This document shows positions 1 through 64,000 of a DNA stretch of 64,000 bases, one piece after another (position 1 is the stretch's first letter; each line of letters begins with the position of its first letter). Below the pieces are notes generated by a model. The model had not been told where the DNA came from. It ran no database searches and worked only from the letters and a program-made list of their open reading frames with translations. Both the position numbers and the translations under genes were made by a program. This stretch comes from Knoellia locipacati (lineage in GTDB: Bacteria; Actinomycetota; Actinomycetes; Actinomycetales; Dermatophilaceae). Location of the stretch: assembly GCF_007992835.1 (NCBI RefSeq), contig NZ_BKBA01000004.1, positions 248,001 through 312,000 of the forward strand. The letters are read 5' to 3'.

Positions 1-733
1 CGACGATGTCGTTGTCGGCGAGGTAGGGCGCGAGAGGCACCCTGCCCGTCGTGGTCACCGCGCAGGTCTGTGACGGGTCGTCGTCGTCGTGGTCGAGGTG
101 GACGATCTGCACCGAGTGGATCGGGGATGCCACCGCGGCGACCTTGCGGTTGGTGAGGACGCGGACGTCGGAGATGCCCAGCGCGCTCAGGCCGGTGACG
201 GCGCCCCGGGCCGTCGCACCGAAGCCGATGACGACCGCGCGCAGCCGGCGGCCGTAGGTGCCGGTCGTGCCTGCGAGCGAGAGCGCGTGCAGCACGGAGC
301 TGTATCCCGCGAGCTCGTTGTTGAGGTGGAAGACGTGGAGGAGGAAGCTGCCGTCACGGGCCCAGTGGTTCATCGCCTCGAACGCGATGAGGGTGAGGCG
401 CCTGTCGATCGCCTCCTGGGTCAGCGCTGCGTCCTGGACGCAGTGCGGCCACCCCCAGACGACCTGTCCCTCGCGCATCTCGGCGAGGTCCTCGGCCTGG
501 ACCTTGGGCAGGAGGATGACGTCGCACTCGGCCAGCAGCTCGGCGCGGGTCCGGACGCCGCCGAGGGAGGCGGCGAGCGTCTCGTCGGAGACGCCGAACC
601 GCAGGCCGTAGCCCTCCTCGACGAAGATCCGGGCGCGCAGGTCGGCATCGATCCGGTCGACGTGCTCCGGGTGGATCGGGAGCCGGTGCTCGTTCTCCTT
701 GCGCGAGTGGGCGAGGACCCCGAGCGACAGCAT
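1..733 (-). CDS. N5-(carboxyethyl)ornithine synthase / alanine dehydrogenase-like protein, 3' end beyond window
   Basis: The reverse strand is open from an ATG at 733 to the left edge, about 244 codons, so the C-terminus is missing. The N-terminus reads LGVLAHSRKENEHRLPIHP, the substrate-binding start typical of the alanine dehydrogenase/transhydrogenase N-terminal fold. A Rossmann segment VVIGFGATARGA begins the NAD(P)-binding domain near residue 165. The overall pattern (GWPHCVQD, AFEAMNHW, LNNELAGYSSVLHAL) matches actinobacterial proteins named N5-(carboxyethyl)ornithine synthase, which join an amino acid to pyruvate by reductive condensation. The true substrate is unknown. It follows the small gene at 744-878 on the same strand with an 11-base gap, so the two are probably co-transcribed. 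Confidence 0.75.
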   Translation of the reverse strand, partial: MLSLGVLAHSRKENEHRLPIHPEHVDRIDADLRARIFVEEGYGLRFGVSDETLAASLGGVRTRAELLAECDVILLPKVQAEDLAEMREGQVVWGWPHCVQDAALTQEAIDRRLTLIAFEAMNHWARDGSFLLHVFHLNNELAGYSSVLHALSLAGTTGTYGRRLRAVVIGFGATARGAVTGLSALGISDVRVLTNRKVAAVASPIHSVQIVHLDHDDDDPSQTCAVTTTGRVPLAPYLADNDIV

Positions 734-743
734 CGACGCCAAG

Positions 744-878
744 TCAGCGCTTCTTGCCGTGGAGGGTGGTCTCGATCCCGGTGGCCTCGTTGGCCTTGGC
801 GCGCTTGTCGGCGCGCTTCTCCTTGATCGACTTGTCGGACTTCTTCGAGAGCGAGTGGCGCGGAGACTTGTCGGACAT
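744..878 (-). CDS. small highly basic protein (44 aa)
   Basis: A 44-residue reading frame starts at the ATG whose complement lies at 876-878 and ends in TGA at 744-746. It is preceded by a GAGGG ribosome binding site. The product begins MSDKSPRHSLSKKSDKSIKEK and is dominated by Lys, Arg and Ser with no hydrophobic segment. It is likely a disordered cytosolic protein of the short Lys-rich type seen in actinobacteria; no function can be assigned. It lies directly upstream of and in line with the carboxyethylornithine synthase-like gene. The clean RBS, start and stop in an otherwise empty gap support a real gene. Confidence 0.65.
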   Translation of the reverse strand: MSDKSPRHSLSKKSDKSIKEKRADKRAKANEATGIETTLHGKKR

Positions 879-1051
879 GGTGTGTCCCTCGGTTGGGAGA
901 CCCGAAGGGTCCCTGTGGTCCGACAGTACGCCCGTGGCATCGCTGCCGACCGGGGTGCATCGACCATCGTGACCAGGTGGGGCCCCGGTCAGGTCGGCTC
1001 GGGCCCGGGGTCGGGCCGGGACGGGCCCGTTCAGGCTGGGTCAGGCCCGGG

Positions 1052-1975
1052 TCACCCGGTGCCGGTGCGGACGACGACGACCGGGCAGTGCGCCCGGCTC
1101 AGCACGCCCTGGCTCACCGACCCGACCAGCCTGCCGCTCACGCCGCCGATCCCTCGACTGCCGACGACGAGGAGCTCGGCGCCGCGGGAGTGGTCCACGA
1201 GCGCCTTGACCGGGTCGGCCCGCAGGACATGCCGACGGACCCGGACGTCGGGGTACTGCTCGGACCATCCGGTGACCTCCTCGGCCGTGGCCGCCTGTTC
1301 CTCCGCAACCCGGGCCGCCGGGTCGTCGGAGAGCCACGGTGCGACGTACCCTCCGCTCGAGCGGGAGGGGCAGGCGTGCACGACCGTCAGAGGCAGGCGG
1401 CGCAGGGAGGCCTGGGCGAAGGCGTAGCCGATGGCCTCGGTCGAGAGCCCGGAGCCGTCCGTCCCCACGACGACGCTCGGACGCTCGGTCTCCACCACCC
1501 CGAGGCGACGCACCACGACGACGGGGCAGGAGGCGCGGACCGCGACCTCCGCCGACGTCGTCCCGAGCACGGCCCCGGTGAGAGCCCCACGCCCGCGCGA
1601 GCCCACGACCACGCACGACGCAGACTCCGAGGCCGCCACGAGGGCGGTCGCCGGGCTCTCGTCGCTCACCTGCGTCGTCACCTCGAGGTCGGGAGCCACG
1701 GTGCGGGCGCGGACCAGCGCCGTCTCGACGACGGTCCGCACGGGGTCCGGGTCCTGGGCGCCGGGTGCCACCGGCCCGGAGCTGTCCTGACGGGCGCGGG
1801 CGTGGAGCAGGTGCAGGGGCCGCTTCCGGCGCGTCGCCTCCTCGATGGCCCAAGTCAGCGCGGCGCGGCTCTCGGGAGCCGAGTCCACACCGACGACCAC
1901 CGGGCCACCGTGCGCGATCGCGGGAGGCGGGCCGGAGTGGCCCGCCCCCGTCGTCCAGCCGGAAGCCGCGTCCAT
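1052..1975 (-). CDS. universal stress protein, two UspA domains
   Basis: About 307 residues with two tandem UspA domains. Each holds the nucleotide-binding G-x2-G-x9-G pattern: VVGSRGRGALTGAVLG in the first and VVGSRGIGGVSGRLVGS in the second. The start is taken as the ATG at 1975, which has GAGTGAGGTG about 8 bases upstream; a GTG at 2005 would add ten residues without a good RBS. Such ATP-binding double-domain proteins are induced by hypoxia, starvation or oxidative stress in actinobacteria. It stands alone, downstream of the GntR gene on the same strand. Confidence 0.9.
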   Translation of the reverse strand: MDAASGWTTGAGHSGPPPAIAHGGPVVVGVDSAPESRAALTWAIEEATRRKRPLHLLHARARQDSSGPVAPGAQDPDPVRTVVETALVRARTVAPDLEVTTQVSDESPATALVAASESASCVVVGSRGRGALTGAVLGTTSAEVAVRASCPVVVVRRLGVVETERPSVVVGTDGSGLSTEAIGYAFAQASLRRLPLTVVHACPSRSSGGYVAPWLSDDPAARVAEEQAATAEEVTGWSEQYPDVRVRRHVLRADPVKALVDHSRGAELLVVGSRGIGGVSGRLVGSVSQGVLSRAHCPVVVVRTGTG

Positions 1976-2073
1976 GCGCCGGCACCTCACTCCCTGAGTC
2001 GTCACCGACAGCCTCGCGAGGATGTGGCGTCAAGAGCAGGGTCGAACGTCCCGTCGCGCGACGGTTGCGGCGG

Positions 2074-2691
2074 TCAGCCGCGGGGAGTGGTCTGCTCGAT
2101 GTGGGTCGCGAGGGCGCTGCGCAGCCGCGCGGCCCTGCGCGAGCGCAGCAGCGAGACGAGCTCCTCGTGCTCGCCGACGAGGCCGTGCATGTGGGGGGTG
2201 GTCGTCGCTTCGCCGAGCCGGCCGAGCCGCACGAACGCCCCGAGCTGCTCGAGCATCCGCGACAGCGTCGGCATCCGGGCGGCGCCGGCGAGGGCGAGGT
2301 GGAACTCCTCGTCGAGCCGGAGGAAGGTCTCGGCGTCACCGGCCCCGGCTGCGCGTCCCTGCTTGAGCAGCAGCAGCTCGAGCCGGTCGAGGTCGTCCTC
2401 GTCCCGCCGCTCGCAGGCGGCCGCGGTCGCCGCGCCCTCGAGCGCCACCCGCAGGGTCGTGACCTCGCGCCGGCGCTCGGGCGAGACGTCGACGACAAGC
2501 AGCTGCCGACGTGGACCGACCTCGAGCAGCCCGTCGCCCTGCAGTGCGCGCAGTGCCTCGCGGACAGGGGTGCGCGACACGTCGTGCTGCTGCGCCAGGG
2601 CGACCTCGTCGAGCGGGGTTCCCGGAGCGACGGCGCCCGACAGGATGTCGGCGAGGACGGCCTGCCGGACGCGGTCGGCCTTGGAGGTCAC
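2074..2691 (-). CDS. GntR-family regulator, FCD (FadR) type
   Basis: 205 residues. An N-terminal winged helix (DRVRQAVLADILSGAVAPGTPL, then VSRTPVREALRALQGDGLLEV around residues 36-60) precedes a helical FCD ligand-binding domain containing EEFHLALAGAA. The GTG start at 2691 lies 11 bases after the stop of the VOC gene, so the two form an operon. GntR/FCD proteins usually bind palindromes with a GT-N-AC core and sense small organic acids. A perfect ATGTATACAT palindrome lies in the operon promoter at 3162-3171 and is the obvious autoregulatory operator. The inducer is probably the substrate of the neighbouring VOC enzyme, which is not known. Confidence 0.88.
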   Translation of the reverse strand: MTSKADRVRQAVLADILSGAVAPGTPLDEVALAQQHDVSRTPVREALRALQGDGLLEVGPRRQLLVVDVSPERRREVTTLRVALEGAATAAACERRDEDDLDRLELLLLKQGRAAGAGDAETFLRLDEEFHLALAGAARMPTLSRMLEQLGAFVRLGRLGEATTTPHMHGLVGEHEELVSLLRSRRAARLRSALATHIEQTTPRG

Positions 2692-2702
2692 GGGCGCCGA
2701 CC

Positions 2703-3125
2703 CTACTTCGCGAAGATCTGCGACTCGTCGGCGAAGGCCTTGAACTCCATGGCGTTGCCGGCGGGGTCGAGGAAGAACATCGTCCACTGCTCGCCGGGCT
2801 GGCCCTCGAACCTCAGGTAGGGCTCGATGACGAACGTCGCACCGGCCTCCTTCATCGTCGCGGAGAGCTCGTGGAAGTCGTCGATCGCGAGGACGGCGCC
2901 GAAGTGCGGCACCGGCACCTCGTGCGAGTCGACGTGGTTGTGCCCGGCGGGGCCGGGGTGGACGGCGACCTCGTGGGTCACGACCTGGTGGCCGAAGAAG
3001 TTCCAGTCGATCCACTGCTCGGCGGAGCGCCCCTCGGACAGGCCGAGCACGCCGCCGTAGAACGCGCGGGCGGCGGCGATGTCGTCTACGGGGATGGCGA
3101 GGTGGAAGCAGGGGCGAGCGGTCAC
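2703..3125 (-). CDS. VOC-family (glyoxalase/dioxygenase-fold) protein
   Basis: 140 residues. The GTG start at 3125 has a strong AAGGAGT ribosome binding site. The N-terminus (CFHLAIPVDDIAAARAFYGGVLGL) supplies the first metal ligand His, and the C-terminal motif FFLDPAGNAMEFKAF supplies the Glu. This is the beta-alpha-beta-beta-beta fold shared by glyoxalase I, extradiol dioxygenases and fosfomycin-resistance enzymes. A central DSHEVPVPHFG segment adds further His residues. It is co-transcribed with the GntR gene downstream, which suggests inducible use on one metabolite. The substrate cannot be read from the sequence. Confidence 0.82.
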   Translation of the reverse strand: MTARPCFHLAIPVDDIAAARAFYGGVLGLSEGRSAEQWIDWNFFGHQVVTHEVAVHPGPAGHNHVDSHEVPVPHFGAVLAIDDFHELSATMKEAGATFVIEPYLRFEGQPGEQWTMFFLDPAGNAMEFKAFADESQIFAK

Positions 3126-3161
3126 GGCATACTCCTTAGTGTTTGTGTGCAAGTGACTCAA

Positions 3162-3171
3162 ATGTATACAT
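3162..3171. promoter_or_regulatory. candidate GntR operator, perfect 10-base palindrome
   Basis: ATGTATACAT is a perfect palindrome with the GT..AC core expected for FadR-type GntR regulators. It lies 36 bases before the VOC start codon, in the divergent gap shared with the methyltransferase gene. It also contains a TATACAT-like -10 for the leftward operon, so binding would occlude RNA polymerase. Confidence 0.5.
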
Positions 3172-3224
3172 AAGTCCCTCGAGCGCACAAGAGCGAACCC
3201 CTCGTCGCCCCGGCGCACCGGGAG

Positions 3225-3230
3225 TAGCGT
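3225..3230 (+). promoter_or_regulatory. -10 hexamer (TAGCGT) for leaderless methyltransferase gene
   Basis: TAGCGT ends 7 bases before the ATG at 3238 and no Shine-Dalgarno sequence is present. The spacing predicts transcription starting at or next to the start codon. Confidence 0.5.
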
Positions 3231-3237
3231 CGTCGAC

Positions 3238-3999
3238 ATGACCTTCGACGTCGCGGGTGACGCGTACGGGCGGTTCATGGGCCGCTACTCCGAGCCGCTC
3301 GGGCCGGTGTTCGCCGACTGGGTCGGCGTGCGACGCGGCGAGCGGGTGCTCGACGTGGGTTGCGGGCCGGGTGCGCTGACGTCGGTGCTCATCGACCGTG
3401 TGGGGGTCGACCACGTCGCGGCCGTCGACCCGTCCCCGCCGTTCATCGAGTCGATCCGTGGCCGGTTCCCCGACCTCGACGTCCGGATGGCCCCGGCCGA
3501 GCAGCTGCCGTTCGACGACGGGCTCTTCGACCAGACCCTCGCGCAGCTCGTCGTGCACTTCATGCAGGACCCCGTCACCGGCCTCGGCGAGATGGCCCGC
3601 GTGACGACCCGTGGCGGGCAGGTCGCCGCCTGCACCTGGGACCTCGCCGGTGACCGCTCGCCGCTCGCCCCGCTGTGGAGCGCGGTCCGCCGCATCGACC
3701 CAGGAGCCACCGACGAGTCCTACCTCCCGGGCGCTCGCGAGGGTCATCTCGCCGAGCTCGCCACCGAGGCCGGGCTGCTCGACGTCGAGACCGCCGAGCT
3801 GTCGGTGACCGTGACCCACCCCGACTTCGACGAGTGGTGGGAGCCCTACATGCTCGGCGTCGGCCCTGCGGGCGACTACGTCGTCTCGCTCGACCCGACC
3901 GCGCGCGACGCCCTGCGCGAGGAGTGCCGGGCGGGGTTCCCGTCGCAGGGGCCGTTCGAGGTCACCGCCGTCGCGTGGGCGATCCGCGGTCGGGCCTAG
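3238..3999 (+). CDS. class I SAM-dependent methyltransferase
   Basis: 253 residues. The SAM-binding motif I is VLDVGCGPG at residues 38-46, followed by an acidic loop AAVDPSPPF and LPFDDGLFDQTLAQLVVHFM (motifs II-III of the UbiE/type 11 methyltransferases). The rest is a helical cap. The acceptor substrate is unknown. It reads divergently from the VOC-GntR operon across a 112-base gap and has no RBS, only the TAGCGT -10, so it is probably translated leaderless. OsmC follows in the same direction after 52 bases. Confidence 0.88.
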   Translation: MTFDVAGDAYGRFMGRYSEPLGPVFADWVGVRRGERVLDVGCGPGALTSVLIDRVGVDHVAAVDPSPPFIESIRGRFPDLDVRMAPAEQLPFDDGLFDQTLAQLVVHFMQDPVTGLGEMARVTTRGGQVAACTWDLAGDRSPLAPLWSAVRRIDPGATDESYLPGAREGHLAELATEAGLLDVETAELSVTVTHPDFDEWWEPYMLGVGPAGDYVVSLDPTARDALREECRAGFPSQGPFEVTAVAWAIRGRA

Positions 4000-4051
4000 G
4001 GTGGGGCTCGTCAGCCCTGAACCCCAGCCCCCCGAACCCAGGAGACATGCC

Positions 4052-4483
4052 ATGGCAGGAACCACCCGCACGGCCACCAACCACTGGGAGGGCGACCTCT
4101 TCAACGGCAGTGGCCAGGTCACCCTCGAGTCGTCCGGCATCGGCACCTTCGACGTCAACTGGCCCTCGCGCGCCGAGGAGGCCAATGGCAAGACCAGCCC
4201 CGAGGAGCTCATCGCCGCGGCGCACTCGTCCTGCTTCAACATGGCCTTCTCCAACGGCCTCGCCAAGGCCGGTACCCCGCCGACCACGCTCGACACGACT
4301 GCCGCCGTGACCTTCGTGCCCGGCACCGGCATCACCGGCATCGTCCTCAAGGTCGTCGGCGCCGTCCCCGGCATGTCCGCCGAGGACTTCCAGGCTGCCG
4401 CCGAGGACGCCAAGGAGAACTGCCCGGTCAGCCAGGCGCTCAAGGCCGTGCCGATCACGCTCGAGGCCAGCCTCTCCGAGTGA
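4052..4483 (+). CDS. OsmC-family peroxiredoxin
   Basis: 143 residues, the usual length for OsmC/Ohr proteins. The start ATG at 4052 has GGAG at 4041-4044. The two peroxidatic/resolving cysteines typical of the family are present: AAHSSCFNMAFS near residue 57 and KENCPVSQAL near residue 122. These thiol peroxidases reduce organic hydroperoxides in the cytoplasm, and expression is usually osmotically or stress induced. Its stop codon overlaps the GTG start of the MOSC gene (GTGA), so the two are translationally coupled. Confidence 0.93.
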   Translation: MAGTTRTATNHWEGDLFNGSGQVTLESSGIGTFDVNWPSRAEEANGKTSPEELIAAAHSSCFNMAFSNGLAKAGTPPTTLDTTAAVTFVPGTGITGIVLKVVGAVPGMSAEDFQAAAEDAKENCPVSQALKAVPITLEASLSE

Positions 4484-5217
4484 GCCCCGCCGTCGCCCGG
4501 CTCGGGCTGGCGCTGCTCAAGGGCAGCCGCCACCTCGACCGGAGCGAGATCGAGCTCGACGCCACCGGCCCTGTCGGCGACCGCACCTGGTGCCTCGTCG
4601 ACAGGGCCGCGGCGCGCGTCCTGCGCACCGTCGAGAACCCGCGCCTGCTCTCGCTCACCGTGCGACCGATCGACGGCGGCCTCGCCGTGACCACCCTCGG
4701 CGGGCGCACGAGCGAGGCGCAGGCGCGAGACGCGGCGGACGGCATGCCGGCTGCGGACTACTGGGGTCGCGGCGCGCGGATCCGGGTGCAGGACACCGCC
4801 CTCAACGCCGTCCTCTCCGACGTGCTCGGTCGCGAGGTCGTCCTCGCCCGCGCCGAACGCGGCGACGTCGTCTATGCCGACCCGGTCTCGATCGTCACCA
4901 CGGGCGCCCTGCGTCGCCTCGCGAGGACGCTGCGCGAGAACGGGTATGCCGTGCCCTCACCTCTCGATGCCCGCTTCCGGGCGACGGTGACGCTCGACGC
5001 CGACGAGGATCCGGCGTCGGGCACGCGGGTCCGCCTGGGCGACGCCGTCGTCGAGGTCACCGCGCCGCTGGAACGGTGCGCCGTCATCGACCTCGACCCC
5101 GCGACGGGCGAACGCACCGGCTCACGGCTCCTCGAGCACGTGCGCGCACCCGACGGACGGCTGCTCTTCGGGGTGGGCGCACGGGTCGTCACCCCCGGCA
5201 CCGTCCGCGTGGCGTGA
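4480..5217 (+). CDS. MOSC-domain protein (YcbX-like)
   Basis: 245 residues starting at a GTG that overlaps the OsmC stop codon. The N-terminal third (ELDATGPVGDRTWCLVDRAAARVL) is the MOSC_N barrel. The C-terminal MOSC domain carries the characteristic cysteine in APLERCAVIDLDPATGER near residue 203 and a closing LFGVGARVVTPGTVRV. MOSC proteins transfer sulfur or reduce N-hydroxylated compounds using molybdenum cofactor, often with a partner reductase; none is adjacent here. Coupling with OsmC suggests a detoxification role, which is an inference from position only. Confidence 0.8.
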   Translation: MSPAVARLGLALLKGSRHLDRSEIELDATGPVGDRTWCLVDRAAARVLRTVENPRLLSLTVRPIDGGLAVTTLGGRTSEAQARDAADGMPAADYWGRGARIRVQDTALNAVLSDVLGREVVLARAERGDVVYADPVSIVTTGALRRLARTLRENGYAVPSPLDARFRATVTLDADEDPASGTRVRLGDAVVEVTAPLERCAVIDLDPATGERTGSRLLEHVRAPDGRLLFGVGARVVTPGTVRVA

Positions 5218-5235
5218 CCAACTCACCAATTCCTC
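5213..5235. repeat. single arm of an inverted-repeat element
   Basis: These 23 bases span the MOSC stop codon and match the left arm of the 69-base palindrome at 20126-20148 with one mismatch. No complementary arm is visible nearby, so this is a half-copy. It lies in the 51-base gap between convergent genes. Confidence 0.55.
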
Positions 5236-5268
5236 GGATCTGCCCCGGTGCGAGCAGCCGGTGGGCGA

Positions 5269-6357
5269 CTAGCTCGCCCGCTCCTCGCGGTCGGCCACCT
5301 GACGGGCGACCTCCAGCGCGGCCCGGCGGGCGGCCCGGCTGGCGCCGATCGTGCTCGCCGACGGCCCGTAGCCGACGAGGTGCACCCGCGGGTCCGCCAC
5401 GGCGGTCGTCGCCGCCTGCACGTTGCCCGGCACGCGCTCGAGCGGGATCCCGCCCTGCGGCCCGCGCAGCCCGAGCGGCTCGAGGTGGTCCACGGCGGAG
5501 CGGAACCCCGTCGCCCAGAGGACGACGTCGGCGGGCTCGGTCGTGCCGTCGGCCCACCGCACACCGTGCGGCACGAGGGACTCGAACATCGGCCGCGGGT
5601 CGTCGTACGCACCGAGCCGGGCGGCCCCCTGCTCCTGCTCGCGCAGCATGAGCCCGGTCGCCCCGACGACGCTCGTGGGTGGCAGTCCGGCCACGACCCG
5701 CTTCTCGACCTCGGTGACGACGGCCAGACCCGCCTCGGGCCCGAACTCGCCGGTCCGCCACCGCGGCGGTCGACGGGTCACCCAGAGGGTGTCCGCCACG
5801 GGGGCGAGCTCGCCGAGGAACTGCACCGCAGAGGCCCCGGCCCCCACGACGACCACCCGCTTGCCGCGCAGGTGCTCCACGCCCGGGTAGGTCGCGGTGT
5901 GGAACTGCTCGCCCTCGAAGTCCGCGGCGCCGGGGTGGTCCGGCCAGTGGGGCCTCGTCCACGTCCCGGTGGCGTTGACGAGGGTGCGGGTCAGCCAGTG
6001 GCGCTCGACGCCGTTGGTGGTTCCGTGGATGACGAGCAGGTCGCCCTCGCTCGTCACCGCCGTGACGGTGACTGGTCGGACGACGGGCACGTCCTGGCGC
6101 CGCTCGTACTCGGCGAACCACGCCGGCACCGCCTCGTTGGCCCGGGCGTGCGACCGCTTCGGCGCCGGCTGGCCCGGCAGGTCCGCGACACCGTGCACGT
6201 CGTGCATCGTCAGCGAGTCCCACCGGTGCTGCCACGCCCCGCCCGGCGCTGGGTTCGCGTCGAGCACGAGGTGGTCGACACCCCGCTGGGTCAGGAAGTA
6301 CGACGCCGCTAGACCACCCTGGCCGGCGCCGAGCACGATCGAGTCCCAGACCTCCAC
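5269..6357 (-). CDS. FAD/NAD(P)-dependent oxidoreductase, flavin monooxygenase-like
   Basis: 362 residues from a GTG at 6357, chosen because the FAD-binding Rossmann motif IVLGAGQGGLAASYFL then begins at about residue 6, as in the family. A second dinucleotide motif, VVVVGAGASAVQFLGEL near residue 152, binds NADPH, and the late ATGFRSAVDHLEPL matches the usual ATG(F/Y) segment. The fold is that of Baeyer-Villiger/flavin monooxygenase-like or thioredoxin-reductase-like flavoproteins. The substrate is unknown. It is convergent with MOSC and divergent from the MarR gene, with a large hairpin in between. Confidence 0.85.
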   Translation of the reverse strand: MEVWDSIVLGAGQGGLAASYFLTQRGVDHLVLDANPAPGGAWQHRWDSLTMHDVHGVADLPGQPAPKRSHARANEAVPAWFAEYERRQDVPVVRPVTVTAVTSEGDLLVIHGTTNGVERHWLTRTLVNATGTWTRPHWPDHPGAADFEGEQFHTATYPGVEHLRGKRVVVVGAGASAVQFLGELAPVADTLWVTRRPPRWRTGEFGPEAGLAVVTEVEKRVVAGLPPTSVVGATGLMLREQEQGAARLGAYDDPRPMFESLVPHGVRWADGTTEPADVVLWATGFRSAVDHLEPLGLRGPQGGIPLERVPGNVQAATTAVADPRVHLVGYGPSASTIGASRAARRAALEVARQVADREERAS

Positions 6358-6408
6358 GCTCGTTGAACACTCAACCGCCCCGCCGTATGCCGTCACCCCC
6401 ACCCACCC

Positions 6409-6472
6409 CGACTGATTGCCCCACGGAGAGGCGCCGGGGCCGTCCGGCGCCTCGCCGTGGGGCAATCAGTCG
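6409..6472. repeat. 64-base composite inverted repeat in a divergent gap
   Basis: The outer arms (6409-6426 and 6455-6472, starting CGACTGATTGCCCCACGG) are perfectly complementary. An inner pair, AGGCGCCGG/CCGGCGCCT at 6429-6437 and 6444-6452, extends the stem, leaving a 6-base loop. It lies between two divergent start codons, so it is not a simple terminator. The first 11 bases recur in the inverted repeat at 61030. Confidence 0.7.
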
Positions 6473-6526
6473 TAGAGGGAGACCCGGCGGGTGGAAATGC
6501 ATCGTCAACCTATGTAATCTGGAGCG

Positions 6527-6964
6527 ATGACCACACCGGAGCACGCACCCGTCGACGGCGACGCCCTGCTGCGCTCCGTGGCCCGGCTCCACCGCTGGGC
6601 GACCCGGCACGCCCACCTCGACGTGCCCCCGGCCCAGATGCGGCTGCTCGCCCTCGTCGGCGACATCGGCCCGGCCCGGATCGGCGACCTCGCCGAGGCC
6701 GACCACTCGAGCCAGCCGACAATGACCGCCCAGGTCCAGCGGGCCGAGCAGCACGGCTGGCTCACCCGCGCCACCGACCCCGACGACGCCCGCGCGAGCC
6801 TCATCGCCCTGTCGCCGGCCGGTGAGGGCGAGCTGGCCAAGGCCCGGGCCTCGCGCAGCGCGGCGGTCGTCCCGCTCCTCGAAGGGCTGAGCGCCAGGGA
6901 TGCCGCCACCCTCACCCGCGCCGTGGCGATCGTCGACCGCCTCGTCGACTCCACCACCGGCTGA
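6527..6964 (+). CDS. MarR-family transcriptional regulator
   Basis: 145 residues. The winged helix spans about residues 35-100 (QMRLLALVGDIGPARIGDLAEADHSSQPTMTAQVQRAEQHGWLTR, wing DPDDARASLIALS), flanked by dimerisation helices. GGAG just upstream of ATG 6527 gives the start. MarR proteins repress divergent or downstream efflux genes and release DNA on binding phenolic or drug-like ligands. An MFS exporter follows 122 bases downstream on the same strand and is the probable target. Confidence 0.9.
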   Translation: MTTPEHAPVDGDALLRSVARLHRWATRHAHLDVPPAQMRLLALVGDIGPARIGDLAEADHSSQPTMTAQVQRAEQHGWLTRATDPDDARASLIALSPAGEGELAKARASRSAAVVPLLEGLSARDAATLTRAVAIVDRLVDSTTG

Positions 6965-7046
6965 GTCCGCGCCCACCGCGCCGGACGTGCTGGATCCCAG
7001 CAGCTCCCCCGCGGAGGTGAGGCGCCAGCGCTCCGGGGCCCACGGC

Positions 7047-7060
7047 ATACGCATATGTAT
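7047..7060. promoter_or_regulatory. candidate MarR operator ATAC-N6-GTAT
   Basis: An imperfect palindrome with matching ATAC and GTAT ends lies 27 bases before the MFS start and overlaps both a CGGCATAC motif and a TATGTAT-like -10. The position suits repression by the upstream MarR product. The match is too short to be certain. Confidence 0.35.
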
Positions 7061-7086
7061 AGGAAACCAATATGGAAAGGCACGAC

Positions 7087-8316
7087 ATGACCTCCCCCAC
7101 CGAGACCTCGATGTGGCGCCAGCCGCGTCCCGTCTGGGCGGTGGCCTTCGCCTCCGTCATCGCGTTCATGGGGATCGGCCTCGTCGACCCCATCCTCAAG
7201 CCCATCGCCGACGAGCTGGGGGCCTCGCCCTCGCAGGTGTCGCTGCTGTTCACGAGCTACATGGCGGTCATGGGTGCGGCGATGCTCGTCACCGGCGCCG
7301 TGTCGAGCCGGATCGGTGCCAAGCGCACCCTGCTCACCGGGCTCGCGATCATCATCGTCGGCTCCGCGCTCGCCGGCACCCAGGACGGCGTCACCGGCAT
7401 CGTCGCGTTCCGCGCCGTGTGGGGGCTGGGCAACGCGCTCTTCGTGGCGACCGCGCTCGCGACCATCGTCCGCTCGGCGCGCGGCTCGACGGCGCAGGCG
7501 ATCATCCTCTTCGAGGCGGCGCTCGGCGTCGGCATCGCGACCGGCCCGCTCATCGGCGGCCTGCTCGGGGAGCTCTCGTGGCGCGGACCGTTCTTCGGCG
7601 TCGCCGGCCTCATGGTGCTCGCCCTCGTCCTCACGACGGTCATGCTGCCGCCGACCCCGCCCGCCGCGAAGCCCACGAGCCTCGCGGACCCGTTCCGTGC
7701 CCTGAAGCACCGCGGGCTGCTCACCGTCGCGATCACGGCGATGCTCTACAACTTCGGCTTCTTCACCCTGCTCGCGTTCACGCCGTTCCCACTGGGGCTC
7801 GGCGCGATCCAGATCGGCCTGATCTTCTTCGGGTGGGGCCTCATGCTCGCGTTCTCGTCGGTCTTCGTCGCGCCGCGGCTGCAGCACCGCTTCGGCACGC
7901 TGCCCTCGATCTGGGCCGCGATGACGATGTTCGCCGTGATCCTCGCCGTCATGGCGCTCTTCACGACGTCCAAGCCGACCCTCATCGTCGGGGTCGTCCT
8001 GGCCGGCTTCGCCCTCGGCATCAACAACACGCTCATCACCGAGGCCGTCATGAAGGCGGCGCCGGTCGAGCGCGGTGTCGCCTCCGCGGCCTACAGCTTC
8101 GTCCGGTTCTCCGGTGGCGCAGTCGCACCGTGGCTCGCCGGCAAGCTCGGCGAGGAGGTCAGCGCGCACGTGCCGTTCTGGGTCGGCTCCGGTGCCGTCG
8201 TGCTCGCCATGGTCGTCCTGTATGCCGGTCGCACGGCTCTCGCGCACCTCGACCGTGAGGAGTCGGTCGAGGATGAGCGGCTCGACGAGGCGATGGCGCT
8301 CTCGCTCACCGACTGA
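7087..8316 (+). CDS. MFS efflux transporter (DHA1-like)
   Basis: 409 residues with about 12 hydrophobic segments, the normal MFS exporter size. The start ATG at 7087 has GGAAAGG upstream. Segment 1 reads AVAFASVIAFMGIGLVDPIL, followed by the loop-2/3 region SQVSLLFTSYMAVMGAAML and the segment-5 motif GVGIATGPLIGGLLGELSWRGPFF, which resembles the antiporter motif C of drug:proton antiporters. It is an inner-membrane exporter probably regulated by the preceding MarR gene. The substrate is unknown; substrates of MarR-linked exporters are usually hydrophobic xenobiotics. Confidence 0.87.
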   Translation: MTSPTETSMWRQPRPVWAVAFASVIAFMGIGLVDPILKPIADELGASPSQVSLLFTSYMAVMGAAMLVTGAVSSRIGAKRTLLTGLAIIIVGSALAGTQDGVTGIVAFRAVWGLGNALFVATALATIVRSARGSTAQAIILFEAALGVGIATGPLIGGLLGELSWRGPFFGVAGLMVLALVLTTVMLPPTPPAAKPTSLADPFRALKHRGLLTVAITAMLYNFGFFTLLAFTPFPLGLGAIQIGLIFFGWGLMLAFSSVFVAPRLQHRFGTLPSIWAAMTMFAVILAVMALFTTSKPTLIVGVVLAGFALGINNTLITEAVMKAAPVERGVASAAYSFVRFSGGAVAPWLAGKLGEEVSAHVPFWVGSGAVVLAMVVLYAGRTALAHLDREESVEDERLDEAMALSLTD

Positions 8317-8389
8317 CCCCGGCGCCGCCGGTGGAGGGCAGGGAGCCCACCGGATCGTGCGTGGGAGGGGTCTGCGCCTAGCAGAAACT

Positions 8390-8473
8390 CTGGCGTGACG
8401 TGCCAGCAACATTGACGTCCGGGTTCGGTCGAGACTGACAACCGCGCGGAAGACCGTTGGCAGGTGCTGCCAA
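8390..8473 (+). promoter_or_regulatory. leader region of the BMP transporter operon with two small inverted repeats
   Basis: The 250-base gap before the lipoprotein gene holds CTGGC-N7-GCCAG at 8390-8406 and the perfect TTGGCAG-GTG-CTGCCAA at 8457-8473. Either could be an operator or a leader hairpin. I do not recognise a purine riboswitch core here, although BMP transporters in other phyla often have one. Confidence 0.35.
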
Positions 8474-8566
8474 TGAGCGGTCGTCTCCGGCGCGGCCAGA
8501 CTGCTCGGCACACCGAGGAACCGAACCCCGCCCCCAGGGAGTCGGCCCGTCCAACGAAGGACAGTC

Positions 8567-9640
8567 ATGACCCGCTCGCGCATCTCCCTCCCCTCCACCT
8601 CCGCGCCGCGTGGCCTGACCCGCCGCGCCGCCACCACCTTCGCCTTCGCCTCGATCTCGGCCCTCGTGCTCGCCGGGTGCGGTGGCTCCGGCGACGACGC
8701 CGGCACCGACAGCGGCTCCGGCGGCGACGGCGCCAAGAAGCAGGTCATCGCCGCGATCTTCTCCGGCCCGACCAACGACGCCGACTACAACGCCGTCGGC
8801 CTCAAGGCCCTCAAGGCCGCCGAGTCGGCCGGCGCGAAGATCTCGTTCAGCGAGAAGGTCGCCGTGCCCGACGTCGAGGCGCGCCTCACCGAGGCCGTCG
8901 GCGACGGCGCCACGGTCGTGTGGACCCACGGCTCGCAGTTCTACGACGCCACGGCCAAGGTCGCCAAGAACAACCCCGACGTGAACTTCATCGCCGAGTA
9001 CGACGGCGTTCCCAAGGACCAGCCGGCCAACGTCTGGACGATCGACCGCCAGTTCCACCTCGGCTTCTACGGCATGGGCGTCTTCGCCTCCAAGCTGAGC
9101 AAGACCGGCACCGTCGGCTACGTCGGCGGCCTCTCGCTCCCGTTCTCGATGGCTGAGGTCCACGCCATGGAGCAGGCGATCACCGACACCGGCGCCTCGA
9201 CGAAGATCAAGCCCGTCTGGACCGGTGACTTCAACGACGCCGCCAAGGCGCAGCAGTTCTCCACCCAGCTGCTCGGCCAGGGCGCCGACGTCATCGTCGG
9301 CTCGCTCAACGTCGGCTCCACCGGCACCTTCCAGGCCTTCGAGGGTCGCGCCGAGGGCGACGGCTGGGTCACCGCGAAGTACACCGACAAGGCCGCGGCC
9401 GCCGGCAAGCACTACGCCGGAAGCCTCGAGTACGACTTCGACAAGCCGCTCGCCGACGTCCTCGGCAAGATCGGCAGCGGCGAGGAGAAGGGCAACTACC
9501 TGCTCGGCTTCGACACCGGTGTGACGATCAAGGTCGCCGACGGCGTGCCCGCCGACGTCAAGGCTGCTGTCGACAAGGCCATGAACGACGTCAAGTCCGG
9601 CGCCGTCAAGGTCAAGCTCGACACCGCGAAGATCGGCTGA
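8567..9640 (+). CDS. BMP-family substrate-binding lipoprotein
   Basis: 357 residues. A long Arg-rich n-region precedes a hydrophobic segment ending in the lipobox LAGC, with the lipidated Cys at about residue 38, followed by a Gly/Ser/Asp linker. The mature part (VIAAIFSGPTNDADYNAVGLKAL..., WTHGSQFYDATAKVA, IVGSLNVGSTGTFQAF) is the PnrA/Med basic membrane protein fold, which binds nucleosides or related compounds outside the membrane. A GAAGGA site precedes ATG 8567. It is the first gene of a four-gene importer operon with an ATPase and two permeases. Confidence 0.9.
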   Translation: MTRSRISLPSTSAPRGLTRRAATTFAFASISALVLAGCGGSGDDAGTDSGSGGDGAKKQVIAAIFSGPTNDADYNAVGLKALKAAESAGAKISFSEKVAVPDVEARLTEAVGDGATVVWTHGSQFYDATAKVAKNNPDVNFIAEYDGVPKDQPANVWTIDRQFHLGFYGMGVFASKLSKTGTVGYVGGLSLPFSMAEVHAMEQAITDTGASTKIKPVWTGDFNDAAKAQQFSTQLLGQGADVIVGSLNVGSTGTFQAFEGRAEGDGWVTAKYTDKAAAAGKHYAGSLEYDFDKPLADVLGKIGSGEEKGNYLLGFDTGVTIKVADGVPADVKAAVDKAMNDVKSGAVKVKLDTAKIG

Positions 9641-9643
9641 CCC

Positions 9644-11254
9644 TTGCTCCAGATGTCCGGAATTCGCAAGACGTTCGGGCCGGTCGTGGCTCTCGACGGG
9701 GTCGACTTCACCGTCGCCGACCGCGAGATCCACGGCCTGCTCGGAGGCAACGGCGCAGGCAAGACGACGTTGATGAACGTCCTCTACGGCCTCTACGCGC
9801 CCGATGCCGGGACGGTGTCGATCGACGGCAGCGCCGTCGACATCCAGTCCCCGAAGGACGCGATCGCCGCGGGCATCGGCATGGTCCACCAGAACTTCCT
9901 CCAGGTGGACGTCTTCACCGTCGCCGAGAACATCGTCCTCGGCACCGACTCCACCGGCCTCACCGCCGCGGACGGCTCGCCCCAGACCGCCACCCAGCGG
10001 ATCACCGAGCTGTCCGAGCGGTTCGGCCTGTCCGTCGACCCGTCGGCGCGGGTCGCCGACCTCCCCGTCGGCGTCCGTCAGCGGGTCGAGATCCTCAAGG
10101 CGCTCTACCGCGGGGCCAAGGTCCTCGTCCTCGACGAGCCGACGACCAACCTCACCCCGCAGGAGGTCGACGACCTCTTCAGCTCGATGCGCGCCATCGT
10201 CGACGACGGCATGTCGGTCGTCCTCATCACCCACAAGATCCGCGAGACCATGGAGGTCTGCGACCGGATGACGGTGATGCGGGACGGCCGGTGGATCGCC
10301 ACCGTCGACAAGGCCGACACCACGGCCGACGACCTCGCCTCGACCATGATCGGCGAGGTTGCCGGCAGTGACGCCGACGCCGCAGCGCTCGCGGAGGCGG
10401 CGCAGGTGGCACTCGGCGAGGAAGACCTCGGGGAGGCCTCCCTCACGCACCCCCTCCCGGGTGCGTCGGAGGCCCGGCCCGGAGGTGGCGCCGCGGATCC
10501 GGTGGCCCAACCCCCTGCCAGGGTCACCGTCCGCGGCCTCACCGTCGCCGGACCCGGAGGCAAGCCGCTCGTCGACGACGTCACCCTCGACCTGCGTCCC
10601 GGCGAGATCCTCGGCATCGCCGGGGTCGCCGGCAACGGCCAGGGCGAGCTCGCGGAGGCCCTTACCGGCACCCGCACCGCCTCCGGCTCGCTCACCGTCG
10701 ACGGCGACGAGCTCGTCGGCCGGCCCACCGCGACGTGGCTGCGCAGCGGGGTCGTCTACGTCCCCGAGGACCGGCAGCGCGACGGCATACTCCCCGGAGC
10801 CGGCATCACCGAGAACCTCGTCCTCGGCTCGCACCGGACCCGAGCGAAGGCCGGGATGATCAACTGGCGCGCGGCGCGCGCCGAGGCCGTCGAGGCGATC
10901 AAGGAGTTCAGCGTCAAGACGCCGAGCGCCGCGACCGCCTGCGGGCAGCTCTCCGGTGGCAACATCCAGCGCGTCATCCTCGCGCGGGCGTTCGCCCACA
11001 ACCCCAAGCTGCTCCTGCTGCACAACCCCACCCGCGGGCTCGACATCCGCTCGACCCAGTTCGTCTACGACCGGGTGCGCAACGCTGCGGCGCAGGGCTG
11101 TGTCGTCATCGTCATCTCCGAGGACCTCGACGAGGTGCTGGCCCTGGCCGACCGCGTCACCGTCGCCTACTCGGGCCGTCTCGTGGGCGAGTTCCCGCGC
11201 GGCGAAGCAAACCCCTACGACCTCGGTCGACTCATGACAGGAGTCGGCGCATGA
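9644..11254 (+). CDS. ABC importer ATPase, two fused nucleotide-binding domains
   Basis: 536 residues. Domain 1 has a complete Walker A (GGNGAGKTT, about residue 35), signature LPVGVRQRVE and Walker B VLVLDEPT (about 162). Domain 2 is degenerate: GVAGNGQGE replaces the Walker A lysine with Gln, and LLLLHNPTRGLD replaces the Walker B Asp-Glu with His-Asn, while its signature LSGGNIQR is intact. Loss of one catalytic site is known for this BMP/sugar importer ATPase class. The TTG start is 3 bases after the lipoprotein stop; an ATG at 9653 is an alternative. The stop overlaps the next start (ATGA). Confidence 0.9.
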   Translation: MLQMSGIRKTFGPVVALDGVDFTVADREIHGLLGGNGAGKTTLMNVLYGLYAPDAGTVSIDGSAVDIQSPKDAIAAGIGMVHQNFLQVDVFTVAENIVLGTDSTGLTAADGSPQTATQRITELSERFGLSVDPSARVADLPVGVRQRVEILKALYRGAKVLVLDEPTTNLTPQEVDDLFSSMRAIVDDGMSVVLITHKIRETMEVCDRMTVMRDGRWIATVDKADTTADDLASTMIGEVAGSDADAAALAEAAQVALGEEDLGEASLTHPLPGASEARPGGGAADPVAQPPARVTVRGLTVAGPGGKPLVDDVTLDLRPGEILGIAGVAGNGQGELAEALTGTRTASGSLTVDGDELVGRPTATWLRSGVVYVPEDRQRDGILPGAGITENLVLGSHRTRAKAGMINWRAARAEAVEAIKEFSVKTPSAATACGQLSGGNIQRVILARAFAHNPKLLLLHNPTRGLDIRSTQFVYDRVRNAAAQGCVVIVISEDLDEVLALADRVTVAYSGRLVGEFPRGEANPYDLGRLMTGVGA

Positions 11255-12402
11255 GCACCGACGTGACCCAGGCCCCCGAGGCCACCGACGTCACCGACGT
11301 CGCGGCCGCCCCGCCGCTGGCGCAGCGCGCGCGTTCGCTCGCCTTCGCAGCCATCCCGTATGCCGTCGCCGTCCTGGCCGCGTTCGTCGTCGTCGCCGTC
11401 CTCATCACGGTCCTCGGGCACGACCCCGTGGCCGCGTTCCGGGCCGTGCTGACGAACTCGTTCCGCAACCAGACCGGCATGGTGCAGACGCTGCACAAGT
11501 GGGCGCCGCTCACGCTGCTCGCGCTGGCGTTCGCCATCCCGCTCGGCGCGGGCCGGTTCAACATCGGTGGTGAGGGCCAGATGATCCTCGGCACCGTCGG
11601 CGCAGCCGCGGTCGGCATCACGATGTCGGACCTGCCGATGGTCATCCTGCTGCCGCTCGTGCTCGTCGTCGGCACGCTCGCCGGCGCCGTCTGGTCGGCG
11701 ATCTCGGCCTGGCTCATGGAGTCGTTCAAGATCAACGAGATCCTCTCGACGGTGCTGCTCAACTTCGTGTCGTTCGAGGTCCTCGACTACGTCGCGTCCG
11801 TCGTCTGGTCCGACCCCGGTGCCGGTGGCGCGGTGACGCTGCCCATCGGCGAGGGTGCGGTCCTGCCGGGCATCGGCCGCCCGCCGATGCACACCGGTGT
11901 CCTGCTCGTGCTGCTCGTCTCGGTCGTCGCCGCGGTCATGGCGAAGCGGTCGGTCGCCGGCTTCGAGCTGCGCGCCGTTGGTCTCAACGAGCGGGCGTCC
12001 AAGCTCCACGGCATCCGCACCGGCCGCGTCGCGGTGACGTCGATGATCGTCGCCGGTGCGCTCGCCGGTCTCGCCGGCGCCATCGAGGTGGCCGGTGTCC
12101 ACCAGCGCACGCTCGAGGGCATCCAGTCCAACTTCCTGCTGCTCGGCATCATCATCGGGCTCATCGCCCGCGGCTCGCTCACGGCCGTCCCGTTCGTCGC
12201 GTTCGGCATCGCCGTGCTCGAGGTCGGCGCCGGCTCGATGCAGCGCGTCTCGGGGGCGCCCGTCGAGATCGTCCTCATTCTCGAGGGACTCATCCTGCTG
12301 TTCCTGCTCATGTCCGACGTCGCCACCGAACGGTGGCGGCGGGCCAGACAAGCACGGGCCTCACGTGCGAAGTCCCAGCTCACGAAGGGAGCGGTGGCAT
12401 GA
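11251..12402 (+). CDS. BMP-type ABC importer permease 1
   Basis: 383 residues with about 8-10 hydrophobic segments, matching the BPD_transp_2 permease family. Conserved parts are GAGRFNIGGEGQMILG, the EAA-like loop FELRAVGLNERASKLHGI and VAGVHQRTLEGIQSNF. The ATG at 11251 overlaps the ATPase stop and follows ACAGGAG. It would form the membrane channel as a heterodimer with the next permease, energised by the fused ATPase. Confidence 0.9.
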   Translation: MSTDVTQAPEATDVTDVAAAPPLAQRARSLAFAAIPYAVAVLAAFVVVAVLITVLGHDPVAAFRAVLTNSFRNQTGMVQTLHKWAPLTLLALAFAIPLGAGRFNIGGEGQMILGTVGAAAVGITMSDLPMVILLPLVLVVGTLAGAVWSAISAWLMESFKINEILSTVLLNFVSFEVLDYVASVVWSDPGAGGAVTLPIGEGAVLPGIGRPPMHTGVLLVLLVSVVAAVMAKRSVAGFELRAVGLNERASKLHGIRTGRVAVTSMIVAGALAGLAGAIEVAGVHQRTLEGIQSNFLLLGIIIGLIARGSLTAVPFVAFGIAVLEVGAGSMQRVSGAPVEIVLILEGLILLFLLMSDVATERWRRARQARASRAKSQLTKGAVA

Positions 12403-13277
12403 GTGAGTTCCTCACCCTGACCATCACCGCGATGGTGCCGTTCCTGTTCGTCGCGCAGGGCACGATGCTCAGCGGTCGCGCCGGCATCTTCAACGTCGCG
12501 CAGGAGGGGCTCATGCTCCTCGGCGCCGCGGTCGGCTACATCATCTCGCTCAAGGCCGGGGGTAACGTCGTCGGCATCATCGCCGCCGCGCTCGCCGGCG
12601 CCGTCGTCGGCTTCATCCTGTCGTGGGCGACGACCTCGCTCCGGCTCGACCAGTTCGTCGTCGGCCTGGCGCTGTTCTTCCTCGCCGGTGGCACCGCGTC
12701 CCTGCTCTACCGCGTCGTCATCGGCAACGACGAGCCGCCGCGCATCGCACCGCTGCCCGAGCTCATCCTCGGCCAGGACGCGATGGTGTTCGTCGCGCTC
12801 GCGCTGTCGGGCTTCCTGTGGTGGTGGCTCTACCGCACCGACGCCGGCATGCGCCTGCGCTCCGTCGGCGAGAACCCCAAGGCCGCGGACTCGCTCGGCA
12901 TCAACGTCGCCCGCACCCGCATGTGGGCCGGCACCGTCGGTGCCGCGCTCATGGCGGTCGGTGGCGCCTACCTCCCGATGGTCTTCTCGGGCGTGTATGC
13001 CGATGGGATCGTCGCGGGTCGAGGCTGGCTCGCGATCGCGCTGGCGTTCTTCGGTGGCTGGCGTCCGCAGTACATCCTCGCCGGGTCCGCGTTCTTCGCG
13101 GCGATGGAGGTGCTCGCCCAGCGGGCGCAGGTCTCGGGCGTCGGCATCCCCCACCAGTTCGTCTCGATGCTGCCCTACATCGCGACGCTGGCCGTCATGG
13201 TCTTCGCCCTCCGGTGGGCGCTCGTGCCGCAGTTCCTCGGCAAGAACTACGACCGCGAGTCCCGCATCGTCGGCTGA
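12399..13277 (+). CDS. BMP-type ABC importer permease 2
   Basis: 292 residues with about 8 hydrophobic segments. It contains the family hallmark LSGRAGIFNVAQEGLMLLGA near the N-terminus and RLRSVGENPKAADSLGINV as the ATPase-coupling loop. The ATG at 12399 overlaps the permease 1 stop (ATGA) and follows GAAGGGAGCGG. It pairs with permease 1. The operon ends with the hairpin at 13290-13325. No purine or pyrimidine salvage gene is adjacent, so the nucleoside-like substrate rests on family membership. Confidence 0.9.
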   Translation: MSEFLTLTITAMVPFLFVAQGTMLSGRAGIFNVAQEGLMLLGAAVGYIISLKAGGNVVGIIAAALAGAVVGFILSWATTSLRLDQFVVGLALFFLAGGTASLLYRVVIGNDEPPRIAPLPELILGQDAMVFVALALSGFLWWWLYRTDAGMRLRSVGENPKAADSLGINVARTRMWAGTVGAALMAVGGAYLPMVFSGVYADGIVAGRGWLAIALAFFGGWRPQYILAGSAFFAAMEVLAQRAQVSGVGIPHQFVSMLPYIATLAVMVFALRWALVPQFLGKNYDRESRIVG

Positions 13278-13289
13278 TTCGGGGCACGT

Positions 13290-13325
13290 CCAGATCCGCG
13301 CGGCCTCCGGCTCGCGCGGATCTGG
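13290..13325 (+). terminator. hairpin terminator of the BMP importer operon
   Basis: CCAGATCCGCGCG and CGCGCGGATCTGG are perfect 13-base arms around a 10-base loop, starting 12 bases after the permease 2 stop. GTTT follows the right arm. Confidence 0.7.
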
Positions 13326-13471
13326 CGTTTCGCCGGACACCGCACCGGTGCATCCCTAGGCTGTGCCGGTGCTGCCGCGCCACCGCGCCGGCCGAGGGTT
13401 TGCCCGAGCCGCCGTGAGGCCGCACCGCACCATCCACCACGCACGTTCCGCTTCCCGGGGGTCCACGTTCC

Positions 13472-13945
13472 ATGCGCCGTCTCGCCCTGTCCGCTGCCGC
13501 TGCCACCGCGGTGCTCGCCGTCACCCTTCCCGTGGCCGGCCCGGCCGGCCCGGCCGGTGCGGCCACGCCGCCGCTCAAGTTCGGGTCGTTCCGCGCGGAC
13601 CCGGCGGGCAACGACCTGCCGATGACGACCGCCAAGCTCAACGGCGAGTACATCGTCGTCACCAACACGACCTCGCGCGCGATCGTCATGACCGGCTACA
13701 AGGTCTACGACGCAGGCAGGAAGCACACCTACGCCTTCCCCAGGGGCTACGCCATCGCGGGCCGCAAGTCCGTCGTGCTGCGCACCGGCTCGGGCCGCAA
13801 CACCGCCACCGACGTCTACTGGGGCAAGACCAACACCTACGTCTGGAACAACACCGGCGACACGGCCACCCTCGTGAGCTCGACGGGCGCGAAGGTCCAC
13901 GCCTGCACCTACAAGCCGGTATCGACGGGCACCAAGGCCTGCTGA
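13472..13945 (+). CDS. secreted lamin-tail-domain protein
   Basis: 157 residues. A Sec signal peptide (MRRLALSAAAATAVLAV..., cleavage near AGAA at 28-31) precedes an immunoglobulin-like lamin-tail fold (EYIVVTNTTSRAIVMTGYKVYDAG, YAFPRGYAIAGRKSVVLRTGSG, TDVYWGKTNTYVWNNTGDTATLV). Such domains often accompany extracellular nucleases and bind DNA or cell-surface polymers. The next gene, 4 bases downstream, is a thermonuclease, so a joint extracellular role is likely. No catalytic motif is visible. A TAGGCT sequence at 13356-13361 may be the promoter -10. Confidence 0.82.
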   Translation: MRRLALSAAAATAVLAVTLPVAGPAGPAGAATPPLKFGSFRADPAGNDLPMTTAKLNGEYIVVTNTTSRAIVMTGYKVYDAGRKHTYAFPRGYAIAGRKSVVLRTGSGRNTATDVYWGKTNTYVWNNTGDTATLVSSTGAKVHACTYKPVSTGTKAC

Positions 13946-13949
13946 CGCC

Positions 13950-14900
13950 ATGAGCAAGCGGATCCTGGCCATCGCGCTCGCGTGCCTCGCGGCGCTCGTC
14001 GCCCTCGTCGTCGGGGCCACCGCGGTGGTGGCCCTCGTCATGGGGACGGCGACCACGGACCGGACCACCGTCGAGCTCTCGCCCGTGGCGACGGCCAGCC
14101 CGGCAGCGGACGGATCCGTGGCCGACGGCTCCTCCCCGTCCGCGAGTGCGACACCCGCGACGTCCGCGACACCTCCGGCGGTGCTGCCCGCCCCCACGGC
14201 CACGCCGAGCCCGACCCGGGCTGCCACGCCGCGACCGGTGGCCACCACCGCTCCGCGTCGTGCCGCGGTGGCGCTCCTGCCCGTCGTCGGTGTCACCGAC
14301 GGCGACACGATCAAGGTCCGCGTCGGTGGCGTCACGGAGCGGGTCCGGGTCATCGGCATCGACACCCCCGAGCTCAAGGGCAACGAGTGCTGGGCGCAGA
14401 AGGCGTCGAGCAAGATGCAGAGCCTCGTCCAGAGCCGGTCCGTCCAGCTCGTCGCCGACCCCAGCCAGGGCGACCGCGACCGCTACGGCCGGCTCCTGCG
14501 GCACGTCGTGACGCAGGACGGACGACTGGCCGCCCAGGTCCTCATCGAGGGGGGCTTCGGCAAGGAGTACACCTACGCCGCGGCCTACGAGCACCGCAGT
14601 GCCTACGTCGCCGCCGAGAAGCGCGCGAAGGCCAAGAAGCTCGGGGTGTGGAGCGCCGCCTGCGCCGCTCCAGTGGTCGCTGCCCCACCACCGTCCGGGT
14701 CGAACGGCACCGCCGCCCCCGTGAAGCCGACGGGTCGGTGCCTCATCAAGGGCAACATCTCGTCCAAGGGCGAGAAGATCTACCACGTCCCCGGCGGCGG
14801 CAGCTACGACGTCACGGTCATCACCGAGAGCAAGGGTGAGCGCTGGTTCTGCACCGAGGCCGAGGCCGTGGCCGCCGGCTGGCGCAAGGCCCGCAACTAG
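13950..14900 (+). CDS. exported thermonuclease (SNase-like) with C-terminal sunset-type domain
   Basis: 316 residues. An N-terminal signal/anchor helix is followed by a Pro/Ala/Thr-rich linker to about residue 105. The staphylococcal-nuclease domain then shows DGDTIKVRVG, RVRVIGIDTPELKG (catalytic Asp, Thr, Glu) and DRYGRLLRHV (catalytic Arg). The tail from about residue 262, CLIKGNISSKGEKIYHVPGG to WFCTEAEAVAAGWRKA, is the small sunset-type domain common at the end of actinobacterial nucleases. The product would hydrolyse DNA or RNA outside the membrane. It starts 4 bases after the lamin-tail gene, so they form an operon. Confidence 0.9.
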   Translation: MSKRILAIALACLAALVALVVGATAVVALVMGTATTDRTTVELSPVATASPAADGSVADGSSPSASATPATSATPPAVLPAPTATPSPTRAATPRPVATTAPRRAAVALLPVVGVTDGDTIKVRVGGVTERVRVIGIDTPELKGNECWAQKASSKMQSLVQSRSVQLVADPSQGDRDRYGRLLRHVVTQDGRLAAQVLIEGGFGKEYTYAAAYEHRSAYVAAEKRAKAKKLGVWSAACAAPVVAAPPPSGSNGTAAPVKPTGRCLIKGNISSKGEKIYHVPGGGSYDVTVITESKGERWFCTEAEAVAAGWRKARN

Positions 14901-14921
14901 CCGTATCAGCCGGCCACGCGC

Positions 14922-15332
14922 TCAGCGCAGCGCGGGCACCCGGCGGCACACGGCATACGTCACGCCGGAGGCGACGGCGGTCGCGACGGTGCCCCACGCG
15001 AGGTCCACCGCGACGATCGACGCCGGGAAGCCCTCGATCACGGCGAGGTTGGTGAGGTCCCACGTCGCGTAGGCCACGAAGCCCATCAGTGCACCGCTCA
15101 CGAGCGCCCGGCGGCCGGACTCCTCGGCCAGCGCGGGGGTCGTGACGAAGTACGTGATGCCGATGACGTAGATGACGTAGAACGCCGCCGCCGCAAGGGC
15201 GTTGGGCCGCGTGGCGAGCAGGTCGCCGAGCGCCTCGTCGTAGATCGGTCGCCCGATGACACCCAGCCAGAGACCGTCGAGGACACCGAAGGCGACGGCG
15301 ACGACCACGAGCCGGCCGAGCTGGCGCCCCAT
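14922..15332 (-). CDS. DUF2177 integral membrane protein
   Basis: 136 residues, almost entirely hydrophobic, with four predicted membrane segments. It contains the DUF2177 hallmarks DGLWLGVIGRPIY near the start and FVAYATWDLTNLAVIEGFP in the second half. The ATG overlaps the stop of the upstream lipase gene (TGATG), so translation is coupled. The function of the family is not established. The gene is convergent with the nuclease gene, 21 bases apart. Confidence 0.85.
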   Translation of the reverse strand: MGRQLGRLVVVAVAFGVLDGLWLGVIGRPIYDEALGDLLATRPNALAAAAFYVIYVIGITYFVTTPALAEESGRRALVSGALMGFVAYATWDLTNLAVIEGFPASIVAVDLAWGTVATAVASGVTYAVCRRVPALR

Positions 15333-16264
15333 CAGTCGCGGGTGGGCAGGTGCTCGTCGAGCCAGGCGAGGACGTTGGCGGTGACCTCGTCGCGGTTGGT
15401 CTCGTTGAGCATCTCGTGACGCCCGTCCGGATAGATCGTCAGCGTCACGTCCGCGACCCCGGCGGAGCGGTAGGCCTCGGCCACGGCCCGGGGTCCCTTG
15501 CCGTCCTCGCCGACCGGGTCGAGAGCGCCCGAGAAGACGAGGATGGGCAGGTCGCGGGGCACGGCGGCATACGCGCTCGTGCGGTTGATCTCCTGCAGGC
15601 CACCGAGGAGGTCCGAGAAGAACGTCGTCGTGAAGGTGTTGCCGCACAACGGGTCTGCGACGTACGTGTCCACCTCGGCCTCGTCGCGCGAGAGCCAGTC
15701 GAAGTCGGTGCGGTTGGGCTTGAACTTCGCGTTGTAGGTGCCGAACGTCAGCTTGTCCATGAGCCCGGACGGGTGCCGGCGGCCGCGCAGCCGACCCTGG
15801 AGCGAGGCCAGGGCCCTGCCGGCGACGGCGAGGGGACCAGGGTCGCCGGCCGTCCCGGACAGGATGAGCCCGGCGAGCCGTGCGCCGTGGAGCGCGGCGT
15901 AGGAGCGGCTGACGAACGAGCCCATGCTGTGGCCGAAGAGCACGACCGGCACGCCGGGGTGCTCGGCCTGGGCGTACTCGGTCAGGCTGCTCACGTCGCC
16001 GACGACGGTCGACCAGCCGTCGCGCTCGGCGAAGAACCCGTGGTCGGCCCTGCTCGCGGTCTGGCCGTGACCGCGCTGGTCGTGCGCGTAGACCGCGTAG
16101 CCCGCGCCGGTGAGCGCCTCGGCGAACCGCTCGTAGCGCTTCGCGTGCTCGGCCATGCCGTGGACGACCTGCACGACGGCGCGCGGCGGCCCGTCAGGGA
16201 GCCAGCGGTAGGTGTGCAGTGGCGTGCCGTCGGCTGCGCTGACGGCGATGGTGCTCGACTCCAT
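15332..16264 (-). CDS. alpha/beta hydrolase, monoacylglycerol lipase-like
   Basis: 310 residues. It has the serine-hydrolase nucleophile elbow GHSMGS near residue 113, an oxyanion-hole HGMAEH near 45, and the catalytic Asp and His in FSGALDPVGEDG and YPDGRHEMLNE. The pattern is that of lysophospholipase/monoacylglycerol lipase (Hydrolase_4). No signal peptide is present. ATG 16264 has AGGAG about 8 bases upstream. It is translationally coupled to the DUF2177 gene, suggesting action on membrane lipids, which is an inference. Confidence 0.9.
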   Translation of the reverse strand: MESSTIAVSAADGTPLHTYRWLPDGPPRAVVQVVHGMAEHAKRYERFAEALTGAGYAVYAHDQRGHGQTASRADHGFFAERDGWSTVVGDVSSLTEYAQAEHPGVPVVLFGHSMGSFVSRSYAALHGARLAGLILSGTAGDPGPLAVAGRALASLQGRLRGRRHPSGLMDKLTFGTYNAKFKPNRTDFDWLSRDEAEVDTYVADPLCGNTFTTTFFSDLLGGLQEINRTSAYAAVPRDLPILVFSGALDPVGEDGKGPRAVAEAYRSAGVADVTLTIYPDGRHEMLNETNRDEVTANVLAWLDEHLPTRD

Positions 16265-16418
16265 TGACGGCTCCTGGGAAGGGTGTGGCTCGCGGCTGCC
16301 GACGCTACCGGGTGCGTGCCGCGCCGGTCCCACGGTGTGGCCGGGTTCTCCCCCTCCGGTATGCCGTGCCCCCGGTATGTCGTCCGTATGCCCGTCCGCC
16401 CCGGACACCCGGACACGA

Positions 16419-16451
16419 CTGTGCCCCGCCGCACGGGGCGACGGGGCACAG
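16419..16451 (-). terminator. hairpin terminator of the DEAD-box helicase gene
   Basis: CTGTGCCCCG and CGGGGCACAG form perfect 10-base arms 18 bases past the helicase stop codon (reading leftward). The gap to the lipase start also holds three close copies of GTATGCC or GTATGTC-type words at about 16358-16392. Confidence 0.6.
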
Positions 16452-16468
16452 GACGGTGCGGGCCGGGG

Positions 16469-18028
16469 TCAGCCGCGGTAGCCGCGCGACTGCGACGAGA
16501 ACGCCGCTGCGCCGCCACCGGTGCTGCGACGGGGACCGCCGCCGGCCTGGCCGCCGGCCTGGCCGCCGGAGCGACGGGGGGCGCCGCTGCGCTGACCGCC
16601 CGAGGCCTGGCCGCGGGTGGACTGGCCGCCACCGCTGGAACGCGGGGCGCTGCCGGAGCGCTGACCGCCGGTCGAACCCTGACCGGCGCCGGAGCGCTGG
16701 CCGGTGCCGGAACCCTGGCCGCCACCGGAGCGCTGGCCGCCGGTGCGACGACCGCCGCCACCGGAGCGAGCGCCACCCGAGCGGGAGCCGCCACCCTGGG
16801 GAGCGGCGCCGGGCACGACAAAGGCGCCGGGGAAGGTGCGCTCGCCGGGGGCGAGCTCGCTGAGGAGCGGGTGGGTCTTGTTGACCTTGGTCGTCGTCGG
16901 CTTGATGCCGGCCTTGCGGGTGAGGTCGCGCACGTCGCGGATCTGGTCGTCGAGCATCATCGTGACGACGGTGCCCGAGTTGCCCGCGCGGGCGGTGCGC
17001 CCGGAGCGGTGCAGGTAGGCCTTGTGCTCGACCGGCGGGTCGGCGTGGATGACGAGGCTGACGTCGTCGACGTGGATGCCGCGGGCCGCGATGTCGGTGG
17101 CGACGAGGGTGTGCGCCGTGCCCGCGTGGAACGCGTCCATGGTGCGGGTCCGGGCGTTCTGGCTGAGGTTGCCGTGCAGCTCGACGGCGGGGATGCCCTC
17201 GGCGTTGAGCTGGCGGGCGAGCTTCTTGGCGCGGTGCTTGGTGCGGGTGAAGACGACCTTGCGGCCGGGGGCGGCCGTGAGGTCGACGAGCACGGGCAGG
17301 TGGGCGTCGGCCGTGACGTGCAGGACGTGGTGGCTCATCGTCGACACCGGCGACTGGGCCGAGTCGGCCTCGTGCGTCATCGGCGAGGTGAGGTAGCGCT
17401 TGACGAGCGTGTTGATCGCGCCGTCGAGGGTGGCCGAGAAGAGCATGCGCTGACCGTCGCGCGGGGTGCGGTCGAGGATGCGCTTGACGACGGGCAGGAA
17501 GCCGAGGTCGGCCATGTGGTCGGCCTCGTCGAGCACGGTGATCTCGACGGAGTCGAGGTTGACGTGGCCCTGGCCGATGAGGTCCTCGAGCCGGCCGGGG
17601 CAGGCGACGACGACGTCGACGCCCTTGGCGATGGCCGAGACCTGCGGGTTCTGGCCGACGCCACCGAAGACCGTCTTGGACGTCAGCCCGAGGGGCTGCG
17701 CCAGCGGGGCGAGCGCCTCGTCGATCTGGATGGCGAGCTCACGGGTGGGGGCGAGGATCAGCGCGCGGGGACGCTTCGGCTGGCGACGGCGGCCGTCCGA
17801 GGCGAGGCGGGCGAGGACCGGCAGCAGGAACGCGTAGGTCTTGCCCGAGCCGGTGCGGCCACGTCCGAGGACGTCGCGGCCGGCCAGGCTGTCGGGGAGG
17901 GTCGCGGTCTGGATCGGCGTCGGCGACGTGATGTCGCGCTCGGCGAGGACGCGGACGAGGGACTCCGGGACGCCGAGGGCGGCGAAGCCGGACGTGGTGG
18001 GTGCAGGCGTGGTGGTGTCAGTGGACAC
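16469..18028 (-). CDS. DEAD-box RNA helicase with Gly/Ser/Arg-rich tail
   Basis: 519 residues. All core motifs are visible: PTPIQ (Q motif), GRTGSGKT (motif I, about 59), APTRELA, CPGRL, DEAD (about 168), SAT, then VATDIAARGIHV and HRSGRTARAGNSG. The last 110 residues from about 410 are a repetitive SGG/GQ/RSG tail likely to bind RNA. These helicases unwind RNA during ribosome assembly, decay and cold adaptation. The GTG at 18028 has GGAG 12 bases upstream. A gap of about 270 bases precedes the gene, room for the long 5' leader such helicases often carry. Confidence 0.92.
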   Translation of the reverse strand: MSTDTTTPAPTTSGFAALGVPESLVRVLAERDITSPTPIQTATLPDSLAGRDVLGRGRTGSGKTYAFLLPVLARLASDGRRRQPKRPRALILAPTRELAIQIDEALAPLAQPLGLTSKTVFGGVGQNPQVSAIAKGVDVVVACPGRLEDLIGQGHVNLDSVEITVLDEADHMADLGFLPVVKRILDRTPRDGQRMLFSATLDGAINTLVKRYLTSPMTHEADSAQSPVSTMSHHVLHVTADAHLPVLVDLTAAPGRKVVFTRTKHRAKKLARQLNAEGIPAVELHGNLSQNARTRTMDAFHAGTAHTLVATDIAARGIHVDDVSLVIHADPPVEHKAYLHRSGRTARAGNSGTVVTMMLDDQIRDVRDLTRKAGIKPTTTKVNKTHPLLSELAPGERTFPGAFVVPGAAPQGGGSRSGGARSGGGGRRTGGQRSGGGQGSGTGQRSGAGQGSTGGQRSGSAPRSSGGGQSTRGQASGGQRSGAPRRSGGQAGGQAGGGPRRSTGGGAAAFSSQSRGYRG

Positions 18029-18287
18029 GAAGGTGTACTCCAGGGAGTTCTGATGCAGTCGGTTCTGCCCGGCACGGTCCGGAGTCGCGACGCCAGGAGC
18101 AACATCAGTGTTGTCGGCGTCGTCTCTCGGTCGCAGCGCATCGGCATCGACAGTGAGAAGAGAAGCAGGTCCGAGGCAGAACGGTGCGGACCGCTGGTGT
18201 CAACACTAGTGCCTCGGGCAGGATTCCCCCGCATCGCGGCGTCGCTCCGCGGGGTGAACGCCGTCACGACGGCCGGCGAGCGGACCC

Positions 18288-18293
18288 TAGACT
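18288..18293 (+). promoter_or_regulatory. -10 hexamer (TAGACT) for leaderless ROK kinase gene
   Basis: TAGACT ends 6 bases before the GTG at 18300 and no RBS is present, so the ROK-PfkB operon probably begins as a leaderless mRNA. Confidence 0.55.
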
Positions 18294-18299
18294 GCCCAC

Positions 18300-19208
18300 G
18301 TGGCAACGGAGCTGTTGGCGGGCATCGACGTCGGGGGTACCCGCGTCAAGTCCGTGCTCGCCGACTCGCAGGGCTCGGTCCTGTTGTCCCACACCGCTTC
18401 CACGCCGGAGCGACCGGGCGAGGCCGTGGTCGACCTCGTCGTCGCGACCGTCGCCGACCTGCTCGAGCGGGCCTCCGCCGAGGGCGTCGAGGGTCGCCTG
18501 GGCGCCGTGGGTGTCGTCGTGCCCGGGCTCGTCGACGAGTCGACCGGCTCCGCGGCCTGGTCGGCCAACCTCGGCTGGCGCGACCTGCCCCTGAGGCAGC
18601 GTCTGCGCGACCGGCTCGACGTGCCGGTGGCCGTCGGGCACGACGTGCGGGCCGGGCTGCTCGCGGAGTTCCACCTCGGTGCCGCCCAGGGCGTGCCCGA
18701 CGCCCTCTTCGTCCCCCTCGGCACCGGGATCGCCAGTGCCCTGCTCGCCGGCGGCCGCGTCGTCGCCGGCAGCGAGTGGACCGGCGAGATCGGCCACGTC
18801 GTCGTCGAGCCCGACGGTCCCGTCTGCGGCTGCGGTCGTCACGGCTGCCTCGAGGCCGTGGCCAGTGCGGCCTCCCTCGGCCGGGCGTGGCGGGGGCTCG
18901 GGCGCGACGGCGATGCCGAGACGTTGAGCCGGGCCGTCGTCGACGGCGACCCGGACGCCGTCCGGCTCTGGCACGGGGCCGTCGACGCCCTCGTCCGGGT
19001 CATCGCCCCCGTGTGCGCCGCCGCCGGCACCCGTGTGCTCCTCGTCGGGGGCGGCCTCGCCGAGTCCGGCGCCGTCCTGCTGGACCCGTTGCGCGAGAGG
19101 CTCGTCCACTCGCTCGGCCACGACCGTGTCACCGTCACCCGCGCCGCCCTCGGCGACCGGGCCGGCGCGCTCGGGGCAACTCTCCTCGCCATGGAGGCGA
19201 CCGCGTGA
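18300..19208 (+). CDS. ROK-family sugar kinase
   Basis: 302 residues. The ATP-binding motif GIDVGGTRVKSVLAD is at residues 8-22, the catalytic region at about 107-118 reads AVGHDVRAGLLAE, and the ROK zinc site is CGCGRHGCLE near residue 178. ROK kinases phosphorylate glucose, N-acetylglucosamine, N-acetylmannosamine or N-acetylgalactosamine at C6 (or other positions). Its stop overlaps the GTG of the PfkB gene. Downstream aldolase, SIS and NagA genes point to an amino sugar, probably GalNAc or GlcNAc, as substrate. That assignment is inferred from context. Confidence 0.88.
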   Translation: MATELLAGIDVGGTRVKSVLADSQGSVLLSHTASTPERPGEAVVDLVVATVADLLERASAEGVEGRLGAVGVVVPGLVDESTGSAAWSANLGWRDLPLRQRLRDRLDVPVAVGHDVRAGLLAEFHLGAAQGVPDALFVPLGTGIASALLAGGRVVAGSEWTGEIGHVVVEPDGPVCGCGRHGCLEAVASAASLGRAWRGLGRDGDAETLSRAVVDGDPDAVRLWHGAVDALVRVIAPVCAAAGTRVLLVGGGLAESGAVLLDPLRERLVHSLGHDRVTVTRAALGDRAGALGATLLAMEATA

Positions 19209-20134
19209 TCTTCACCCTCACCCCCAACCCGGCCCTCGACATCACGTATGCCGTGCCGAGACTCCACGTCGGCGAGTCCCACCGCGTCTCGGTGACGGGC
19301 ACCCATGCCGGTGGCAAGGGCCTCAACGTCGCCGGCGTCCTCGCCTGCATGAGCGTCGACCACGTGGCCATCGCACCCGTGGGGGAGCGCCAGCGCGCGT
19401 TCTTCACCGAGGACGCCGCCCAGCGCGGCATCCGGCTGCGCCTCGTCGAGTCACCGGTGGCGATGCGTCGCTCGGTCGCCATCTTCAGCACCGACGGCCA
19501 GGACACGGTCCTCAACGAGCAGGGTGACGTCCAGCCCGTCGAGGTCTGGCGGGAGATGACCGAGATCGTCCGGACGAGCTGCCGTCCCGGCGACGTCCTT
19601 GCCGTGTCGGGCAGCCTGCCGCCGTCGACGCCCGACGACCTCCTCGTGGACCTGTGCCGGGCCGGCGTCGACGCGGGTGCCGAGCTGGTCGTCGACGGGC
19701 GCGGCCGCTGGGTGACCGAGGTGCTGCGCACCGTCCCGGCACTGGTCAAGCCCAACGCGTCTGAGGCCACGACCATGACCGGCATCGAGGACCCGACGGA
19801 GGCGGCCCGCCGGCTCGTCGCCGACGGCGCGTGGGCCGCGGTCATCTCGCGCGGGGCCGACGGGCTCGTCCTCGTCACGGCGGAGGGGCGGGTCATCGAG
19901 GCCCGTCCGCGCACGCCCGGAGTCGGCAGCGCGACCGGAGCCGGTGACGCCCTCACCGCCGCGATCGCGTGTGGGCTCGACGGCACGGTCCGCGACGAGA
20001 TCGACTGGCCCGAGGTTCTGCGCGTCGGGGTGGCCTGGTCGGCCGCGGCGGTGCGTCAGACCACGGCCGGGGTCATCGACCGCCTCGACGTCGACGCCCT
20101 CCTCGACGAGGTCGAGATCACCGAACGTGACTAA
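19205..20134 (+). CDS. PfkB-family 1-phosphofructokinase / tagatose-6-phosphate kinase
   Basis: 309 residues starting at a GTG overlapping the ROK stop. The N-terminal VIFTLTPNPALDITYAV, the substrate loop HAGGKGLNVA and the C-terminal anion hole GVGSATGAGDALTAAIA with catalytic Asp mark the hexose-phosphate subgroup of PfkB. Enzymes with this pattern phosphorylate fructose-1-P, fructose-6-P or tagatose-6-P to a bisphosphate. Next to a class II aldolase and a SIS protein, tagatose-6-P kinase is attractive. The stop codon lies inside the 69-base palindrome at 20126-20194. Confidence 0.87.
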   Translation: MIFTLTPNPALDITYAVPRLHVGESHRVSVTGTHAGGKGLNVAGVLACMSVDHVAIAPVGERQRAFFTEDAAQRGIRLRLVESPVAMRRSVAIFSTDGQDTVLNEQGDVQPVEVWREMTEIVRTSCRPGDVLAVSGSLPPSTPDDLLVDLCRAGVDAGAELVVDGRGRWVTEVLRTVPALVKPNASEATTMTGIEDPTEAARRLVADGAWAAVISRGADGLVLVTAEGRVIEARPRTPGVGSATGAGDALTAAIACGLDGTVRDEIDWPEVLRVGVAWSAAAVRQTTAGVIDRLDVDALLDEVEITERD

Positions 20135-20194
20135 CTCACCAATTCCTCCCCTCCGTCACCGTGACGGAGGGGAGGAATTGGTGAGTTAGTCACG
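20126..20194. terminator. 69-base perfect palindrome between convergent genes
   Basis: Arms of 34 bases (20126-20159 and 20161-20194) are exact complements around a single central C. The left arm begins inside the last codons of the PfkB gene. It separates two convergent genes and would work as a bidirectional terminator. Its outer 23 bases recur with one mismatch at 5213-5235, so it is also a repeat element. Confidence 0.8.
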
Positions 20195-20211
20195 GGGCCA
20201 ACGTGCAGGGG

Positions 20212-21045
20212 TCAGGGAGTGGCGAGGAGGCGGAGGAGGCGCTCGGCCTCGGTCGCGACGGCGTCGCGCGCGGCGCCGAGGTAGTGCCGGGTGTCCACCG
20301 TCGGCGACTCCTCGAGCCGCGCCAGCATCGCCTGGGTCCACACGTGGCCCAGGTGGGTCGCGATGTTGACCTTGGTCATCCCGGCGCGCACCGCCGCGAC
20401 GAGCCCCTTGTCGGGCACCCCGCTCGACCCGTGGAGCACGAGCGGCACGGGCACGGCGCGGGCCAGGGTCGCGATGAGGTCCGTGTCGAGCACGGCCACC
20501 CGCTCCGTCATGGCGTGCGACGACCCCACGGCGACGGCGAGGGCGTCGACACCGGTGTCCGCGACGAACCGGGCCGCGTCGGCCGCGTCGGTCCGCGCCC
20601 CCGGGGCGTGCACCCCGTCCTTGCCGCCGACCTCGCCCAGCTCGGCCTCGACCGAGATCCCCGCCGCGTGGCACTGCTCGACGACCCGCCGGGTCGCCGA
20701 CCGGTTGGCCTCGTCGGGGAGCCTCGAGCCGTCGAACATCACCGACGTCAGCCCCAGTCGCACCGCCTCGTCGACGAGCTCGGTCGACTCGGCGTGGTCA
20801 AGGTGCACCACCACGGGCACCGTGCACGCCTCGGCAATCGCCAGCGTCGCCGCGGCGATCGGCCGCAGCGACCCGTGCCAGCGCACGCAGTTCTCACTGA
20901 TCTGCATGACGACCGGCAGTGACGCGCGCTCTGCGGCAACGGCATACGCCTCGGCATGCTCGACCTGGACGACGTTGAACGCGCCGACCGCGCGACCCGC
21001 AGCGCGCGCCTGCGCGAGGACCGGTGCGAGCGTCGACAGGCCCAT
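20212..21045 (-). CDS. class II aldolase, tagatose/fructose-bisphosphate type
   Basis: 277 residues. It has FNVVQVEHAEAYAVAAE, the zinc and catalytic segment VVHLDHAESTELVDEAV (about residues 80-96), MFDGSRLP, AELGEVGGKDG and the phosphate loops HGSSGVPD and KVNIATHLG. This matches GatY/KbaY-like and class II FBP aldolases, which split a ketose bisphosphate into dihydroxyacetone phosphate and glyceraldehyde 3-phosphate. The ATG at 21045 overlaps the SIS gene stop (TGATG), making a coupled two-gene unit. It probably uses the product of the convergent PfkB kinase. Confidence 0.9.
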   Translation of the reverse strand: MGLSTLAPVLAQARAAGRAVGAFNVVQVEHAEAYAVAAERASLPVVMQISENCVRWHGSLRPIAAATLAIAEACTVPVVVHLDHAESTELVDEAVRLGLTSVMFDGSRLPDEANRSATRRVVEQCHAAGISVEAELGEVGGKDGVHAPGARTDAADAARFVADTGVDALAVAVGSSHAMTERVAVLDTDLIATLARAVPVPLVLHGSSGVPDKGLVAAVRAGMTKVNIATHLGHVWTQAMLARLEESPTVDTRHYLGAARDAVATEAERLLRLLATP

Positions 21046-21944
21046 CAGCTGGCGTCGTCGAGGATGATCGAGCGGGTGAGGTTGCGGGGCTCGTCGGGGT
21101 CGAGGCCGGCAGCGGCGGCGCGCAGGACGCAGAAGCGGTGCAGGCGCACGAGCTCGGCCATCGGGTCGATGTCGCGGTGCTCGAAGTGGGCACCGGTGGC
21201 GCGCACCTGCTCGGCCAGTCCCTCGGGCACCTCGCCGATCGCCCACGTGGCGCGACCCGGCGCGGCGATGCTGATCGGGCCGTGGCGGTACTCCATCGCC
21301 GGGTAGGCCTCGGCCCAGAACTGCACCGACTCGCGCAGCTTGAGACCGGCCTCGTTGGCGAGCCCCACCGTCCAGCCGCGACCGAGGAAGCTCACCTGCT
21401 CGACGTCGACCAACCCGGCGTATGCCGTGTCGTCAGCCTCCGCGAGCACTTCGCGGGCGTCGGCAATGGCCTGCTCGATCGACTCGCCGAGCGAGGCACG
21501 TAGCAGCGCGAGCACGGTGGTGGCGAACCGGGTCTGGACGACGGACTGCTCGTCGACCTCGGAGAGGAGGATGACCGACTCGGCGGCCTCGGCGACGGCG
21601 GTGCCGGCCGTGGCGACGAGCGCGACGTGCGGGGTGCCGGCGCCGCGCAGCTCCTCGACGACCTCGATCACCTCGGTCGTCGTGCCCGAGCGGGTGATGA
21701 CGACGACCCGGTCGTAGCCGCGGGCGAGGTGGTGCTCGCTCGCGGCAAAGGCGTCGGTGACGCCCTGGCCCAGGGACTCGCGCAGGACGGCATACGCCTG
21801 ACCCATAAACCACGAGGTGCCGCAGCCGATCGTCGCGACGCGCTCACCCGGCTTCGGGAGGAGGTGCGCGACCTCGGGGAGGCGCTGCACGACCGCGGCC
21901 CAGTCGTCGGGCTGGGTGGCGATCTCTCGCTCGAGGTGGGTCAT
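21045..21944 (-). CDS. SIS-domain sugar-phosphate isomerase/deaminase (AgaS- or GlmS-isomerase-like)
   Basis: 299 residues with two SIS domains. The first has IGCGTSWFMGQAY near 39 and VVVITRSGTTTEVIEVVEEL near 80. The second has VSFLGRGWTVGLANEAGLKLRES and the active-site segment AMEYRHGPISI near 222. Such proteins aldose-ketose isomerise and deaminate galactosamine-6-P or glucosamine-6-P. AAGGACCTCC precedes the ATG. It shares an operon with the aldolase, and a TAGGCT -10 lies upstream at 21996-22001 (reverse strand). Which hexosamine it uses is unresolved. Confidence 0.85.
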   Translation of the reverse strand: MTHLEREIATQPDDWAAVVQRLPEVAHLLPKPGERVATIGCGTSWFMGQAYAVLRESLGQGVTDAFAASEHHLARGYDRVVVITRSGTTTEVIEVVEELRGAGTPHVALVATAGTAVAEAAESVILLSEVDEQSVVQTRFATTVLALLRASLGESIEQAIADAREVLAEADDTAYAGLVDVEQVSFLGRGWTVGLANEAGLKLRESVQFWAEAYPAMEYRHGPISIAAPGRATWAIGEVPEGLAEQVRATGAHFEHRDIDPMAELVRLHRFCVLRAAAAGLDPDEPRNLTRSIILDDAS

Positions 21945-22051
21945 GGAGGTCCTTCCGTCGTCGACAGCGCCGATGCGTGATGGTGATCGAATGACAGCCT
22001 AAACGGTCAGAGTCGAGCACCACAACCGCAAGGTTGAGCGTGTGCGGGCGC

Positions 22052-22057
22052 TACAGT
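22052..22057 (+). promoter_or_regulatory. -10 hexamer (TACAGT) for leaderless DeoR gene
   Basis: TACAGT ends 6 bases before ATG 22064 with no RBS. The 119-base divergent gap also holds the reverse-strand TAGGCT at 21996-22001 for the SIS-aldolase operon. DeoR control of both directions is plausible, but I see no clear operator repeat. Confidence 0.5.
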
Positions 22058-22063
22058 CCAGCC

Positions 22064-22837
22064 ATGTCCTCACCCTCCCGGCTCTCGTCGATCCTCGACC
22101 TGCTCGCCACGCACGGGCGGCTCACGGTGGGCGACGCGGCCGGACAGCTGGGCGTGAGCGAGGCGACGATCCGCCGCGACTTCGCCGAGCTGGCCCGGCG
22201 CCGGCTCGTGAGCCGCAACCACGGCGGGGTCGTCGCGACCGGTGTCGCCTACGAGCTGCCCTACCGCTACCGCTCCAGCCAGCACGACTCCGACCTCGAG
22301 CGGATCGCCGCGGCGGCGGCCGACCTCGTCGCCCCCGGTGCCGTCGTCGCGATGAACGGCGGGACGACGACCACCGCCGTCGCGCGCCGGCTCACCGCGC
22401 GCGACGACCTCGAGGCGACCGGCCTCACCCTCGTCACGAGCGCCCTCAACATCGCCGTCGAGGCCGTCCTGCGCCCGCACGTCCGGTGCGTCAGCCTGGG
22501 CGGCATCCCGCGCCCGGAGTCCTACGAGGTCACCGGACCCCTCGCGATGGCCGGCCTGGGCCAGCTCTGGCCGGACGTCGCCATCCTCGGGGTCAACGGC
22601 CTGTCGAGCCGCGAGGGTGCGACCTGCGAGCACGAGGACGAGGCCGCGGTCTCCCGGCTCATGGTCGAGCGTTCGACCGAGGTCGTCGTCGTCGCCTCCG
22701 AGGCCAAGCTCGGGCAGCGCGCGTTCACCGTCATCTGCGACGCCGACCGGGTCACCACGCTCGTCACGACGGCCGCCGAGGACCACCCGCAGGTCGCGCT
22801 GCTGCGTGAGAGCGGAACCACCGTGCACTGCGTGTGA
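22064..22837 (+). CDS. DeoR-family transcriptional regulator
   Basis: 257 residues. The N-terminal HTH reads SRLSSILDLLATHGRLTVGDAAGQLGVSEATIRRDFAELARRRLVSRNHGG, with the characteristic TIRRDF recognition helix. A DeoRC sugar-phosphate sensor domain follows (AMNGGTTTTAVARRL, LVTSALNIAVEAV, ILGVNGLSSREGATC, VVVASEAKLGQRAF). DeoR proteins usually sense phosphorylated sugars and repress adjacent catabolic operons. The gene is divergent from the SIS-aldolase pair and close to the importer, so it is the likely local regulator. ATG 22064 follows the TACAGT -10 directly. Confidence 0.92.
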   Translation: MSSPSRLSSILDLLATHGRLTVGDAAGQLGVSEATIRRDFAELARRRLVSRNHGGVVATGVAYELPYRYRSSQHDSDLERIAAAAADLVAPGAVVAMNGGTTTTAVARRLTARDDLEATGLTLVTSALNIAVEAVLRPHVRCVSLGGIPRPESYEVTGPLAMAGLGQLWPDVAILGVNGLSSREGATCEHEDEAAVSRLMVERSTEVVVVASEAKLGQRAFTVICDADRVTTLVTTAAEDHPQVALLRESGTTVHCV

Positions 22838-22857
22838 GATCGAGCCACCCTTGCGCC

Positions 22858-22863
22858 TAGGGT
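22858..22863 (+). promoter_or_regulatory. -10 hexamer (TAGGGT) for leaderless glutathione peroxidase gene
   Basis: TAGGGT ends 6 bases before ATG 22870, without an RBS. Confidence 0.5.
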
Positions 22864-22869
22864 CGGCAC

Positions 22870-23373
22870 ATGACCGCACAGAGCACCGAGCAGACCCTCT
22901 CCGACTTCACCGCGACCACCCTCGAGGGGGCACCGCAGGACCTCAGTGCCTATGCCGGCAAGGTCGTCCTCGTCGTCAACACCGCCTCCGAGTGCGGCTT
23001 CACCCCGCAGTTCGAGGGTCTCGAGCAGCTCTGGAAGGAGCACGGAGACGCCGGGCTCGTCGTGCTGGGCTTCCCCTGCAACCAGTTCGGTGGCCAGGAG
23101 CCCGGTGACGCGCAGCAGATCGGCGAGTTCTGCCAGCGCAACTACGGCGTGACCTTCCCGATGTTCGAGAAGGTCGACGTCAACGGCGACGACGCCCACC
23201 CGCTCTTCGAGTGGCTGCGCCAGGAGAAGGGTGGCCTGCTCGGCAGCAAGATCAAGTGGAACTTCACGAAGTTCCTCATCGGTCGCGACGGCCGCGTCAT
23301 CGAGCGCTACGCCCCGACGGCCAAGCCCGAGTCCCTCACCGGCGACATCGAGGCGGCACTTGCTTCCGAGTGA
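22870..23373 (+). CDS. glutathione peroxidase-family thiol peroxidase
   Basis: 167 residues, the normal length. The peroxidatic motif is NTASECGFTPQFEGLE with Cys in place of selenocysteine near residue 42. FPCNQFGGQEPG (resolving Cys and catalytic Gln) and KWNFTKFLIGRDG (catalytic Trp and Asn) are also present. Bacterial Cys-type members use thioredoxin or related thiols to reduce hydroperoxides. It stands between the DeoR regulator and the sugar importer with its own leaderless-type promoter, so it is probably not part of the sugar pathway. Confidence 0.92.
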   Translation: MTAQSTEQTLSDFTATTLEGAPQDLSAYAGKVVLVVNTASECGFTPQFEGLEQLWKEHGDAGLVVLGFPCNQFGGQEPGDAQQIGEFCQRNYGVTFPMFEKVDVNGDDAHPLFEWLRQEKGGLLGSKIKWNFTKFLIGRDGRVIERYAPTAKPESLTGDIEAALASE

Positions 23374-23410
23374 CGTTCCGGTCACGGAAGAATTTGACGC
23401 GCGAGCACCA

Positions 23411-23439
23411 TTGCACGGAACCCTTTCACGACCTACGTT
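23411..23439 (+). promoter_or_regulatory. promoter of the sugar ABC importer operon
   Basis: TTGCAC at 23411-23416 and TACGTT at 23434-23439 are separated by exactly 17 bases. A CCGGGCGC/GCGCCCGG hairpin at 23454-23475 lies in the resulting 5' leader, before the GGGAGAG RBS at 23494-23500. Confidence 0.55.
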
Positions 23440-23501
23440 GGCTCCCAGCCGGTCCGGGCGCACAGGCGCGCCCGGGGAGACCGGGAGCTGATGGGAGAGT
23501 C

Positions 23502-24767
23502 ATGAGGTCGACAAGGAAGTCCGCACTCGTCGCGGGGGCCGCGTTCGCGGTGCTGTTCGCGAGCGCCTGCGGCGGTGGCTCGGGAGCCGGCGACGCCAGC
23601 GGCGGCGACAAGAGCGGCGGGGGCGACGAGGTCAAGACGATCAAGCTCGTCGCGGCCGAGTACTCCAAGGACAACACCAAGGCGTTCTGGGACGCGTTCG
23701 CCAAGACCTACAAGGAGAAGACGGGCTACACCCTCGAGGTGCAGGTCGTCAGCTGGGACAACATCGACCAGCAGTCCTCCACGATGATCCAGAACAACCA
23801 GGCTCCGGACATCCTCAACCTCAACGCCTACGCGAGCTACGCCAAGGACGGCCTCCTCCACGACGCGTCCACGGTGCTCCCCGACTCGGTGAAGTCCGAC
23901 ATCCTCGAGACCTTCGTCAAGTACGGCACCTACGACGGCAAGTTCTACGGCTTCCCGGACCTCTCCAGCGCCCGCGCCCTGTTCTACAACGCCGACCTCT
24001 TCAAGCAGGCCGGCATCGCTGCCCCGCCGAAGACGTGGACCGAGCTCGAGGAGGACGCGAAGAAGATCGCGGCGCTGCCGGGTGGCAACGCCGGCTACGC
24101 CCTCCCCCTCGGACCCGAGGAGAGCCAGGGCGAGTTCTCGATGTGGCTGTTCAACAACGGCGGCGCGTGGAAGGACGGCGACTCCTGGGCGATCAACTCG
24201 GCCAAGAACGTCGAGACGCTGACCTTCCTCAAGAAGCTCACCGACGCCAAGCTCACCCAGAACAACCCGGCCCGCACCAACCGCGCCGACGCCTTCGACC
24301 TCTTCAAGTCCGGCAAGGCCGGAATGATCGTCGGCTTCAGCCCGCTCGCGGCGGCGCTCGACGCCGACAAGAAGGTCAACTACGTCGTCGCGCCGTTCCC
24401 GAGCAACGACGGCTCCGACAGCAAGACCTTCGGCGTCACCGACTACCTCATGGCGTTCAAGAAGCCGGGCAACGAGAAGGCCGTCAAGGCGTTCTACGAG
24501 CTCTACTACCAGCCCGACCAGATCAACACCTTCATCGAGAAGGAGGGCTTCCTCCCGGTGACCAAGACCGGCGTCGAGAAGTTCAAGAGCAATGACAAGC
24601 TCAAGGTCTACCTCGACACCCTCCCCAACGCGCAGCTCACCCCGACCGACGACCCCACGTGGGACAAGGTCAAGCTCGCGGTCCAGCAGAACCTCGGCGG
24701 TGCCATGGGCGGCGACCCCAAGGCCGTGCTCGACACCCTCCAGAAGACGGCTGAATCGCAGAAGTGA
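23502..24767 (+). CDS. sugar ABC transporter substrate-binding lipoprotein
   Basis: 421 residues. The signal peptide MRSTRKSALVAGAAFAVLFASAC ends in a lipobox-like SAC with Cys at about 23, followed by a Gly/Ser/Asp linker. The body is a cluster-B (MalE-like) solute-binding protein: DNIDQQSSTMIQNNQAPDIL, SSARALFYNADLFKQAG, PPKTWTELEEDAKKIA and NEKAVKAFYELYYQPDQ are typical. It binds a mono- or oligosaccharide outside the membrane and hands it to the two permeases. Clustering with NagA, ROK kinase and aldolase suggests an N-acetylhexosamine or its oligomer. No cognate ATPase is encoded here, so a shared MsiK-type ATPase is likely. Confidence 0.9.
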   Translation: MRSTRKSALVAGAAFAVLFASACGGGSGAGDASGGDKSGGGDEVKTIKLVAAEYSKDNTKAFWDAFAKTYKEKTGYTLEVQVVSWDNIDQQSSTMIQNNQAPDILNLNAYASYAKDGLLHDASTVLPDSVKSDILETFVKYGTYDGKFYGFPDLSSARALFYNADLFKQAGIAAPPKTWTELEEDAKKIAALPGGNAGYALPLGPEESQGEFSMWLFNNGGAWKDGDSWAINSAKNVETLTFLKKLTDAKLTQNNPARTNRADAFDLFKSGKAGMIVGFSPLAAALDADKKVNYVVAPFPSNDGSDSKTFGVTDYLMAFKKPGNEKAVKAFYELYYQPDQINTFIEKEGFLPVTKTGVEKFKSNDKLKVYLDTLPNAQLTPTDDPTWDKVKLAVQQNLGGAMGGDPKAVLDTLQKTAESQK

Positions 24768-25699
24768 GCCAGGACGTCTCCCGCGCCCCACGGCATACGA
24801 GGTCCTCGTATGCCGTGGGGCGCGTCCGCCCGCTCGTCGCCCTCGCGTGGCTCGCCCCCGCGCTCGCGCTCATCCTCGGGGTCGTGCTCTTCCCGGCGGT
24901 GATGCTCTTCCAGGCGTCCCGCAGCGAGTACTCCATCACCGGGCTGCGCAAGGGCGCGGCCGGCTGGCGCAACTACACCAACGTCCTCGAGCACCCCGAC
25001 CTCGGGACGGTGCTCACCAACACCCTCGTCTGGGTCGTCGCGGTGGTCGCGCTGACCATCGTCATCTCGCTCGGGCTCGCGCAGTTCCTCGTCAAGAGCT
25101 TCCCGGGGCGGCGGTTCGTGCGGTGGGCGATCATCGTGCCGTGGGCGGCCTCGCTCGTCATCACCGCGCAGCTGTTCGTCCTGCTCTACGACTACAACTA
25201 CGGCCTCATCAACCACGCGCTCAAGTCCCTCGGGATCATCGACACGTCGATCGACTTCCTCGGCAACGACTCCTGGACGATGGCCTCGATGGTGCTCGTC
25301 GGCGTGTTCGTGTCGCTGCCGTTCACGATCTTCGTCTTCATCGCCGGGCTCAACGCGATCCCCGACGACGTGCAGGAGGCCGCCGTCGTCGACGGCGCCT
25401 CGCCGTGGCAGCGCTGGCGGCAGGTCACCCTGCCCCTGCTGCGCCCGGCGCTGCTCGTCGCCACGGTCCTCAACGTCATCTATGTCTTCAACAGCTTCCC
25501 GATCGTCTACACGCTCAACGACCGCAACCCGGGCTACCTGCACGACACGACGATCACGTTCATGTACAAGCTGGCCTTCAAGAGCCAGGAGAAGGACGTG
25601 GGCATGTCTGCCGCCGCGGGCGTCATCAACGTCCTGCTCATCCTGCTGGTCGTCGCGGTCTACCTCAAGATCGTCAACTGGCGAGAGGAGACCAAGTGA
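24764..25699 (+). CDS. sugar ABC transporter permease (MalF/LacF type)
   Basis: 311 residues with six membrane segments. The EAA coupling loop EAAVVDGASPWQRWRQVTLPLL is near residue 205. The GTG at 24764 overlaps the lipoprotein stop (GTGA). The first ~20 codons run through a perfect 43-base palindrome (24782-24824) and encode a non-conserved stretch. A second in-frame GTG at 24815, in the right arm, is an alternative start giving a normal short N-terminus. Coupling by overlap favours the first start. It forms the channel with the next permease. Confidence 0.9.
   Translation: MSQDVSRAPRHTRSSYAVGRVRPLVALAWLAPALALILGVVLFPAVMLFQASRSEYSITGLRKGAAGWRNYTNVLEHPDLGTVLTNTLVWVVAVVALTIVISLGLAQFLVKSFPGRRFVRWAIIVPWAASLVITAQLFVLLYDYNYGLINHALKSLGIIDTSIDFLGNDSWTMASMVLVGVFVSLPFTIFVFIAGLNAIPDDVQEAAVVDGASPWQRWRQVTLPLLRPALLVATVLNVIYVFNSFPIVYTLNDRNPGYLHDTTITFMYKLAFKSQEKDVGMSAAAGVINVLLILLVVAVYLKIVNWREETK
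24782..24824. repeat. 43-base perfect palindrome at the lipoprotein-permease junction
   Basis: Arms of 21 bases are exact complements around one central T. Each arm carries GTATGCCG with the extension TGGGG, the same word found in the palindrome at 42228-42275. It starts 15 bases after the lipoprotein stop and could reduce expression of the permeases relative to the binding protein, as intercistronic hairpins do in other sugar importers. Confidence 0.75.
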
Positions 25700-26532
25700 C
25701 CTCTCCCGCAACGGGTTCGCGCCGCCGCTGGGTGCTCTCGGCCGCTGGCATGCTGCTGGCGTTCGCCTTCCTCGCGCCCTACGTCGTCATGGTGCTCGGC
25801 TCGCTCCGGTCCTCGTCGGACAACAAGGCGACGCCGCCGTCGTTCCTGCCGCAGGTGTGGCAGTGGTCGACCTACTCCGACGTCCTCGGCGACGAGCGGT
25901 TCCGGTCGTGGCTGGGCACGTCGCTGCTCGTGGCCTTTGCGTCGACCGTCGTCGTCATGCTCGTCTCCGTGCCCGCGGCCTACATGACGGCTCGCTACCG
26001 GTTCCCGGGTCGCACGCCGTTCCTGCTCCTCGTGCTCGTCACCCAGATGTTCTCCCCGACCGCCCTCGTCGTCGGGCTCTACCGCGAGTTCTTCGAGCTC
26101 AACCTCATCAACACCTACGGCGCGCTCATCCTCACCAACGCGGCGTTCAACCTCGCGTTCGCGGTGTGGATCCTGCACGGGTTCTTCAGCTCGATCCCGA
26201 CCGAGGTCGAGGAGGCGGCGCTGCTCGACGGCGTCACGAGGTGGCAGTCGCTGCGCAAGATCATGCTGCCGCTCACCCTCCCCGGGCTGGTCACGGCGAC
26301 GATCTTCACGTTCATCGCGGCCTGGAACGAGTACGTCGTCGCGCTCACGCTCATGATCGACGACTCCAAGAAGCCGCTCACCGTCGGCTTCCGGTCCTAC
26401 GTCACGGGCTACGAGCAGAACTGGGACCAGCTGTTCGCGGCGTCGGTCATCGCCGTCGTGCCGGTCGTCATCCTCTTCGCGGTCATCGAGAAGCACCTCG
26501 TCGGCGGTCTCACCGCCGGCTCCGTGAAGTGA
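25696..26532 (+). CDS. sugar ABC transporter permease (MalG type)
   Basis: 278 residues with six membrane segments and the coupling loop EEAALLDGVTRWQSLRKIMLPLTLPG near residue 173. The N-terminus (RRRWVLSAAGMLLAFAFLAPYVVMVLGSLRSS) is typical of the MalG subfamily. The GTG overlaps the previous stop (GTGA), after GAGAGGAG. It completes the binding protein-permease-permease unit. The NagA-like gene follows 16 bases later with its own -10. Confidence 0.92.
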   Translation: MTSPATGSRRRWVLSAAGMLLAFAFLAPYVVMVLGSLRSSSDNKATPPSFLPQVWQWSTYSDVLGDERFRSWLGTSLLVAFASTVVVMLVSVPAAYMTARYRFPGRTPFLLLVLVTQMFSPTALVVGLYREFFELNLINTYGALILTNAAFNLAFAVWILHGFFSSIPTEVEEAALLDGVTRWQSLRKIMLPLTLPGLVTATIFTFIAAWNEYVVALTLMIDDSKKPLTVGFRSYVTGYEQNWDQLFAASVIAVVPVVILFAVIEKHLVGGLTAGSVK

Positions 26533-26536
26533 GTCC

Positions 26537-26542
26537 TAGGCT
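26537..26542 (+). promoter_or_regulatory. -10 hexamer (TAGGCT) for leaderless nagA-like gene
   Basis: TAGGCT lies 4 bases after the permease stop and ends 6 bases before GTG 26549. The gene can thus be read as part of the operon or from its own leaderless start. Confidence 0.5.
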
Positions 26543-26548
26543 GGTGGC

Positions 26549-27484
26549 GTGACCTCGGCCCAGCTCGTCGACCTGCACTGCCACGGCGCGCTCGGGCACG
26601 AGTTCGGCCGCGACACCGCGGGCTCGTCGGCGGCCGCGGCGCACCACCGCGCCGCCGGGGTGGGCTCGCTCGTCGCCTCGCTCGTGTCGGGCACGCCGGA
26701 CACCCTCGTCGCCCAGGTGGCGACCCTGGCGCCGCTCGTCGCCCGTGGCGAGATCGCGGGCATCCACCTCGAGGGGCCCTTCCTCTCGGAGGAGCGCCGC
26801 GGGGCGCACGACCCGTCGGTCCTCACCGACCCCGACCTCCGGCTCGTCGAGGCGCTCGTCGCCACCTGCGCCGAGGCCGGTGTGCCCGATGCCCTGGTGC
26901 AGTGGACCTTCGCGCCCGAGCGTCCCGGCTCGGGTGAGCTGGTCGCGGCACTCGCGCGACACGGCATACTCCCCGCGGTCGGCCACACCGACGCTCCCGC
27001 GAGCGTCGTCGCCGACGCGTTGGCCGCGATCGCGGACGCGTGTGGTCGCCCCCCGCTCGTGACCCACCTTTTCAACGGTATGCCGGCCTTCCACCACCGC
27101 GCGGGTGGTCCCGTCGCGGCGGCGCTCGCCTCCGCGGCGAGGGGTGACTGCGTCGTCGAGCTCATCGCCGACGGCGTGCACGTGGCACCCGACGTCGTGC
27201 GGATGGTGTTCGAGACCGTCGGGCCGGAGCGGGTCGCGCTCGTGTCCGACGCGATGGCGGCGACCGGGCTCGGCGACGGCGCCTACACGATCGGCACGCT
27301 CGACGTCGAGGTGGCCTCGGGCGTCGCCCGGCTGGCCGACGGAGGGTCGGGACGCGGCTCGATCGCCGGGTCGACCTCGACCCTGGCCGACTGCGTCCGC
27401 TGGGCCGTCGACGTCGCAGGCCTGCCCGAGTCCGACGTCGTCACCGCGGCGACGACGACCCCGGCCTCGGTCCTCTCCGCCTGA
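26549..27484 (+). CDS. nagA: N-acetylhexosamine-6-phosphate deacetylase, short form (NagA-like)
   Basis: 311 residues, about 70 shorter than typical NagA. It begins directly at the first metal motif, LVDLHCHGALGHEF, so the N-terminal beta-sandwich half found in ordinary NagA is missing. Catalytic parts are intact: GIHLEGPFLS, VGHTDAP, THLFNGMPAFHHR, ELIADGVHVAP and the catalytic Asp in LVSDAMAATG. The enzyme removes acetate from GlcNAc-6-P or GalNAc-6-P. It follows the sugar importer, consistent with import and phosphorylation of an N-acetylated sugar by the ROK kinase upstream. Confidence 0.85.
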   Translation: MTSAQLVDLHCHGALGHEFGRDTAGSSAAAAHHRAAGVGSLVASLVSGTPDTLVAQVATLAPLVARGEIAGIHLEGPFLSEERRGAHDPSVLTDPDLRLVEALVATCAEAGVPDALVQWTFAPERPGSGELVAALARHGILPAVGHTDAPASVVADALAAIADACGRPPLVTHLFNGMPAFHHRAGGPVAAALASAARGDCVVELIADGVHVAPDVVRMVFETVGPERVALVSDAMAATGLGDGAYTIGTLDVEVASGVARLADGGSGRGSIAGSTSTLADCVRWAVDVAGLPESDVVTAATTTPASVLSA

Positions 27485-27518
27485 CGCGCCTGACGCGCCT
27501 GACGCGCCGGACGCGCCG
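27482..27518. repeat. four tandem 9-base units after nagA
   Basis: TGACGCGCC occurs three times in tandem from the nagA stop codon, followed by a variant GGACGCGCC. It lies in the 46-base gap between convergent genes. Confidence 0.7.
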
Positions 27519-27530
27519 GTCGACCGGCAG

Positions 27531-28175
27531 TCAGTCGGTGGGGGTGCGGGTGCCCGGCGCCAGGATGCGGAGCGAGGACTCGACGGCGACCTCGTTCCAC
27601 CGGTCGGCCCGGCCGAGCATGTAGTGGCCGAGCATGCCCATGTCGACGAGCTCGGCGGAGGTCGCGACCGACCTCGCCCGCTCGACGAACCGGCGGGTGT
27701 GCGTGAACGACGTGATCCGGTCGCGACGGCCGTGGGCGGCGATGAGCGTGCGACCGGCCAGCCGTCGCACGGGGTCGGCCTCGGACCACCACGGCGCGAG
27801 GGCGACCACGCCGGTGACGGACGGGTGGTCGGCGACGTGCACCGCGACGCGGGCGCCCATCGAGTGGCCGAGCAGGACGACGGACACGCGTCCGTGTGCG
27901 GCGCGGACCTCGTCGAGGGCGGCGCGGGCGTCCTCGGTGCGGTCACCACCGCCGTTCCAGCCGCGCTCGCGGTAGCGCAGCAGCCACACGCTCGCCCCGG
28001 CCTCGTGGGCCCGGCCCTCGATGGCGCGGGCCATCCAGGCCGAGCGCTGCCACGAGGCGCTCCGGTTGTCGACGAGGTCGTGGGAGCGGGGTTTGCCGCC
28101 GTGGAGCATGAGGATGACGGAGCCGGGCGTGCCGGGGGCGTCGAGGCGGGTCAGCGAAGGAGTCGGTGTGGCCAC
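27531..28175 (-). CDS. alpha/beta hydrolase (dienelactone hydrolase-like)
   Basis: 214 residues starting from GTG 28175, preceded by GAAGAG. The oxyanion segment is ILMLHGG near residue 22, the nucleophile elbow is LLGHSMGAR near 101, and later HGRRDRITS and DMGMLGHYML supply the Asp and His of the triad. No signal peptide is present. The substrate is unknown. It is convergent with the nagA-like gene and lies 60 bases downstream of the P-type ATPase gene on the same strand. Confidence 0.8.
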   Translation of the reverse strand: MATPTPSLTRLDAPGTPGSVILMLHGGKPRSHDLVDNRSASWQRSAWMARAIEGRAHEAGASVWLLRYRERGWNGGGDRTEDARAALDEVRAAHGRVSVVLLGHSMGARVAVHVADHPSVTGVVALAPWWSEADPVRRLAGRTLIAAHGRRDRITSFTHTRRFVERARSVATSAELVDMGMLGHYMLGRADRWNEVAVESSLRILAPGTRTPTD

Positions 28176-28235
28176 AAGGTCTCTTCGGAGTCGGTCGGGT
28201 GCGGGGATGGGTCGGGCTCGCGAGGTCGCGGCCCG

Positions 28236-30905
28236 TCACCGGGGCAACGAACGGAGCGGCGTTTTGGTGTCGGCCCCGGCACGGGTGGGCAGCGGCCGGT
28301 GGTGGCTCCAGCGCGCCGAGAGGCGGTGGACCCGGTGCTCGTGGTCGCGCTGCAGCGGCTGCGCCGTCGTGGGGGAGGTGGCCCGGTAGAACGCGTACTT
28401 CGCGACCTCGACGGCAGCGAGGTAGGCGACGACGAAGGCCGCGAGCACGGCGAAGAACGCCGCGGGCAGGGGGGCGAAGCCCAGGGCGTCGTTGACCGGG
28501 CTCGCCGGGATGACGGTGCCGAGGGCCACCACGCAGAGCACCGAGAGGAGGAGTGGCCTCGACGGACGACTCCGGAAGAAGGGGACGCGGCGGGTGCGGA
28601 TGACGAACACGATGAGGGTCTGGGTGGCCAGGGACTCGACGAACCAGCCGGAGCGGAACTCGGGCGCGCTCGCGTGGAAGGCCCACAGCATCACTGCGAA
28701 CGTCGCGAAGTCGAACGCCGAGCTGATCGGTCCGAAGCGCACCATGAACCGGCGGACGAAGCCGATGTCCCAGTGCGAGGGACGCGCCAGCTGCTCCTCG
28801 TCGACCCGGTCGGTAGGGATGGTCATCTGGCCGGCGTCGTAGAGCAGGTTGTTGAGCAGGATCTGGAACGGCAGCATCGGCAGGAACGGCAGGAACGCGG
28901 CGGCGACGGTGACGCTGAACATGTTCCCGAAGTTCGACGACGTGCCCATGAGCACGTACTTGATGGTGTTGGCGAAGATCCGCCGACCCTCGGCGACCCC
29001 GTCGGCCAGGACGTCGAGGTCGCGGTCGAGCAGGATGATGTCGGCGGCGTCCTTGGCGACGTCCGTGGCCGAGTCGACGGAGATGCCGACGTCCGCGTGG
29101 TGGAGCGCGAGGGCGTCGTTGACACCGTCGCCGAGGAAGGCGACGGCCGAGCCGGCCCCGCGCTGGGCCCGGAGGATCCGGGCCTTCTGCTCCGGGCTGA
29201 CGCGGGCGAAGATCGTCGTGCCCGCCACCGCGGCGGACAGCTCGGCGTCGTCCATGGCGTCGAGGTCGGCGCCCGTGAGCGTCCCGCCGGAGGTCAGCCC
29301 CAGCGTGCGGCAGACCGTCTCGGCGACCCTGGGGTTGTCGCCCGTGACGATCTTGACCGTGATCCCGAGGCCGGTGAGCCGGTCCAGCGAGGCAGCGGCC
29401 GACGGCTTCGGCTGGTCGAGGAAGACGAGGAAGCCCGCGAGCGTCAGTCCGGCCTCGTCGTCGGCGGTAATCGCGGTGGCGCCGGGCGCCGGCCTGGTGG
29501 CGATGGCGACGACCCGGTGCCCGGCACCGAACTCGGCCTCGAGGAGGCGTAGGGCGTCGTCGGTGACGGAGGTGCAGCGCTCGAGAACGGTCTCGGGGGC
29601 GCCCTTGGTGACGAGGAGGCGCCCACCGTCGTGGTCGGCGAGTACCGAGACACACCGCCGCCGGTGGTCGAAGGGGGCGATGGCCACCCGGCGGAAGCCG
29701 CGCACGAGGTCGGCGCCGGCACCCGGCGCCTCCCACAGGGCGACGTCGAGCGAGTTGCCGCCCACGGCCGTGTCGCCGTCGGGTGTGGCCTCGTTGCACA
29801 CCAGGCCGAGCACGAGCACGTCGGCGCTCGCGTCACCCGCCGGGCCCACCGCCCGGTCGAAGCTGAGGTGCCCGTCGGTCAGCGTGCCGGTCTTGTCGGT
29901 GAAGAGCACGTCGATGTCGCCGAGGTCCTCGATGCACACGAGACGCTTGACGAGCACCTTCTTGTCCGCGAGGCGGCGCGACCCGGTGGCCAGGCTCGTC
30001 GACACCACGGCAGGCAGCAGCTGAGGCGTGATGCCCACGGCCACGGCGAGCGAGAACAGGACGGCGTCGATGACGGGCCGCCCGAGGGCGACGTTCGTCA
30101 CGAAGATCGTGGCGCTGAGGACGCCACCGACCTTGGCGAGCATCCCCGAGAAGCGGACGAGGCCGCGCTGGAACTCGGTCCGGGGGTGGCGCTCGCCGAG
30201 TCCGACCGCGATCCGGCCGAACTGCGTCCTGCCGCCGATCGCGACGACCACGGCCTCCGCCGACCCTTCGTGGACGACCGTCCCCATGAACAGGCACGAC
30301 GACAGCTCGGCCAGCGGCGTGCCACCGGCCACCGGGTCGGCGGACTTCTCCGCCGGTGCCGACTCGCCCGTGAGGATCGACTCGTCGCACGCGAGGTCGT
30401 TCGCGGACAGGACCCGCACGTCGGCGGGCACGATGGCGCCCACGCCGAGCCTCACGACGTCGCCCGGCACGAGGTGCGTCACGGCGACGGTGACGGCCCT
30501 CCCGTCGCGCAGGGTCGCGACCTCGTGCCGGATCCCGGAGTGCATGGCCTCGGCGGCGCGCTCGGCGCGGTACTCGTTGGCGAAGCCGAGCCCGACCGAG
30601 GCCGCGACGATGAGGCCGATGATGACGGCATCCGGCGCCTCGCCCACGAGCGCCGACACGGCCGCGGCGGCGAGCAGCAGCCACAGCAGCGGGCTGTCGA
30701 GCTGGCGGGCGAGGACGGACCAGGGGCTCGCGTGGTGGGAGCGCACGGCGTTGGGGCCGACCGCCGCGGCCCGCAGGGCCACCTCGTCGGAGGTCAGGCC
30801 CGAGGCGCGCGACCCCAGCTCGACGAGAACCCGACCCGCGGGCAGTGTCGCAGCGGTCTCGACCGACAGCCGGGACGCAACGTCGGTCGGGGGCGGACCG
30901 GTCAC
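28236..30905 (-). CDS. mgtA: magnesium-translocating P-type ATPase (MgtA/MgtB type)
   Basis: 889 residues, close to the family norm of about 900. It shows the actuator loop LTGESAPAEKS, the phosphorylation motif DKTGTLT (about residue 335), KGAPE, TGDNP and GDGVNDALAL. The diagnostic MgtA segment DRVDEEQLARPSHWDIGFVRRFM and about ten membrane segments support the assignment. It imports Mg2+ at low external magnesium. The GTG at 30905 is chosen because the family N-terminus starts soon after; a CATACT -10-like hexamer lies just upstream. The C-terminal ~50 residues are basic and not conserved. I see no recognisable Mg2+ riboswitch in the short upstream gap. Confidence 0.92.
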   Translation of the reverse strand: MTGPPPTDVASRLSVETAATLPAGRVLVELGSRASGLTSDEVALRAAAVGPNAVRSHHASPWSVLARQLDSPLLWLLLAAAAVSALVGEAPDAVIIGLIVAASVGLGFANEYRAERAAEAMHSGIRHEVATLRDGRAVTVAVTHLVPGDVVRLGVGAIVPADVRVLSANDLACDESILTGESAPAEKSADPVAGGTPLAELSSCLFMGTVVHEGSAEAVVVAIGGRTQFGRIAVGLGERHPRTEFQRGLVRFSGMLAKVGGVLSATIFVTNVALGRPVIDAVLFSLAVAVGITPQLLPAVVSTSLATGSRRLADKKVLVKRLVCIEDLGDIDVLFTDKTGTLTDGHLSFDRAVGPAGDASADVLVLGLVCNEATPDGDTAVGGNSLDVALWEAPGAGADLVRGFRRVAIAPFDHRRRCVSVLADHDGGRLLVTKGAPETVLERCTSVTDDALRLLEAEFGAGHRVVAIATRPAPGATAITADDEAGLTLAGFLVFLDQPKPSAAASLDRLTGLGITVKIVTGDNPRVAETVCRTLGLTSGGTLTGADLDAMDDAELSAAVAGTTIFARVSPEQKARILRAQRGAGSAVAFLGDGVNDALALHHADVGISVDSATDVAKDAADIILLDRDLDVLADGVAEGRRIFANTIKYVLMGTSSNFGNMFSVTVAAAFLPFLPMLPFQILLNNLLYDAGQMTIPTDRVDEEQLARPSHWDIGFVRRFMVRFGPISSAFDFATFAVMLWAFHASAPEFRSGWFVESLATQTLIVFVIRTRRVPFFRSRPSRPLLLSVLCVVALGTVIPASPVNDALGFAPLPAAFFAVLAAFVVAYLAAVEVAKYAFYRATSPTTAQPLQRDHEHRVHRLSARWSHHRPLPTRAGADTKTPLRSLPR

Positions 30906-30966
30906 ACCTGAGTATGGGCGCGCCCCGACCCGCGCCGGGCCGGTTCCGGCAGGACCGTGGCGGGGG

Positions 30967-32514
30967 TCAGCGCAGCAGGGCTCGCAGCGACTGGATCGTG
31001 TCGGCCTCGCCGGCGGGCTTGGCGTCGTCACCGACGCGGTAGCGCTTGACCCGGGCGAACCGCAGCGCCACACCGCCCGGGTAGCGCGAGCTCCGCTGCA
31101 CCCCGTCGATGGCGATCTCGACGACGACCTCGGGCCGCATCATGAGTGCCCAGCCGTTGTCGTCCGTGCCGAGCTCGGGGAAGGTCTCGGTCTGCCACCG
31201 CAGCAGCTCGTCGGTGAGCCCCTTGAAGGTCTTGCCGACCATGACGAACCCGCCCTCGGGACCGAACTCGCCCTCGGGGTCGCGGGCGCCGAGGTGGAGG
31301 TTGGACAGCCACCCCTGGCGCCGGCCGGACCCACGCTCGACCCCGAGCACGACGAGGTCGTAGGTGTGGACCGGCTTGACCTTGACCCAGTGCTTGCCGC
31401 GGCGCCCGGCGGCATAGGTCGAGTCGATGCCCTTGACCATGACGCCCTCGTGGCCGGCGGCGAGCGCCTCGCGCGAGATGCGGTCCGCGACGGCGGGGTC
31501 CGTGGTCACCTCACCCTCGATCCGGTATGCCGGCGCGATCCTCTCGAGGGCCTCGAGCCGCTCGCGCAGGGGCCGGTCGATGAGGTCCTCGCCGTCGAGG
31601 TGGAGCACGTCGAAGAACCGCGGTGCGAGCACCCGGGCCTGCTCCTGCTCGGCGCCGCTCTCGTCGGTGCCGAACCGGCTCATCGTGTCCTGGAACGGGC
31701 GCGGCGACCCGTCGTCGTCGAGCATGAGCGTCTCGCCGTCGAGGATGACCGACTCGACCGGCAGCGACAGGGCGACCTCGACGATCTCGGGGACCCGCGA
31801 GGTGATGTCGGCGAGCGACCGGGTGTGGATGCGGACGTCGGAGCCGCTGCGGTGCACCTGGATCCGGGCGCCGTCGAGCTTGTGCTCGACCGACGCCTCA
31901 CCGGTGACCTCGAGGGCGGCGCCGACGTCGGCAGCGGTCGAGGCGAGCATGGGCTGCACGGGGGTGAGCACGGCGAGCCCGATCCCGGCCACGGTGCTGG
32001 GGTCGGCGAGTGCGGCGCGGACGGTGCCGGCGAGCGAGCCGCTGAGCATGACGGCCCGGCGGACGTCGGCGAGCGGCAGCCCGACCGCGCGGGCCAGCCC
32101 GTCGGTGAGCACCCCCTCGAGGGCGCCGGTGCGCATCTCACCGGTCATGGCGCGTACGAGGTGGTCCTGCTCGGCCGCCGTGGCGCGCGAGAACAGGACG
32201 ACGAGCTCGTCGTTGCGCGCTCCGGCGGAGCCCGAGCCACCGAGCCCGGCGATCGTGTCGAGGACGGCGTCGACGTCGCTCACCGACAGCGACGGCTCGG
32301 CGGCGGGCTCCGCGGCCGTGCGGGCCGCACCGACCGTGCGGTATCCGAGGCCGATCGATCCCTGACGCAGCCGGCCGAGGAGCAGCCCGACGGCAGCCTC
32401 GGCCTCATCGGGCCCGAGGTCACGCAGGAGCCCGGCGAGGAGCTCGGTCTTGGCGGTACGCGACCTGGTCGCCGCGAGCGCCTCCGCCGTCTCGACGAGG
32501 CGAGCCAACGGCAT
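30967..32514 (-). CDS. ATP-dependent DNA ligase (LigB-like)
   Basis: 515 residues, similar to mycobacterial LigB (about 507). The adenylated lysine motif is EHKLDGARIQVHR near residue 211. Further motifs are RSLADITSRVP, ILDGETLM, LFFDVLHLDGED-like RFFDVLHLDGEDLI, EGVMVKG and WVKVKP. A helical N-terminal DNA-binding domain precedes the nucleotidyltransferase, and an OB domain ends the protein. It joins nicks using ATP, in addition to the essential NAD+-dependent ligase encoded elsewhere. The ATG at 32514 sits inside a GTATGCCG motif and has no convincing RBS. Confidence 0.93.
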   Translation of the reverse strand: MPLARLVETAEALAATRSRTAKTELLAGLLRDLGPDEAEAAVGLLLGRLRQGSIGLGYRTVGAARTAAEPAAEPSLSVSDVDAVLDTIAGLGGSGSAGARNDELVVLFSRATAAEQDHLVRAMTGEMRTGALEGVLTDGLARAVGLPLADVRRAVMLSGSLAGTVRAALADPSTVAGIGLAVLTPVQPMLASTAADVGAALEVTGEASVEHKLDGARIQVHRSGSDVRIHTRSLADITSRVPEIVEVALSLPVESVILDGETLMLDDDGSPRPFQDTMSRFGTDESGAEQEQARVLAPRFFDVLHLDGEDLIDRPLRERLEALERIAPAYRIEGEVTTDPAVADRISREALAAGHEGVMVKGIDSTYAAGRRGKHWVKVKPVHTYDLVVLGVERGSGRRQGWLSNLHLGARDPEGEFGPEGGFVMVGKTFKGLTDELLRWQTETFPELGTDDNGWALMMRPEVVVEIAIDGVQRSSRYPGGVALRFARVKRYRVGDDAKPAGEADTIQSLRALLR

Positions 32515-32537
32515 ACGGGACTGTCCGGGAGGGAGGC

Positions 32538-32966
32538 TCACTCCGCCGCGGGCTGGTCGCCGGCGATGTTGACCATCCAGCCGATGCCGAACCTGTCGGC
32601 GCACATGCCGAACTCGTCGCCCCACATCTGCTTCTCGAGCGGCACCTGCACCTGGCCGCCCTCGGAGAGCTTGTCCCAGTAGCCGCGGAGCTCGTCACCG
32701 TCGCCGGAGAGGCTGATCGCGATCTGGGACCCACCCGAGAAGGTCATGCCGGGAGGGGTGTCGGAGGCCATGAGGGTGAGGCCGCCCGGCGCCACGAGCT
32801 GGGCGTGCATGACGCCGTCGGCGGGCGCCTGGTGCTCCGGGTCGCCGCCACCGAAGTCACCGAACGTCGAGACGGTGAGATCGCCGCCGAAGACGTCCTT
32901 GTAGAACTCCATGGCCTCGCGGGCGTTGTCCTGGAACTGGATGTAGGGGTTGAGTGTCGTCGCCAT
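32538..32966 (-). CDS. VOC-family protein (PhnB/DUF1428-like)
   Basis: 142 residues. The pattern LNPYIQFQDNAREAMEFYKDVFGGDL at the start and KQMWGDEFGMCADRFGIGWMVNIAG at the end is typical of PhnB-like proteins often misnamed 3-demethylubiquinone methyltransferase. The ATG at 32966 follows a TACGTT hexamer (complement at 32974-32979) with 7 bases between and no RBS, suggesting a leaderless transcript. The DNA ligase gene follows after 23 bases on the same strand. Biochemical function is unknown. Confidence 0.85.
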   Translation of the reverse strand: MATTLNPYIQFQDNAREAMEFYKDVFGGDLTVSTFGDFGGGDPEHQAPADGVMHAQLVAPGGLTLMASDTPPGMTFSGGSQIAISLSGDGDELRGYWDKLSEGGQVQVPLEKQMWGDEFGMCADRFGIGWMVNIAGDQPAAE

Positions 32967-33015
32967 GGATCTCAACGTAGACCCGCCCCCCGACACGCGG
33001 AACCTGATCGACGTA

Positions 33016-33065
33016 TTGCCCGGTTGGGACACGCTCGCTGGCGCTCGCCCGTCCCAACCGGGCAA
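33016..33065 (-). terminator. hairpin terminator of the PhoX-like gene
   Basis: TTGCCCGGTTGGGAC and GTCCCAACCGGGCAA are perfect 15-base arms with a 20-base loop, 12 bases past the PhoX-like stop (reading leftward). Confidence 0.7.
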
Positions 33066-33077
33066 GAAGTCGGGGCC

Positions 33078-35105
33078 TCAGCGGCCGTGGCGGCGGTAGG
33101 CGTGGATCACCGACGGGCGGGGCTGTCCGTCGCCGCGGTACGGGAACTGCGAGACGACGTTGTCGGGGCTCGCACCCGTGACCTCGCCGGGGTGCTGCAC
33201 GGCGACGATGACCGAGTCGGGACCCAGGATCGTCGGCCCGCAGGTCTCGGCTCCGACCGGCACCGAGAGGAACTGCTGGAGCCGGCCCTTGTCACGTCCC
33301 TCGAGCGGCATGACGTAGAGGCCGTCACAGTGGTTGAGCGTCCCCGGCATGCCGTCGGTCGAGATCCACAGGTTGCCGGTCGCGTCGAAGGCGACGTTGT
33401 CGGGGCAGCTGATCGGGCTGACCTCGCTCTTGTCGTAGCCGTTGAAGTAGGTCTGCGGGTCGCTGGGGTCACCGGCGACGAGCACGATCTTCCAGGTGAA
33501 GGTCAGCGCGCCGTGGTCGCCGCCCGCCTCGGTGAACTCCGTGACGTGGCCGTGCTTGTTGGTGGCGCGCGGGTTCGCCTCGTCGATCTGGGCGGGGGTG
33601 CGGGAGGTGTTGTTGGTCATCGCGGCATAGATGCGGCCGTTGACCGGGTTGGGCTGCACGTCCTCGGGCCGGTCCATCTTGGTCGGGCCGACCTTGTCCG
33701 CGGCCAGGCGCGTCCAGATGAGGACCTCCTCGACCGTGAAGCCGGGCACCTTGGACACGCCACCGACGACGAGCGGGAGCCACTGGCCGGTGCCGTCGTA
33801 CTCACCGTCTGCGGCGCCGTCACCGGAGAGCTTCGCGACGTAGAGGTCGCCCTCGGAGAGCAGGCGCATGTTGCGCTTCTTGTCGCCCTCCTTGTACGTG
33901 CCCTTGGAGAGGAACTTGTAGATGTAGTCGAACCGCTCGTCGTCTCCCATGTATGCCGCGACGCGCCCGTCCGCGGTGAGGGTCACCGTGGCGCCCTCGT
34001 GCTTGAAGCGACCCATGGCCGTGTGCTTGACCGGCGTCGACGTCGGGTCCTGCGGGTCGACCTCGACGATCCAGCCGAACCGGTTGACCTCGTTGGGCTC
34101 GGTGACCACCGAGAAGCGGTCACGCACCCGCTCCCAGCCGCGGCCACCCGACGTGATGCCGTAGCGCCTGAGCCTGCCCTGCGGGTCGGGGGCGCCGGTG
34201 GCGTTGAAGTACTGGTTGACGTTCTCCTCGCCCGACAGGTAGGTGCCCCACGGGGTCTCGCCGCCGGCGCAGTTGTTGAGCGTGCCGAGGACGCGCTCGC
34301 CGGTCGGGTCCTGCGAGGTGCGGAGGTGGACCGAGCCGGCGGCCGGGCCGTCGACCGCGAAGGGGGTGTCGGTGTGGATGCGACGGTTGCGCTTGCCGCC
34401 CTGGACCCAGCGCCACGGCGAGCCGGCGTTGCGCCGCTCGACCTCGGTGATGGTGATGCCGTGGGCCGCGAGGACGACCTCGAGCTGGTCGCCGGTGAGG
34501 TCGGCCGAGGACGTGACGCCGCGGAACATCAGCTCGTCGTTGGTGTACTCGTTGTTGAAGGCGAGCAGCCCCTTGTGGGCGCCCTTGTTGCCCGGGCCGC
34601 CGTGCATGAACTGCGTGTAGTCGCAGTTGTAGCCGGCCTGCGCGCGCTGGGCGGCAGCAGTCTGGTTGTCGAAGTCGAACGCCGGGGTGTCCTTGAACAA
34701 CGGGTCGCCCCACGAGATGATCGGCGCCCACGCGAAGCCCTCGGGCACCTTGACGGCGTCGACCGTGGCGGGGGTGGGGGCGATGCCGGTGAACCCCAGC
34801 CCGTGGTCCCTGCCGCGGCCCTTGGCTCCGTCGCCCGGAGCGGCAGATGCAGCCGACGGCGCAGCCGCGACGGACGGCATACCCCAGGCCGTGAGGCCGA
34901 CCAGAGCGGCACCGGCGCCACCGGCGCGCAGCGCGAGGCGACGCGACACCCCCTCGGCGACGAGGTCGCCGAAGTACGCGTTGTCGGAGGTGTTGGGCAC
35001 GTCCTGGTCGCAGGCGTTGCCGCAGCGGTACTGGCAGGTCATCGAGCTGCGGCCACCCTCGTGCGATCGGGTGAACAGCGGGAGCAGGCGGGCGGGAGTC
35101 GTCAC
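33078..35105 (-). CDS. PhoX-family alkaline phosphatase (DUF839), Tat-exported
   Basis: 675 residues. A Cys-containing N-terminal stretch (MTCQYRCGNACDQDVPNTSDN) precedes a twin-arginine signal SRRLALRAGGAGAALVGLTAWG, the arrangement common in actinobacterial PhoX-like proteins. The body has the DUF839 beta-propeller features: LLAFNNEYTNDELM, NNCAGGETPWGTYLSGEENV, GRFKHEGATV, MDRPEDVQPNPVNGRIY and SCPDNVAFDATGNLWISTDG, which hold the Ca/Fe ligands of PhoX. The GTG at 35105 has GAAGGAA upstream. It would release phosphate from esters outside the membrane under phosphate limitation; no Pho box was identified. Confidence 0.9.
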   Translation of the reverse strand: MTTPARLLPLFTRSHEGGRSSMTCQYRCGNACDQDVPNTSDNAYFGDLVAEGVSRRLALRAGGAGAALVGLTAWGMPSVAAAPSAASAAPGDGAKGRGRDHGLGFTGIAPTPATVDAVKVPEGFAWAPIISWGDPLFKDTPAFDFDNQTAAAQRAQAGYNCDYTQFMHGGPGNKGAHKGLLAFNNEYTNDELMFRGVTSSADLTGDQLEVVLAAHGITITEVERRNAGSPWRWVQGGKRNRRIHTDTPFAVDGPAAGSVHLRTSQDPTGERVLGTLNNCAGGETPWGTYLSGEENVNQYFNATGAPDPQGRLRRYGITSGGRGWERVRDRFSVVTEPNEVNRFGWIVEVDPQDPTSTPVKHTAMGRFKHEGATVTLTADGRVAAYMGDDERFDYIYKFLSKGTYKEGDKKRNMRLLSEGDLYVAKLSGDGAADGEYDGTGQWLPLVVGGVSKVPGFTVEEVLIWTRLAADKVGPTKMDRPEDVQPNPVNGRIYAAMTNNTSRTPAQIDEANPRATNKHGHVTEFTEAGGDHGALTFTWKIVLVAGDPSDPQTYFNGYDKSEVSPISCPDNVAFDATGNLWISTDGMPGTLNHCDGLYVMPLEGRDKGRLQQFLSVPVGAETCGPTILGPDSVIVAVQHPGEVTGASPDNVVSQFPYRGDGQPRPSVIHAYRRHGR

Positions 35106-35271
35106 GTCGGTTCCTTCGTCGGGGGCAGGGGGCCGGTTGGAGTCCGGCCGGCAGGCCAGCGGGGAACCGGCCGTCGTCGACGCTATGGAGCGCACGAGCC
35201 CGGGGTCCGACACCGCGGTGAACGCCGGGTGACACCTTGTCGACGGGCCGGGCGCACGGTAGGCAGGAGGC

Positions 35272-36015
35272 ATGTACCTCGAGAACGTCGTCGTCGACGC
35301 CCGCGATCCGCGCCGCCTCGGACGGTTCTGGGAGGCGTTGCTCGGCTGCTCGACCCTCACCGACGAGGACGCGAGCTACGAGACCCGGCTCGAGGTCCCG
35401 GACGGACCCTCGCTCGACCTGTGCTTCGAGCTCGTCACCGAGCCACCCCGGCCGAGCCCGCGGCTGCACCTCGAGGTCTCCGGCGGGGAGGCGCAGGAGC
35501 AGGCGGCCGTCGTCGAGCGCGCCCTCTCGCTCGGCGCCCGCCACCTCGACATCGGACAGCGCGACGTGCCCTGGGTCGTCCTCGCCGACCCCGAGGGCAA
35601 CCCGTTCTGCGTCATGGAGGCGCGCCCGGAGTATGCCGTGTCAGGGCCATTGTCGTCGTTGCCGCTCGACAGCGCCGACGTCGAGCGCGACCTCGCCTTC
35701 TGGTCCGAGCTGTCCGGGTGGGTGCCGGTCGACAGTGCCATGCCCGGGGCGCTGCGCCACGGGAGCGGGCGTGGGCCGCTGCTCGAGCTGTGCCCCGAGC
35801 CGCGGGCGAAGGACCCCTCGCTCAAGAACCGGGTCCACCTCGACATCCGGCTCGAGACCGGCGACGACGCCGACGAGACCGCCCAGCGGGTGCTCGACCT
35901 CGGCGGTGGGCACTACGAGCACGACTGGGGCGACCTGCCGTGGCAGGTCATGACCGACCCGTCCGGCAACGAGATGTGCCTGCTGCCGGCCCGGCGCCCA
36001 CCGCTCAGCGGCTGA
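35272..36015 (+). CDS. double VOC-domain (glyoxalase-like) protein
   Basis: 247 residues with two tandem glyoxalase-like domains. The first is MYLENVVVDARDPRRLGRFWEALLG to VLADPEGNPFCVME; the second is SSLPLDSADVERDLAFWSELSG to VMTDPSGNEMCLLPA. Both carry the DPxGN-x2-C pattern typical of the Glyoxalase_6 subgroup. An AGGAGG site directly precedes ATG 35272. The 3' end overlaps the end of the convergent HprK-like gene by 11 bases. Substrate unknown. Confidence 0.88.
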   Translation: MYLENVVVDARDPRRLGRFWEALLGCSTLTDEDASYETRLEVPDGPSLDLCFELVTEPPRPSPRLHLEVSGGEAQEQAAVVERALSLGARHLDIGQRDVPWVVLADPEGNPFCVMEARPEYAVSGPLSSLPLDSADVERDLAFWSELSGWVPVDSAMPGALRHGSGRGPLLELCPEPRAKDPSLKNRVHLDIRLETGDDADETAQRVLDLGGGHYEHDWGDLPWQVMTDPSGNEMCLLPARRPPLSG

Positions 36016-37087
36016 GCAGGACCCCCGTGCGCAGCAGCTCGTCGAGCCGCTCGCGCACGAGCCGGTCGGCGTCGGGGTGCTCGCCGAGCGCGGCGACCAC
36101 CGCCTCGACGGCCTCGTCGACGCCGATCCCGGCCTCGGCGGCGGTCCAGACGACCTCCCCGACCGGGCCCAGGCGGACGACGTCCTCGCCCACGAGCACG
36201 ACCGAACCGCCCTCGCCGTGGAGGGCGTCATGCCACGGTGCCCGGGTCAGGGTGCCCGCAGGACGCGGCGCGTGGGTGTCCGCGTGCGTGGTGGATCCCG
36301 GCGTCGTGGTCCACGGCTCGCGGGGCGGGCGCTCGCGGTCCTCGAGCAGGTCCCGCACGAGGTCGACGCAGTGCGCGATCTCGCCGTAGCGCAGGACGTA
36401 CGGCCCGTCCGACCGGCTCAGCAGCTCGGCCAACCGGTGCAGCGGGCGGTCGAGCAGCGTCAGCGACGACGACTGCGCGATGACCGCGATCGCCGCGTCG
36501 ACCAGGGGGAGCGGGGCGAGCTCCGGCACCTCTCGTACCGGGTCGCGTTCGAGGACGACGACCGCTTGCAGGTATGCCGTCCCGCCCACCTCCCGCAGCC
36601 CGAGGGCGTCGGGACCCTCCTCGTGCTTGTCCCACGGGGCGCCGGGGTCGGTGACCACCGACACCGGCTTCGGATAGGGCGAGACGATGCCGTCGGGCTC
36701 GACCGCCACCGTCTCGTCGCTGAGGTAGCCGAGCTCGCGGCCCAGCACCAGGGCCGCTGTGGACTTGCCCGCGCCCGACGGCCCGACGAGCGCCACGGCG
36801 CGCCCCCGCGACTCGAGGCCGGCGGCGTGGAGCAGCACCGCCGTGCCGCGCCGACGGCGGAGGGAGGCCAGCGTGATCGCGCGCGAGACGGCATACGGGT
36901 CCGGGTCGGTGACGACGAAGGGCTCGACGCCGGCGGCGGACCCGTCGACGCCCGGGACGCGGCACCGCGCCCAGAGCCGGTCGAGGCGCTCGCGGGCGGC
37001 CGGGACGAGCGCGGACGTGTCGAGGGTCCACCGGGCACCGAAGGCGTCGAGCACCCGGTCCGCGTCCACCTGTGCGTCGTCGACCAC
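36005..37087 (-). CDS. HprK-like P-loop kinase fused to a PqqD-like domain
   Basis: 360 residues. After about 60 N-terminal residues comes a P-loop, ALVGPSGAGKSTAALVLGRELGYLSDETVAVEPDGIVSPYPKPVSVV (about residues 97-143 in all). This is the hallmark layout of HPr-kinase-like proteins, with the SDE segment as the second catalytic element. The last 80 residues (VVLVGEDVVRLGPVGEVVWTAAEAGIGVDEAVEAVV...) resemble a PqqD/RRE peptide-binding winged helix. Related kinases occur in lasso-peptide and other RiPP clusters, but no precursor or B/C protein is adjacent. It is divergent from the GAF-ANTAR gene. The partner and substrate are unknown. Confidence 0.7.
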   Translation of the reverse strand: MVDDAQVDADRVLDAFGARWTLDTSALVPAARERLDRLWARCRVPGVDGSAAGVEPFVVTDPDPYAVSRAITLASLRRRRGTAVLLHAAGLESRGRAVALVGPSGAGKSTAALVLGRELGYLSDETVAVEPDGIVSPYPKPVSVVTDPGAPWDKHEEGPDALGLREVGGTAYLQAVVVLERDPVREVPELAPLPLVDAAIAVIAQSSSLTLLDRPLHRLAELLSRSDGPYVLRYGEIAHCVDLVRDLLEDRERPPREPWTTTPGSTTHADTHAPRPAGTLTRAPWHDALHGEGGSVVLVGEDVVRLGPVGEVVWTAAEAGIGVDEAVEAVVAALGEHPDADRLVRERLDELLRTGVLLSR

Positions 37088-37173
37088 CGCCGCATCCTCG
37101 CAGCCGGAGGCTCTTGCGTCGGGGCCGTGGTCGCGGGTGATACTGGCCCCGACGTTTGGATCGAGGAGAGCGC

Positions 37174-37935
37174 ATGATCGACATCAAGGCCGGTTCGCAC
37201 CCGCACGAGGACCTGCTGAGCGACGTCTCCGGTGTCCTCGCGTCGGTGGACGAGCTGAGCGACTACCTCACGCGGGTCGTGAACGCGGTCCGCACCCACG
37301 TCACGGGCTGCGACGAGGTCGGCGTGACCCTGCTCGTCGACGGCCGCGCGAGCACCGCGGCCTACACGACCGTGACGACGCTCGAGATCGACGCCGTGCA
37401 GTACCAGCTCGACCAGGGCCCCTGCCTCGAGGCCGCGCGCGAGCGCACCGAGGTCGTCGCCACCATCGGGGCGGACGGCGACGCCGACGAGCGGTGGCCG
37501 CTCTTCGCCGAGGCCGTGCGCCAGGACGGGATGCGCTCGCTCATGGCGCTGCCCCTGCTCAGCGGTGCCCAGTGCGTGGGCGCGCTCAACCTCTACGGCA
37601 CCGTGCCCCACGCCTTCGACGCGTTCGAGGCCTCGCTCGCGCGGGTCGCCGCCGCCCGTGCCGCCGACGCGATCGTCGCGGTGACCGAGCTCGACGGGGC
37701 GAGGCGCCTCGCCGGCCAGCTCGAGCAGGCGATGGCCAACCGGGCCGTCATCGAGCAGGCCAAGGGGGTGCTCATGGCGCTGCGCGGGATCGACGAGCAC
37801 GCTGCCTTCGACTGGCTGCGCACCTCCTCGCAGGCTCGCAACGTCAAGGTCAAGGTGCTCGCCGAGCAGGTCGTGGCCGGGGTGACCGGGCGGGCCGAGG
37901 CGACGGCGACCGAGGCCGACACCGCCACCGGCTGA
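37174..37935 (+). CDS. GAF-ANTAR regulatory protein
   Basis: 253 residues. The GAF sensor domain spans about residues 20-165 (VGVTLLVDGRASTAAYTT, QYQLDQGPCLEAARE, LMALPLLSGAQCVGALNLYG). The C-terminal ANTAR domain from about 180 (LEQAMANRAVIEQAKGVLMALRGIDEHAAFDWLRTSSQARNVKVKVLAEQVV) binds RNA hairpins to relieve transcription termination. The ATG at 37174 has GGAGAG 6 bases upstream. The ligand and target RNAs are unknown. It is divergent from the HprK-like gene, and the hairpin-rich leaders in this region are conceivable targets, which is speculation. Confidence 0.9.
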   Translation: MIDIKAGSHPHEDLLSDVSGVLASVDELSDYLTRVVNAVRTHVTGCDEVGVTLLVDGRASTAAYTTVTTLEIDAVQYQLDQGPCLEAARERTEVVATIGADGDADERWPLFAEAVRQDGMRSLMALPLLSGAQCVGALNLYGTVPHAFDAFEASLARVAAARAADAIVAVTELDGARRLAGQLEQAMANRAVIEQAKGVLMALRGIDEHAAFDWLRTSSQARNVKVKVLAEQVVAGVTGRAEATATEADTATG

Positions 37936-37968
37936 CTCGGGCCGCCCAGCCGCGTCGGGGTCGCCCAC

Positions 37969-37974
37969 TACAGT
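37969..37974 (+). promoter_or_regulatory. -10 hexamer (TACAGT) for leaderless App1 gene
   Basis: TACAGT ends 6 bases before ATG 37981 without an RBS. Confidence 0.5.
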
Positions 37975-37980
37975 CGGTGC

Positions 37981-39099
37981 ATGGCCCGTCCCCACCTCGC
38001 CGCGCTGATGGAGGACGCGTGGAACCGCCGCAAGAGCGACACCCTGCGCGAGCGCGGCTGGGGCACCAAGATCGTCCCGCACACCGGCTACGGCAGCGTC
38101 GGCTTCGTCCGGGTGCTTGCGCGGGTCCTCATGTCGCGCGACCCGATGCGCGCTGCCTCGGGTGACGCCGCCGGCAGCGTCCAGTCGCTGAGGTCGGCCG
38201 AGGAGGAGACCCGCGGGTGGCGGGCATTCGTCACCTCGCCCGCGATCGACGTGCCGGTGACGATCCGGATCGGCGAGCGCGAGATCGACGGTCGCACCGA
38301 CCGGTCGGGGCTGGTCGACATCGTCGTCCACGGGCACGGGCTCGGCCCCGGGTGGCACCAGGTCGAGATCAGCTCGCCGCTGGCCCGCCCCCGCACCGCC
38401 TCGGTGCTCATCATCGGCACCCGCCAGACCTTCGGGCTCGTGAGCGACATCGACGACACCGTGCTCTCGACGTCGCTGCCGCGCCCGGTCATCGCCGCAT
38501 GGAACACCTTCGTCAAGGCCGAGGGCACGCGCAGCCCGGTGCCGGGGATGGCGACGTTCTATCGCGAGCTCATGGACTCGCACCCGGGCATGCCCGTCAT
38601 CTACCTGTCGACCGGCGCGTGGAACACCGCGCCGTCGCTCACCCGGTTCCTGCGACGCAACGGCTACCCGCCGGGCCCGATGCTGCTCACCGACTGGGGG
38701 CCGACGCACACGGGGTGGTTCCGGTCGGGGCAGGACCACAAGCGGTCGGCCCTCGCCCGCCTCGCCCGCGAGCTGCCGCACGTCAAGTGGCTGCTCGTCG
38801 GCGACGACGGGCAGAACGACCCCAAGCTCTACACCGAGTTCGCGGCCCGACGCCCGGACTCGGTGCGCGCCATCGCCATCCGCCAGCTGAGCGTCGGCGA
38901 GCAGGTCCTCTCGCACGGCCTCCCGGTCGCCAACGACGACCTCGCGCCCGCTCCGACGCAGGACATCGCGGCGCCGGTCGTGCGGGCCCACGACGGCTAT
39001 GCGTTGTCACGGCTCGTCGCGCCCATCCTCGACGGTGACGTCGCCGATCCCGAGGCCGGCGCCAGGGCGCTCGAGGCCTCCGACATGTGGGGAGTGTGA
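37981..39099 (+). CDS. App1-family phosphatidate phosphatase (DUF2183)
   Basis: 372 residues. The catalytic core begins at the HAD-type motif VSDIDDTVLSTS near residue 155, followed by VIYLSTGAWNTAPSLTRFLRRNGYPPGPMLLTDWG and WLLVGDDGQNDPKLYTEFA, all hallmarks of App1. An N-terminal beta-rich part precedes it. App1 proteins dephosphorylate phosphatidate to diacylglycerol. No membrane segment or signal is present, so it acts in the cytoplasm or at the membrane surface. Fpg/Nei starts 4 bases after its stop, so the genes are likely co-transcribed. Confidence 0.9.
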   Translation: MARPHLAALMEDAWNRRKSDTLRERGWGTKIVPHTGYGSVGFVRVLARVLMSRDPMRAASGDAAGSVQSLRSAEEETRGWRAFVTSPAIDVPVTIRIGEREIDGRTDRSGLVDIVVHGHGLGPGWHQVEISSPLARPRTASVLIIGTRQTFGLVSDIDDTVLSTSLPRPVIAAWNTFVKAEGTRSPVPGMATFYRELMDSHPGMPVIYLSTGAWNTAPSLTRFLRRNGYPPGPMLLTDWGPTHTGWFRSGQDHKRSALARLARELPHVKWLLVGDDGQNDPKLYTEFAARRPDSVRAIAIRQLSVGEQVLSHGLPVANDDLAPAPTQDIAAPVVRAHDGYALSRLVAPILDGDVADPEAGARALEASDMWGV

Positions 39100-39103
39100 A
39101 GCC

Positions 39104-39964
39104 ATGCCCGAGCTGCCCGAGGTCCAGGCGCTCGTCGACTTCCTCGCGTCGCGCACGGCCGACCTGGCCGTGACCGGCGTCGAGCTCGGGTCGATCTCGG
39201 TGCTCAAGACGTTCAACCCGCCACCCGAGGCGCTCGTCGGGGCGCCGGTCGACTCGGTGTCGCGGCACGGCAAGTTCCTCGACCTCGACTGCGGTGGCAC
39301 GCACCTCGTCTTCCACCTCGCCCGCGCCGGGTGGCTGCGCTGGTCCGAGTCGCTGTCGCAGACGCGGCTGCGGCCGGGCAAGTCACCCATCGCGCTGCGG
39401 GTGCGCATGTCCGACGGGTCCGGCTTCGACCTCACCGAGGCCGGGACCAAGAAGTCGCTCGCGGCATACATCGTGTCCTCGCCCGACGAGGTGCCCGGGA
39501 TCGCCGCCCTGGGCCCCGACCCGCTCGCGGACTCGTTCTCGCTCAGCGACTTCCGCGAGATCCTCGGCAGTCGCAACGCCCAGGTCAAGGGCGTCCTGCG
39601 CGACCAGCACATCATCGCCGGGGTGGGCAACGCCTACTCCGACGAGATCCTCCACGTCGCCAAGCTGTCGCCCTTCGCGATGGCGGCCAAGCTCGACGAC
39701 GAGCAGACCGAACGCCTGTATGCCGCGTTGCGCGAGACCCTGTCCGCTGCGGTCCTCGCCGCGTCGGGCAAGCCCGCGGCCGAGCTCAAGGACGCCAAGC
39801 GCCAGGGAATGCGGGTCCACGGCCGGACGGGTCAGGTCTGCCCCGAGTGCGGCGACACGGTGCGTGAGGTGTCGTTCGCCGACTCCTCGCTGCAGTACTG
39901 CGCGACCTGCCAGACCGGGGGCAAGCCGCTCGCCGACCGGCGCACGAGCAAGTTCCTCAAATAG
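39104..39964 (+). CDS. Fpg/Nei-family DNA glycosylase/AP lyase
   Basis: 286 residues. The N-terminus PELPEVQALVDFL gives the catalytic Pro and Glu, HGKFLDLDCGG gives the beta-hairpin lysine, and DQHIIAGVGNAYSDEILHVAKLSP is the helix-two-turn-helix. The zinc finger CPECGDTVREV...YCATC is complete. It excises oxidised bases such as formamidopyrimidines and nicks the strand. The ATG at 39104 has GGGAG upstream and follows App1 closely. Whether it is Fpg or an Nei-like paralogue cannot be decided here. Confidence 0.92.
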   Translation: MPELPEVQALVDFLASRTADLAVTGVELGSISVLKTFNPPPEALVGAPVDSVSRHGKFLDLDCGGTHLVFHLARAGWLRWSESLSQTRLRPGKSPIALRVRMSDGSGFDLTEAGTKKSLAAYIVSSPDEVPGIAALGPDPLADSFSLSDFREILGSRNAQVKGVLRDQHIIAGVGNAYSDEILHVAKLSPFAMAAKLDDEQTERLYAALRETLSAAVLAASGKPAAELKDAKRQGMRVHGRTGQVCPECGDTVREVSFADSSLQYCATCQTGGKPLADRRTSKFLK

Positions 39965-39975
39965 CCATCGCGGGG

Positions 39976-40010
39976 GCCCAGCATTATCGGGTGACCCGAT
40001 AATGCTGGGC
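39976..40010 (+). terminator. perfect 35-base palindrome after the Fpg/Nei gene
   Basis: GCCCAGCATTATCGGGT and ACCCGATAATGCTGGGC are exact 17-base arms around a single G, 11 bases past the stop. It is followed at 40010-40059 by CTCGACCC and two GGGTCGAG copies, an additional small inverted and direct repeat before the PhoD gene. Confidence 0.7.
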
Positions 40011-40159
40011 TCGACCCGAGTCGGCAGGTCGGGTCGAGCGCGACAAAGTCGGGTCGAGTGACGGCCTGCGCGGTTCTTGGTGCGGCCCAGACGCACGGTT
40101 CACCCGATCGCCGCCTGAGCGCCGTTCGCCGGTCGCGCTGCGCCGCAAGGGTGTTCGTC

Positions 40160-41824
40160 ATGGACACCACTCGCCGTTCTGCCCTGCGCACCGGTCTCGT
40201 CGTCGGGTCGGCCGCACTCGTCGCCGGAGCCGCGACCGCCGCCGGCGCCGCGCCCCGTGCCGACGCCCGGCCCACCGCGGCCGCCGTCATCCCCCGCTCG
40301 GACCCCTTCACGCTCGGCGTCGCGAGCGGCGACCCGGAGTCCGACGGCTTCGTCATCTGGACCCGTCTCGCGCTCGACCCGCTCGCGGCAGACGGGCTGG
40401 GAGGTATGCCGTCCTCGCGCTTCCAGCTCAACTGGCAGGTCGCGACGGACGAGCGGTTCGCGAACGTCGTGAAGGCCGGGTCCGTGACGGCCGACCCTGC
40501 GTGGGCCCACTCGGCGCACGTCGAGGTGCGTGGGCTCCGGCCGGCGCGCGAGTACTGGTACCGCTTCCGCCTCGGCCCGCACCTCTCACGGTCGGGGCGC
40601 GCCCTCACGACACCGGCCCCCGGCTCGTCGCCGTCGTCGCTGCTCATGGCGTTCGCGTCCTGCTCGAACCTCCCCGCGGGGTGGTTCACGGCCTACCGCC
40701 ACCTCGCCGAGGAGCGCCCCGACCTCATCCTTCACCTCGGCGACTACCAGTACGAGGGCGGCGGCACCGGCATCGGCCGCACCCACGCCGGCCCGGAGAC
40801 CAAGACCCTGGCCGGCTACCGGCAGCGCCACGCGCAGTACAAGACCGACCTCGACCTCCAGGAGGCGCACGCCGCCGCGCCGTGGCTCGTCGTGTGGGAC
40901 GACCACGAGGTCGACAACAACTACGCCGACGACCTCGCCGACCGCCCCGTCGAGCAGCCCGGGTTCCTCGAGAGGCGCGCCGCGGCATACCGGGCGTACT
41001 ACGAGAACATGCCGCTGCGACGACGCTCGGTCCCCGCGGGCCCCGACCTCGACCTCTACCGCCGCAGCGCGTGGGGCGACCTCGCGACGCTGCACATGAT
41101 GGACACCCGCCAGTACCGGTCCGACCAGGCATGCGGCGACGGCTACAAGGACTGCCCGGCCGCCGACGACCCGGCGCGCTCGCTTCCCGGGCTCGAGCAG
41201 GAGAAGTGGTTGCTCGACGGGTTCCGCGACTCGAGTGCCCGCTGGGACATCCTCGGCCAGCAGGTGTTCTTCGGGCGGCGCGACAACGACCCGACCGCCG
41301 CGACGACCGTGTCGATGGACGCGTGGGACGGCTACCGCGCCTCGCGCCAGCGCATCACCCAGGGCTGGGTCGACGCCGACGTCCGCAACCCCGTCGTCCT
41401 CACCGGTGACGTCCACGCCCACTGGGCCAGCGACCTCTACCTCGACTACGACGAGGCCGCCAGCGCCAAGCCGGTCGGGTCCGAGCTCATCACCTCGTCG
41501 ATCACGTCGGGCGGCAACGGCTACGACGAGGCCGACGGCGCCCACCCGTGGGCGGCGTGGAACCCGAACCTGCGGTTCTGGACCAACCTGCGCGGCTACG
41601 TCTCGACGACGATCACCCCGACCGAGATGACCGCCCGGTTCCGGTGCGTGCCCCAGGTGACGACGCCCGGCGCCGACGTGTTCACCCGGGCGACCTTCGT
41701 CCTCGAGGACGGCGTGCGGGGGCTCCAGCAGGAGCAGGCTGCGCCGCAACGGCAGCTGCGCTCGTCGCGCACCGACGAGCAGAAGGTCGCCGACACCATC
41801 GCCGCCGAGACGCACGCCGACTGA
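40160..41824 (+). CDS. phoD: PhoD-family alkaline phosphatase/phosphodiesterase, Tat-exported
   Basis: 554 residues. The Tat signal MDTTRRSALRTGLVVGSAALVAGAA starts at ATG 40160. A PhoD N-terminal domain (FTLGVASGDPESDGFVIWTRL) precedes the metallophosphatase core with ASCSNL, LILHLGDYQYEGG, WDDHEVDNNYADD, MMDTRQYR and LTGDVHAHWASDL. PhoD releases phosphate from mono- and diesters such as teichoic acid or phospholipid headgroups outside the membrane. With PhoX at 33 kb, the region holds two exported phosphatases. AAGGG lies before the start. Confidence 0.95.
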   Translation: MDTTRRSALRTGLVVGSAALVAGAATAAGAAPRADARPTAAAVIPRSDPFTLGVASGDPESDGFVIWTRLALDPLAADGLGGMPSSRFQLNWQVATDERFANVVKAGSVTADPAWAHSAHVEVRGLRPAREYWYRFRLGPHLSRSGRALTTPAPGSSPSSLLMAFASCSNLPAGWFTAYRHLAEERPDLILHLGDYQYEGGGTGIGRTHAGPETKTLAGYRQRHAQYKTDLDLQEAHAAAPWLVVWDDHEVDNNYADDLADRPVEQPGFLERRAAAYRAYYENMPLRRRSVPAGPDLDLYRRSAWGDLATLHMMDTRQYRSDQACGDGYKDCPAADDPARSLPGLEQEKWLLDGFRDSSARWDILGQQVFFGRRDNDPTAATTVSMDAWDGYRASRQRITQGWVDADVRNPVVLTGDVHAHWASDLYLDYDEAASAKPVGSELITSSITSGGNGYDEADGAHPWAAWNPNLRFWTNLRGYVSTTITPTEMTARFRCVPQVTTPGADVFTRATFVLEDGVRGLQQEQAAPQRQLRSSRTDEQKVADTIAAETHAD

Positions 41825-41854
41825 TGCGACAGGCGCTCGGGCGTGCACCTCAAG

Positions 41855-41860
41855 TACCGT
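41855..41860 (+). promoter_or_regulatory. -10 hexamer (TACCGT) for rhodanese gene
   Basis: TACCGT ends 7 bases before ATG 41868. A GGAGG at 41862-41866 is too close to the ATG to be a normal RBS. Confidence 0.45.
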
Positions 41861-41867
41861 CGGAGGC

Positions 41868-42206
41868 ATGAGCCAGTTCCCCCAGGTCCAGCCGTCCGAC
41901 CTCGCCGACGACGCCGTCCTCCTCGACATCCGCGAGCAGGACGAGTGGGACCGCGGCCACGCCCCGGGAGCCGTGCACATCCCGATGAGCGAGCTGCCGG
42001 CCCGCGTCGACGAGCTCGCGCCGTTCCTCGAGCGCGACGAGACCGTCGTCGTCACCTGCCGCAGCGGCGGTCGGGTGGCGCGCACCCTGCCGTGGCTCGA
42101 GCAGCAGGGCTACGAGGTCGCGAACCTCGACGGTGGCATGCGCGCCTGGCACGCCGCCGGCAAGGAGATGCAGACCTCCGACGGCAGCGACCCGCAGGTC
42201 CCCTGA
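41868..42206 (+). CDS. rhodanese-like domain protein
   Basis: 112 residues, a single rhodanese domain. It has the structural VLLDIREQDEWDRGHAPGAVHIPM and the active-site loop CRSGGR with Cys near residue 64, then VANLDGGMRAW. Single-domain rhodaneses carry persulfide sulfur in the cytoplasm. It is probably monocistronic, ending in the 48-base palindrome at 42228-42275. Confidence 0.92.
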   Translation: MSQFPQVQPSDLADDAVLLDIREQDEWDRGHAPGAVHIPMSELPARVDELAPFLERDETVVVTCRSGGRVARTLPWLEQQGYEVANLDGGMRAWHAAGKEMQTSDGSDPQVP

Positions 42207-42227
42207 GCCGCCCGCTCTCAACAGCCG

Positions 42228-42275
42228 GGTATGCCGTGGGGCACCGTTCACGCGAACGGTGCCCCACGGCATACC
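42228..42275. terminator. bidirectional terminator palindrome carrying the GTATGCCG motif
   Basis: Perfect 22-base arms (42228-42249, 42254-42275) enclose a 4-base loop between convergent genes. The outer part of each arm is GGTATGCCGTGGGGC, sharing 14 bases with the palindrome at 24782-24824. Confidence 0.8.
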
Positions 42276-42289
42276 TGCTCCTTCTCCGG

Positions 42290-43837
42290 TCACACCCGGA
42301 AGCGCGAGAACACCTCGTACATGAAGTCGGTGCCCGTCGCGAGGGCCTCGACGAAGATGCGCTCGTCGTTGCCGTGCATCCCGATGAGCTGGTCGTTGTC
42401 GATGACGTAGGGGTAGACGCCGTAGCCCGGGATGCCCTTCTCGCGCCACGGGCCAAGGCTCGTGCCCGCCTCGAAGAGCGCCGGGGTGAAGACCGCCTCC
42501 GGGTAGGTCTTGACCGCGGCCTGTGAGATCCCGCTGAACAGAGGGGTCTTGACGTCGGCCGGTGGGGTGGCCCACCGCTTGTCGAGCGCGGCGAGCGTCT
42601 GCTCCTCGGTCTCGCCCTCGGCACCCGCGAGGGTCACCTCGATGTCGCGCTCGTCCATGAGCCTGCGGATCGACGCGAGGAAGTCACGCGGCTTCTGCCC
42701 GCCGGGGATCCCGCGGCAGTTGACCCGGACGTGGGCCTCGGACGGGATGACGTTCTCCTTGTAGCCAGCGTCCTCGATGACGAAGGCCATCGTCGTGCGC
42801 AGCAGCGCCGAGTGGAGGTAGGGGTAGTCGGAGAGCCTGACGACCAGGGCGGCGGCGCGCTCGAGGGACCGCTGGCTGCGGGCCTTGAGCATGAGGCGCA
42901 GCGCGCTCCTGAGCTTGCGGTCGTCGGTGGCGCGGGCGAGCGCCTCGAAGTAGGCGCGCGTGACGTCGGTGAGCGCCACGGGCGCCTTGTGGTCGCCGAG
43001 CTCGGACACCGCTCGGGAGAGGCCGACGATCGCCGAGTCCGGCATCGGCTTGCTCGAGTGGGTCGCGGTGCCGCGGGCGCGCAGGTCGAGGTTGAAGTAG
43101 ACCTTGTCCTGGCGGGTGACGGTGATGAGCATCGGTGTCGTGCCGTCGGACTGGGCGAGGAACCACCCGCCCTCGGTGAGCACCATCCCGCAGTCGAGCT
43201 TGTCCCAGTGCTCCTTCGCGAGCCAGCCCGAGCCGTAGCTCCCGGCCTCCTCGTCGCAGTCGGTGAGGACGATGATGTCGCGGTCGAACTCGGCGCCCTG
43301 GGAGAGGTGACGGAGCAGGGCGGAGACCGAGGCGGCGTTCGCGCCCTTCATGTCGAGGGCGCCACGGCCGTAGATCTCGCCGTCCTTGACGGTGCCCGTG
43401 AACGGGTCGACGCTCCAGTTCTCCCGCTCGACCGGCACGACGTCGGAGTGGCCGAGCAGGAGCAGCGGCTTCTCCTTCGAGCCGGCCTTCCCCGGGATCC
43501 GCGCGATGAGGTGGACGTTGTCGGGCTGCGGTGTCGCGATGATCTCGGCGGGCACCCCGGCCGCGTCCCACACCGACTTGAGCCACTCCGCGTGCGGCCG
43601 AGTGTTGCCACCCTTGCCGAAGTTCTGGGTGTCGAACGAGAGCATCTTCTTGAGCAGGGCGAGGGGGTCGGCCGGTGCCGCGGCCGACCTGGCGCCGCGT
43701 CGCGAGGCGGCGGCAGGGCCGGTCCCCAGCTGTGAGCCCGCGGTGGTGGCGAGGGCGGCGAGCCCCGCGACCCCGCCGACGCCGGCGACGAACTTGCGCC
43801 GGTCGACCTGTGCTCCGGAACCTTCTGGGCGAACCAT
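42290..43837 (-). CDS. Tat-exported M20-family metallopeptidase
   Basis: 515 residues. The Tat signal DRRKFVAGVGGVAGLAALATTAG starts at residue 12. The M20 catalytic domain shows LLLLGHSDVVP (zinc His), YGRGALDMKG (bridging Asp), LTDCDEEAGSYG (catalytic and ligand Glu) and a C-terminal HGNDERI His. A dimerisation domain intervenes. Members are dipeptidases, carboxypeptidases or amidohydrolases; the target here would be extracytoplasmic. The long upstream gap (43838-44226) may hold its control region. Confidence 0.92.
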   Translation of the reverse strand: MVRPEGSGAQVDRRKFVAGVGGVAGLAALATTAGSQLGTGPAAASRRGARSAAAPADPLALLKKMLSFDTQNFGKGGNTRPHAEWLKSVWDAAGVPAEIIATPQPDNVHLIARIPGKAGSKEKPLLLLGHSDVVPVERENWSVDPFTGTVKDGEIYGRGALDMKGANAASVSALLRHLSQGAEFDRDIIVLTDCDEEAGSYGSGWLAKEHWDKLDCGMVLTEGGWFLAQSDGTTPMLITVTRQDKVYFNLDLRARGTATHSSKPMPDSAIVGLSRAVSELGDHKAPVALTDVTRAYFEALARATDDRKLRSALRLMLKARSQRSLERAAALVVRLSDYPYLHSALLRTTMAFVIEDAGYKENVIPSEAHVRVNCRGIPGGQKPRDFLASIRRLMDERDIEVTLAGAEGETEEQTLAALDKRWATPPADVKTPLFSGISQAAVKTYPEAVFTPALFEAGTSLGPWREKGIPGYGVYPYVIDNDQLIGMHGNDERIFVEALATGTDFMYEVFSRFRV

Positions 43838-44226
43838 GGACTACTCCGATCAGACGACGACGTGCTGACCGATCTGACCTTTCTGGGTTACGTCCGGGTA
43901 GTCACCGACCGGGTCCGCCGACGTCGACCAAGGGCGGGTTTTGTGACCCGACCGGTCGCTTGGCTGCGGTGACCGGTCGTCCTCGGGCTCGGGCGTCCAG
44001 CGACTGACATCCGGGCCGGTCCGGAAACCGCAGCGGATTCGCAGCGAAATCGCAGCGGTGTCGCCGACTCTTCGCCTCGAAGGGCGGTGCGCCGCGCGTT
44101 GAGGGGGCGGCGCGGCGCACCGCCCAGCGTCGTGCGGACGTGCGACGACGGCACCGGGCGCGACACGGCATACGACGTTATCTGGATGTATGCCGTCCGC
44201 CCTAGAGATGCGGATACGGTGCGATC
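43838..44226. promoter_or_regulatory. 389-base divergent control region with phased short repeats
   Basis: No gene is visible. Two GACCGGTC palindromes at 43950-43957 and 43971-43978 are 21 bases apart (two helical turns). GCAGCG occurs at 44030, 44041 and 44052, an exact 11-base period. An inverted pair of ACGGCATAC/GTATGCCGT with a 14-base loop lies at 44165-44196. TACGGT at 44215-44220 is the -10 for the leaderless GTG at 44227. Confidence 0.5.
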
Positions 44227-45444
44227 GTGGACCCGATCCGTAACCCCTACGCCCCCGGCGCCGGCCAGCGCCCGCCCGAGCTCGCCGGTCGCGACGAGCA
44301 GCTCGACGCCTTCGAGGTCGTCCTCGAACGCGTGCGGCGGGGTCGCCCCGAACGCTCGATCGTGCTCACCGGACTGCGCGGCGTCGGCAAGACGGTGCTG
44401 CTCAACGCGCTGCGGTCAGCCGCTGTTCGCGCCAAGTGGGGGACCGGCAAGCTCGAGGCGCGACCCGACCAGTCGCTGCGCCGTCCCCTGTCGTCGGCGC
44501 TGCACCAGGCGGTGCGCGAGCTCGGCCACCCCAGCGACCACGAGGTCCAGCACGTCCTCGGCGTTATCAAGGCCTTCGCCCAGCGCGACGCTCCGTCGGG
44601 GGCCAAGCTGCGCGAGCGCTGGAACCCGGGCATCGACGCACCGGCCGCCTCGGGACGTGCCGACTCCGGCGACATCGAGATCGACCTCGTCGAGCTGCTC
44701 ACCGACATCGGCGGGCTCGCCGCCGACACCGGTCGCGGGATCGCGGTGTTCATCGACGAGATGCAGGACCTGGGGCCCGACGACGTGTCGGCGCTGTGTG
44801 CGGCCTGCCACGAGATCTCGCAGTCGGGCTTGCCGGTCATCGTCGTCGGGGCCGGCCTGCCGCACCTTCCGGCGGTGCTCTCGGCGTCGAAGTCGTACTC
44901 GGAGAGGCTCTTTCGCTACTCGCGCATCGACCGGCTCCCGCGTGCGGCGGCGGACGCGGCGCTGGTCGTGCCCGCCGAGGAGGAGGGTGCGGCCTACGAG
45001 AAGGACGCCCTCGACGCGATGTATGCCGCGACCGGCGGCTACCCGTACTTCATCCAGGCCTACGGCAAGGCGGCTTGGGACCGTGCCCCTGCGTCGCCGG
45101 TGACCGCCGACGACGTGCGGGTCGCCGCCCCCGAGGCGGAGGCGGAGCTCGCCGTCGGGTTCTTCGGGTCGCGGTTCGAGCGGGCGACGCCGGGGGAGCG
45201 CGAGTACCTCCGGGCGATGGCCGACGTCGCGGTCGCCATCGCCGAGGGTGGGGTCGAGGAGCTCGACGACATCGAGTCGGTCCCCACGGCCGATGTGGCG
45301 TCACAGCTCGGCCGCAAGCCCCAGTCGCTGTCGCCGGCGCGGGACGCCCTGCTCAAGAAGGGGCTCATCTACTCGGGCGAGCGCGGTCGGATCGCGTTCA
45401 CCGTGCCGCACTTCGGTCGCTACCTGCGCGAGCAGACCGCCTGA
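44227..45444 (+). CDS. AAA/STAND-type ATPase with C-terminal winged helix (ORC/Cdc6-like fold)
   Basis: 405 residues. It begins NPYAPGAGQRPPELAGRDEQLDAFEVVLER, a typical ATPase lead-in, then Walker A LTGLRGVGKTVLLNAL near residue 47 and Walker B GIAVFIDEMQDLG near 176. A sensor-like region VIVVGAGLPHLP and YPYFIQAYGKAAWD follow. The C-terminal part (VPTADVASQLGRKPQSLSPARDALLKKGLIYSGERGRIAFTVPHFGRYLR) is a winged helix. These proteins form an actinobacterial family without a settled role. GTG 44227 follows the TACGGT -10 with no RBS. No partner gene is adjacent. Confidence 0.85.
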   Translation: MDPIRNPYAPGAGQRPPELAGRDEQLDAFEVVLERVRRGRPERSIVLTGLRGVGKTVLLNALRSAAVRAKWGTGKLEARPDQSLRRPLSSALHQAVRELGHPSDHEVQHVLGVIKAFAQRDAPSGAKLRERWNPGIDAPAASGRADSGDIEIDLVELLTDIGGLAADTGRGIAVFIDEMQDLGPDDVSALCAACHEISQSGLPVIVVGAGLPHLPAVLSASKSYSERLFRYSRIDRLPRAAADAALVVPAEEEGAAYEKDALDAMYAATGGYPYFIQAYGKAAWDRAPASPVTADDVRVAAPEAEAELAVGFFGSRFERATPGEREYLRAMADVAVAIAEGGVEELDDIESVPTADVASQLGRKPQSLSPARDALLKKGLIYSGERGRIAFTVPHFGRYLREQTA

Positions 45445-45486
45445 CCGAGGGCTCTCACCGCAGGGCGGCGTTGCCGCACCGGGACG

Positions 45487-46242
45487 TCAGGGATGGCGCG
45501 GACGAGTCGCATCGCCGGGGAAGCCGAACTGCGTCCTCACCCCGGGACTGAACGCCACGTGGTCCGGAGCACGCGAAGCGAGGTCCGGAAGGCCCACCGA
45601 GGCCATGAGCTCGTCGTCGAGCGCCAGCACCTCCGCTTCGCGCAGCGGCCAGGGCTCGTGGTGGTTGGGGACGTACCGCGTCCGGCCCCAGGCCGAGACG
45701 TGCAGGCCCCACCGGGCGCTCACGAACTCGTCGAGAGTGGTGGGCTGGCGGGGGGCGCCGGCACGCACCACGATGTGGCTGCGCGCGCGTGACCCGGGGG
45801 CCCGCAGCCGCGCGTCGTAGGAGTGGACGTCGCCGCTGCGCCCGTGCCGCATGCGAGCCCAGCGGTAGGGCAGCGCGAACGCCGCCCGCGCGCCGACCAC
45901 GACCGCCGCCCGGTCGGCGTCGAGGCTGAGGAACACGATCCCGCGGCGGCCGGTCTCGTCCACCGAGTAGAGCCGGACGTTGGTCTCGAGGAACGAGCCG
46001 AGCCACGGCACGCCCGGCCCGCGGGCAATTCCGGCTCCCACCATCCGGAAGGGGATGAGCCCGACGTAGGTGACGCCGTCGATCGTGTCCGGGCGGACCC
46101 CTGGTGGCATCCGCTGCGCGACCAGGTCCGGATCGACCGCCCAGTGCAGGAACGTCAGGTCTCTCCACTGCTGGGTCATCATCACCGAACCGACCAGCTC
46201 CGGAGCCGTCGACGAGACGGGCTCGATCCCTGCGCGGTCCAC
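45487..46242 (-). CDS. DUF2071 (YqjF-like) protein
   Basis: 251 residues. Characteristic parts are MTQQWRDLTFLHWAVDPDLVAQRMPPGV, YVGLIPFRM, FLETNVRLYSVDETGRRGIVFLSLD and FVSARWGLHVSAWGRTRYV, matching DUF2071, a fold related to acetoacetate decarboxylase. The GTG at 46242 is preceded, 6 bases upstream, by TACGAT (complement at 46249-46254), indicating a leaderless transcript. The function is unknown. It is divergent from the VOC gene at 46343. Confidence 0.88.
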   Translation of the reverse strand: MDRAGIEPVSSTAPELVGSVMMTQQWRDLTFLHWAVDPDLVAQRMPPGVRPDTIDGVTYVGLIPFRMVGAGIARGPGVPWLGSFLETNVRLYSVDETGRRGIVFLSLDADRAAVVVGARAAFALPYRWARMRHGRSGDVHSYDARLRAPGSRARSHIVVRAGAPRQPTTLDEFVSARWGLHVSAWGRTRYVPNHHEPWPLREAEVLALDDELMASVGLPDLASRAPDHVAFSPGVRTQFGFPGDATRPRHP

Positions 46243-46342
46243 GTCCCCATCGTAGGGATGAGCCGCTCGCGCGCGTCGAGAACGCGTCATCGGCTCCGTC
46301 CTCGAGGTGCCGGCACCACGACACTGACGGAGGATGGCACCC

Positions 46343-46783
46343 ATGGGACGGATTCGACTGTTCGACCACGTCGGGATCACGGTCTCCGACCTCGACGCGG
46401 CTGCCACCTTCTTCGAGAGCCTCGGTTTCGAGCGCGAGAACCGCATGGCGATGGAGGGCGAGTTCGTCGACACGGTCATCGGCATCCCCGGCTCCCGCAG
46501 CGAGATCCTCACGCTGCGGCTGCCGGGAGGCGGGACGAGCATCGAGCTCTCGTGCTTCGTCCACCCCGAGCACACGACGGGCACGGCTGCACCGATGTCG
46601 ACCGAGATCGGGATCCGCAACCTCTGCTTCGAGGTCGAGGACCTGCACGAGATCGTTGAGCGGCTCGGGCGGTCCGGCTACGGGCTCGTCGGAGGGATCG
46701 GCGAGTGGCAGGGCGCCTGGCGGATGACCTATGTGCGCGGGCCCGACGGGATCATCGTCGCCCTGGCCGAGAACGTCAGCTGA
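46343..46783 (+). CDS. VOC-family (glyoxalase-like) protein
   Basis: 146 residues from ATG 46343, chosen over the ATG at 46334 because CGGAGG at 46328-46333 is then at the correct 9-base spacing. The fold motifs are FDHVGITVSDLDAAATFFESLGFE at the N-terminus, IRNLCFEVEDLHEIVERL mid-protein, and YVRGPDGIIVALAE at the end with the metal-ligand Glu. Function beyond VOC metalloenzyme is unknown. It is divergent from DUF2071 and convergent with the Arr fusion gene. Confidence 0.87.
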   Translation: MGRIRLFDHVGITVSDLDAAATFFESLGFERENRMAMEGEFVDTVIGIPGSRSEILTLRLPGGGTSIELSCFVHPEHTTGTAAPMSTEIGIRNLCFEVEDLHEIVERLGRSGYGLVGGIGEWQGAWRMTYVRGPDGIIVALAENVS

Positions 46784-46819
46784 CGCGTCCTGCCGGGACA
46801 GGCGCAGCCCGCGGACGCC

Positions 46820-47770
46820 TCAGTCGTCCATCGCCTCGATGCCGAGCTCGGACAGCTCGGCGACCCGGGCGCGCATCTGCTGCACCGTCTCGTCGCTCGG
46901 GAAGGTGAGCCCGGTGACCTCCTCGAGGACGCGCAGCGGCTCGGTCGTGCGGTAGGAGCGGGTCGGGTTGCCGGGGAACCGCTTGTCGGTGACGTTGGGG
47001 TCGTCGACGATCGTGCCGACCGGCTCGACGCGGTAGACGCGCGGCGGACCGTCGCCGCGGGCCAGGGCGGCAGCGAGCGGCGCGCCGTCGCGCGAGGCGG
47101 TGAGGTAGATGTGGTTGGACCGCTTGCCGGAGCCGTAGTTCGTCCCCCAGCCGGGTGTGAGCAGGTCGCCCGGGGCGAGGTCGGCGCGCGTGCCGTGGAA
47201 GAACGGACCTTGGTCGTCGACGACGCGTGGGGTCGGTGCGGGGTCGCGCAGCAGGCTGTCGAGCTGGGCCATGAGGACGCTGATCCGGTTGCGCCCCTTC
47301 GGTGCTCGCGGGTAGCGCGACAGGACGTCGAGCAGCTCGGGCGTCGCCCGTCTCGCGGCGGCCGTGATGACGTACTCGGCGACGACCTTGTCCTCGCCCC
47401 GCGCGATCTCGGCAGCACGTGCCGCGTGGGCCGCCGCTCCGAGGATGTGTCGCAGCTGGGTCGCCTTCGCAAGCGGATGCAGGTATGCCGCGGCAGCAGC
47501 ATCGCCCGCGGCCGTCGCCGCGTGCCCTGCGGCGTCGTCGGGCGCGTCCTTCGCCGCCCGGTGCGCCTCGGTCGCGGTGGTGCGCTGCAGGCGTGAGCGC
47601 GGAGCCCCGTCGACGAAGATGCGCGCGGCCTCGAGCGCCGCTGCGGGCCGGGAGTCCAGCGGACTGGCCCGCTCGAAGAGGACGAGGACCGGCTCGGCGC
47701 ACGTCACGGCATACCGGACGACCTCCCGCAGCTCGTCGGTCGTCAGCTCGAAGTCCCCCGAGGTGCTCAC
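46820..47770 (-). CDS. Imm-5-like (putative immunity) domain fused to rifampin ADP-ribosyltransferase (Arr)
   Basis: 316 residues from GTG 47770 (CAGACT 7 bases upstream). Residues 1-185 (ELTTDELREVVRYAVTCAEPVL, LQRTTATEAHRAAKDAPDDAAGHAATAAGDAAAAAYLHP, HILGAAAHAARAAEIARG) form an Ala-rich helical domain of the family called putative immunity protein (Imm-5-like), often misnamed exonuclease SbcC. Residues from about 190 (GPFFHGTRADLAPGDLLTPGWGTNYGSG, NHIYLTASRDGAPLAAALA, RVYRVEPVGTIVDDPNVTDKRFPGNPTRSYRT) are a complete Arr domain. Arr inactivates rifamycins by ADP-ribosylating a hydroxyl group using NAD+. I know Arr as a ~140-residue stand-alone enzyme; the fusion is unusual. Confidence 0.78.
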   Translation of the reverse strand: MSTSGDFELTTDELREVVRYAVTCAEPVLVLFERASPLDSRPAAALEAARIFVDGAPRSRLQRTTATEAHRAAKDAPDDAAGHAATAAGDAAAAAYLHPLAKATQLRHILGAAAHAARAAEIARGEDKVVAEYVITAAARRATPELLDVLSRYPRAPKGRNRISVLMAQLDSLLRDPAPTPRVVDDQGPFFHGTRADLAPGDLLTPGWGTNYGSGKRSNHIYLTASRDGAPLAAALARGDGPPRVYRVEPVGTIVDDPNVTDKRFPGNPTRSYRTTEPLRVLEEVTGLTFPSDETVQQMRARVAELSELGIEAMDD

Positions 47771-47796
47771 GCCCGCGAGTCTGGCACGGGTGTGCG

Positions 47797-48291
47797 TCAG
47801 TTCGCCTCGCTCCGTATGCCGTGCAGGCGGGCGTGGAGGGACCGGACCTCGTCCTCGAGCTCGGGTGCGGGGCCGTCGACGACGATCCCCGGCGCGACCT
47901 GCTGCACGGAGAGCGGCAGGACGGGCGCCGGCGCGACGCCCCAGTCGCGAAGCCAGCCGATGAGCTGCTCGGTGGACACGGCATACGCGATGCGTCCCAG
48001 CCCGACCCACGCGTGGGCGGCGGAGCACATCGCGCAGTGCTCGCCTGACGTGTAGACCGTGCAGCCGGCACGGTCCGCGGGGTCGGTGTGGGACGCGGCC
48101 CAGCGCGCCAGCTCGAACTCGGGGTGACGCGTCTGGTCGCCGTCCTTGGTGCGGTTGCGGTCCTCGTGCAGGACGGTGCCGTGGGCGTCGACGAGCACCG
48201 AGCCGAACGGCTCGTCCCCCGCGTCCAGGGCCTCGCGCGCCAGCTCGACGCAGCGGCGCAGGTGGGTCAGGTCGGAGTCCTCGAGAGACAT
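47797..48291 (-). CDS. nucleoside/cytidine-deaminase-fold deaminase
   Basis: 164 residues. The zinc site is TRHPEFELARWAA (His and catalytic Glu, with an HPE variant of the usual HAE) and SGEHCAMCSAAHAWVGLGRIAYAV (PCxxC-like with EHCAMC) near residue 85. The N-terminal HLRRCVELAREALDAGDEPFGSVLVD is typical of guanine/cytosine/tRNA-adenosine deaminases. The HPE and EHC changes point to a nucleoside deaminase subgroup rather than TadA. It lies directly upstream of the Arr fusion on the same strand with a 26-base gap. Confidence 0.83.
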   Translation of the reverse strand: MSLEDSDLTHLRRCVELAREALDAGDEPFGSVLVDAHGTVLHEDRNRTKDGDQTRHPEFELARWAASHTDPADRAGCTVYTSGEHCAMCSAAHAWVGLGRIAYAVSTEQLIGWLRDWGVAPAPVLPLSVQQVAPGIVVDGPAPELEDEVRSLHARLHGIRSEAN

Positions 48292-48345
48292 GCCGTCATC
48301 GTGGCAGACGTTGCGCCGGACGTGGCCGGGCGAAGACCGCCGCCC

Positions 48346-49539
48346 TCAGAAGTCGATGCACCCGCCACACCCGTCGCAGCCGTCGAGGACGTCCCCGTCG
48401 GGGATGACGTCGCCAATGCTCCCGGCGAAGCTCGACAGCGCCGAGCCCAGGCCCTCGAAGCCGTCGACCAGTGCGGTGAACGCGTCGTCGGGGACGAGGT
48501 CCCCGAGTGCGCCCAGGTCCGGGACGTCGAGGTCACCACCGAGGTCGACGAGCCCCGACATCAGCTGGAAGACGCCGGGGTCGAGCGCGCCGTCGACGGC
48601 CATGGCCAGGGCAGTCTCGGTGCCCTCCGCGATGCGGGCGGCTCGCAGGGCGTCTCCCAGGACGGAGGCGACGTGCGCAGCCACGCCGAAGGCGACGGCA
48701 TACGGGAGCATCGACCTGACCTCTCCGGCAAGCTCTTCGCGTCGGAGCTGGTGGGCCTCCGCGGTGGCGAGGTACTTCTCGTAGCCGAGGGCCTGGATCC
48801 TGGCCGCCGAGCCCAGGGCCGTCCGCGGGGTGCGGCCCCGTCCGAGGCGCACGAGGAGCGCACCGCCCACACCCAGCCCGACGCCGAGTGGCACCCAGCG
48901 CCAGTGGTCGTCCGCCACGCCCGAGGCGACGCCGGCGACGGCCGCGCCCAGGACGAGGACCAGCCCGAGCGCCGCGAGCCAGCCGTTGCGGGAGCGGGGG
49001 TGCTTGGCGTACCACCCTCGGTCGACGACGGCGCGATAGACGGCGATCTCGGCCTCGCGCCACCGGTGGGCGACCTCGGCCTTGCGCAGCTCGCCCAGCC
49101 GCACCGACGGCGACCCGCCGAGGACGGCGTCGAGGAGGACGCGCTCGTGGGCGGCCATCGACGTCTCGTCGATCCCAGTCCGACTCACCCGCCAGTCGTC
49201 GCCCTCCCGCTCGAGGCTGACGATGCCGCGCAGGGCGAGGTCGACGAGGGTGGCGGTGAGGTCGCGACCGTGGACGACACCGTCGATGACGGTGCCGGAC
49301 AGCGCTGGAGTCGACTCGTCGGGCACGTGGAAGCGCGGAGCGACCGAGCCCTTCCACTCGACACCTCGACGCACTCGCGCCGAGCCGTCACCCGAGCCGA
49401 GGCGGGGCACCTCTCCCGGAGTGACCTGGGTGAACACCTCGTCACGACGGCGCCACCGGAACCACAGGAGGGTGAGGGCGGCACCGACGAGGGGAACGAG
49501 GCCGCCGAGGACCTCGAGGGGCGTCACGTCGGCAGGCAC
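48346..49539 (-). CDS. DUF2207-like membrane protein with Cys-rich C-terminus
   Basis: About 397 residues. One N-terminal membrane helix (GGLVPLVGAALTLLWF) precedes a cytosolic region LSGTVIDGVVHGRDLTATLVDLALRGIVSLEREG resembling the DUF2207 C-terminal part. Two more membrane helices around 195-240 and a helical tail follow. It ends with DGCDGCGGCIDF, a Cys/Gly-rich tail as in several DUF2207 proteins. GTG 49548 lies inside a TACAGT -10 (complement 49547-49552), so the GTG at 49539, 7 bases further on, is the better start. Function unknown. Confidence 0.72.
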   Translation of the reverse strand: MPADVTPLEVLGGLVPLVGAALTLLWFRWRRRDEVFTQVTPGEVPRLGSGDGSARVRRGVEWKGSVAPRFHVPDESTPALSGTVIDGVVHGRDLTATLVDLALRGIVSLEREGDDWRVSRTGIDETSMAAHERVLLDAVLGGSPSVRLGELRKAEVAHRWREAEIAVYRAVVDRGWYAKHPRSRNGWLAALGLVLVLGAAVAGVASGVADDHWRWVPLGVGLGVGGALLVRLGRGRTPRTALGSAARIQALGYEKYLATAEAHQLRREELAGEVRSMLPYAVAFGVAAHVASVLGDALRAARIAEGTETALAMAVDGALDPGVFQLMSGLVDLGGDLDVPDLGALGDLVPDDAFTALVDGFEGLGSALSSFAGSIGDVIPDGDVLDGCDGCGGCIDF

Positions 49540-49647
49540 GGGGGTCACTGTAGGGCCGCGTGTGGTCGAGCGCCTGCCGTCTTCGGTCGAGGGAGTGTCG
49601 TTGTCGCGTGTTCGCCTGCAGCAGAACGGAATTGGCGCCCAAAAAGG

Positions 49648-49676
49648 TTGTCATCGAACTGGTGTTCGGGTATCGT
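49648..49676 (+). promoter_or_regulatory. complete promoter for the leaderless DUF222-HNH gene
   Basis: TTGTCA at 49648-49653 and TATCGT at 49671-49676 are separated by 17 bases, and the hexamer ends 6 bases before ATG 49683. Confidence 0.6.
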
Positions 49677-49682
49677 GCGGTC

Positions 49683-51296
49683 ATGGATCCCCGCACCGCG
49701 ACCGACGCCCGTCAGGGCCGGTATGCCGTGCTGCTGGAGTCCGCGCGCACCCTCACCACCGAGCAGCTCCTCGACGTCATCGAGGAGGCCCAGCGCGACA
49801 AGGACGCGGCCTGCGCGAGGCAGGCCGTCGCCCTGGCCCACCTGTCGGCGATCGAGCCGACGCGGCAGGAGGACGGCACCGAGGTCGAGGTCCACCACGG
49901 TCTGGGCCACCAGCGTCTCGACGCACCCGAGCTTGCTGCGCCGCGGATGGGCGTCTCGGTCCACGTCGCTGCGAACCGGGTCACCGACGCCATCCACCAG
50001 ATGACCCGCACCCCCGCCGTGGTCGACGCGATGACCGCCGGCGAGCTCGACGAGCGCCGCGCCGCCGTCGTCACCGAGGAGACCGACATCCTCGATGCCG
50101 AGGACGCCGCGACAGTCGTCGACGCAGTGCGCCCGCACTGGGAGAGGCTCACCACCGGACCGCTGCGGCGGTTCGTCGCCCGCACCGTCGGCCGACTGTT
50201 CCCCGACGCCCTCGCCGACGAGGCCGAGCGGGCCCGTGACCGCCGCGTCCTGACCCGCGTCACGGGCGAGCACGGCGTCGACCAGTGGCGCGCCGACCTC
50301 CTCGTCGAGCAGTCGCGCCTCGCCTGGACCGCCGTCACCGAGCTCGCCCGCCAGCTCGTGCGCGACGGCAAGGCGGACAACCTCACCCAGGCCCGCGCCG
50401 ACGCCATGGCCCAGCTCATCCTCGAGCACAGTGACGTCTCGGTCGTGCTCCATGCGACCCGGGCCGACGTCACGACCGGGTCGGTCCCTGAGCCCGCGTC
50501 TGTGCCCGAGTCCGGGTCCACGCCGTCGGACGCGCAGGCGGTGCCCGGCGCCGGACCCGACGACGGCTGGTGCGAGATCGGTGGCCTCGGGGCACCGGGC
50601 ACGACGTTCGTCCCCGCCCGCTGGCTGGCCGCGGCCACCTCGACGGCGGCACCCGGCCTCACGTGCCACCCGGTCACCGGAGCCCTCACCGGCGGGGACG
50701 TCCCCGCCGGCCTCGCCACCGGGCGCGACCTCACGGGCACGTCCACCACGACCAGCGAGACCTACCGGATCCCCGCTGTCATGGCTCGGTTCGTCCGGCT
50801 GCGCGACGGAGGCTGCCGCTTCCCGGGCTGCTCGACACCGGCGCGCCAGTGCGACCTCGACCACGTCCGCCCCTGGCCCGCAGGACCGACCTCCCCGGCC
50901 AACCTCATCGCCCTCTGCCGCCGTCACCACCGCATCAAGCAGCGCGACGGCTGGACCCCGCGCCTCCACCCCGACGGGACCGTCGACTGGACCGACCCGA
51001 CCGGTGCGCGCTCCACGACCTCCGCCGTCGACCACCTGCACCTGGGTGCCACCGCGCCCGCGTCGGGCGCCGGATCCGGGGACGCGTCATCAGCGGCCGC
51101 ACGCACGCACCACCTCGACCTCAGCCCGCTCGACGACCAGCTCGCCGAGCTCCTCACCCTGCACGCCCGCACGCGACCTCACCGGCACCGAGCCGATGAC
51201 GGCCTGCGCCCACCCCCTCGCGTCGACCGGCACTGGACCGACCTCGCCTTCGACCCGCCACCACGCGAGCCGCACCCGGACGTCATCCCCTTCTGA
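49683..51296 (+). CDS. DUF222 / HNH endonuclease-domain protein (13E12 repeat family)
   Basis: 537 residues. The helical DUF222 region covers about residues 20-250. A low-complexity Pro/Ser/Gly linker follows, then the HNH motif FVRLRDGGCRFPGCSTPARQCDLDHVRPWPAGPTSPANLIALCRRHHRIKQRDGW (about residues 372-425) with its zinc cysteines and catalytic HNH residues. The family is abundant and repeated in actinobacterial genomes (13E12 in mycobacteria) and may be a selfish or mobile-associated nuclease. Its function is not established. It stands alone with a good promoter. Confidence 0.9.
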   Translation: MDPRTATDARQGRYAVLLESARTLTTEQLLDVIEEAQRDKDAACARQAVALAHLSAIEPTRQEDGTEVEVHHGLGHQRLDAPELAAPRMGVSVHVAANRVTDAIHQMTRTPAVVDAMTAGELDERRAAVVTEETDILDAEDAATVVDAVRPHWERLTTGPLRRFVARTVGRLFPDALADEAERARDRRVLTRVTGEHGVDQWRADLLVEQSRLAWTAVTELARQLVRDGKADNLTQARADAMAQLILEHSDVSVVLHATRADVTTGSVPEPASVPESGSTPSDAQAVPGAGPDDGWCEIGGLGAPGTTFVPARWLAAATSTAAPGLTCHPVTGALTGGDVPAGLATGRDLTGTSTTTSETYRIPAVMARFVRLRDGGCRFPGCSTPARQCDLDHVRPWPAGPTSPANLIALCRRHHRIKQRDGWTPRLHPDGTVDWTDPTGARSTTSAVDHLHLGATAPASGAGSGDASSAAARTHHLDLSPLDDQLAELLTLHARTRPHRHRADDGLRPPPRVDRHWTDLAFDPPPREPHPDVIPF

Positions 51297-51362
51297 CCGC
51301 GTCGGCCCCGGACGGCCTCGCTCCGGCCACTGCGGGCGCCGTCGAGGTGCGACAGTGAGTGC

Positions 51363-52358
51363 GTGACCGAGCACTCCGAGCACTCCGACGACTCCCAGGA
51401 GCAGGGCGGGGGCGAGAGCCTCTTCACGGTGCTGGTGGCGCTGGGCATGAACGTGCTCATCGCGATCGCCAAGTCGGTCGTCGGCGCGATCACCGGGTCC
51501 GCGTCCATGGTCGCCGAGGCCGCGCACTCGTGGGCGGACGCCGGCAACGAGGTGTTCCTCGTCATCGCCGAGCGCCGCGCCGCGCGCCCGGCCGACGCGA
51601 ACCACCCGTGGGGCCACGGTCGCGAGGCCTACGTCTGGTCGATGTTCGCCGCCTTCGGCCTCTTCACCGCCGGGGCGATCGTCTCGATCTGGCACGGCGT
51701 CGACAGCCTGCGGTCCGGCGCGGAGGAGGAGGCCGACTACGTCTGGGCGTATGCCGTCCTCGCGATTGCGTTCGTCCTCGAAGGTGTGTCGTTCCTCCAG
51801 GCCCGCCGGCAGACCCGGGCGACGGCTCGCCGCTTCGGCCTCTCGACCCTGCCGTTCATCATCCGCACGTCGAACCCGACGCTGCGCGCGGTGTTCTTCG
51901 AGGACGCCGCGGCGCTGCTCGGCATCGTCATCGCCGCGGCCGGCATCGGGATGCACGAGCTCACCGGTGACGCCCGCTGGGATGCCGTGGGGTCCATCGC
52001 GGTCGGCCTCCTGCTCGGGGCCCTCGCGATCTTCCTCATCGGGCGCAACCGCGACTTCCTCGTCGGTCAGGCCGGGTCGGCGGACCTTCGGCTCGGGGCG
52101 CTCGAGCACCTCCTCGCCCAGTCGGGCGTCGAGCGGGTCACCTACCTGCACCTGGAGTTCGTCGGGCCGGGGCGGATGCTCCTCGTCGCCGCCGTCGACC
52201 TCGTCGGCGACGACACCGAGCGGCAGGTGGCGACGCGGCTGCACGAGCTGTCCGACGCGGTGACCGAGCAGGAGCTCGTCGTGGACGCCATCATCACGCT
52301 GTCGCGACCCGACGACAGCTCGCTCGACCCGGCAGCACTGCGGGGCGCCCGGGAGTGA
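51363..52358 (+). CDS. cation diffusion facilitator (CDF) transporter
   Basis: 331 residues with six membrane segments. The binding-site motif of helix 2 is AEAAHSWADAGNEV, with NHPWGHGREAYVWSMFAAFGLF next and FFEDAAALLGIVIAAAGIGM as the helix-5 equivalent. A C-terminal cytoplasmic ferredoxin-like domain (VERVTYLHLEFVGPGRMLLVAAVDL) follows. CDF proteins export Zn2+, Mn2+, Fe2+ or Co2+ in exchange for protons. Metal specificity is unclear because the family aspartates are partly replaced (HSWAD rather than HSxxD/HD pairs). Confidence 0.88.
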   Translation: MTEHSEHSDDSQEQGGGESLFTVLVALGMNVLIAIAKSVVGAITGSASMVAEAAHSWADAGNEVFLVIAERRAARPADANHPWGHGREAYVWSMFAAFGLFTAGAIVSIWHGVDSLRSGAEEEADYVWAYAVLAIAFVLEGVSFLQARRQTRATARRFGLSTLPFIIRTSNPTLRAVFFEDAAALLGIVIAAAGIGMHELTGDARWDAVGSIAVGLLLGALAIFLIGRNRDFLVGQAGSADLRLGALEHLLAQSGVERVTYLHLEFVGPGRMLLVAAVDLVGDDTERQVATRLHELSDAVTEQELVVDAIITLSRPDDSSLDPAALRGARE

Positions 52359-52362
52359 CATC

Positions 52363-52418
52363 GGGTGTCGGGGATCCGGGCCCACACCCACACCGGTGCG
52401 CCCGGATCCCCGACACCC
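52363..52418. terminator. bidirectional hairpin terminator between convergent genes
   Basis: Exact 19-base arms (52363-52381, 52400-52418; GGGTGTCGGGGATCCGGGC) enclose an 18-base loop, 5 bases past the CDF stop and 11 bases before the end of the convergent DinB gene. Confidence 0.75.
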
Positions 52419-52428
52419 AATGGTGGAG

Positions 52429-53019
52429 TCAGTAGCCGGCGGACCGAGGTCCCGGGCGCCACCCGGCAGGCGGGTCCTCACCCACCCGGCCGTCGACGGC
52501 CTCGCGCAGCAGGTCGGCGTGACCCGTGTGGCGGCCGTACTCCTCGATCGTGTCCAGCAGCAGCCGCCGCAGGTTCGCCCGCTGGTCCGCGCTCCCCGCG
52601 GAGACATCCTGGTCGAGCCCGCCCACCTCCAGGGCCGCCGCGACCCGCGCACGTGAGCGCGCGACGGCGCCGTCCCACAACGCGTAGAGCGCCGCCGGCT
52701 CGTCGCCGTCCGCCGAGGTCAGCTCCCAGTCGTCATCGTCGTCCCAGCCGTTGCCCTCCCACACCGCCGGCATGGGGTCGCCGGCCAGCTTGCGGTGGAA
52801 CCAGTCGTCCTCGACCGCCGCGAGGTGCTTGAGCAGCCGTCCGAGGGTCAGTGTCGAGGCGCCGATGCGCTGGTTCAGCCCCGCCGCGTCGAGGCCGTCG
52901 GTCTTGAACCGGAACGTCCACCGCAGTCGGTCCAGCGCGCCGAGCACCTGCTCGGCCTCGCTGCCCGCCAGGGGTGGCTCCCACGGGGTGTCGTCGCTGC
53001 CGTGCACCGGATCCGTCAT
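52429..53019 (-). CDS. DinB-like protein (DUF664)
   Basis: 196 residues. Key parts are LDRLRWTFRFKTDGLDAAGLNQRIGASTLTLGRLLKHLAAVEDDWF (first metal His) and IEEYGRHTGHADLLREAVDG (HxxxH pair). This is the DUF664 four-helix bundle, related to mycothiol-dependent DinB transferases. ATG 53019 has GGAGGAG upstream and overlaps the stop of the preceding DinB-pentapeptide gene. Probable thiol-transferase or metal-hydrolase role in detoxification; substrate unknown. Confidence 0.88.
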   Translation of the reverse strand: MTDPVHGSDDTPWEPPLAGSEAEQVLGALDRLRWTFRFKTDGLDAAGLNQRIGASTLTLGRLLKHLAAVEDDWFHRKLAGDPMPAVWEGNGWDDDDDWELTSADGDEPAALYALWDGAVARSRARVAAALEVGGLDQDVSAGSADQRANLRRLLLDTIEEYGRHTGHADLLREAVDGRVGEDPPAGWRPGPRSAGY

Positions 53020-53969
53020 GACTCCTCCATCTGCGTATGCCGTGTGCCCGCGTCCCGCTCGTCCGTCGCCGTGTCGATGCGAGCCTCGAGCACCGCGAGG
53101 TCGCGCTCGGCGAACTGCCTGTGCCACCACTCCTCGTTGATGAGGGTGGCGAGGCACTCCTGCACCGGGAACGACTCGCCTGCCGGTGGCCACCCCACGC
53201 CCTCGACAGGGGCCGTCCGACCGGCGAGCGCCTCGTCGGTGAGCGTGGCGAGGTGGTCGCGCACCCGCTCGAAGCGGTCCCGCCGCAGCTCCAGCGCCTC
53301 GTCGAGCGAGGGCCTGGCCCCGCGGTCCTGCGGCACCCCCGGCGTCGGGCTCATCTCGTCCCAGGGCAGCTCGAGCGGGTGCCACGGTGACGGGTCGCCC
53401 TGGATGCCGCGCAGCAACCACGAGCTCGTCGCGAAGGGAAGGTGACGCAGGGTCTGGATGAACGACCACTCGCCCTCGACGCTCTCGTGCAGGAGCTCGG
53501 GATCGACGGCCTCCAGCCGCCGGGCGCGCTCGACGGTGCCGGCCCACAGGCGGTCGATGACCTCCCACGCCGCCCGGAACCCCTCGGCGTCCGCCGGGTG
53601 CAGGGCGGCCCGCTCGGGGTGGCGACGGTCCAGCTCGGCCTCGACGAGCGGCCCGACGTCGACGCCGTTGACCGTGAGCCCCTCGACCTCGCCCCAGATC
53701 TCGACATCGGAGAGGTAGGCCCCGCGCACCCGGGTCCGGGTGAACGCGACATTGCGGATGTCCGCGTCGGCGAGGTCCACCGAGGTGAGCGTCGCGCCGG
53801 TGAGGTCGACCCGGTCCCAGTGCGAACCGGTGAGGTCGACGTGGTCGAACGTCGCTCCCAACAGCTGCTCGTCGCGGAACTCGCGGGGCATGGCGACCCC
53901 GCGGGCCCCACCGGCCTCGCGTGCGTCGCCGTCCTCGCCGCCCTCGCTCGGTGGGCCCTCGGTGCTCAC
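53016..53969 (-). CDS. pentapeptide-repeat/DinB fusion protein
   Basis: 317 residues from GTG 53969, which overlaps the hydrolase stop; ATG 53891 is an alternative giving 291 residues. The first ~95 residues hold pentapeptide-like repeats (LLGATFDHVDLTGSHWDRVDLTGATLTSVDLADADIRNVAF). The rest is DinB-like: LHESVEGEWSFIQTLRHLPFATSSWLLRGI and CLATLINEEWWHRQFAERDL with the metal His residues. The combination is found in actinobacterial DinB_2 proteins, with the pentapeptide part as a right-handed beta helix. It is coupled at both ends to neighbouring genes. Confidence 0.85.
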   Translation of the reverse strand: MSTEGPPSEGGEDGDAREAGGARGVAMPREFRDEQLLGATFDHVDLTGSHWDRVDLTGATLTSVDLADADIRNVAFTRTRVRGAYLSDVEIWGEVEGLTVNGVDVGPLVEAELDRRHPERAALHPADAEGFRAAWEVIDRLWAGTVERARRLEAVDPELLHESVEGEWSFIQTLRHLPFATSSWLLRGIQGDPSPWHPLELPWDEMSPTPGVPQDRGARPSLDEALELRRDRFERVRDHLATLTDEALAGRTAPVEGVGWPPAGESFPVQECLATLINEEWWHRQFAERDLAVLEARIDTATDERDAGTRHTQMEES

Positions 53970-54538
53970 AGCGTCCGCAGCCACTCGATCGACCGCTCGA
54001 GCACGAGTCGGGTCGCACCCTCGTCGTAGTCCGAGAGCGAGCTGTCGGCGAACAGGTGCCCGTCGCCGGGATAGAGGAAGAGCGCGGCCTCGGGGTGCGA
54101 GTCGATGAACGGGCGCGCCGCCTCGAGGTCGCCCTCGTCGACGAAGAACGGGTCGGCGTCCATCGAGTGGACCTGCACCGGGACGCCGGACGGCCACTCT
54201 CCGAACTCCTTGGGGTCGACGAACGAGTGGTAGAAGAGCCCCCCGAGCGCACCCGGCCGGGTCTGGAGCAGCTGCTGCGCCGGCATCACGCCCAGGGAGA
54301 ACCCGGCATACACGAGGGCGTTCGGGAGGTCGTCCACGGAACGCACGCCTCGCGCGCGCACCTCCCCGAAGCCCACCTCCTTGCAGTACTCCGCGCCCTC
54401 GTCGATCGAGCCGAAGGTCCGGCCCTCGAAGAGGTCGGGGGTGTGGACGGTGTGGCCCGCCCCGCGCAGCGTGTCGGCGAACGCCGTGACGCCGGAGGTG
54501 AGGCCCTGGATGTGGTGGAAGAGCACGATCTCGGTCAT
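53966..54538 (-). CDS. dienelactone hydrolase-family protein
   Basis: 190 residues. It begins TEIVLFHHIQGLTSGVTAFADTLRGAGHTVHTPDLFEGRTF, the DLH fold. The nucleophile elbow is YAGFSLGVMPAQ near residue 80 (Ser in place of the DLH Cys), with Asp in MDADPFF and His in YPGDGHLFAD. ATG 54538 is preceded 6 bases upstream by TAGGTT (complement 54545-54550). First gene of a three-gene coupled operon with two DinB-type proteins, divergent from the WYL regulator. Confidence 0.9.
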   Translation of the reverse strand: MTEIVLFHHIQGLTSGVTAFADTLRGAGHTVHTPDLFEGRTFGSIDEGAEYCKEVGFGEVRARGVRSVDDLPNALVYAGFSLGVMPAQQLLQTRPGALGGLFYHSFVDPKEFGEWPSGVPVQVHSMDADPFFVDEGDLEAARPFIDSHPEAALFLYPGDGHLFADSSLSDYDEGATRLVLERSIEWLRTL

Positions 54539-54544
54539 GGGGCC

Positions 54545-54550
54545 AACCTA
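54545..54550 (-). promoter_or_regulatory. -10 hexamer (TAGGTT) of the hydrolase-DinB operon
   Basis: The complement AACCTA at 54545-54550 places TAGGTT 6 bases upstream of ATG 54538, a leaderless arrangement. Confidence 0.5.
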
Positions 54551-54555
54551 GGAAA

Positions 54556-54582
54556 CATTGCGGACGGAAGCCTTCCGCAATG
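54556..54582. promoter_or_regulatory. candidate WYL-regulator operator, inverted repeat
   Basis: CATTGCGGA and TCCGCAATG are perfect 9-base arms with a 9-base centre containing GGAAG-C-CTTCC. It lies between the divergent hydrolase and WYL genes, immediately upstream of the hydrolase -10, so binding there would control the operon. Confidence 0.6.
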
Positions 54583-54608
54583 GTCGGATCTGCGAAAAAC
54601 TTCCTCGC

Positions 54609-55577
54609 ATGACCCTCGATGCCGCCCTCGTCGACGCCAGCCCGACCGCCCGGGCGCTGCGGGCGCTCGAGCTCATCCAGGGACAGCCCGGCATCACCGC
54701 GGACCGGCTCGGCGACCGCCTCGGTGTGACCCCACGCGCGGCCCGGCGCTACGTCGCGACGCTGCGGGAGGCCGGCATACCGATCGCCTCGGTGAGCGGA
54801 CCGGCCGGCGGCTACCGGCCCGGGCGCGGTCTGCGACCCCCGCCCGTCGTCTTCACCCCCGCGGAGGCGCTGGGCCTCGTCATGGCCGTCCTCGACGGGC
54901 ACCACGACCCCGACGACGCCGACGACCCGGTCGGCAGCGGGATCGGCAAGATCCTGCGCACCCTCCCCGAGTCCGTTGCGGCACAGGCCGAGACGGTCCG
55001 ACGCGTCGCCGCCCCGGTGCCCGACAGCCCGGATGCCCGACCTGCCCCGGAGTCGACCGCGACCCTCGTGCGCGCCTGCGCCGACGGGCGCGAGGTCCGC
55101 ATCGACTACCGCACCGAGGCCGGGCGTGAGCTCCTGCTCGAGGTCCAGCCGTGGGCGGTCGTCGTGCGCCACAGCCGGTGGTACCTCCTGTGTCACTCGC
55201 TCACCTCGGACGCGACCCGCGCCTACCGGATCGACCGGATCCGCCACGTCTCGCTCCTCGCGGGCACCTTCACCCCGCCACCCGACCTCGACCCCGTCGC
55301 CGCGCTCGTGCGCCACCTCGGCGAGGGCTGGGACTTCCCCGTCGAGGTCGTCGTCGACGCGTCGGCCGAGCGGGTGACCCAGTGCATCCCGACGACGATG
55401 GGCCGCGTCGAGCCCGTCACCGACGAGACGTGTCGCCTCGTCGGGAGCACGAGCAACCCGCGCTCGTATGCCGCGGACCTCGCCACCCTGCCCGGCGCCT
55501 TCCGCGTCGAGCGGGGCGACGAGGTCAGGGACGCGGTGCGGGCCCTCGGTGAGAGGCTGCTCGCCGCCGCAGGATGA
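54609..55577 (+). CDS. WYL-domain transcriptional regulator (YafY/DeoR-like HTH)
   Basis: 322 residues. The HTH reads ARALRALELIQGQPGITADRLGDRLGVTPRAARRYVATLREAGIPIASVSGPAGGYRPG. The WYL domain contains EVQPWAVVVRHSRWYLLCHSLTSDATRAYRIDRIRHVSLL (WYL is here the WYLLCH segment), followed by the WCX C-terminal extension. WYL proteins sense nucleic acids or nucleotides or act as ordinary repressors. It is divergent from the hydrolase-DinB operon with the operator-like repeat at 54556-54582 between them. The translation start ATG 54609 agrees with the family N-terminus. Confidence 0.9.
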   Translation: MTLDAALVDASPTARALRALELIQGQPGITADRLGDRLGVTPRAARRYVATLREAGIPIASVSGPAGGYRPGRGLRPPPVVFTPAEALGLVMAVLDGHHDPDDADDPVGSGIGKILRTLPESVAAQAETVRRVAAPVPDSPDARPAPESTATLVRACADGREVRIDYRTEAGRELLLEVQPWAVVVRHSRWYLLCHSLTSDATRAYRIDRIRHVSLLAGTFTPPPDLDPVAALVRHLGEGWDFPVEVVVDASAERVTQCIPTTMGRVEPVTDETCRLVGSTSNPRSYAADLATLPGAFRVERGDEVRDAVRALGERLLAAAG

Positions 55578-55643
55578 GTGCCACGATGGCGGTGTGTCGG
55601 TCGTGGGACGGCCGGCCGGCAGGCGCGAGGTGAGGGAGCAGCA

Positions 55644-56054
55644 ATGGGGACGTACCCGGCATACCTGCACACGGTCCTGGACTGTCGACGGCCACGAGAG
55701 CTCGCCGAGTTCTACCGGCAGCTTCTCGGGCTGTTCTACCGCCCCGGCGACGAGCCGCCGACCGACGGGAGCCCCGACGACGCCGACTGGCTCGTGCTCA
55801 CCCGCCCTGACGGCACGCGGCAGCTCGCCATCCAGGAGGAGCCCGAGCACCGCGCCACGACCTGGCCCGACCACACGGTGCCGCAGCAGCTGCACGTCGA
55901 CTACCTCGTCGGCAGCGTCGAGGAGCTCGAGCGGCACAAGGACGTCGCGCTGGGCCTCGGCGCCGAGCTGCGGCTCGACCGCAGCGACGACGAGGAGCCG
56001 CTCTACGTCCTCGCCGACCCCGCCGGGCACACGTTCTGCCTGCTCGTCGGCTGA
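55644..56054 (+). CDS. VOC-family (glyoxalase-like) protein
   Basis: 136 residues. It begins TYPAYLHTVLDCRRPRELAEFYRQLLGLFY and ends LYVLADPAGHTFCLLVG, the Glyoxalase_6 pattern. ATG 55644 has GAGGGAG upstream. The gene follows the WYL regulator by 66 bases on the same strand. Substrate unknown. Confidence 0.87.
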   Translation: MGTYPAYLHTVLDCRRPRELAEFYRQLLGLFYRPGDEPPTDGSPDDADWLVLTRPDGTRQLAIQEEPEHRATTWPDHTVPQQLHVDYLVGSVEELERHKDVALGLGAELRLDRSDDEEPLYVLADPAGHTFCLLVG

Positions 56055-56096
56055 TCCCTTCGTCGGCGCCGGTGACCGGCACGGAGCTTTCGGCCG

Positions 56097-56102
56097 TATG
56101 GT
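56097..56102 (+). promoter_or_regulatory. -10 hexamer (TATGGT) for leaderless DksA-like gene
   Basis: TATGGT ends 6 bases before ATG 56109, with no RBS. Confidence 0.5.
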
Positions 56103-56108
56103 CGGTCG

Positions 56109-56432
56109 ATGGACACCACCGGGGCCGCTGACCTGCTGCGCGACAAGGAGCAGTCGCTCGTCGACGAGCTCGCCGCGGTGACCCGGCCGCAGGGGGATGC
56201 CGGGTCGATCTCGTTCGGCAAGCGGATCGGTGAGGGGACCTCGCTCGCCGTCGACCGGCTGACGTCCGTCACGGTGCAGGAGGGCCTGCTCGCTACCTTG
56301 GCGCAGGTCCGGCTGGCGCTGGCCAAGGTCGAGGACGGCACCTACGGCACGTGCGAGGTCTGCGGCAGGCCCATCGGTGAGGAGCGCCTCGAGGTGCGGC
56401 CCTGGGCGGTCCGCTGCCTCGCCGACAGCTGA
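56109..56432 (+). CDS. TraR/DksA-family zinc-finger protein
   Basis: 107 residues. A helical N-terminal half (LLRDKEQSLVDELAAVTR, LLATLAQVRLALAKVEDGTYGTC) leads into CEVCGRPIGEERLEVRPWAVRCLADS. Only three of the four zinc cysteines remain: the last CxxC pair is CLAD and the protein stops soon after. The fold matches the RNA polymerase secondary-channel DksA/TraR family, but metal binding may be weak or complete through another residue. Probably a transcription modulator. Confidence 0.85.
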   Translation: MDTTGAADLLRDKEQSLVDELAAVTRPQGDAGSISFGKRIGEGTSLAVDRLTSVTVQEGLLATLAQVRLALAKVEDGTYGTCEVCGRPIGEERLEVRPWAVRCLADS

Positions 56433-56582
56433 GGGCCCGATGTGAAGATCGGGTGGAGATCGGCGCCGCGCGGCCGGATCGACGCGACCCGGCGATGCCC
56501 CTGATGACAGAGTGACGTGGGTCGCCGGCCCACGGGAGGGCCCGGGCGGCGTGACATGTCGTCGATTTCGAGGGGTTGTGCA

Positions 56583-58568
56583 GTGCGTTCGCGTGGGTGG
56601 GGATTCCGGATCGGTGTGGTCGTCGTCGTGCTGGCGCTCGTCGCCGCAGGGGTGGGCGGCTTCGTGTGGTGGCGCGGTGACGAGGGCAAGGCCGCTCGGG
56701 CCGCCGCCGAGGCGGTCGCCACGGGTCTCGCGCGGGGCGACTTCGGCGACACGGCCGCTGTGCGCGACGCATCGGGCAAGGCGCCCGACCTCGCACCGAT
56801 CGTCAAGGGGATGGGCTCGGCCACCCACACCGTCACCGTCTCGTCGATGACCGAGCCGGACGGCGGCGCGGCCCGCGCGACGCTCGCCCACACGTGGACG
56901 CTGCCCGGCGCCGACACACCGTGGACCTACGAGACCCCGCTCGAGCTCGAGCAGACCGACGGCACGTGGGCCGGGGTGTGGGACCCCGCCGTGGTCGCCC
57001 CCGACCTGGCCGACGGCGAGACGCTGCGCACCAAGCGCCAGCAGCCCGACCGAGCCGAGGTGCTCGGCGCCGGCGACCAGCCGATCGTCGAGCAGCGTGA
57101 CGTCGTCCGCATCGGTATCGACAAGACCCAGGTGAGCGGTGCCGAGGCCCTCGCCTCGGCACGCCGGCTCGCCACGGCGGTCGGCATCAACGTGGACACC
57201 TACGTGGCGTCGGTCCAGAAGGCCGGCGAGCGCGCCTTCGTCGAGGCCCTCACGGCCCGCGCTGGCAGCGCCGAGGCGCAGGCCGCGGCCGAGCTCGACA
57301 CCGCCGGGCGGCTCCTCGTCAGCGCCACGCTCCCGCTCGCTCCGACGTCGACGTTCGCGCGGCCGATCCTCGGCGTCGTCGGTGACGCCACCGCCGAGAT
57401 CGTCGAGAAGTCCGACGGCCGCGTCGTCGCGGGCGACCGGGTCGGCGTCGGTGGCGTGCAGGGCGCGTACGACGCGCAGCTCGCGGGCACTCCCGGCTAC
57501 ACCGTCGTCGCCACCGGCGGTCCCGAGGAGCGCACCCTGTTCACCACCGAGGCGACCCCGGGCGCACCGGTCACCCTCACCCTCGACATCGCCACCCAGA
57601 CCGCGGCCGAGACCGTCCTCGCCAAGGTCCCCTCGGCCTCGGCCGTCGTCGCGATCCAGCCGTCGACGGGCCACGTCCTCGCGGCGGCGAGCGGCCCCGG
57701 CAGCAAGGGCGTCTCGACCGCGACCCAGGGCCGCTACGCCCCGGGCTCGACGTTCAAGACCGTCTCGACGCTGGCGCTCCTGCGCTCGGGGCTGACCCCG
57801 AGGACCTCCGTCGCGTGCACCCCGACCATCACCGTCGACGGCCGCACCTTCAAGAACGTCGACGGCTTCCCGGCCTCGGCGCTGGGCTCGGTGCCGTTCA
57901 GCACGGCCTTCGCGAACTCGTGCAACACGGCCTTCATCGGGCTCGGCAGGGACCTCGAGCCGGCCGCGCTGCCCGAGGCCGCCGCCGGTCTCGGGCTCAC
58001 CGCCGAGCCGGACCTCGGCATCCCCGGCTTCCTCGGCTCGGTGCCCGAGCCCAAGCCCGGCACCGATGAGGCGGCCTCGATGATCGGCCAGTCGAAGGTG
58101 CTCGCCTCCCCGCTCGGCATGGCAACCGTGGCGGCCTCGATCGCGGCGGGCAAGCCGGTGACCCCGACCCTCGTCGTCGGCCGTGGGGCGTCCGGGAGCC
58201 CGTCCGGCACCGCGTCGCCCAGCGCGTCGGCGTCCGCGTCGCCCGACGCGAGCGACACCTCCGCCGCGTCCGCCGCACCCGCGCCCCCCGCCGAGCCCGT
58301 CACCGCCGCCGAGGCCGCGCAGCTCAAGACCCTCATGCGCGGTGTCGTCGAGTCGGGCAGCGGGACCTTCCTCCAGGACGTGCCCGGCGCGCCCGTGCTC
58401 GCCAAGTCGGGGACCGCGGAGTTCGGCGAGGCCGGCAAGCTCAAGGAGCACGCCTGGATGATCGGCATCCAGGGGGACCTGGCCGTCGCCGTGTTCGTCG
58501 GTGAGGGCGAGGGCGGCGCCACGACGGCCGGACCGCTGCTCGAGGCCTTCCTGCGCGCCGTCGCCTGA
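56583..58568 (+). CDS. penicillin-binding protein, MecA_N plus transpeptidase domains
   Basis: 661 residues from GTG 56583 with GAGGGG 8 bases upstream. An N-terminal membrane anchor (GFRIGVVVVVLALVAAGVGGFVWW) precedes a MecA_N/NTF2-like domain (about 40-150), a PBP dimerisation region, and the transpeptidase. The catalytic motifs are STFKT (about 388), SCN (about 445) and KSGT (about 607). A Ser/Ala/Pro insert of about 40 residues lies before KSGT. It crosslinks peptidoglycan outside the membrane. MecA_N-type PBPs in other bacteria often have low beta-lactam affinity, but that is not shown for this protein. Confidence 0.92.
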   Translation: MRSRGWGFRIGVVVVVLALVAAGVGGFVWWRGDEGKAARAAAEAVATGLARGDFGDTAAVRDASGKAPDLAPIVKGMGSATHTVTVSSMTEPDGGAARATLAHTWTLPGADTPWTYETPLELEQTDGTWAGVWDPAVVAPDLADGETLRTKRQQPDRAEVLGAGDQPIVEQRDVVRIGIDKTQVSGAEALASARRLATAVGINVDTYVASVQKAGERAFVEALTARAGSAEAQAAAELDTAGRLLVSATLPLAPTSTFARPILGVVGDATAEIVEKSDGRVVAGDRVGVGGVQGAYDAQLAGTPGYTVVATGGPEERTLFTTEATPGAPVTLTLDIATQTAAETVLAKVPSASAVVAIQPSTGHVLAAASGPGSKGVSTATQGRYAPGSTFKTVSTLALLRSGLTPRTSVACTPTITVDGRTFKNVDGFPASALGSVPFSTAFANSCNTAFIGLGRDLEPAALPEAAAGLGLTAEPDLGIPGFLGSVPEPKPGTDEAASMIGQSKVLASPLGMATVAASIAAGKPVTPTLVVGRGASGSPSGTASPSASASASPDASDTSAASAAPAPPAEPVTAAEAAQLKTLMRGVVESGSGTFLQDVPGAPVLAKSGTAEFGEAGKLKEHAWMIGIQGDLAVAVFVGEGEGGATTAGPLLEAFLRAVA

Positions 58569-58582
58569 CCGCTCGCGGTCAG
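58565..58582. terminator. 18-base palindrome shared by two convergent stop codons
   Basis: CTGACCGC-TC-GCGGTCAG spans both TGA stop codons (58566-58568 forward, 58579-58581 reverse) of the penicillin-binding protein and photolyase genes. It is the only possible hairpin in the 10-base gap and probably acts in both directions. Confidence 0.55.
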
Positions 58583-59946
58583 CCCTTGGTGGCCTCGAGC
58601 CGGCGCAGGGCCTCGCGCCGCTCCTCGGCGTGGTCGACGATCCGCTTCGGGTAGTCGTGGTCGTAGCCGTCGTCGTGCTCCCACGGCTGGTGCGCGGCCC
58701 TGCCCCGCAGGTGCGCGAGCTCGGGCACCCAGCGGCGCACGTACTCGCCGTCGGGGTCGAACTTCTCGCCCTGCGTCACGGGGTTGAACACCCGGAAGTA
58801 CGGCGAGGCATCCGTGCCCGTCCCCGCGACCCACTGCCAGCCGTGGTTGTTGGAGGCGATGTCTCCGTCGACGAGGTGGTGGAGGAAGTGCCTCGCCCCG
58901 ACCGGCCACCACACGTGCAGGTCCTTGGTGAGGAAGCTCGCGGTGATCATCCGGACCCGGTTGTGCATCCACCCCTCGGCGAGCAGCTGGCGCATGCCGG
59001 CGTCGACGATCGGGTAGCCCGTCGTCCCGGTGCGCCACGCCTCGACCGCGTCGGACTCGTCGTCGTAGGCCATCCCGTCGAGCGCATCGCGCAGGTCCTT
59101 CCACGCGCTGGAAGGGTTGTGCCACAGGACATCCGCATAGAACTCGCGCCATGCGAGCTCGGTCACGTAGGTTTCCTTGCCCTCGCCGCGACGGTTCGCG
59201 AGATCGGCCAGCAGCGTGCGCGGGTGCACCACCCCGAGCTTGAGGTAGGGCGACATCCGTGACGTCCCGTCGGTGCCCGGCAGGTCCCGATCGCCCTTGT
59301 ATGCCGGGAGCGCGTCCTCGAGGAACCCGCGCCACCGCGCCGCGGCCGCCTTCTCACCCGCGCCCGGCAGCTCGGGCAGGTCGGGCGCCGCCAGCGCCTC
59401 GCTCACCGCCCGGGTCGCCTCGGCGTCGTTGCGCGCCCTGCGTAGGGGCAGGCTCGACGGGCGGGGAGCCGGGTCGGGCCAGCCGTGCGACCGCCACGCC
59501 TTCGCGAACGGTGTGAAGACCTTGTATGCCGTCCCGCTCCCGTTGACGACGAGACCGGGCCCCACGGCATACGGGGTCCCCGTCTCGACCCAGTCCACGC
59601 CGGCGGCCGAGAGCGCCTCGGCGACGGCCTGATCCCGTCGGTGGCCGAACGGCGTCGTCTCGCGGGTCACGTGGACCGACGACGCCCCGACCCGCTCGGC
59701 GAGGGCGGGCAGCACCTCGAGCGGGTCGCCCCAGAGCAGGGTCAGGGCGTCGTCGTACTCCTCGTTGGTGGCCTCGAGCGTCGCGGCCAGCCAGGCCCGC
59801 CGCGCCGGTCCCGCGCCCTCCCACAGCGCGGGGTCGATGACGAAGGCCACGACGAGGTCACCGTCACCGGCCGCCTCACGCGCGGCGAGCAGGGCGGGGT
59901 GGTCGCTCCGTCGCAGGTCACGGCGCAGCCAGAGGATCGAGGTCAT
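58579..59946 (-). CDS. cryptochrome/DNA photolyase (class I CPD type)
   Basis: 455 residues. The N-terminal antenna domain starts SILWLRRDLRRSDHPALLAA. The FAD-binding domain has GRHG-type RMSPYLKLGVVHPRTLLADL, ELAWREFYADVLWHNP, GYPIVDAGMRQLLAEGWMHNRVRMITASFLTKDLHVWWPVGARHFLHHLVDGD and NNHGWQWVAGTGTDASPYFRVFNP, including the tryptophans of the electron chain. It repairs UV pyrimidine dimers with blue light. It is convergent with the penicillin-binding protein. Confidence 0.95.
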   Translation of the reverse strand: MTSILWLRRDLRRSDHPALLAAREAAGDGDLVVAFVIDPALWEGAGPARRAWLAATLEATNEEYDDALTLLWGDPLEVLPALAERVGASSVHVTRETTPFGHRRDQAVAEALSAAGVDWVETGTPYAVGPGLVVNGSGTAYKVFTPFAKAWRSHGWPDPAPRPSSLPLRRARNDAEATRAVSEALAAPDLPELPGAGEKAAAARWRGFLEDALPAYKGDRDLPGTDGTSRMSPYLKLGVVHPRTLLADLANRRGEGKETYVTELAWREFYADVLWHNPSSAWKDLRDALDGMAYDDESDAVEAWRTGTTGYPIVDAGMRQLLAEGWMHNRVRMITASFLTKDLHVWWPVGARHFLHHLVDGDIASNNHGWQWVAGTGTDASPYFRVFNPVTQGEKFDPDGEYVRRWVPELAHLRGRAAHQPWEHDDGYDHDYPKRIVDHAEERREALRRLEATKG

Positions 59947-59963
59947 GCCCCGATCGTGTCACC

Positions 59964-60386
59964 TCAGACGGGGACGGGGCCGGTCGTGTAGCGCTGGACG
60001 TAGACCTTCGAGATGTAGACGCTGCCGCTCTTGGTGTTCTTCGCGCCGGCGAGCCACATCGTCGAGCCGTAGTTGGACGGGGTCTTCCAGCTCTTCGTGC
60101 AGCGGGTGACGAGCGACGAGCTGTTGAAGCCCACGATGGTGCCGTAGGCCTGGGGCTGGAGGTTCGCCGTGGTGTTGCCACTGCCGACGACGCAGTAGCG
60201 GTAGGTCACCCCGGGTGCAGGCTTGAAGCTCGTGAAGTCGGTGAAGGAGGTGTAGGAGAGGTACTTGCCGACCGAGGCGGACTTGATCGTGTAGAAGCCG
60301 GCCGCGTGGGCCGGGGCGGCGGAGGCGATGCCGACCCCCGCGGTGAGGGCGGCAGCGGCGGCGGCGCCGAGAAGTCGAGTGCGCAT
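59964..60386 (-). CDS. small secreted protein of unknown function
   Basis: 140 residues. A signal peptide (MRTRLLGAAAAAALTAGVGIASAAPAHAA) is cleaved near AHA-A at about 29. The mature part is short and beta-rich (FYTIKSASVGKYLSYTSFTDFTSFKPAPGVTYRYCVVGSGNTTANLQP, TKSWKTPSNYGSTMWLAGAKN), with two cysteines that could pair. It has a faint resemblance to ricin-type or actinobacterial SH3-like secreted proteins, not enough to name. ATG 60386 follows GGGGAG. Confidence 0.7.
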   Translation of the reverse strand: MRTRLLGAAAAAALTAGVGIASAAPAHAAGFYTIKSASVGKYLSYTSFTDFTSFKPAPGVTYRYCVVGSGNTTANLQPQAYGTIVGFNSSSLVTRCTKSWKTPSNYGSTMWLAGAKNTKSGSVYISKVYVQRYTTGPVPV

Positions 60387-60564
60387 GAGTGGTCTCCCCG
60401 TGGTCCTGACCGGCCCCGGATGGCCGGTGCGTCTCCGAGGATCGCGGATCCCGCGCACGCTGTGACCCCACGAAACCGCGGAGTCGGACCGACTCAGGTG
60501 TCATCAGCCGCCGGCGCTCCCGGCGAGGGATGCCTCGAGGGCGTCGGCGTGCTTCGATGAGCAC

Positions 60565-61017
60565 ATGGAGACCGAGAACCGCGTCGTCAGCGCCAGCACG
60601 ACCATCGCCGCTCCCGCCGAGACGATCTTCGAGCTCATCGCGGACCCGCGTCGCCAGCCGGAGTGGGACGGCAACGACAACCTCGTCGAGATCATCAGGG
60701 GCGACCGGATCCGGGCCGTCGGTGAGGTCTTCGCGATGCGGACGACCAAGGGCAACCACCGCGACAACCTCGTCACGGACTTCGAGGAGGGTCGGCGCAT
60801 CGCGTGGCGACCGGGCGACGAGGGTGGGGCTCCTGCCGGTCACGAGTGGCGCTGGGAGGCCGAACCGCTCGAGGACGGCACGTCGCGCGTGACGCACACG
60901 TACGACTGGACCGAGCTCGCGGACGAGAGGCGTGTGCCGCGTGCCCGCGCGACGGGGGAGGCGCAGCTCCGCGCGTCGCTCGACCGGCTGGCCGCGCTCG
61001 CCGAGTCGCTCGCCTGA
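60565..61017 (+). CDS. SRPBCC-family (START/Bet v 1-like) protein
   Basis: 150 residues. The pattern RVVSASTTIAAPAETIFELIADPRRQPEWDG to EWRWEAEPLEDGTSRVTHTYDWTEL is the polyketide cyclase/SRPBCC fold, a hydrophobic-ligand-binding helix-grip. Members include cyclases, stress proteins and lipid carriers. No RBS is obvious; the ATG follows a GAGCAC sequence. The gene is convergent with the copper ATPase across an inverted repeat. Confidence 0.87.
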   Translation: METENRVVSASTTIAAPAETIFELIADPRRQPEWDGNDNLVEIIRGDRIRAVGEVFAMRTTKGNHRDNLVTDFEEGRRIAWRPGDEGGAPAGHEWRWEAEPLEDGTSRVTHTYDWTELADERRVPRARATGEAQLRASLDRLAALAESLA

Positions 61018-61029
61018 GCCAACTCTTCC

Positions 61030-61094
61030 CGACTGATTGCGCTGCTGGGACATGAGGAGCGCAGCGACGAGTGTCCCGGCAGCGCAATCAGTCG
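61030..61094. terminator. inverted repeat between convergent genes, sharing its arm start with 6409
   Basis: Arms of 23 bases (61030-61052 and 61072-61094) are complementary apart from one G-T pair, with a 19-base loop. Both arms begin or end with CGACTGATTGC, the same word that starts the 6409-6472 element. Confidence 0.75.
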
Positions 61095-61106
61095 AAGGGC
61101 ACGTGG

Positions 61107-63362
61107 TCAGCCCTCGGCGCGAAAACCCCTGAGGCGCAGGCTGTTGGTGACGACGAAGACCGACGAGAGCGCCATTGCCGCACCCGCGAGCATCGGGTTG
61201 AGCAGACCGGCCGCGGCGAGCGGGATGGCCGCGACGTTGTAGCCGAACGCCCAGAAGAGGTTGCCCTTGATCGTCGTCAGGGTGCGGCGGGCGAGCCGGA
61301 TGGCGTCGGGGGCGACGCGCAGGTCGCCACGCACGAGGGTGAGGTCGCTCGCCTCGATGGCGACGTCGGTGCCGGTGCCCATGGCCATGCCGAGGTCCGC
61401 CGTGGCGAGGGCGGCGGCGTCGTTGACCCCGTCGCCGACCATGGCCACGACCCTGCCCTCGTCCTGGAGGCGGCGGACGACGTCGACCTTGTCCTGCGGC
61501 ATGACGTCCGCGATGACGTTGTCGGCGTCGATGCCGACCTCGCCGGCGATCGTGCGCGCGGCGTCGACGTTGTCACCGGTGAGCAGCCAGGGCGTGAGGC
61601 CGAGCTCGCGCAGTCGCGAGATCGCCTGTGCCGAGGACGGTTTCACGCTGTCCGAGACGGTGAGGATGCCGCGCGCCTCGCCGTCCCAGCCGATCGCCAC
61701 CGCCGTGGCGCCGGTCGACCGTGCTCCGGCGAGCGCGTCCTCGAGCTCGGGCCCGACAACGATCGACCAATTGGTCAAGAGTTGCGGGCGGCCGATGACG
61801 GCGGCGTGCGAGTCCTCGCCCGGCACCGTGACGACGCCCTGGACGCCCAGACCGTCGATGCTCGTGAACCCCTCGACCGAGGCGAGGTCGGCGAGGTCGA
61901 CGCCCCGGTCGCGAGCGCCGGCCACGATGGCCCTGGCGACGGGGTGGTCGGACCCGTCCTCGAGCAGGGCCGCGATCCGCAGCACCTCGTCGGCGTCCTC
62001 GCCGGGGGCGGCCACCACCTCGTGCAGCGACATCTGGCCGGTGGTCACCGTGCCGGTCTTGTCGAGGACGACGGTGTCGACGCGTCGGGTCGACTCGAGG
62101 ACCTCCGGGCCCTTGATGAGGATGCCGAGCTGGGCGCCGCGGCCGGTGCCGACCATGAGGGCGGTCGGCGTCGCCAGCCCGAGGGCGCAGGGGCAGGCGA
62201 TGATGAGCACCGAGATCGCCGCGGTGAGCGCGGCCGTGCAGCCCGAGCCGGTGCCGAGCCAGAAGCCCAGCGTTCCGACGGCGAGGGCGATGACGATCGG
62301 GACGAAGATGCCCGAGATCCTGTCGGCGAGACGCTGGACCTCGGCCTTGCCGTTCTGCGCGTCCTCGACGAGACGGGCCATCTGGGCCAGCTGCGTGTCG
62401 CTGCCGACCCGGGTGGCGCGCAGGACGAGGCGTCCGCCCGAGTTCACGGTGGCGCCGACGACGGCGTCGCCGACCCCGACCTCGACGGGCACGGACTCAC
62501 CGGTGAGCATCGAGGCGTCGACCGCGGACGAGCCCGAGGTGACGACGCCGTCGGTGGCGACCTTCTCGCCGGGGCGGACGACGAACTCGTCGCCCACCGC
62601 GAGCTGCTCGACGGGGATGCGCTGCTCACGACCGTCACGCAGGACCGCCACGTCCTTGGCGCCCATCTCGAGCAGCGCGCGCAGGGCGGCGCCGGACCGG
62701 CGCTTGGCCCGGGCCTCGGCATAGCGCCCGGCGAGGAGGAACGTCGTCACGCCCGCGGCGGCCTCGAGGTAGATGTTGCCGGCACCGTCGCTGCGCTCGA
62801 TGGTGAGCTCGAACGGGTGCGTCATGCCCGGTGTCCCGGCGGTGCCGAGAAAGAGGGCATACAGCGACCACCCGAAGGCGGCGAGGGTGCCGACCGAGAT
62901 GAGCGTGTCCATCGTCGTGGCGCCGTGGCGCAGGTTGACCCAGGCCGCCCGGTGGAACGGCCAGCCGCCCCACACGACGACGGGTGCGGAGAGGACGAGC
63001 GAGAGCCACTGCCAGAAGGTGAACTGGAGCGCGGGCACCATCGCCATCGCCACGACCGGCACGGAGAGGACGGTGGAGATGAGCAGCCGGTCGCGCAGGG
63101 CCCGCGTCGGGTCGGTCGTGCCCTCGGCCGGCACGGCAGGTGCGTCGGGAGCGGGCGGCAGGGTCGCGGCATACCCGGCCTGCTCGACGGTCTCGAGGAG
63201 CTGCTCGGGCGACACGGTCTCGGGGAACTCGACGCGGGCCTTCTCGGTGGCGTAGTTGACGGTGGCGGTGACCCCCTCGAGCTTGTTGAGCTTGCGCTCG
63301 ATCCGGTTGGCGCACGACGCGCAGGTCATGCCGGTGATGTCGAGGTCGACGGTGGAGGTCAT
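61107..63362 (-). CDS. copA: copper-translocating P1B-type ATPase (CopA-like)
   Basis: 751 residues. A single N-terminal HMA domain ([17 protein letters not shown], residues 7-23) is followed by membrane segments, the actuator TGES, the transmembrane metal site [17 protein letters not shown] (CPC near residue 390), DKTGTVTTG (about 431), HP (SDHPVARA) and [10 protein letters not shown]. The CPC signature and C-terminal NxxxYN segment [39 protein letters not shown] identify a Cu+ exporter. The ATG overlaps the stop of the upstream gene (ATGA), so the two are translated together. Confidence 0.95.
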
Positions 63363-64000
63363 GGGAGCGCGTCCTCCTTCCAGGGTTGCAGGGGCGTGCC
63401 CGCCGTGAGCGTGAAGGCGGCGGTGCGGACGACGCCGGCGTGCTTGAAGTCGAGGAAGAGGCGGTAGGTGCCGCTCGTGGGCACCTCGGCGCCGAAGGTC
63501 ACGTCCGGTCCCGGGCGGGTCGTGCCGTCGCCGGGGTGGCCCTCGGGATGGACGTGCAGGTAGGCGAGGTCGCCGGTGCGCAGCGCGACGAGGTGGCCGT
63601 AGGCACCGAGGTAGGGGTCGAGGTCGGTCACCGGGGCGCCGCCGCGGCTCACCGAGAGGGTGAGGGCGGAGTCGCTGCCGGGGGTGAGGTCGCCCCGGAG
63701 CGTGACGGTGTAGCCGTCGACCGTCGCCGTGCGGAGGTCGTCGCGCGGGGACTGCGCCGCGACGTCGCTGCCAGGCACGAACAGGTCCGCGCCGAGCGTC
63801 ATCGGCGAGCCGCCCTTGGGGCTGAAGTCCGCGAGGACGCGCCACGCGCCGGGCGCGAGCCCGAGCGGCACGCTCCACGTCCCGTCGGCGGCGCGGGTCG
63901 GGTGGACGTGGTGGTAGCCACCGAAGTCGCGGCGCACGACGATGAGGTGGAGCTCCTTCTCGTGCTCGACGTCGTATGCCGTGACGGCCCTGCCGTCCGG
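63359..64000 (-). CDS. exported histidine-containing protein upstream of copA, 5' end beyond window
   Basis: At least 213 residues, open to the right edge in reverse. The visible part is mostly beta-strand and contains [18 protein letters not shown] and [18 protein letters not shown], two His-rich motifs suited to metal binding, with no Cys in the shown part. The C-terminus ([26 protein letters not shown]) is typical of periplasmic-type domains placed before CopA in actinobacteria. Its stop overlaps the copA start. A role in copper capture or handover outside the membrane is likely but unproven; the missing N-terminus should show the export signal. Confidence 0.6.

Follow-up and report, generated by a model that had tools for sequence, protein, structure and literature searches.

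A strand-balanced octamer with one-base dialects in Knoellia and other Dermatophilaceae: a possible self tag for DNA

The non-palindromic 8-mer GTATGCCG is strongly enriched in the DNA of Knoellia, is conserved at the DNA level within this genus, has one-base dialects in related genera and is partly arranged in hairpins. In the samples searched, it is confined to one family, the Dermatophilaceae, and its copies are spaced in an orientation-specific way in Knoellia and in most of the sampled relatives that carry GTATGCCG or GGATGCCG. We tentatively propose that it is a genome-wide self tag of the DNA-uptake type that serves natural transformation in Dermatophilaceae, and give this reading slightly less than an even chance. 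Uptake would follow the actinobacterial Tad-pilus/ComEA/ComEC route, and selection would act on the single strand entering the cell, each incoming strand needing a copy of its own; at distances up to about 1–1.5 kb, a further copy facing the same way would add nothing, and a copy on the other strand would be independent. Uptake bias, perhaps together with selection, may load both genome strands with copies, and changes of the reader would give rise to dialects. Transformation as the process, the single strand as the thing read and the existence of a reader protein are what we infer here. Put as a self-recognition code, in which each strand is stamped separately with an octamer of at least four one-base dialects and read on the incoming strand (transformation) or the resected strand (repair), the proposal is conceivable, although rather more doubtful than not.

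Self/foreign DNA tags have been discussed, in the parts of the literature covered, for Neisseriaceae and Pasteurellaceae, both of which have outer membranes, and to our knowledge tags of this sort have not been described before for the Knoellia group. If the proposal is right, GTATGCCG would be a first twice over: as an uptake-type or non-polarised Chi-type word that has dialects in Actinobacteria, and as a word of either type shown to be spaced by orientation. A dialect-bearing tag in Actinobacteria would lead one to ask how DNA is selected by a cell with a single membrane. The strand-by-strand spacing would be a handle on which step reads the tag, and sister species whose tags differ by one base, or which carry two spellings together, make co-evolution with a receptor directly testable. 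In practice, entry or recombination of DNA in Dermatophilaceae carrying the tag might improve when that DNA has the local spelling.

Abundance and DNA-level selection

The window, a 64,000-nt stretch of DNA from the soil actinobacterium Knoellia locipacati, contains 52 exact copies of GTATGCCG (28 plus, 24 minus; Table 1) against an expectation of 0.73, and the highest count among 100 shuffles was 3. An earlier note on this DNA had reached the same strand totals by hand, and the 11 coordinates it listed are correct within 1 bp; its figure of about two expected copies was too high, and the over-representation it claimed is larger than stated. The whole genome carries 2,535 copies (1,266 + 1,269) and only 99 of the reversed word (49 + 50), which counts for an uptake tag. 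The near equality of strands described in the same note was understated: the balance is tighter than chance allows.

Among the 8-mers of the window, GTATGCCG ranks first by log-likelihood score and second by z-score, behind its own shifted form ACGGCATA. The Markov count suggested earlier was run on 441 kb of own DNA, where the word ranks first under orders 1–3, second under order 4 and fourth under order 5; the 300 copies in this sample represent a 40-fold enrichment (7.5 expected), and the excess disappears at order 6 (289.5 expected) because the sub-words of GTATGCCG themselves set the expectation. Exactness is sharp, another point in favour of an uptake tag, since most of the 24 single-mismatch words are at or under background, the clear exceptions being GGATGCCG (80 vs 41) and GTAGGCCG (48 vs 22). 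The next base is frequently T, and the flanks hold little information past position 9.

Coding sequences contain 226 copies, against a mean of 11.0 and a maximum of 19 in 30 synonymous permutations, so that amino-acid pair usage, which had been named as the explanation that would undo the claim, does not account for the excess. Selection at the DNA level is supported by this result and by conservation: when sites were compared with related Knoellia loci, GTATGCCG was intact in 40 of 50 cases, as opposed to 14–32% for all 8-mers; both results count for an uptake tag. Several codon frames carry the word, Tyr-Ala and Ala-Tyr being the commonest, and the rare codons reported earlier are indeed there (ATA at 10783, 26962 and 54773; GCA at 39462, 40983 and 55657). 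For GGATGCCG, only 4 of 12 sites were intact between G034 and G036 (81% identity; 21% for all 8-mers); this is far less conserved than the word in Knoellia and counts against an uptake tag.

Some copies form terminator-like hairpins. Close inverted pairs number 19 in the own sample, where 4.5 were expected (at most 14 in 300 random placements); they take up 38 of the 300 sites, and 13 of the 19 lie 9–28 bp beyond a gene 3′ end, a position that counts for an uptake tag. Inverted pairs at transcript ends are reported for DUS and USS as well, according to passages of PMC12616744 and PMC3630211.

Spacing by orientation, dialects and known systems

Copies on the same strand in Knoellia avoid each other up to ~1.5 kb apart; those on opposite strands are placed independently. 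The seen/expected numbers for same-strand copies in own DNA are 15/47 at 46–499 bp, 19/51 at 500–999 bp and 29/51 at 1,000–1,499 bp, which counts for an uptake tag, and the opposite-strand ratio is about 1. Neighbouring sites alternate strand (161 to 59), and each strand has one copy every 2.8 kb, evenly spaced (gap CV 0.635 and 0.639). From same-strand exclusion together with opposite-strand independence, the word appears to be read in one orientation. The pattern recurs in most of the GTATGCCG/GGATGCCG relatives sampled; that it is weak in G034 and not clear in the two sampled GTACGCCG genomes counts against an uptake tag.

In a rough comparison, neighbouring USS gave 31 opposite to 61 same, that is, no alternation, and DUS gave 61 to 49 overall and 20 to 6 at 46–499 bp; neither sample showed same-strand exclusion overall, and exclusion in DUS is confined at most to distances below 500 bp, as opposed to 1–1.5 kb for GTATGCCG. 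The most striking feature of the word is thus not a known property of uptake sequences, a point against an uptake tag: by this rough yardstick its spacing depends on orientation, and it seems to be read from a single strand, in contrast to Neisseria and Haemophilus uptake sequences. Parts of PMC1939737 report USS uptake as orientation-independent. Uptake sequences are also reported to prefer one orientation within reading frames (in a portion of PMC2346458), unlike GTATGCCG, whose orientations in frames number 122 to 104.

In Dermatophilaceae, the spelling differs by one base between genera (GTATGCCG, GGATGCCG, GTACGCCG and GTATGCGG). All nine Knoellia genomes have GTATGCCG; many relatives bear thousands of copies of the word, and many others are without it or have another spelling. 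The comparison with related genera proposed in the earlier note thus yielded dialects inside the family, and an excess of GTATGCCG in none of the 345 genomes sampled from 19 other families. On the ComEC tree, GGATGCCG and GTACGCCG need at least two changes each, so the dialects are clade-like in part only. Near prophage portal genes, 8 sites were found against ~27.5 expected by arithmetic from host rates, in a small sample of five prophage-bearing genomes with a dialect-bearing host; this counts for an uptake tag.

HIP1 of cyanobacteria is a palindromic iterated octamer. GTATGCCG resembles it as an iterated octamer under selection in coding DNA, but it is not a palindrome, and the HIP1-like identity once suggested for it is rejected. 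KOPS and AIMS are chromosome-wide octamers, strand-polarised along replichores; GTATGCCG is chromosome-wide too, and its strand balance in the stretches sampled rejects both, in agreement with the earlier argument against KOPS-type polarity.

The earlier comparison with an uptake-type iterated motif fares better, supported by dialects, copy number and use of both strands. GTATGCCG has in common with DUS and USS its copy number, its presence on both strands without polarity, inverted pairs at transcript ends, dialects (partly clade-like), depletion in foreign DNA (small sample) and the accompanying competence machinery (not discriminating). The DUS of Neisseriaceae, as described in sections of PMC3630211, comprises roughly one to three thousand short, exact copies in coding and intergenic DNA, with inverted pairs at transcript ends and dialects inside one family; GTATGCCG is unrelated to it in sequence, and Knoellia is Gram-positive and without PilM. 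The USS of Pasteurellaceae likewise has a short core (a 9-mer, 1,471 copies in H. influenzae), about 10% of copies as inverted repeats and even spacing (as cited in the part of PMC1939737 covered), but also AT-rich flanking parts (per an excerpt of PMC12616744) that GTATGCCG does not have.

Machinery and competing explanations

In favour of an uptake tag, the Knoellia genome encodes ComEA and ComEC, and across the family ComEC is present in 180 and TadE in 181 of 186 genomes; in Micrococcus luteus, the transformation apparatus consists of tad genes and ComEA/ComEC (PMC4322843, in part). Against the uptake tag, com and tad genes are equally present in motif-free genera, which makes their presence no guide to the motif, and our literature search found no demonstration of transformation in Knoellia. 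No column of the ComEC and ComEA alignments tracks the GTACGCCG spelling beyond label shuffles, PilM was not found in Knoellia, and no receptor for GTATGCCG was found.

The spacing is also what a directional reader working from a DNA end would predict: AdnAB or another resection enzyme may read GTATGCCG on one strand, cease degrading there and let RecA load, each direction of travel needing its own orientation. The earlier note had dismissed Chi on strand balance; this disposes of a leading-strand-polarised Chi, but a non-polarised Chi-like site remains a live rival because the exclusion is orientation-specific, and we regard it as unlikely, if far from negligible. Like Chi, the word is an over-represented non-palindromic 8-mer, apparently read in one orientation and a few kb apart, and kindred spellings in kindred lineages are also Chi-like, judging by parts of PMC8022716. 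Adjacent genes of the own genome (L366:4815-7967 and 7967-11308) encode an AdnAB-like pair of UvrD-helicase/PD-(D/E)XK proteins, with relatives of both at 40 of 40 loci picked for carrying such a nuclease; the pair is not discriminating, since all 68 genomes tested gave PD-(D/E)XK nuclease matches, whether or not they carry the motif. We know of no response of AdnAB to Chi. RecC, the Chi reader, has no match in the nine Knoellia genomes; across the family it occurs in 89 of 186 genomes, both with and without the motif. E. coli Chi lies almost exclusively on the leading strand, with same-strand neighbours as a criterion (PMC8022716, same parts), whereas GTATGCCG is unpolarised, its neighbours alternate, and it has hairpins and several dialects; the repeated changes to GGATGCCG and GTACGCCG look faster than the conservation of Chi in Enterobacteriaceae described there.

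Even spacing on each strand and occurrence throughout Knoellia would also suit an organising or strand-marking site for another DNA-binding protein (nucleoid, repair strand mark or segregation), with a copy every few kb per strand. We consider this improbable, as the many relatives with no word or another spelling would be odd for an essential architectural site, and balanced strands in the sampled stretches oppose KOPS/AIMS-type polarity. A recognition site for a methyltransferase or restriction-modification system would fit a sharp, exact, non-palindromic word, but modification alone would give neither the 40-fold enrichment in several codon frames nor the dialects and strand-specific spacing, which makes it very improbable. 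An origin in codon or dipeptide usage, terminators or a recent mobile repeat, towards which the prevalence of Tyr-Ala and Ala-Tyr frames and the terminator-like hairpins might point, is refuted for practical purposes by the synonymous permutation (11 vs 226) and the small share of sites in close inverted pairs, and the flanks are near-uninformative.

Sites in the window

Table 1. Copies of GTATGCCG in the 64,000-nt window, with context and codon frame.
Context	Position	Strand
Gene edge	3125..3132	-
In gene, TAT GCC	4944..4951	+
Intergenic	6385..6392	+
Intergenic	7043..7050	-
In gene, TAT GCC	8220..8227	+
In gene, GGC ATA	10783..10790	-
In gene, TAT GCC	11358..11365	+
In gene, TAT GCC	12995..13002	+
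In gene, TAT GCC	14951..14958	-
In gene, TAT GCC	15565..15572	-
Intergenic	16359..16366	+
In gene, TAT GCC	19246..19253	+
In gene, TAT GCC	20940..20947	-
In gene, GCA TAC	21420..21427	+
In gene, TAT GCC	21788..21795	-
Inverted pair 1, left arm, 23 bp past gene end	24791..24798	-
Inverted pair 1, right arm	24808..24815	+
In gene, GGC ATA	26962..26969	-
In gene, ATG CCG frame	27078..27085	+
In gene, GCA TAC	31525..31532	+
Gene edge	32509..32516	-
In gene, GCA TAC	33951..33958	+
In gene, ATG CCG frame	34875..34882	-
In gene, TAT GCC	35631..35638	+
In gene, GCA TAC	36572..36579	+
In gene, TAT GCC	36889..36896	-
In gene, GCA TAC	39462..39469	-
In gene, TAT GCC	39718..39725	+
In gene, ATG CCG frame	40404..40411	+
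In gene, GCA TAC	40983..40990	-
Inverted pair 2, left arm, convergent genes either side	42229..42236	+
Inverted pair 2, right arm	42267..42274	-
Inverted pair 3, left arm, divergent genes either side, not past gene end	44166..44173	-
Inverted pair 3, right arm	44188..44195	+
In gene, TAT GCC	45021..45028	+
In gene, GCA TAC	47483..47490	+
In gene, TAT GCC	47707..47714	-
In gene, GGC ATA	47814..47821	+
In gene, TAT GCC	47979..47986	-
In gene, TAT GCC	48696..48703	-
In gene, TAT GCC	49721..49728	+
In gene, TAT GCC	51749..51756	+
In gene, CGG CAT frame	53035..53042	+
In gene, TAT GCC	54304..54311	-
In gene, GGC ATA	54773..54780	-
In gene, TAT GCC	55466..55473	+
In gene, GCA TAC	55657..55664	-
In gene, GCA TAC	59299..59306	+
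Close inverted pair 4, within gene, left arm, GCA TAC	59524..59531	+
Close inverted pair 4, right arm, TAT GCC	59565..59572	-
In gene, TAT GCC	63167..63174	-
In gene, GCA TAC	63974..63981	+

The empty stretch remarked on at 27.1–31.4 kb is real (27078 to 31525, 4,447 bp) but ordinary in length: of 260 gaps in the own sample, 6 reach 4,440 bp or more. A P-type cation ATPase gene lies within it.

Abundance and conservation of the word in Knoellia

The earlier note had counted the eight-letter word GTATGCCG in the window by hand (28 plus, 24 minus), and this count is exact, giving 52 copies vs 0.73 expected. The whole source genome (3,587,375 bp, 19 contigs) holds 1,266 + 1,269 copies vs 49 + 50 of the reversed word, i.e., the same letters backwards, used as count control. 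Among the 8-mers of the window, GTATGCCG is first by log-likelihood score and second by z-score, behind its own shifted form ACGGCATA. In 441 kb of the same genome (the window and 20 stretches; 300 sites), the proposed excess over a higher-order background stands at Markov orders 1-5, with the word ranked first at orders 1-3, second at 4 and fourth at 5; no excess is seen at order 6 because there its own sub-words set the expectation. The base following the word (position 9) is T in 60% of the 300 sites, with little other flank information. An apparent plus-strand run on contig C2 of this genome was a listing artefact (C2:40001-80000 counts 7/7 and 7/8). The literature searched, mostly without subscription papers and without preprints, gave no account of GTATGCCG or of uptake sequences in Dermatophilaceae.

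Selection at the DNA level, as originally proposed, is borne out by synonymous codon exchange: when protein sequences and codon usage were preserved, 30 trials left on average 11.0 copies within genes, and never more than 19, vs the 226 present. Genes were called by a simple purpose-made caller (409 genes, 88.5% coding in the 441 kb), and the word occurs at 0.58/kb within them and at 1.29/kb in intergenic DNA. It harbors 24 of the 32 ATA codons, 105 of the 199 TAT and 77 of the 904 GCA. Words with a single mismatch are mostly at or below background, the exceptions being GGATGCCG (80 seen, background 41) and GTAGGCCG (48, 22) and, on small numbers, CTATGCCG (13, 5) and GTATACCG (4, 1).

The source organism belongs to Knoellia (Dermatophilaceae): its ComEC shares 76-83% identity with the ComEC of six named Knoellia and of 'Janibacter' HTCC2649, and at most 65% with that of other named relatives, K. 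koreensis among them at 62%. When the comEC region was aligned with that of six Knoellia and of HTCC2649 (seven loci, 78-85% identity), own GTATGCCG sites were intact in 40 of 50 comparisons (7/9, 8/9, 8/9, 5/7, 4/6, 5/7 and 3/3 by locus), which are not independent since ten sites are re-used; for 8-mers in general, these alignments show 14-32% intact.

Pairs of GTATGCCG on opposite strands at most 45 bp apart number 19 vs 4.5 by random placement (maximum 14 in 300 trials). Fifteen of them lie outside called genes, 13 of these at 9-28 bp past a gene 3′ end, and such pairs take up 30 of the 74 sites that are not wholly intragenic (66 intergenic, 8 gene-edge). In many pairs the stems, judged by eye, match beyond the word itself. 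The same placement of inverted pairs past gene ends is described for the uptake sequences of Neisseriaceae (DUS) and Pasteurellaceae (USS) (PMC12616744, PMC3630211).

The genes at the motif-free gap of the window are listed in the table. A census of 10-mers in the window also brought out two palindromes, TCACCGGTGA, counted 10 over both strands (5 places) with 0.4 expected, and ACACCGGTGT, counted 6 with 0.1 expected; perhaps these are sites for a regulator.

Genes at the motif-free gap, in window coordinates
Feature	Start	End	Location
P-type cation ATPase gene	28236	30905	within the gap
ATP-dependent DNA ligase gene	30967	32514	far edge of the gap

Strand-by-strand spacing

Forward and reverse totals of GTATGCCG are more even than binomial over 106 genomes (chi-square 63.9; P 0.0004 for a value so low); for comparison, the reversed word gives 37.1 in 34 genomes and own GTATGCCG 9.5 in 43 ten-kb windows. 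Neighbours 46-2,500 bp apart are on opposite strands in 161 cases vs 59 on the same strand (P 4e-12). This opposite fraction of 0.73 compares with 0.46 +/- 0.06 across 134 words of 200-450 copies each, GTATGCCG included, the next highest reaching 0.60. Same-strand pairs occur at 0.32 of expectation at 46-499 bp, 0.37 at 500-999, 0.57 at 1,000-1,499 and 0.78 at 1,500-1,999 bp, and their ratio is back to 1 by 3 kb; opposite-strand pairs keep within 0.79-1.32. The deficit at 46-1,200 bp is present in every gene arrangement (same/opposite: 16/48 in one gene, 8/15 in opposite-direction genes, 14/29 in like-direction genes, 6/29 with an intergenic site), and is therefore a property of the DNA strand and not of the transcript.

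A second Knoellia, G078, shows same-strand counts of 5, 8 and 5 with 11, 12 and 12 expected. Loci of named relatives, not independent because orthologous regions are shared, give same-strand ratios of 0.30, 0.51 and 0.90, together with an excess (1.95) of minus-then-plus pairs at 46-499 bp. Among other genomes of the family, exclusion is weaker in G178 (0.54, 0.58, 0.90) and weak in G034 (0.73, 0.94); G109, with too few sites, has 1 seen and 3.8 expected, then 4 and 4.2. It is not clear in the two sampled genomes with the spelling GTACGCCG, G088 (7/11, 13/12 seen/expected) and G089 (10/9, 8/10).

As a yardstick, the same procedure was applied to pieces of IMG/VR contigs, 79 with USS and 48 with DUS, a rough comparison since these are hairpin-selected, short and provirus-rich: neighbours at 46-2,999 bp are opposite/same in 31/61 for USS and 61/49 for DUS vs 156/56 for own GTATGCCG. 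At short range DUS gave 20 opposite vs 6 same (46-499 bp), and 13 vs 3 at 1,500-1,999 bp. In gonococcus, single-stranded DUS is described as partly active in a strand-dependent manner, double-stranded DNA being preferred (PMC12061091).

Dialects across Dermatophilaceae and foreign DNA

All nine Knoellia carry 1,971-3,277 copies of GTATGCCG, and 106 of the 186 family genomes surveyed carry at least 400, exceeding the reversed word 2.5-fold to about 70-fold. Outside the family, none of 345 genomes of 19 other families (order-wide sample of 376 genomes, searched for GTATGCCG only) has more than 180 copies, and the ratio to the reversed word, taken on small counts, goes up to about 4. Named loci agree with this: around comEC (11.8-22.2 kb), the named loci counted, 32 of 79, include 20 of Knoellia, Pedococcus, Phycicoccus, Humibacillus and further relatives with 6-28 copies; Leekyejoonella has 5, and there are 0 in Nostocoides Soil756, in a single 3.6-kb piece, in Motilibacter and in Actinomadura.

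Other spellings were sought as over-represented words in motif-poor genomes and afterwards counted genome-wide. Nine genomes (G017, G018, G034-G037, G153, G158, G178) have 1,210-4,480 copies of GGATGCCG, the cut-offs being 1,210 copies and 4 times the reversed control; G153 and G158 (ratio 4.3) are uncertain because lower-copy genomes reach up to 6.6 (G104). Ten genomes (G002, G003, G012-G015, G083, G087-G089) have at least 1,125 and up to 4,185 copies of GTACGCCG, at least 6 times a control that is imperfect for GC-rich words, since several genomes with ~500 copies reach 5.7. G083 was rejected as a clear case: it stands at 12.8 times the control, yet has 21 copies vs 10 expected (Markov, 80 kb). 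In its stretches L108-L111, GTACGGCG and GTACGACG exceed GTACGCCG, each at about five times expectation, and its sisters have GTATGCCG. The spelling GTATGCGG is present in all four genomes of genus g13 (1,204, 511, 878 and 988 copies vs 107, 88, 97 and 87 for the control; 36 genomes searched). None of the four spellings is clear in 55 genomes of 17 genera, 13 of these wholly, and four more genomes are intermediate.

Two spellings occur together in G036 (2,195 + 1,217) and G037 (2,099 + 1,189). Between these sisters, in 13 kb compared, sites are intact in 14/14 one way and 14/17 the other, vs 64% of all 8-mers. Conservation outside Knoellia is weaker between G034 and G036 (81% identity), where 4/12 GGATGCCG sites of G034 and 0/5 GTATGCCG sites of G036 are intact, with all 8-mers at 21-22%. 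A tree built on ComEC from 52 genomes, with labels on 45 (G083, G019, G143, G146, G158, G036 and G037 omitted from labelling), requires 2 changes, i.e., gains or losses, for GGATGCCG, 3 for GTACGCCG (2 forced by well-supported branches), 1 for GTATGCGG and 7 for absence (6 forced); weaker labels give more changes.

HK97-type portal genes (PF04860) are found in only 9 of the 186 genomes. Within 10 kb of them, five dialect-bearing hosts show 8 host-dialect sites (G089 6, G119 1, G151 0, G174 0, G180 1) vs about 27.5 expected from host genome-wide rates, contig ends falling inside this range in three of the five.

Possible readings and candidate machinery

GTATGCCG resembles an uptake sequence in its copy number and exactness, its hairpins, its scarcity near prophages and its dialects within the family, but not in its orientation-specific exclusion; USS uptake is reported as orientation-independent (PMC1939737). 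Judged from sequence, the word appears to behave as uptake sequences do in most of the respects examined, and we do not claim membership of that class because the word's arrangement depends on orientation. This dependence implies a reader that either recognises a single strand or moves in one direction, over a reach of 1-1.5 kb.

It is possible, and we put it forward tentatively at somewhat under an even chance, that GTATGCCG is an uptake-type tag read on the single strand entering a Gram-positive cell. Reading on the incoming strand would reconcile the uptake-like traits with strand exclusion. A Chi-like site for a helicase-nuclease would fit the strand pattern equally well, even if Chi searches are described as expecting the reverse, neighbours on the same strand (PMC8022716); the turnover of dialects fits such a site less well, and we regard it as unlikely.

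In the source genome, comEA and comEC are adjacent and TadE has two matches; the transformation apparatus of Micrococcus luteus is described as tad genes with ComEA/ComEC (PMC4322843). As discriminating factors, ComEC (180/186 genomes) and TadE (181/186) were discarded as nearly universal, and PD-(D/E)XK nucleases, matched in 68 of 68 genomes tested, as universal there. The type IV pilus (PilM in 7/186) and RecC/RecBCD (patchy, 89/186) were likewise rejected, both being absent from Knoellia; RecC does not follow the motif, and in genera g41 and g14 both are present. None of com, tad, PilM, RecC and PD-(D/E)XK separates motif-bearing from motif-free genomes.

Among the PD-(D/E)XK matches listed, a protein of roughly 1,050 aa is often included, and in Knoellia it is a PD-(D/E)XK protein adjoining a second UvrD/PD-(D/E)XK protein. 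From their domains we read this adjacent pair as putatively AdnAB-like; it reached no NCBIfam cut-off. Its best GTACGCCG-tracking alignment columns score 0.75 vs shuffled maxima of 0.75 and 0.73, and are given no weight because the shuffles ignore kinship; its GGATGCCG columns are within shuffles. For ComEC and ComEA, the best GTACGCCG columns are within shuffled labels and the GGATGCCG columns rest on three genomes. No column of these proteins or the pair convincingly tracks spelling.

Genome G008 is both the only RecC carrier among the five of genus g4 and the only one without GTATGCCG. In its stretches L144, L166 and L167, GTAGACC occurs 40 times vs 5 in 60 kb, and GTAGACC[GT] is a possible further spelling. 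The motif-free G053 (genus g27) holds, in L112-L115, a dispersed repeat around GGCAATTCACACC with 13-15 copies in 80 kb.
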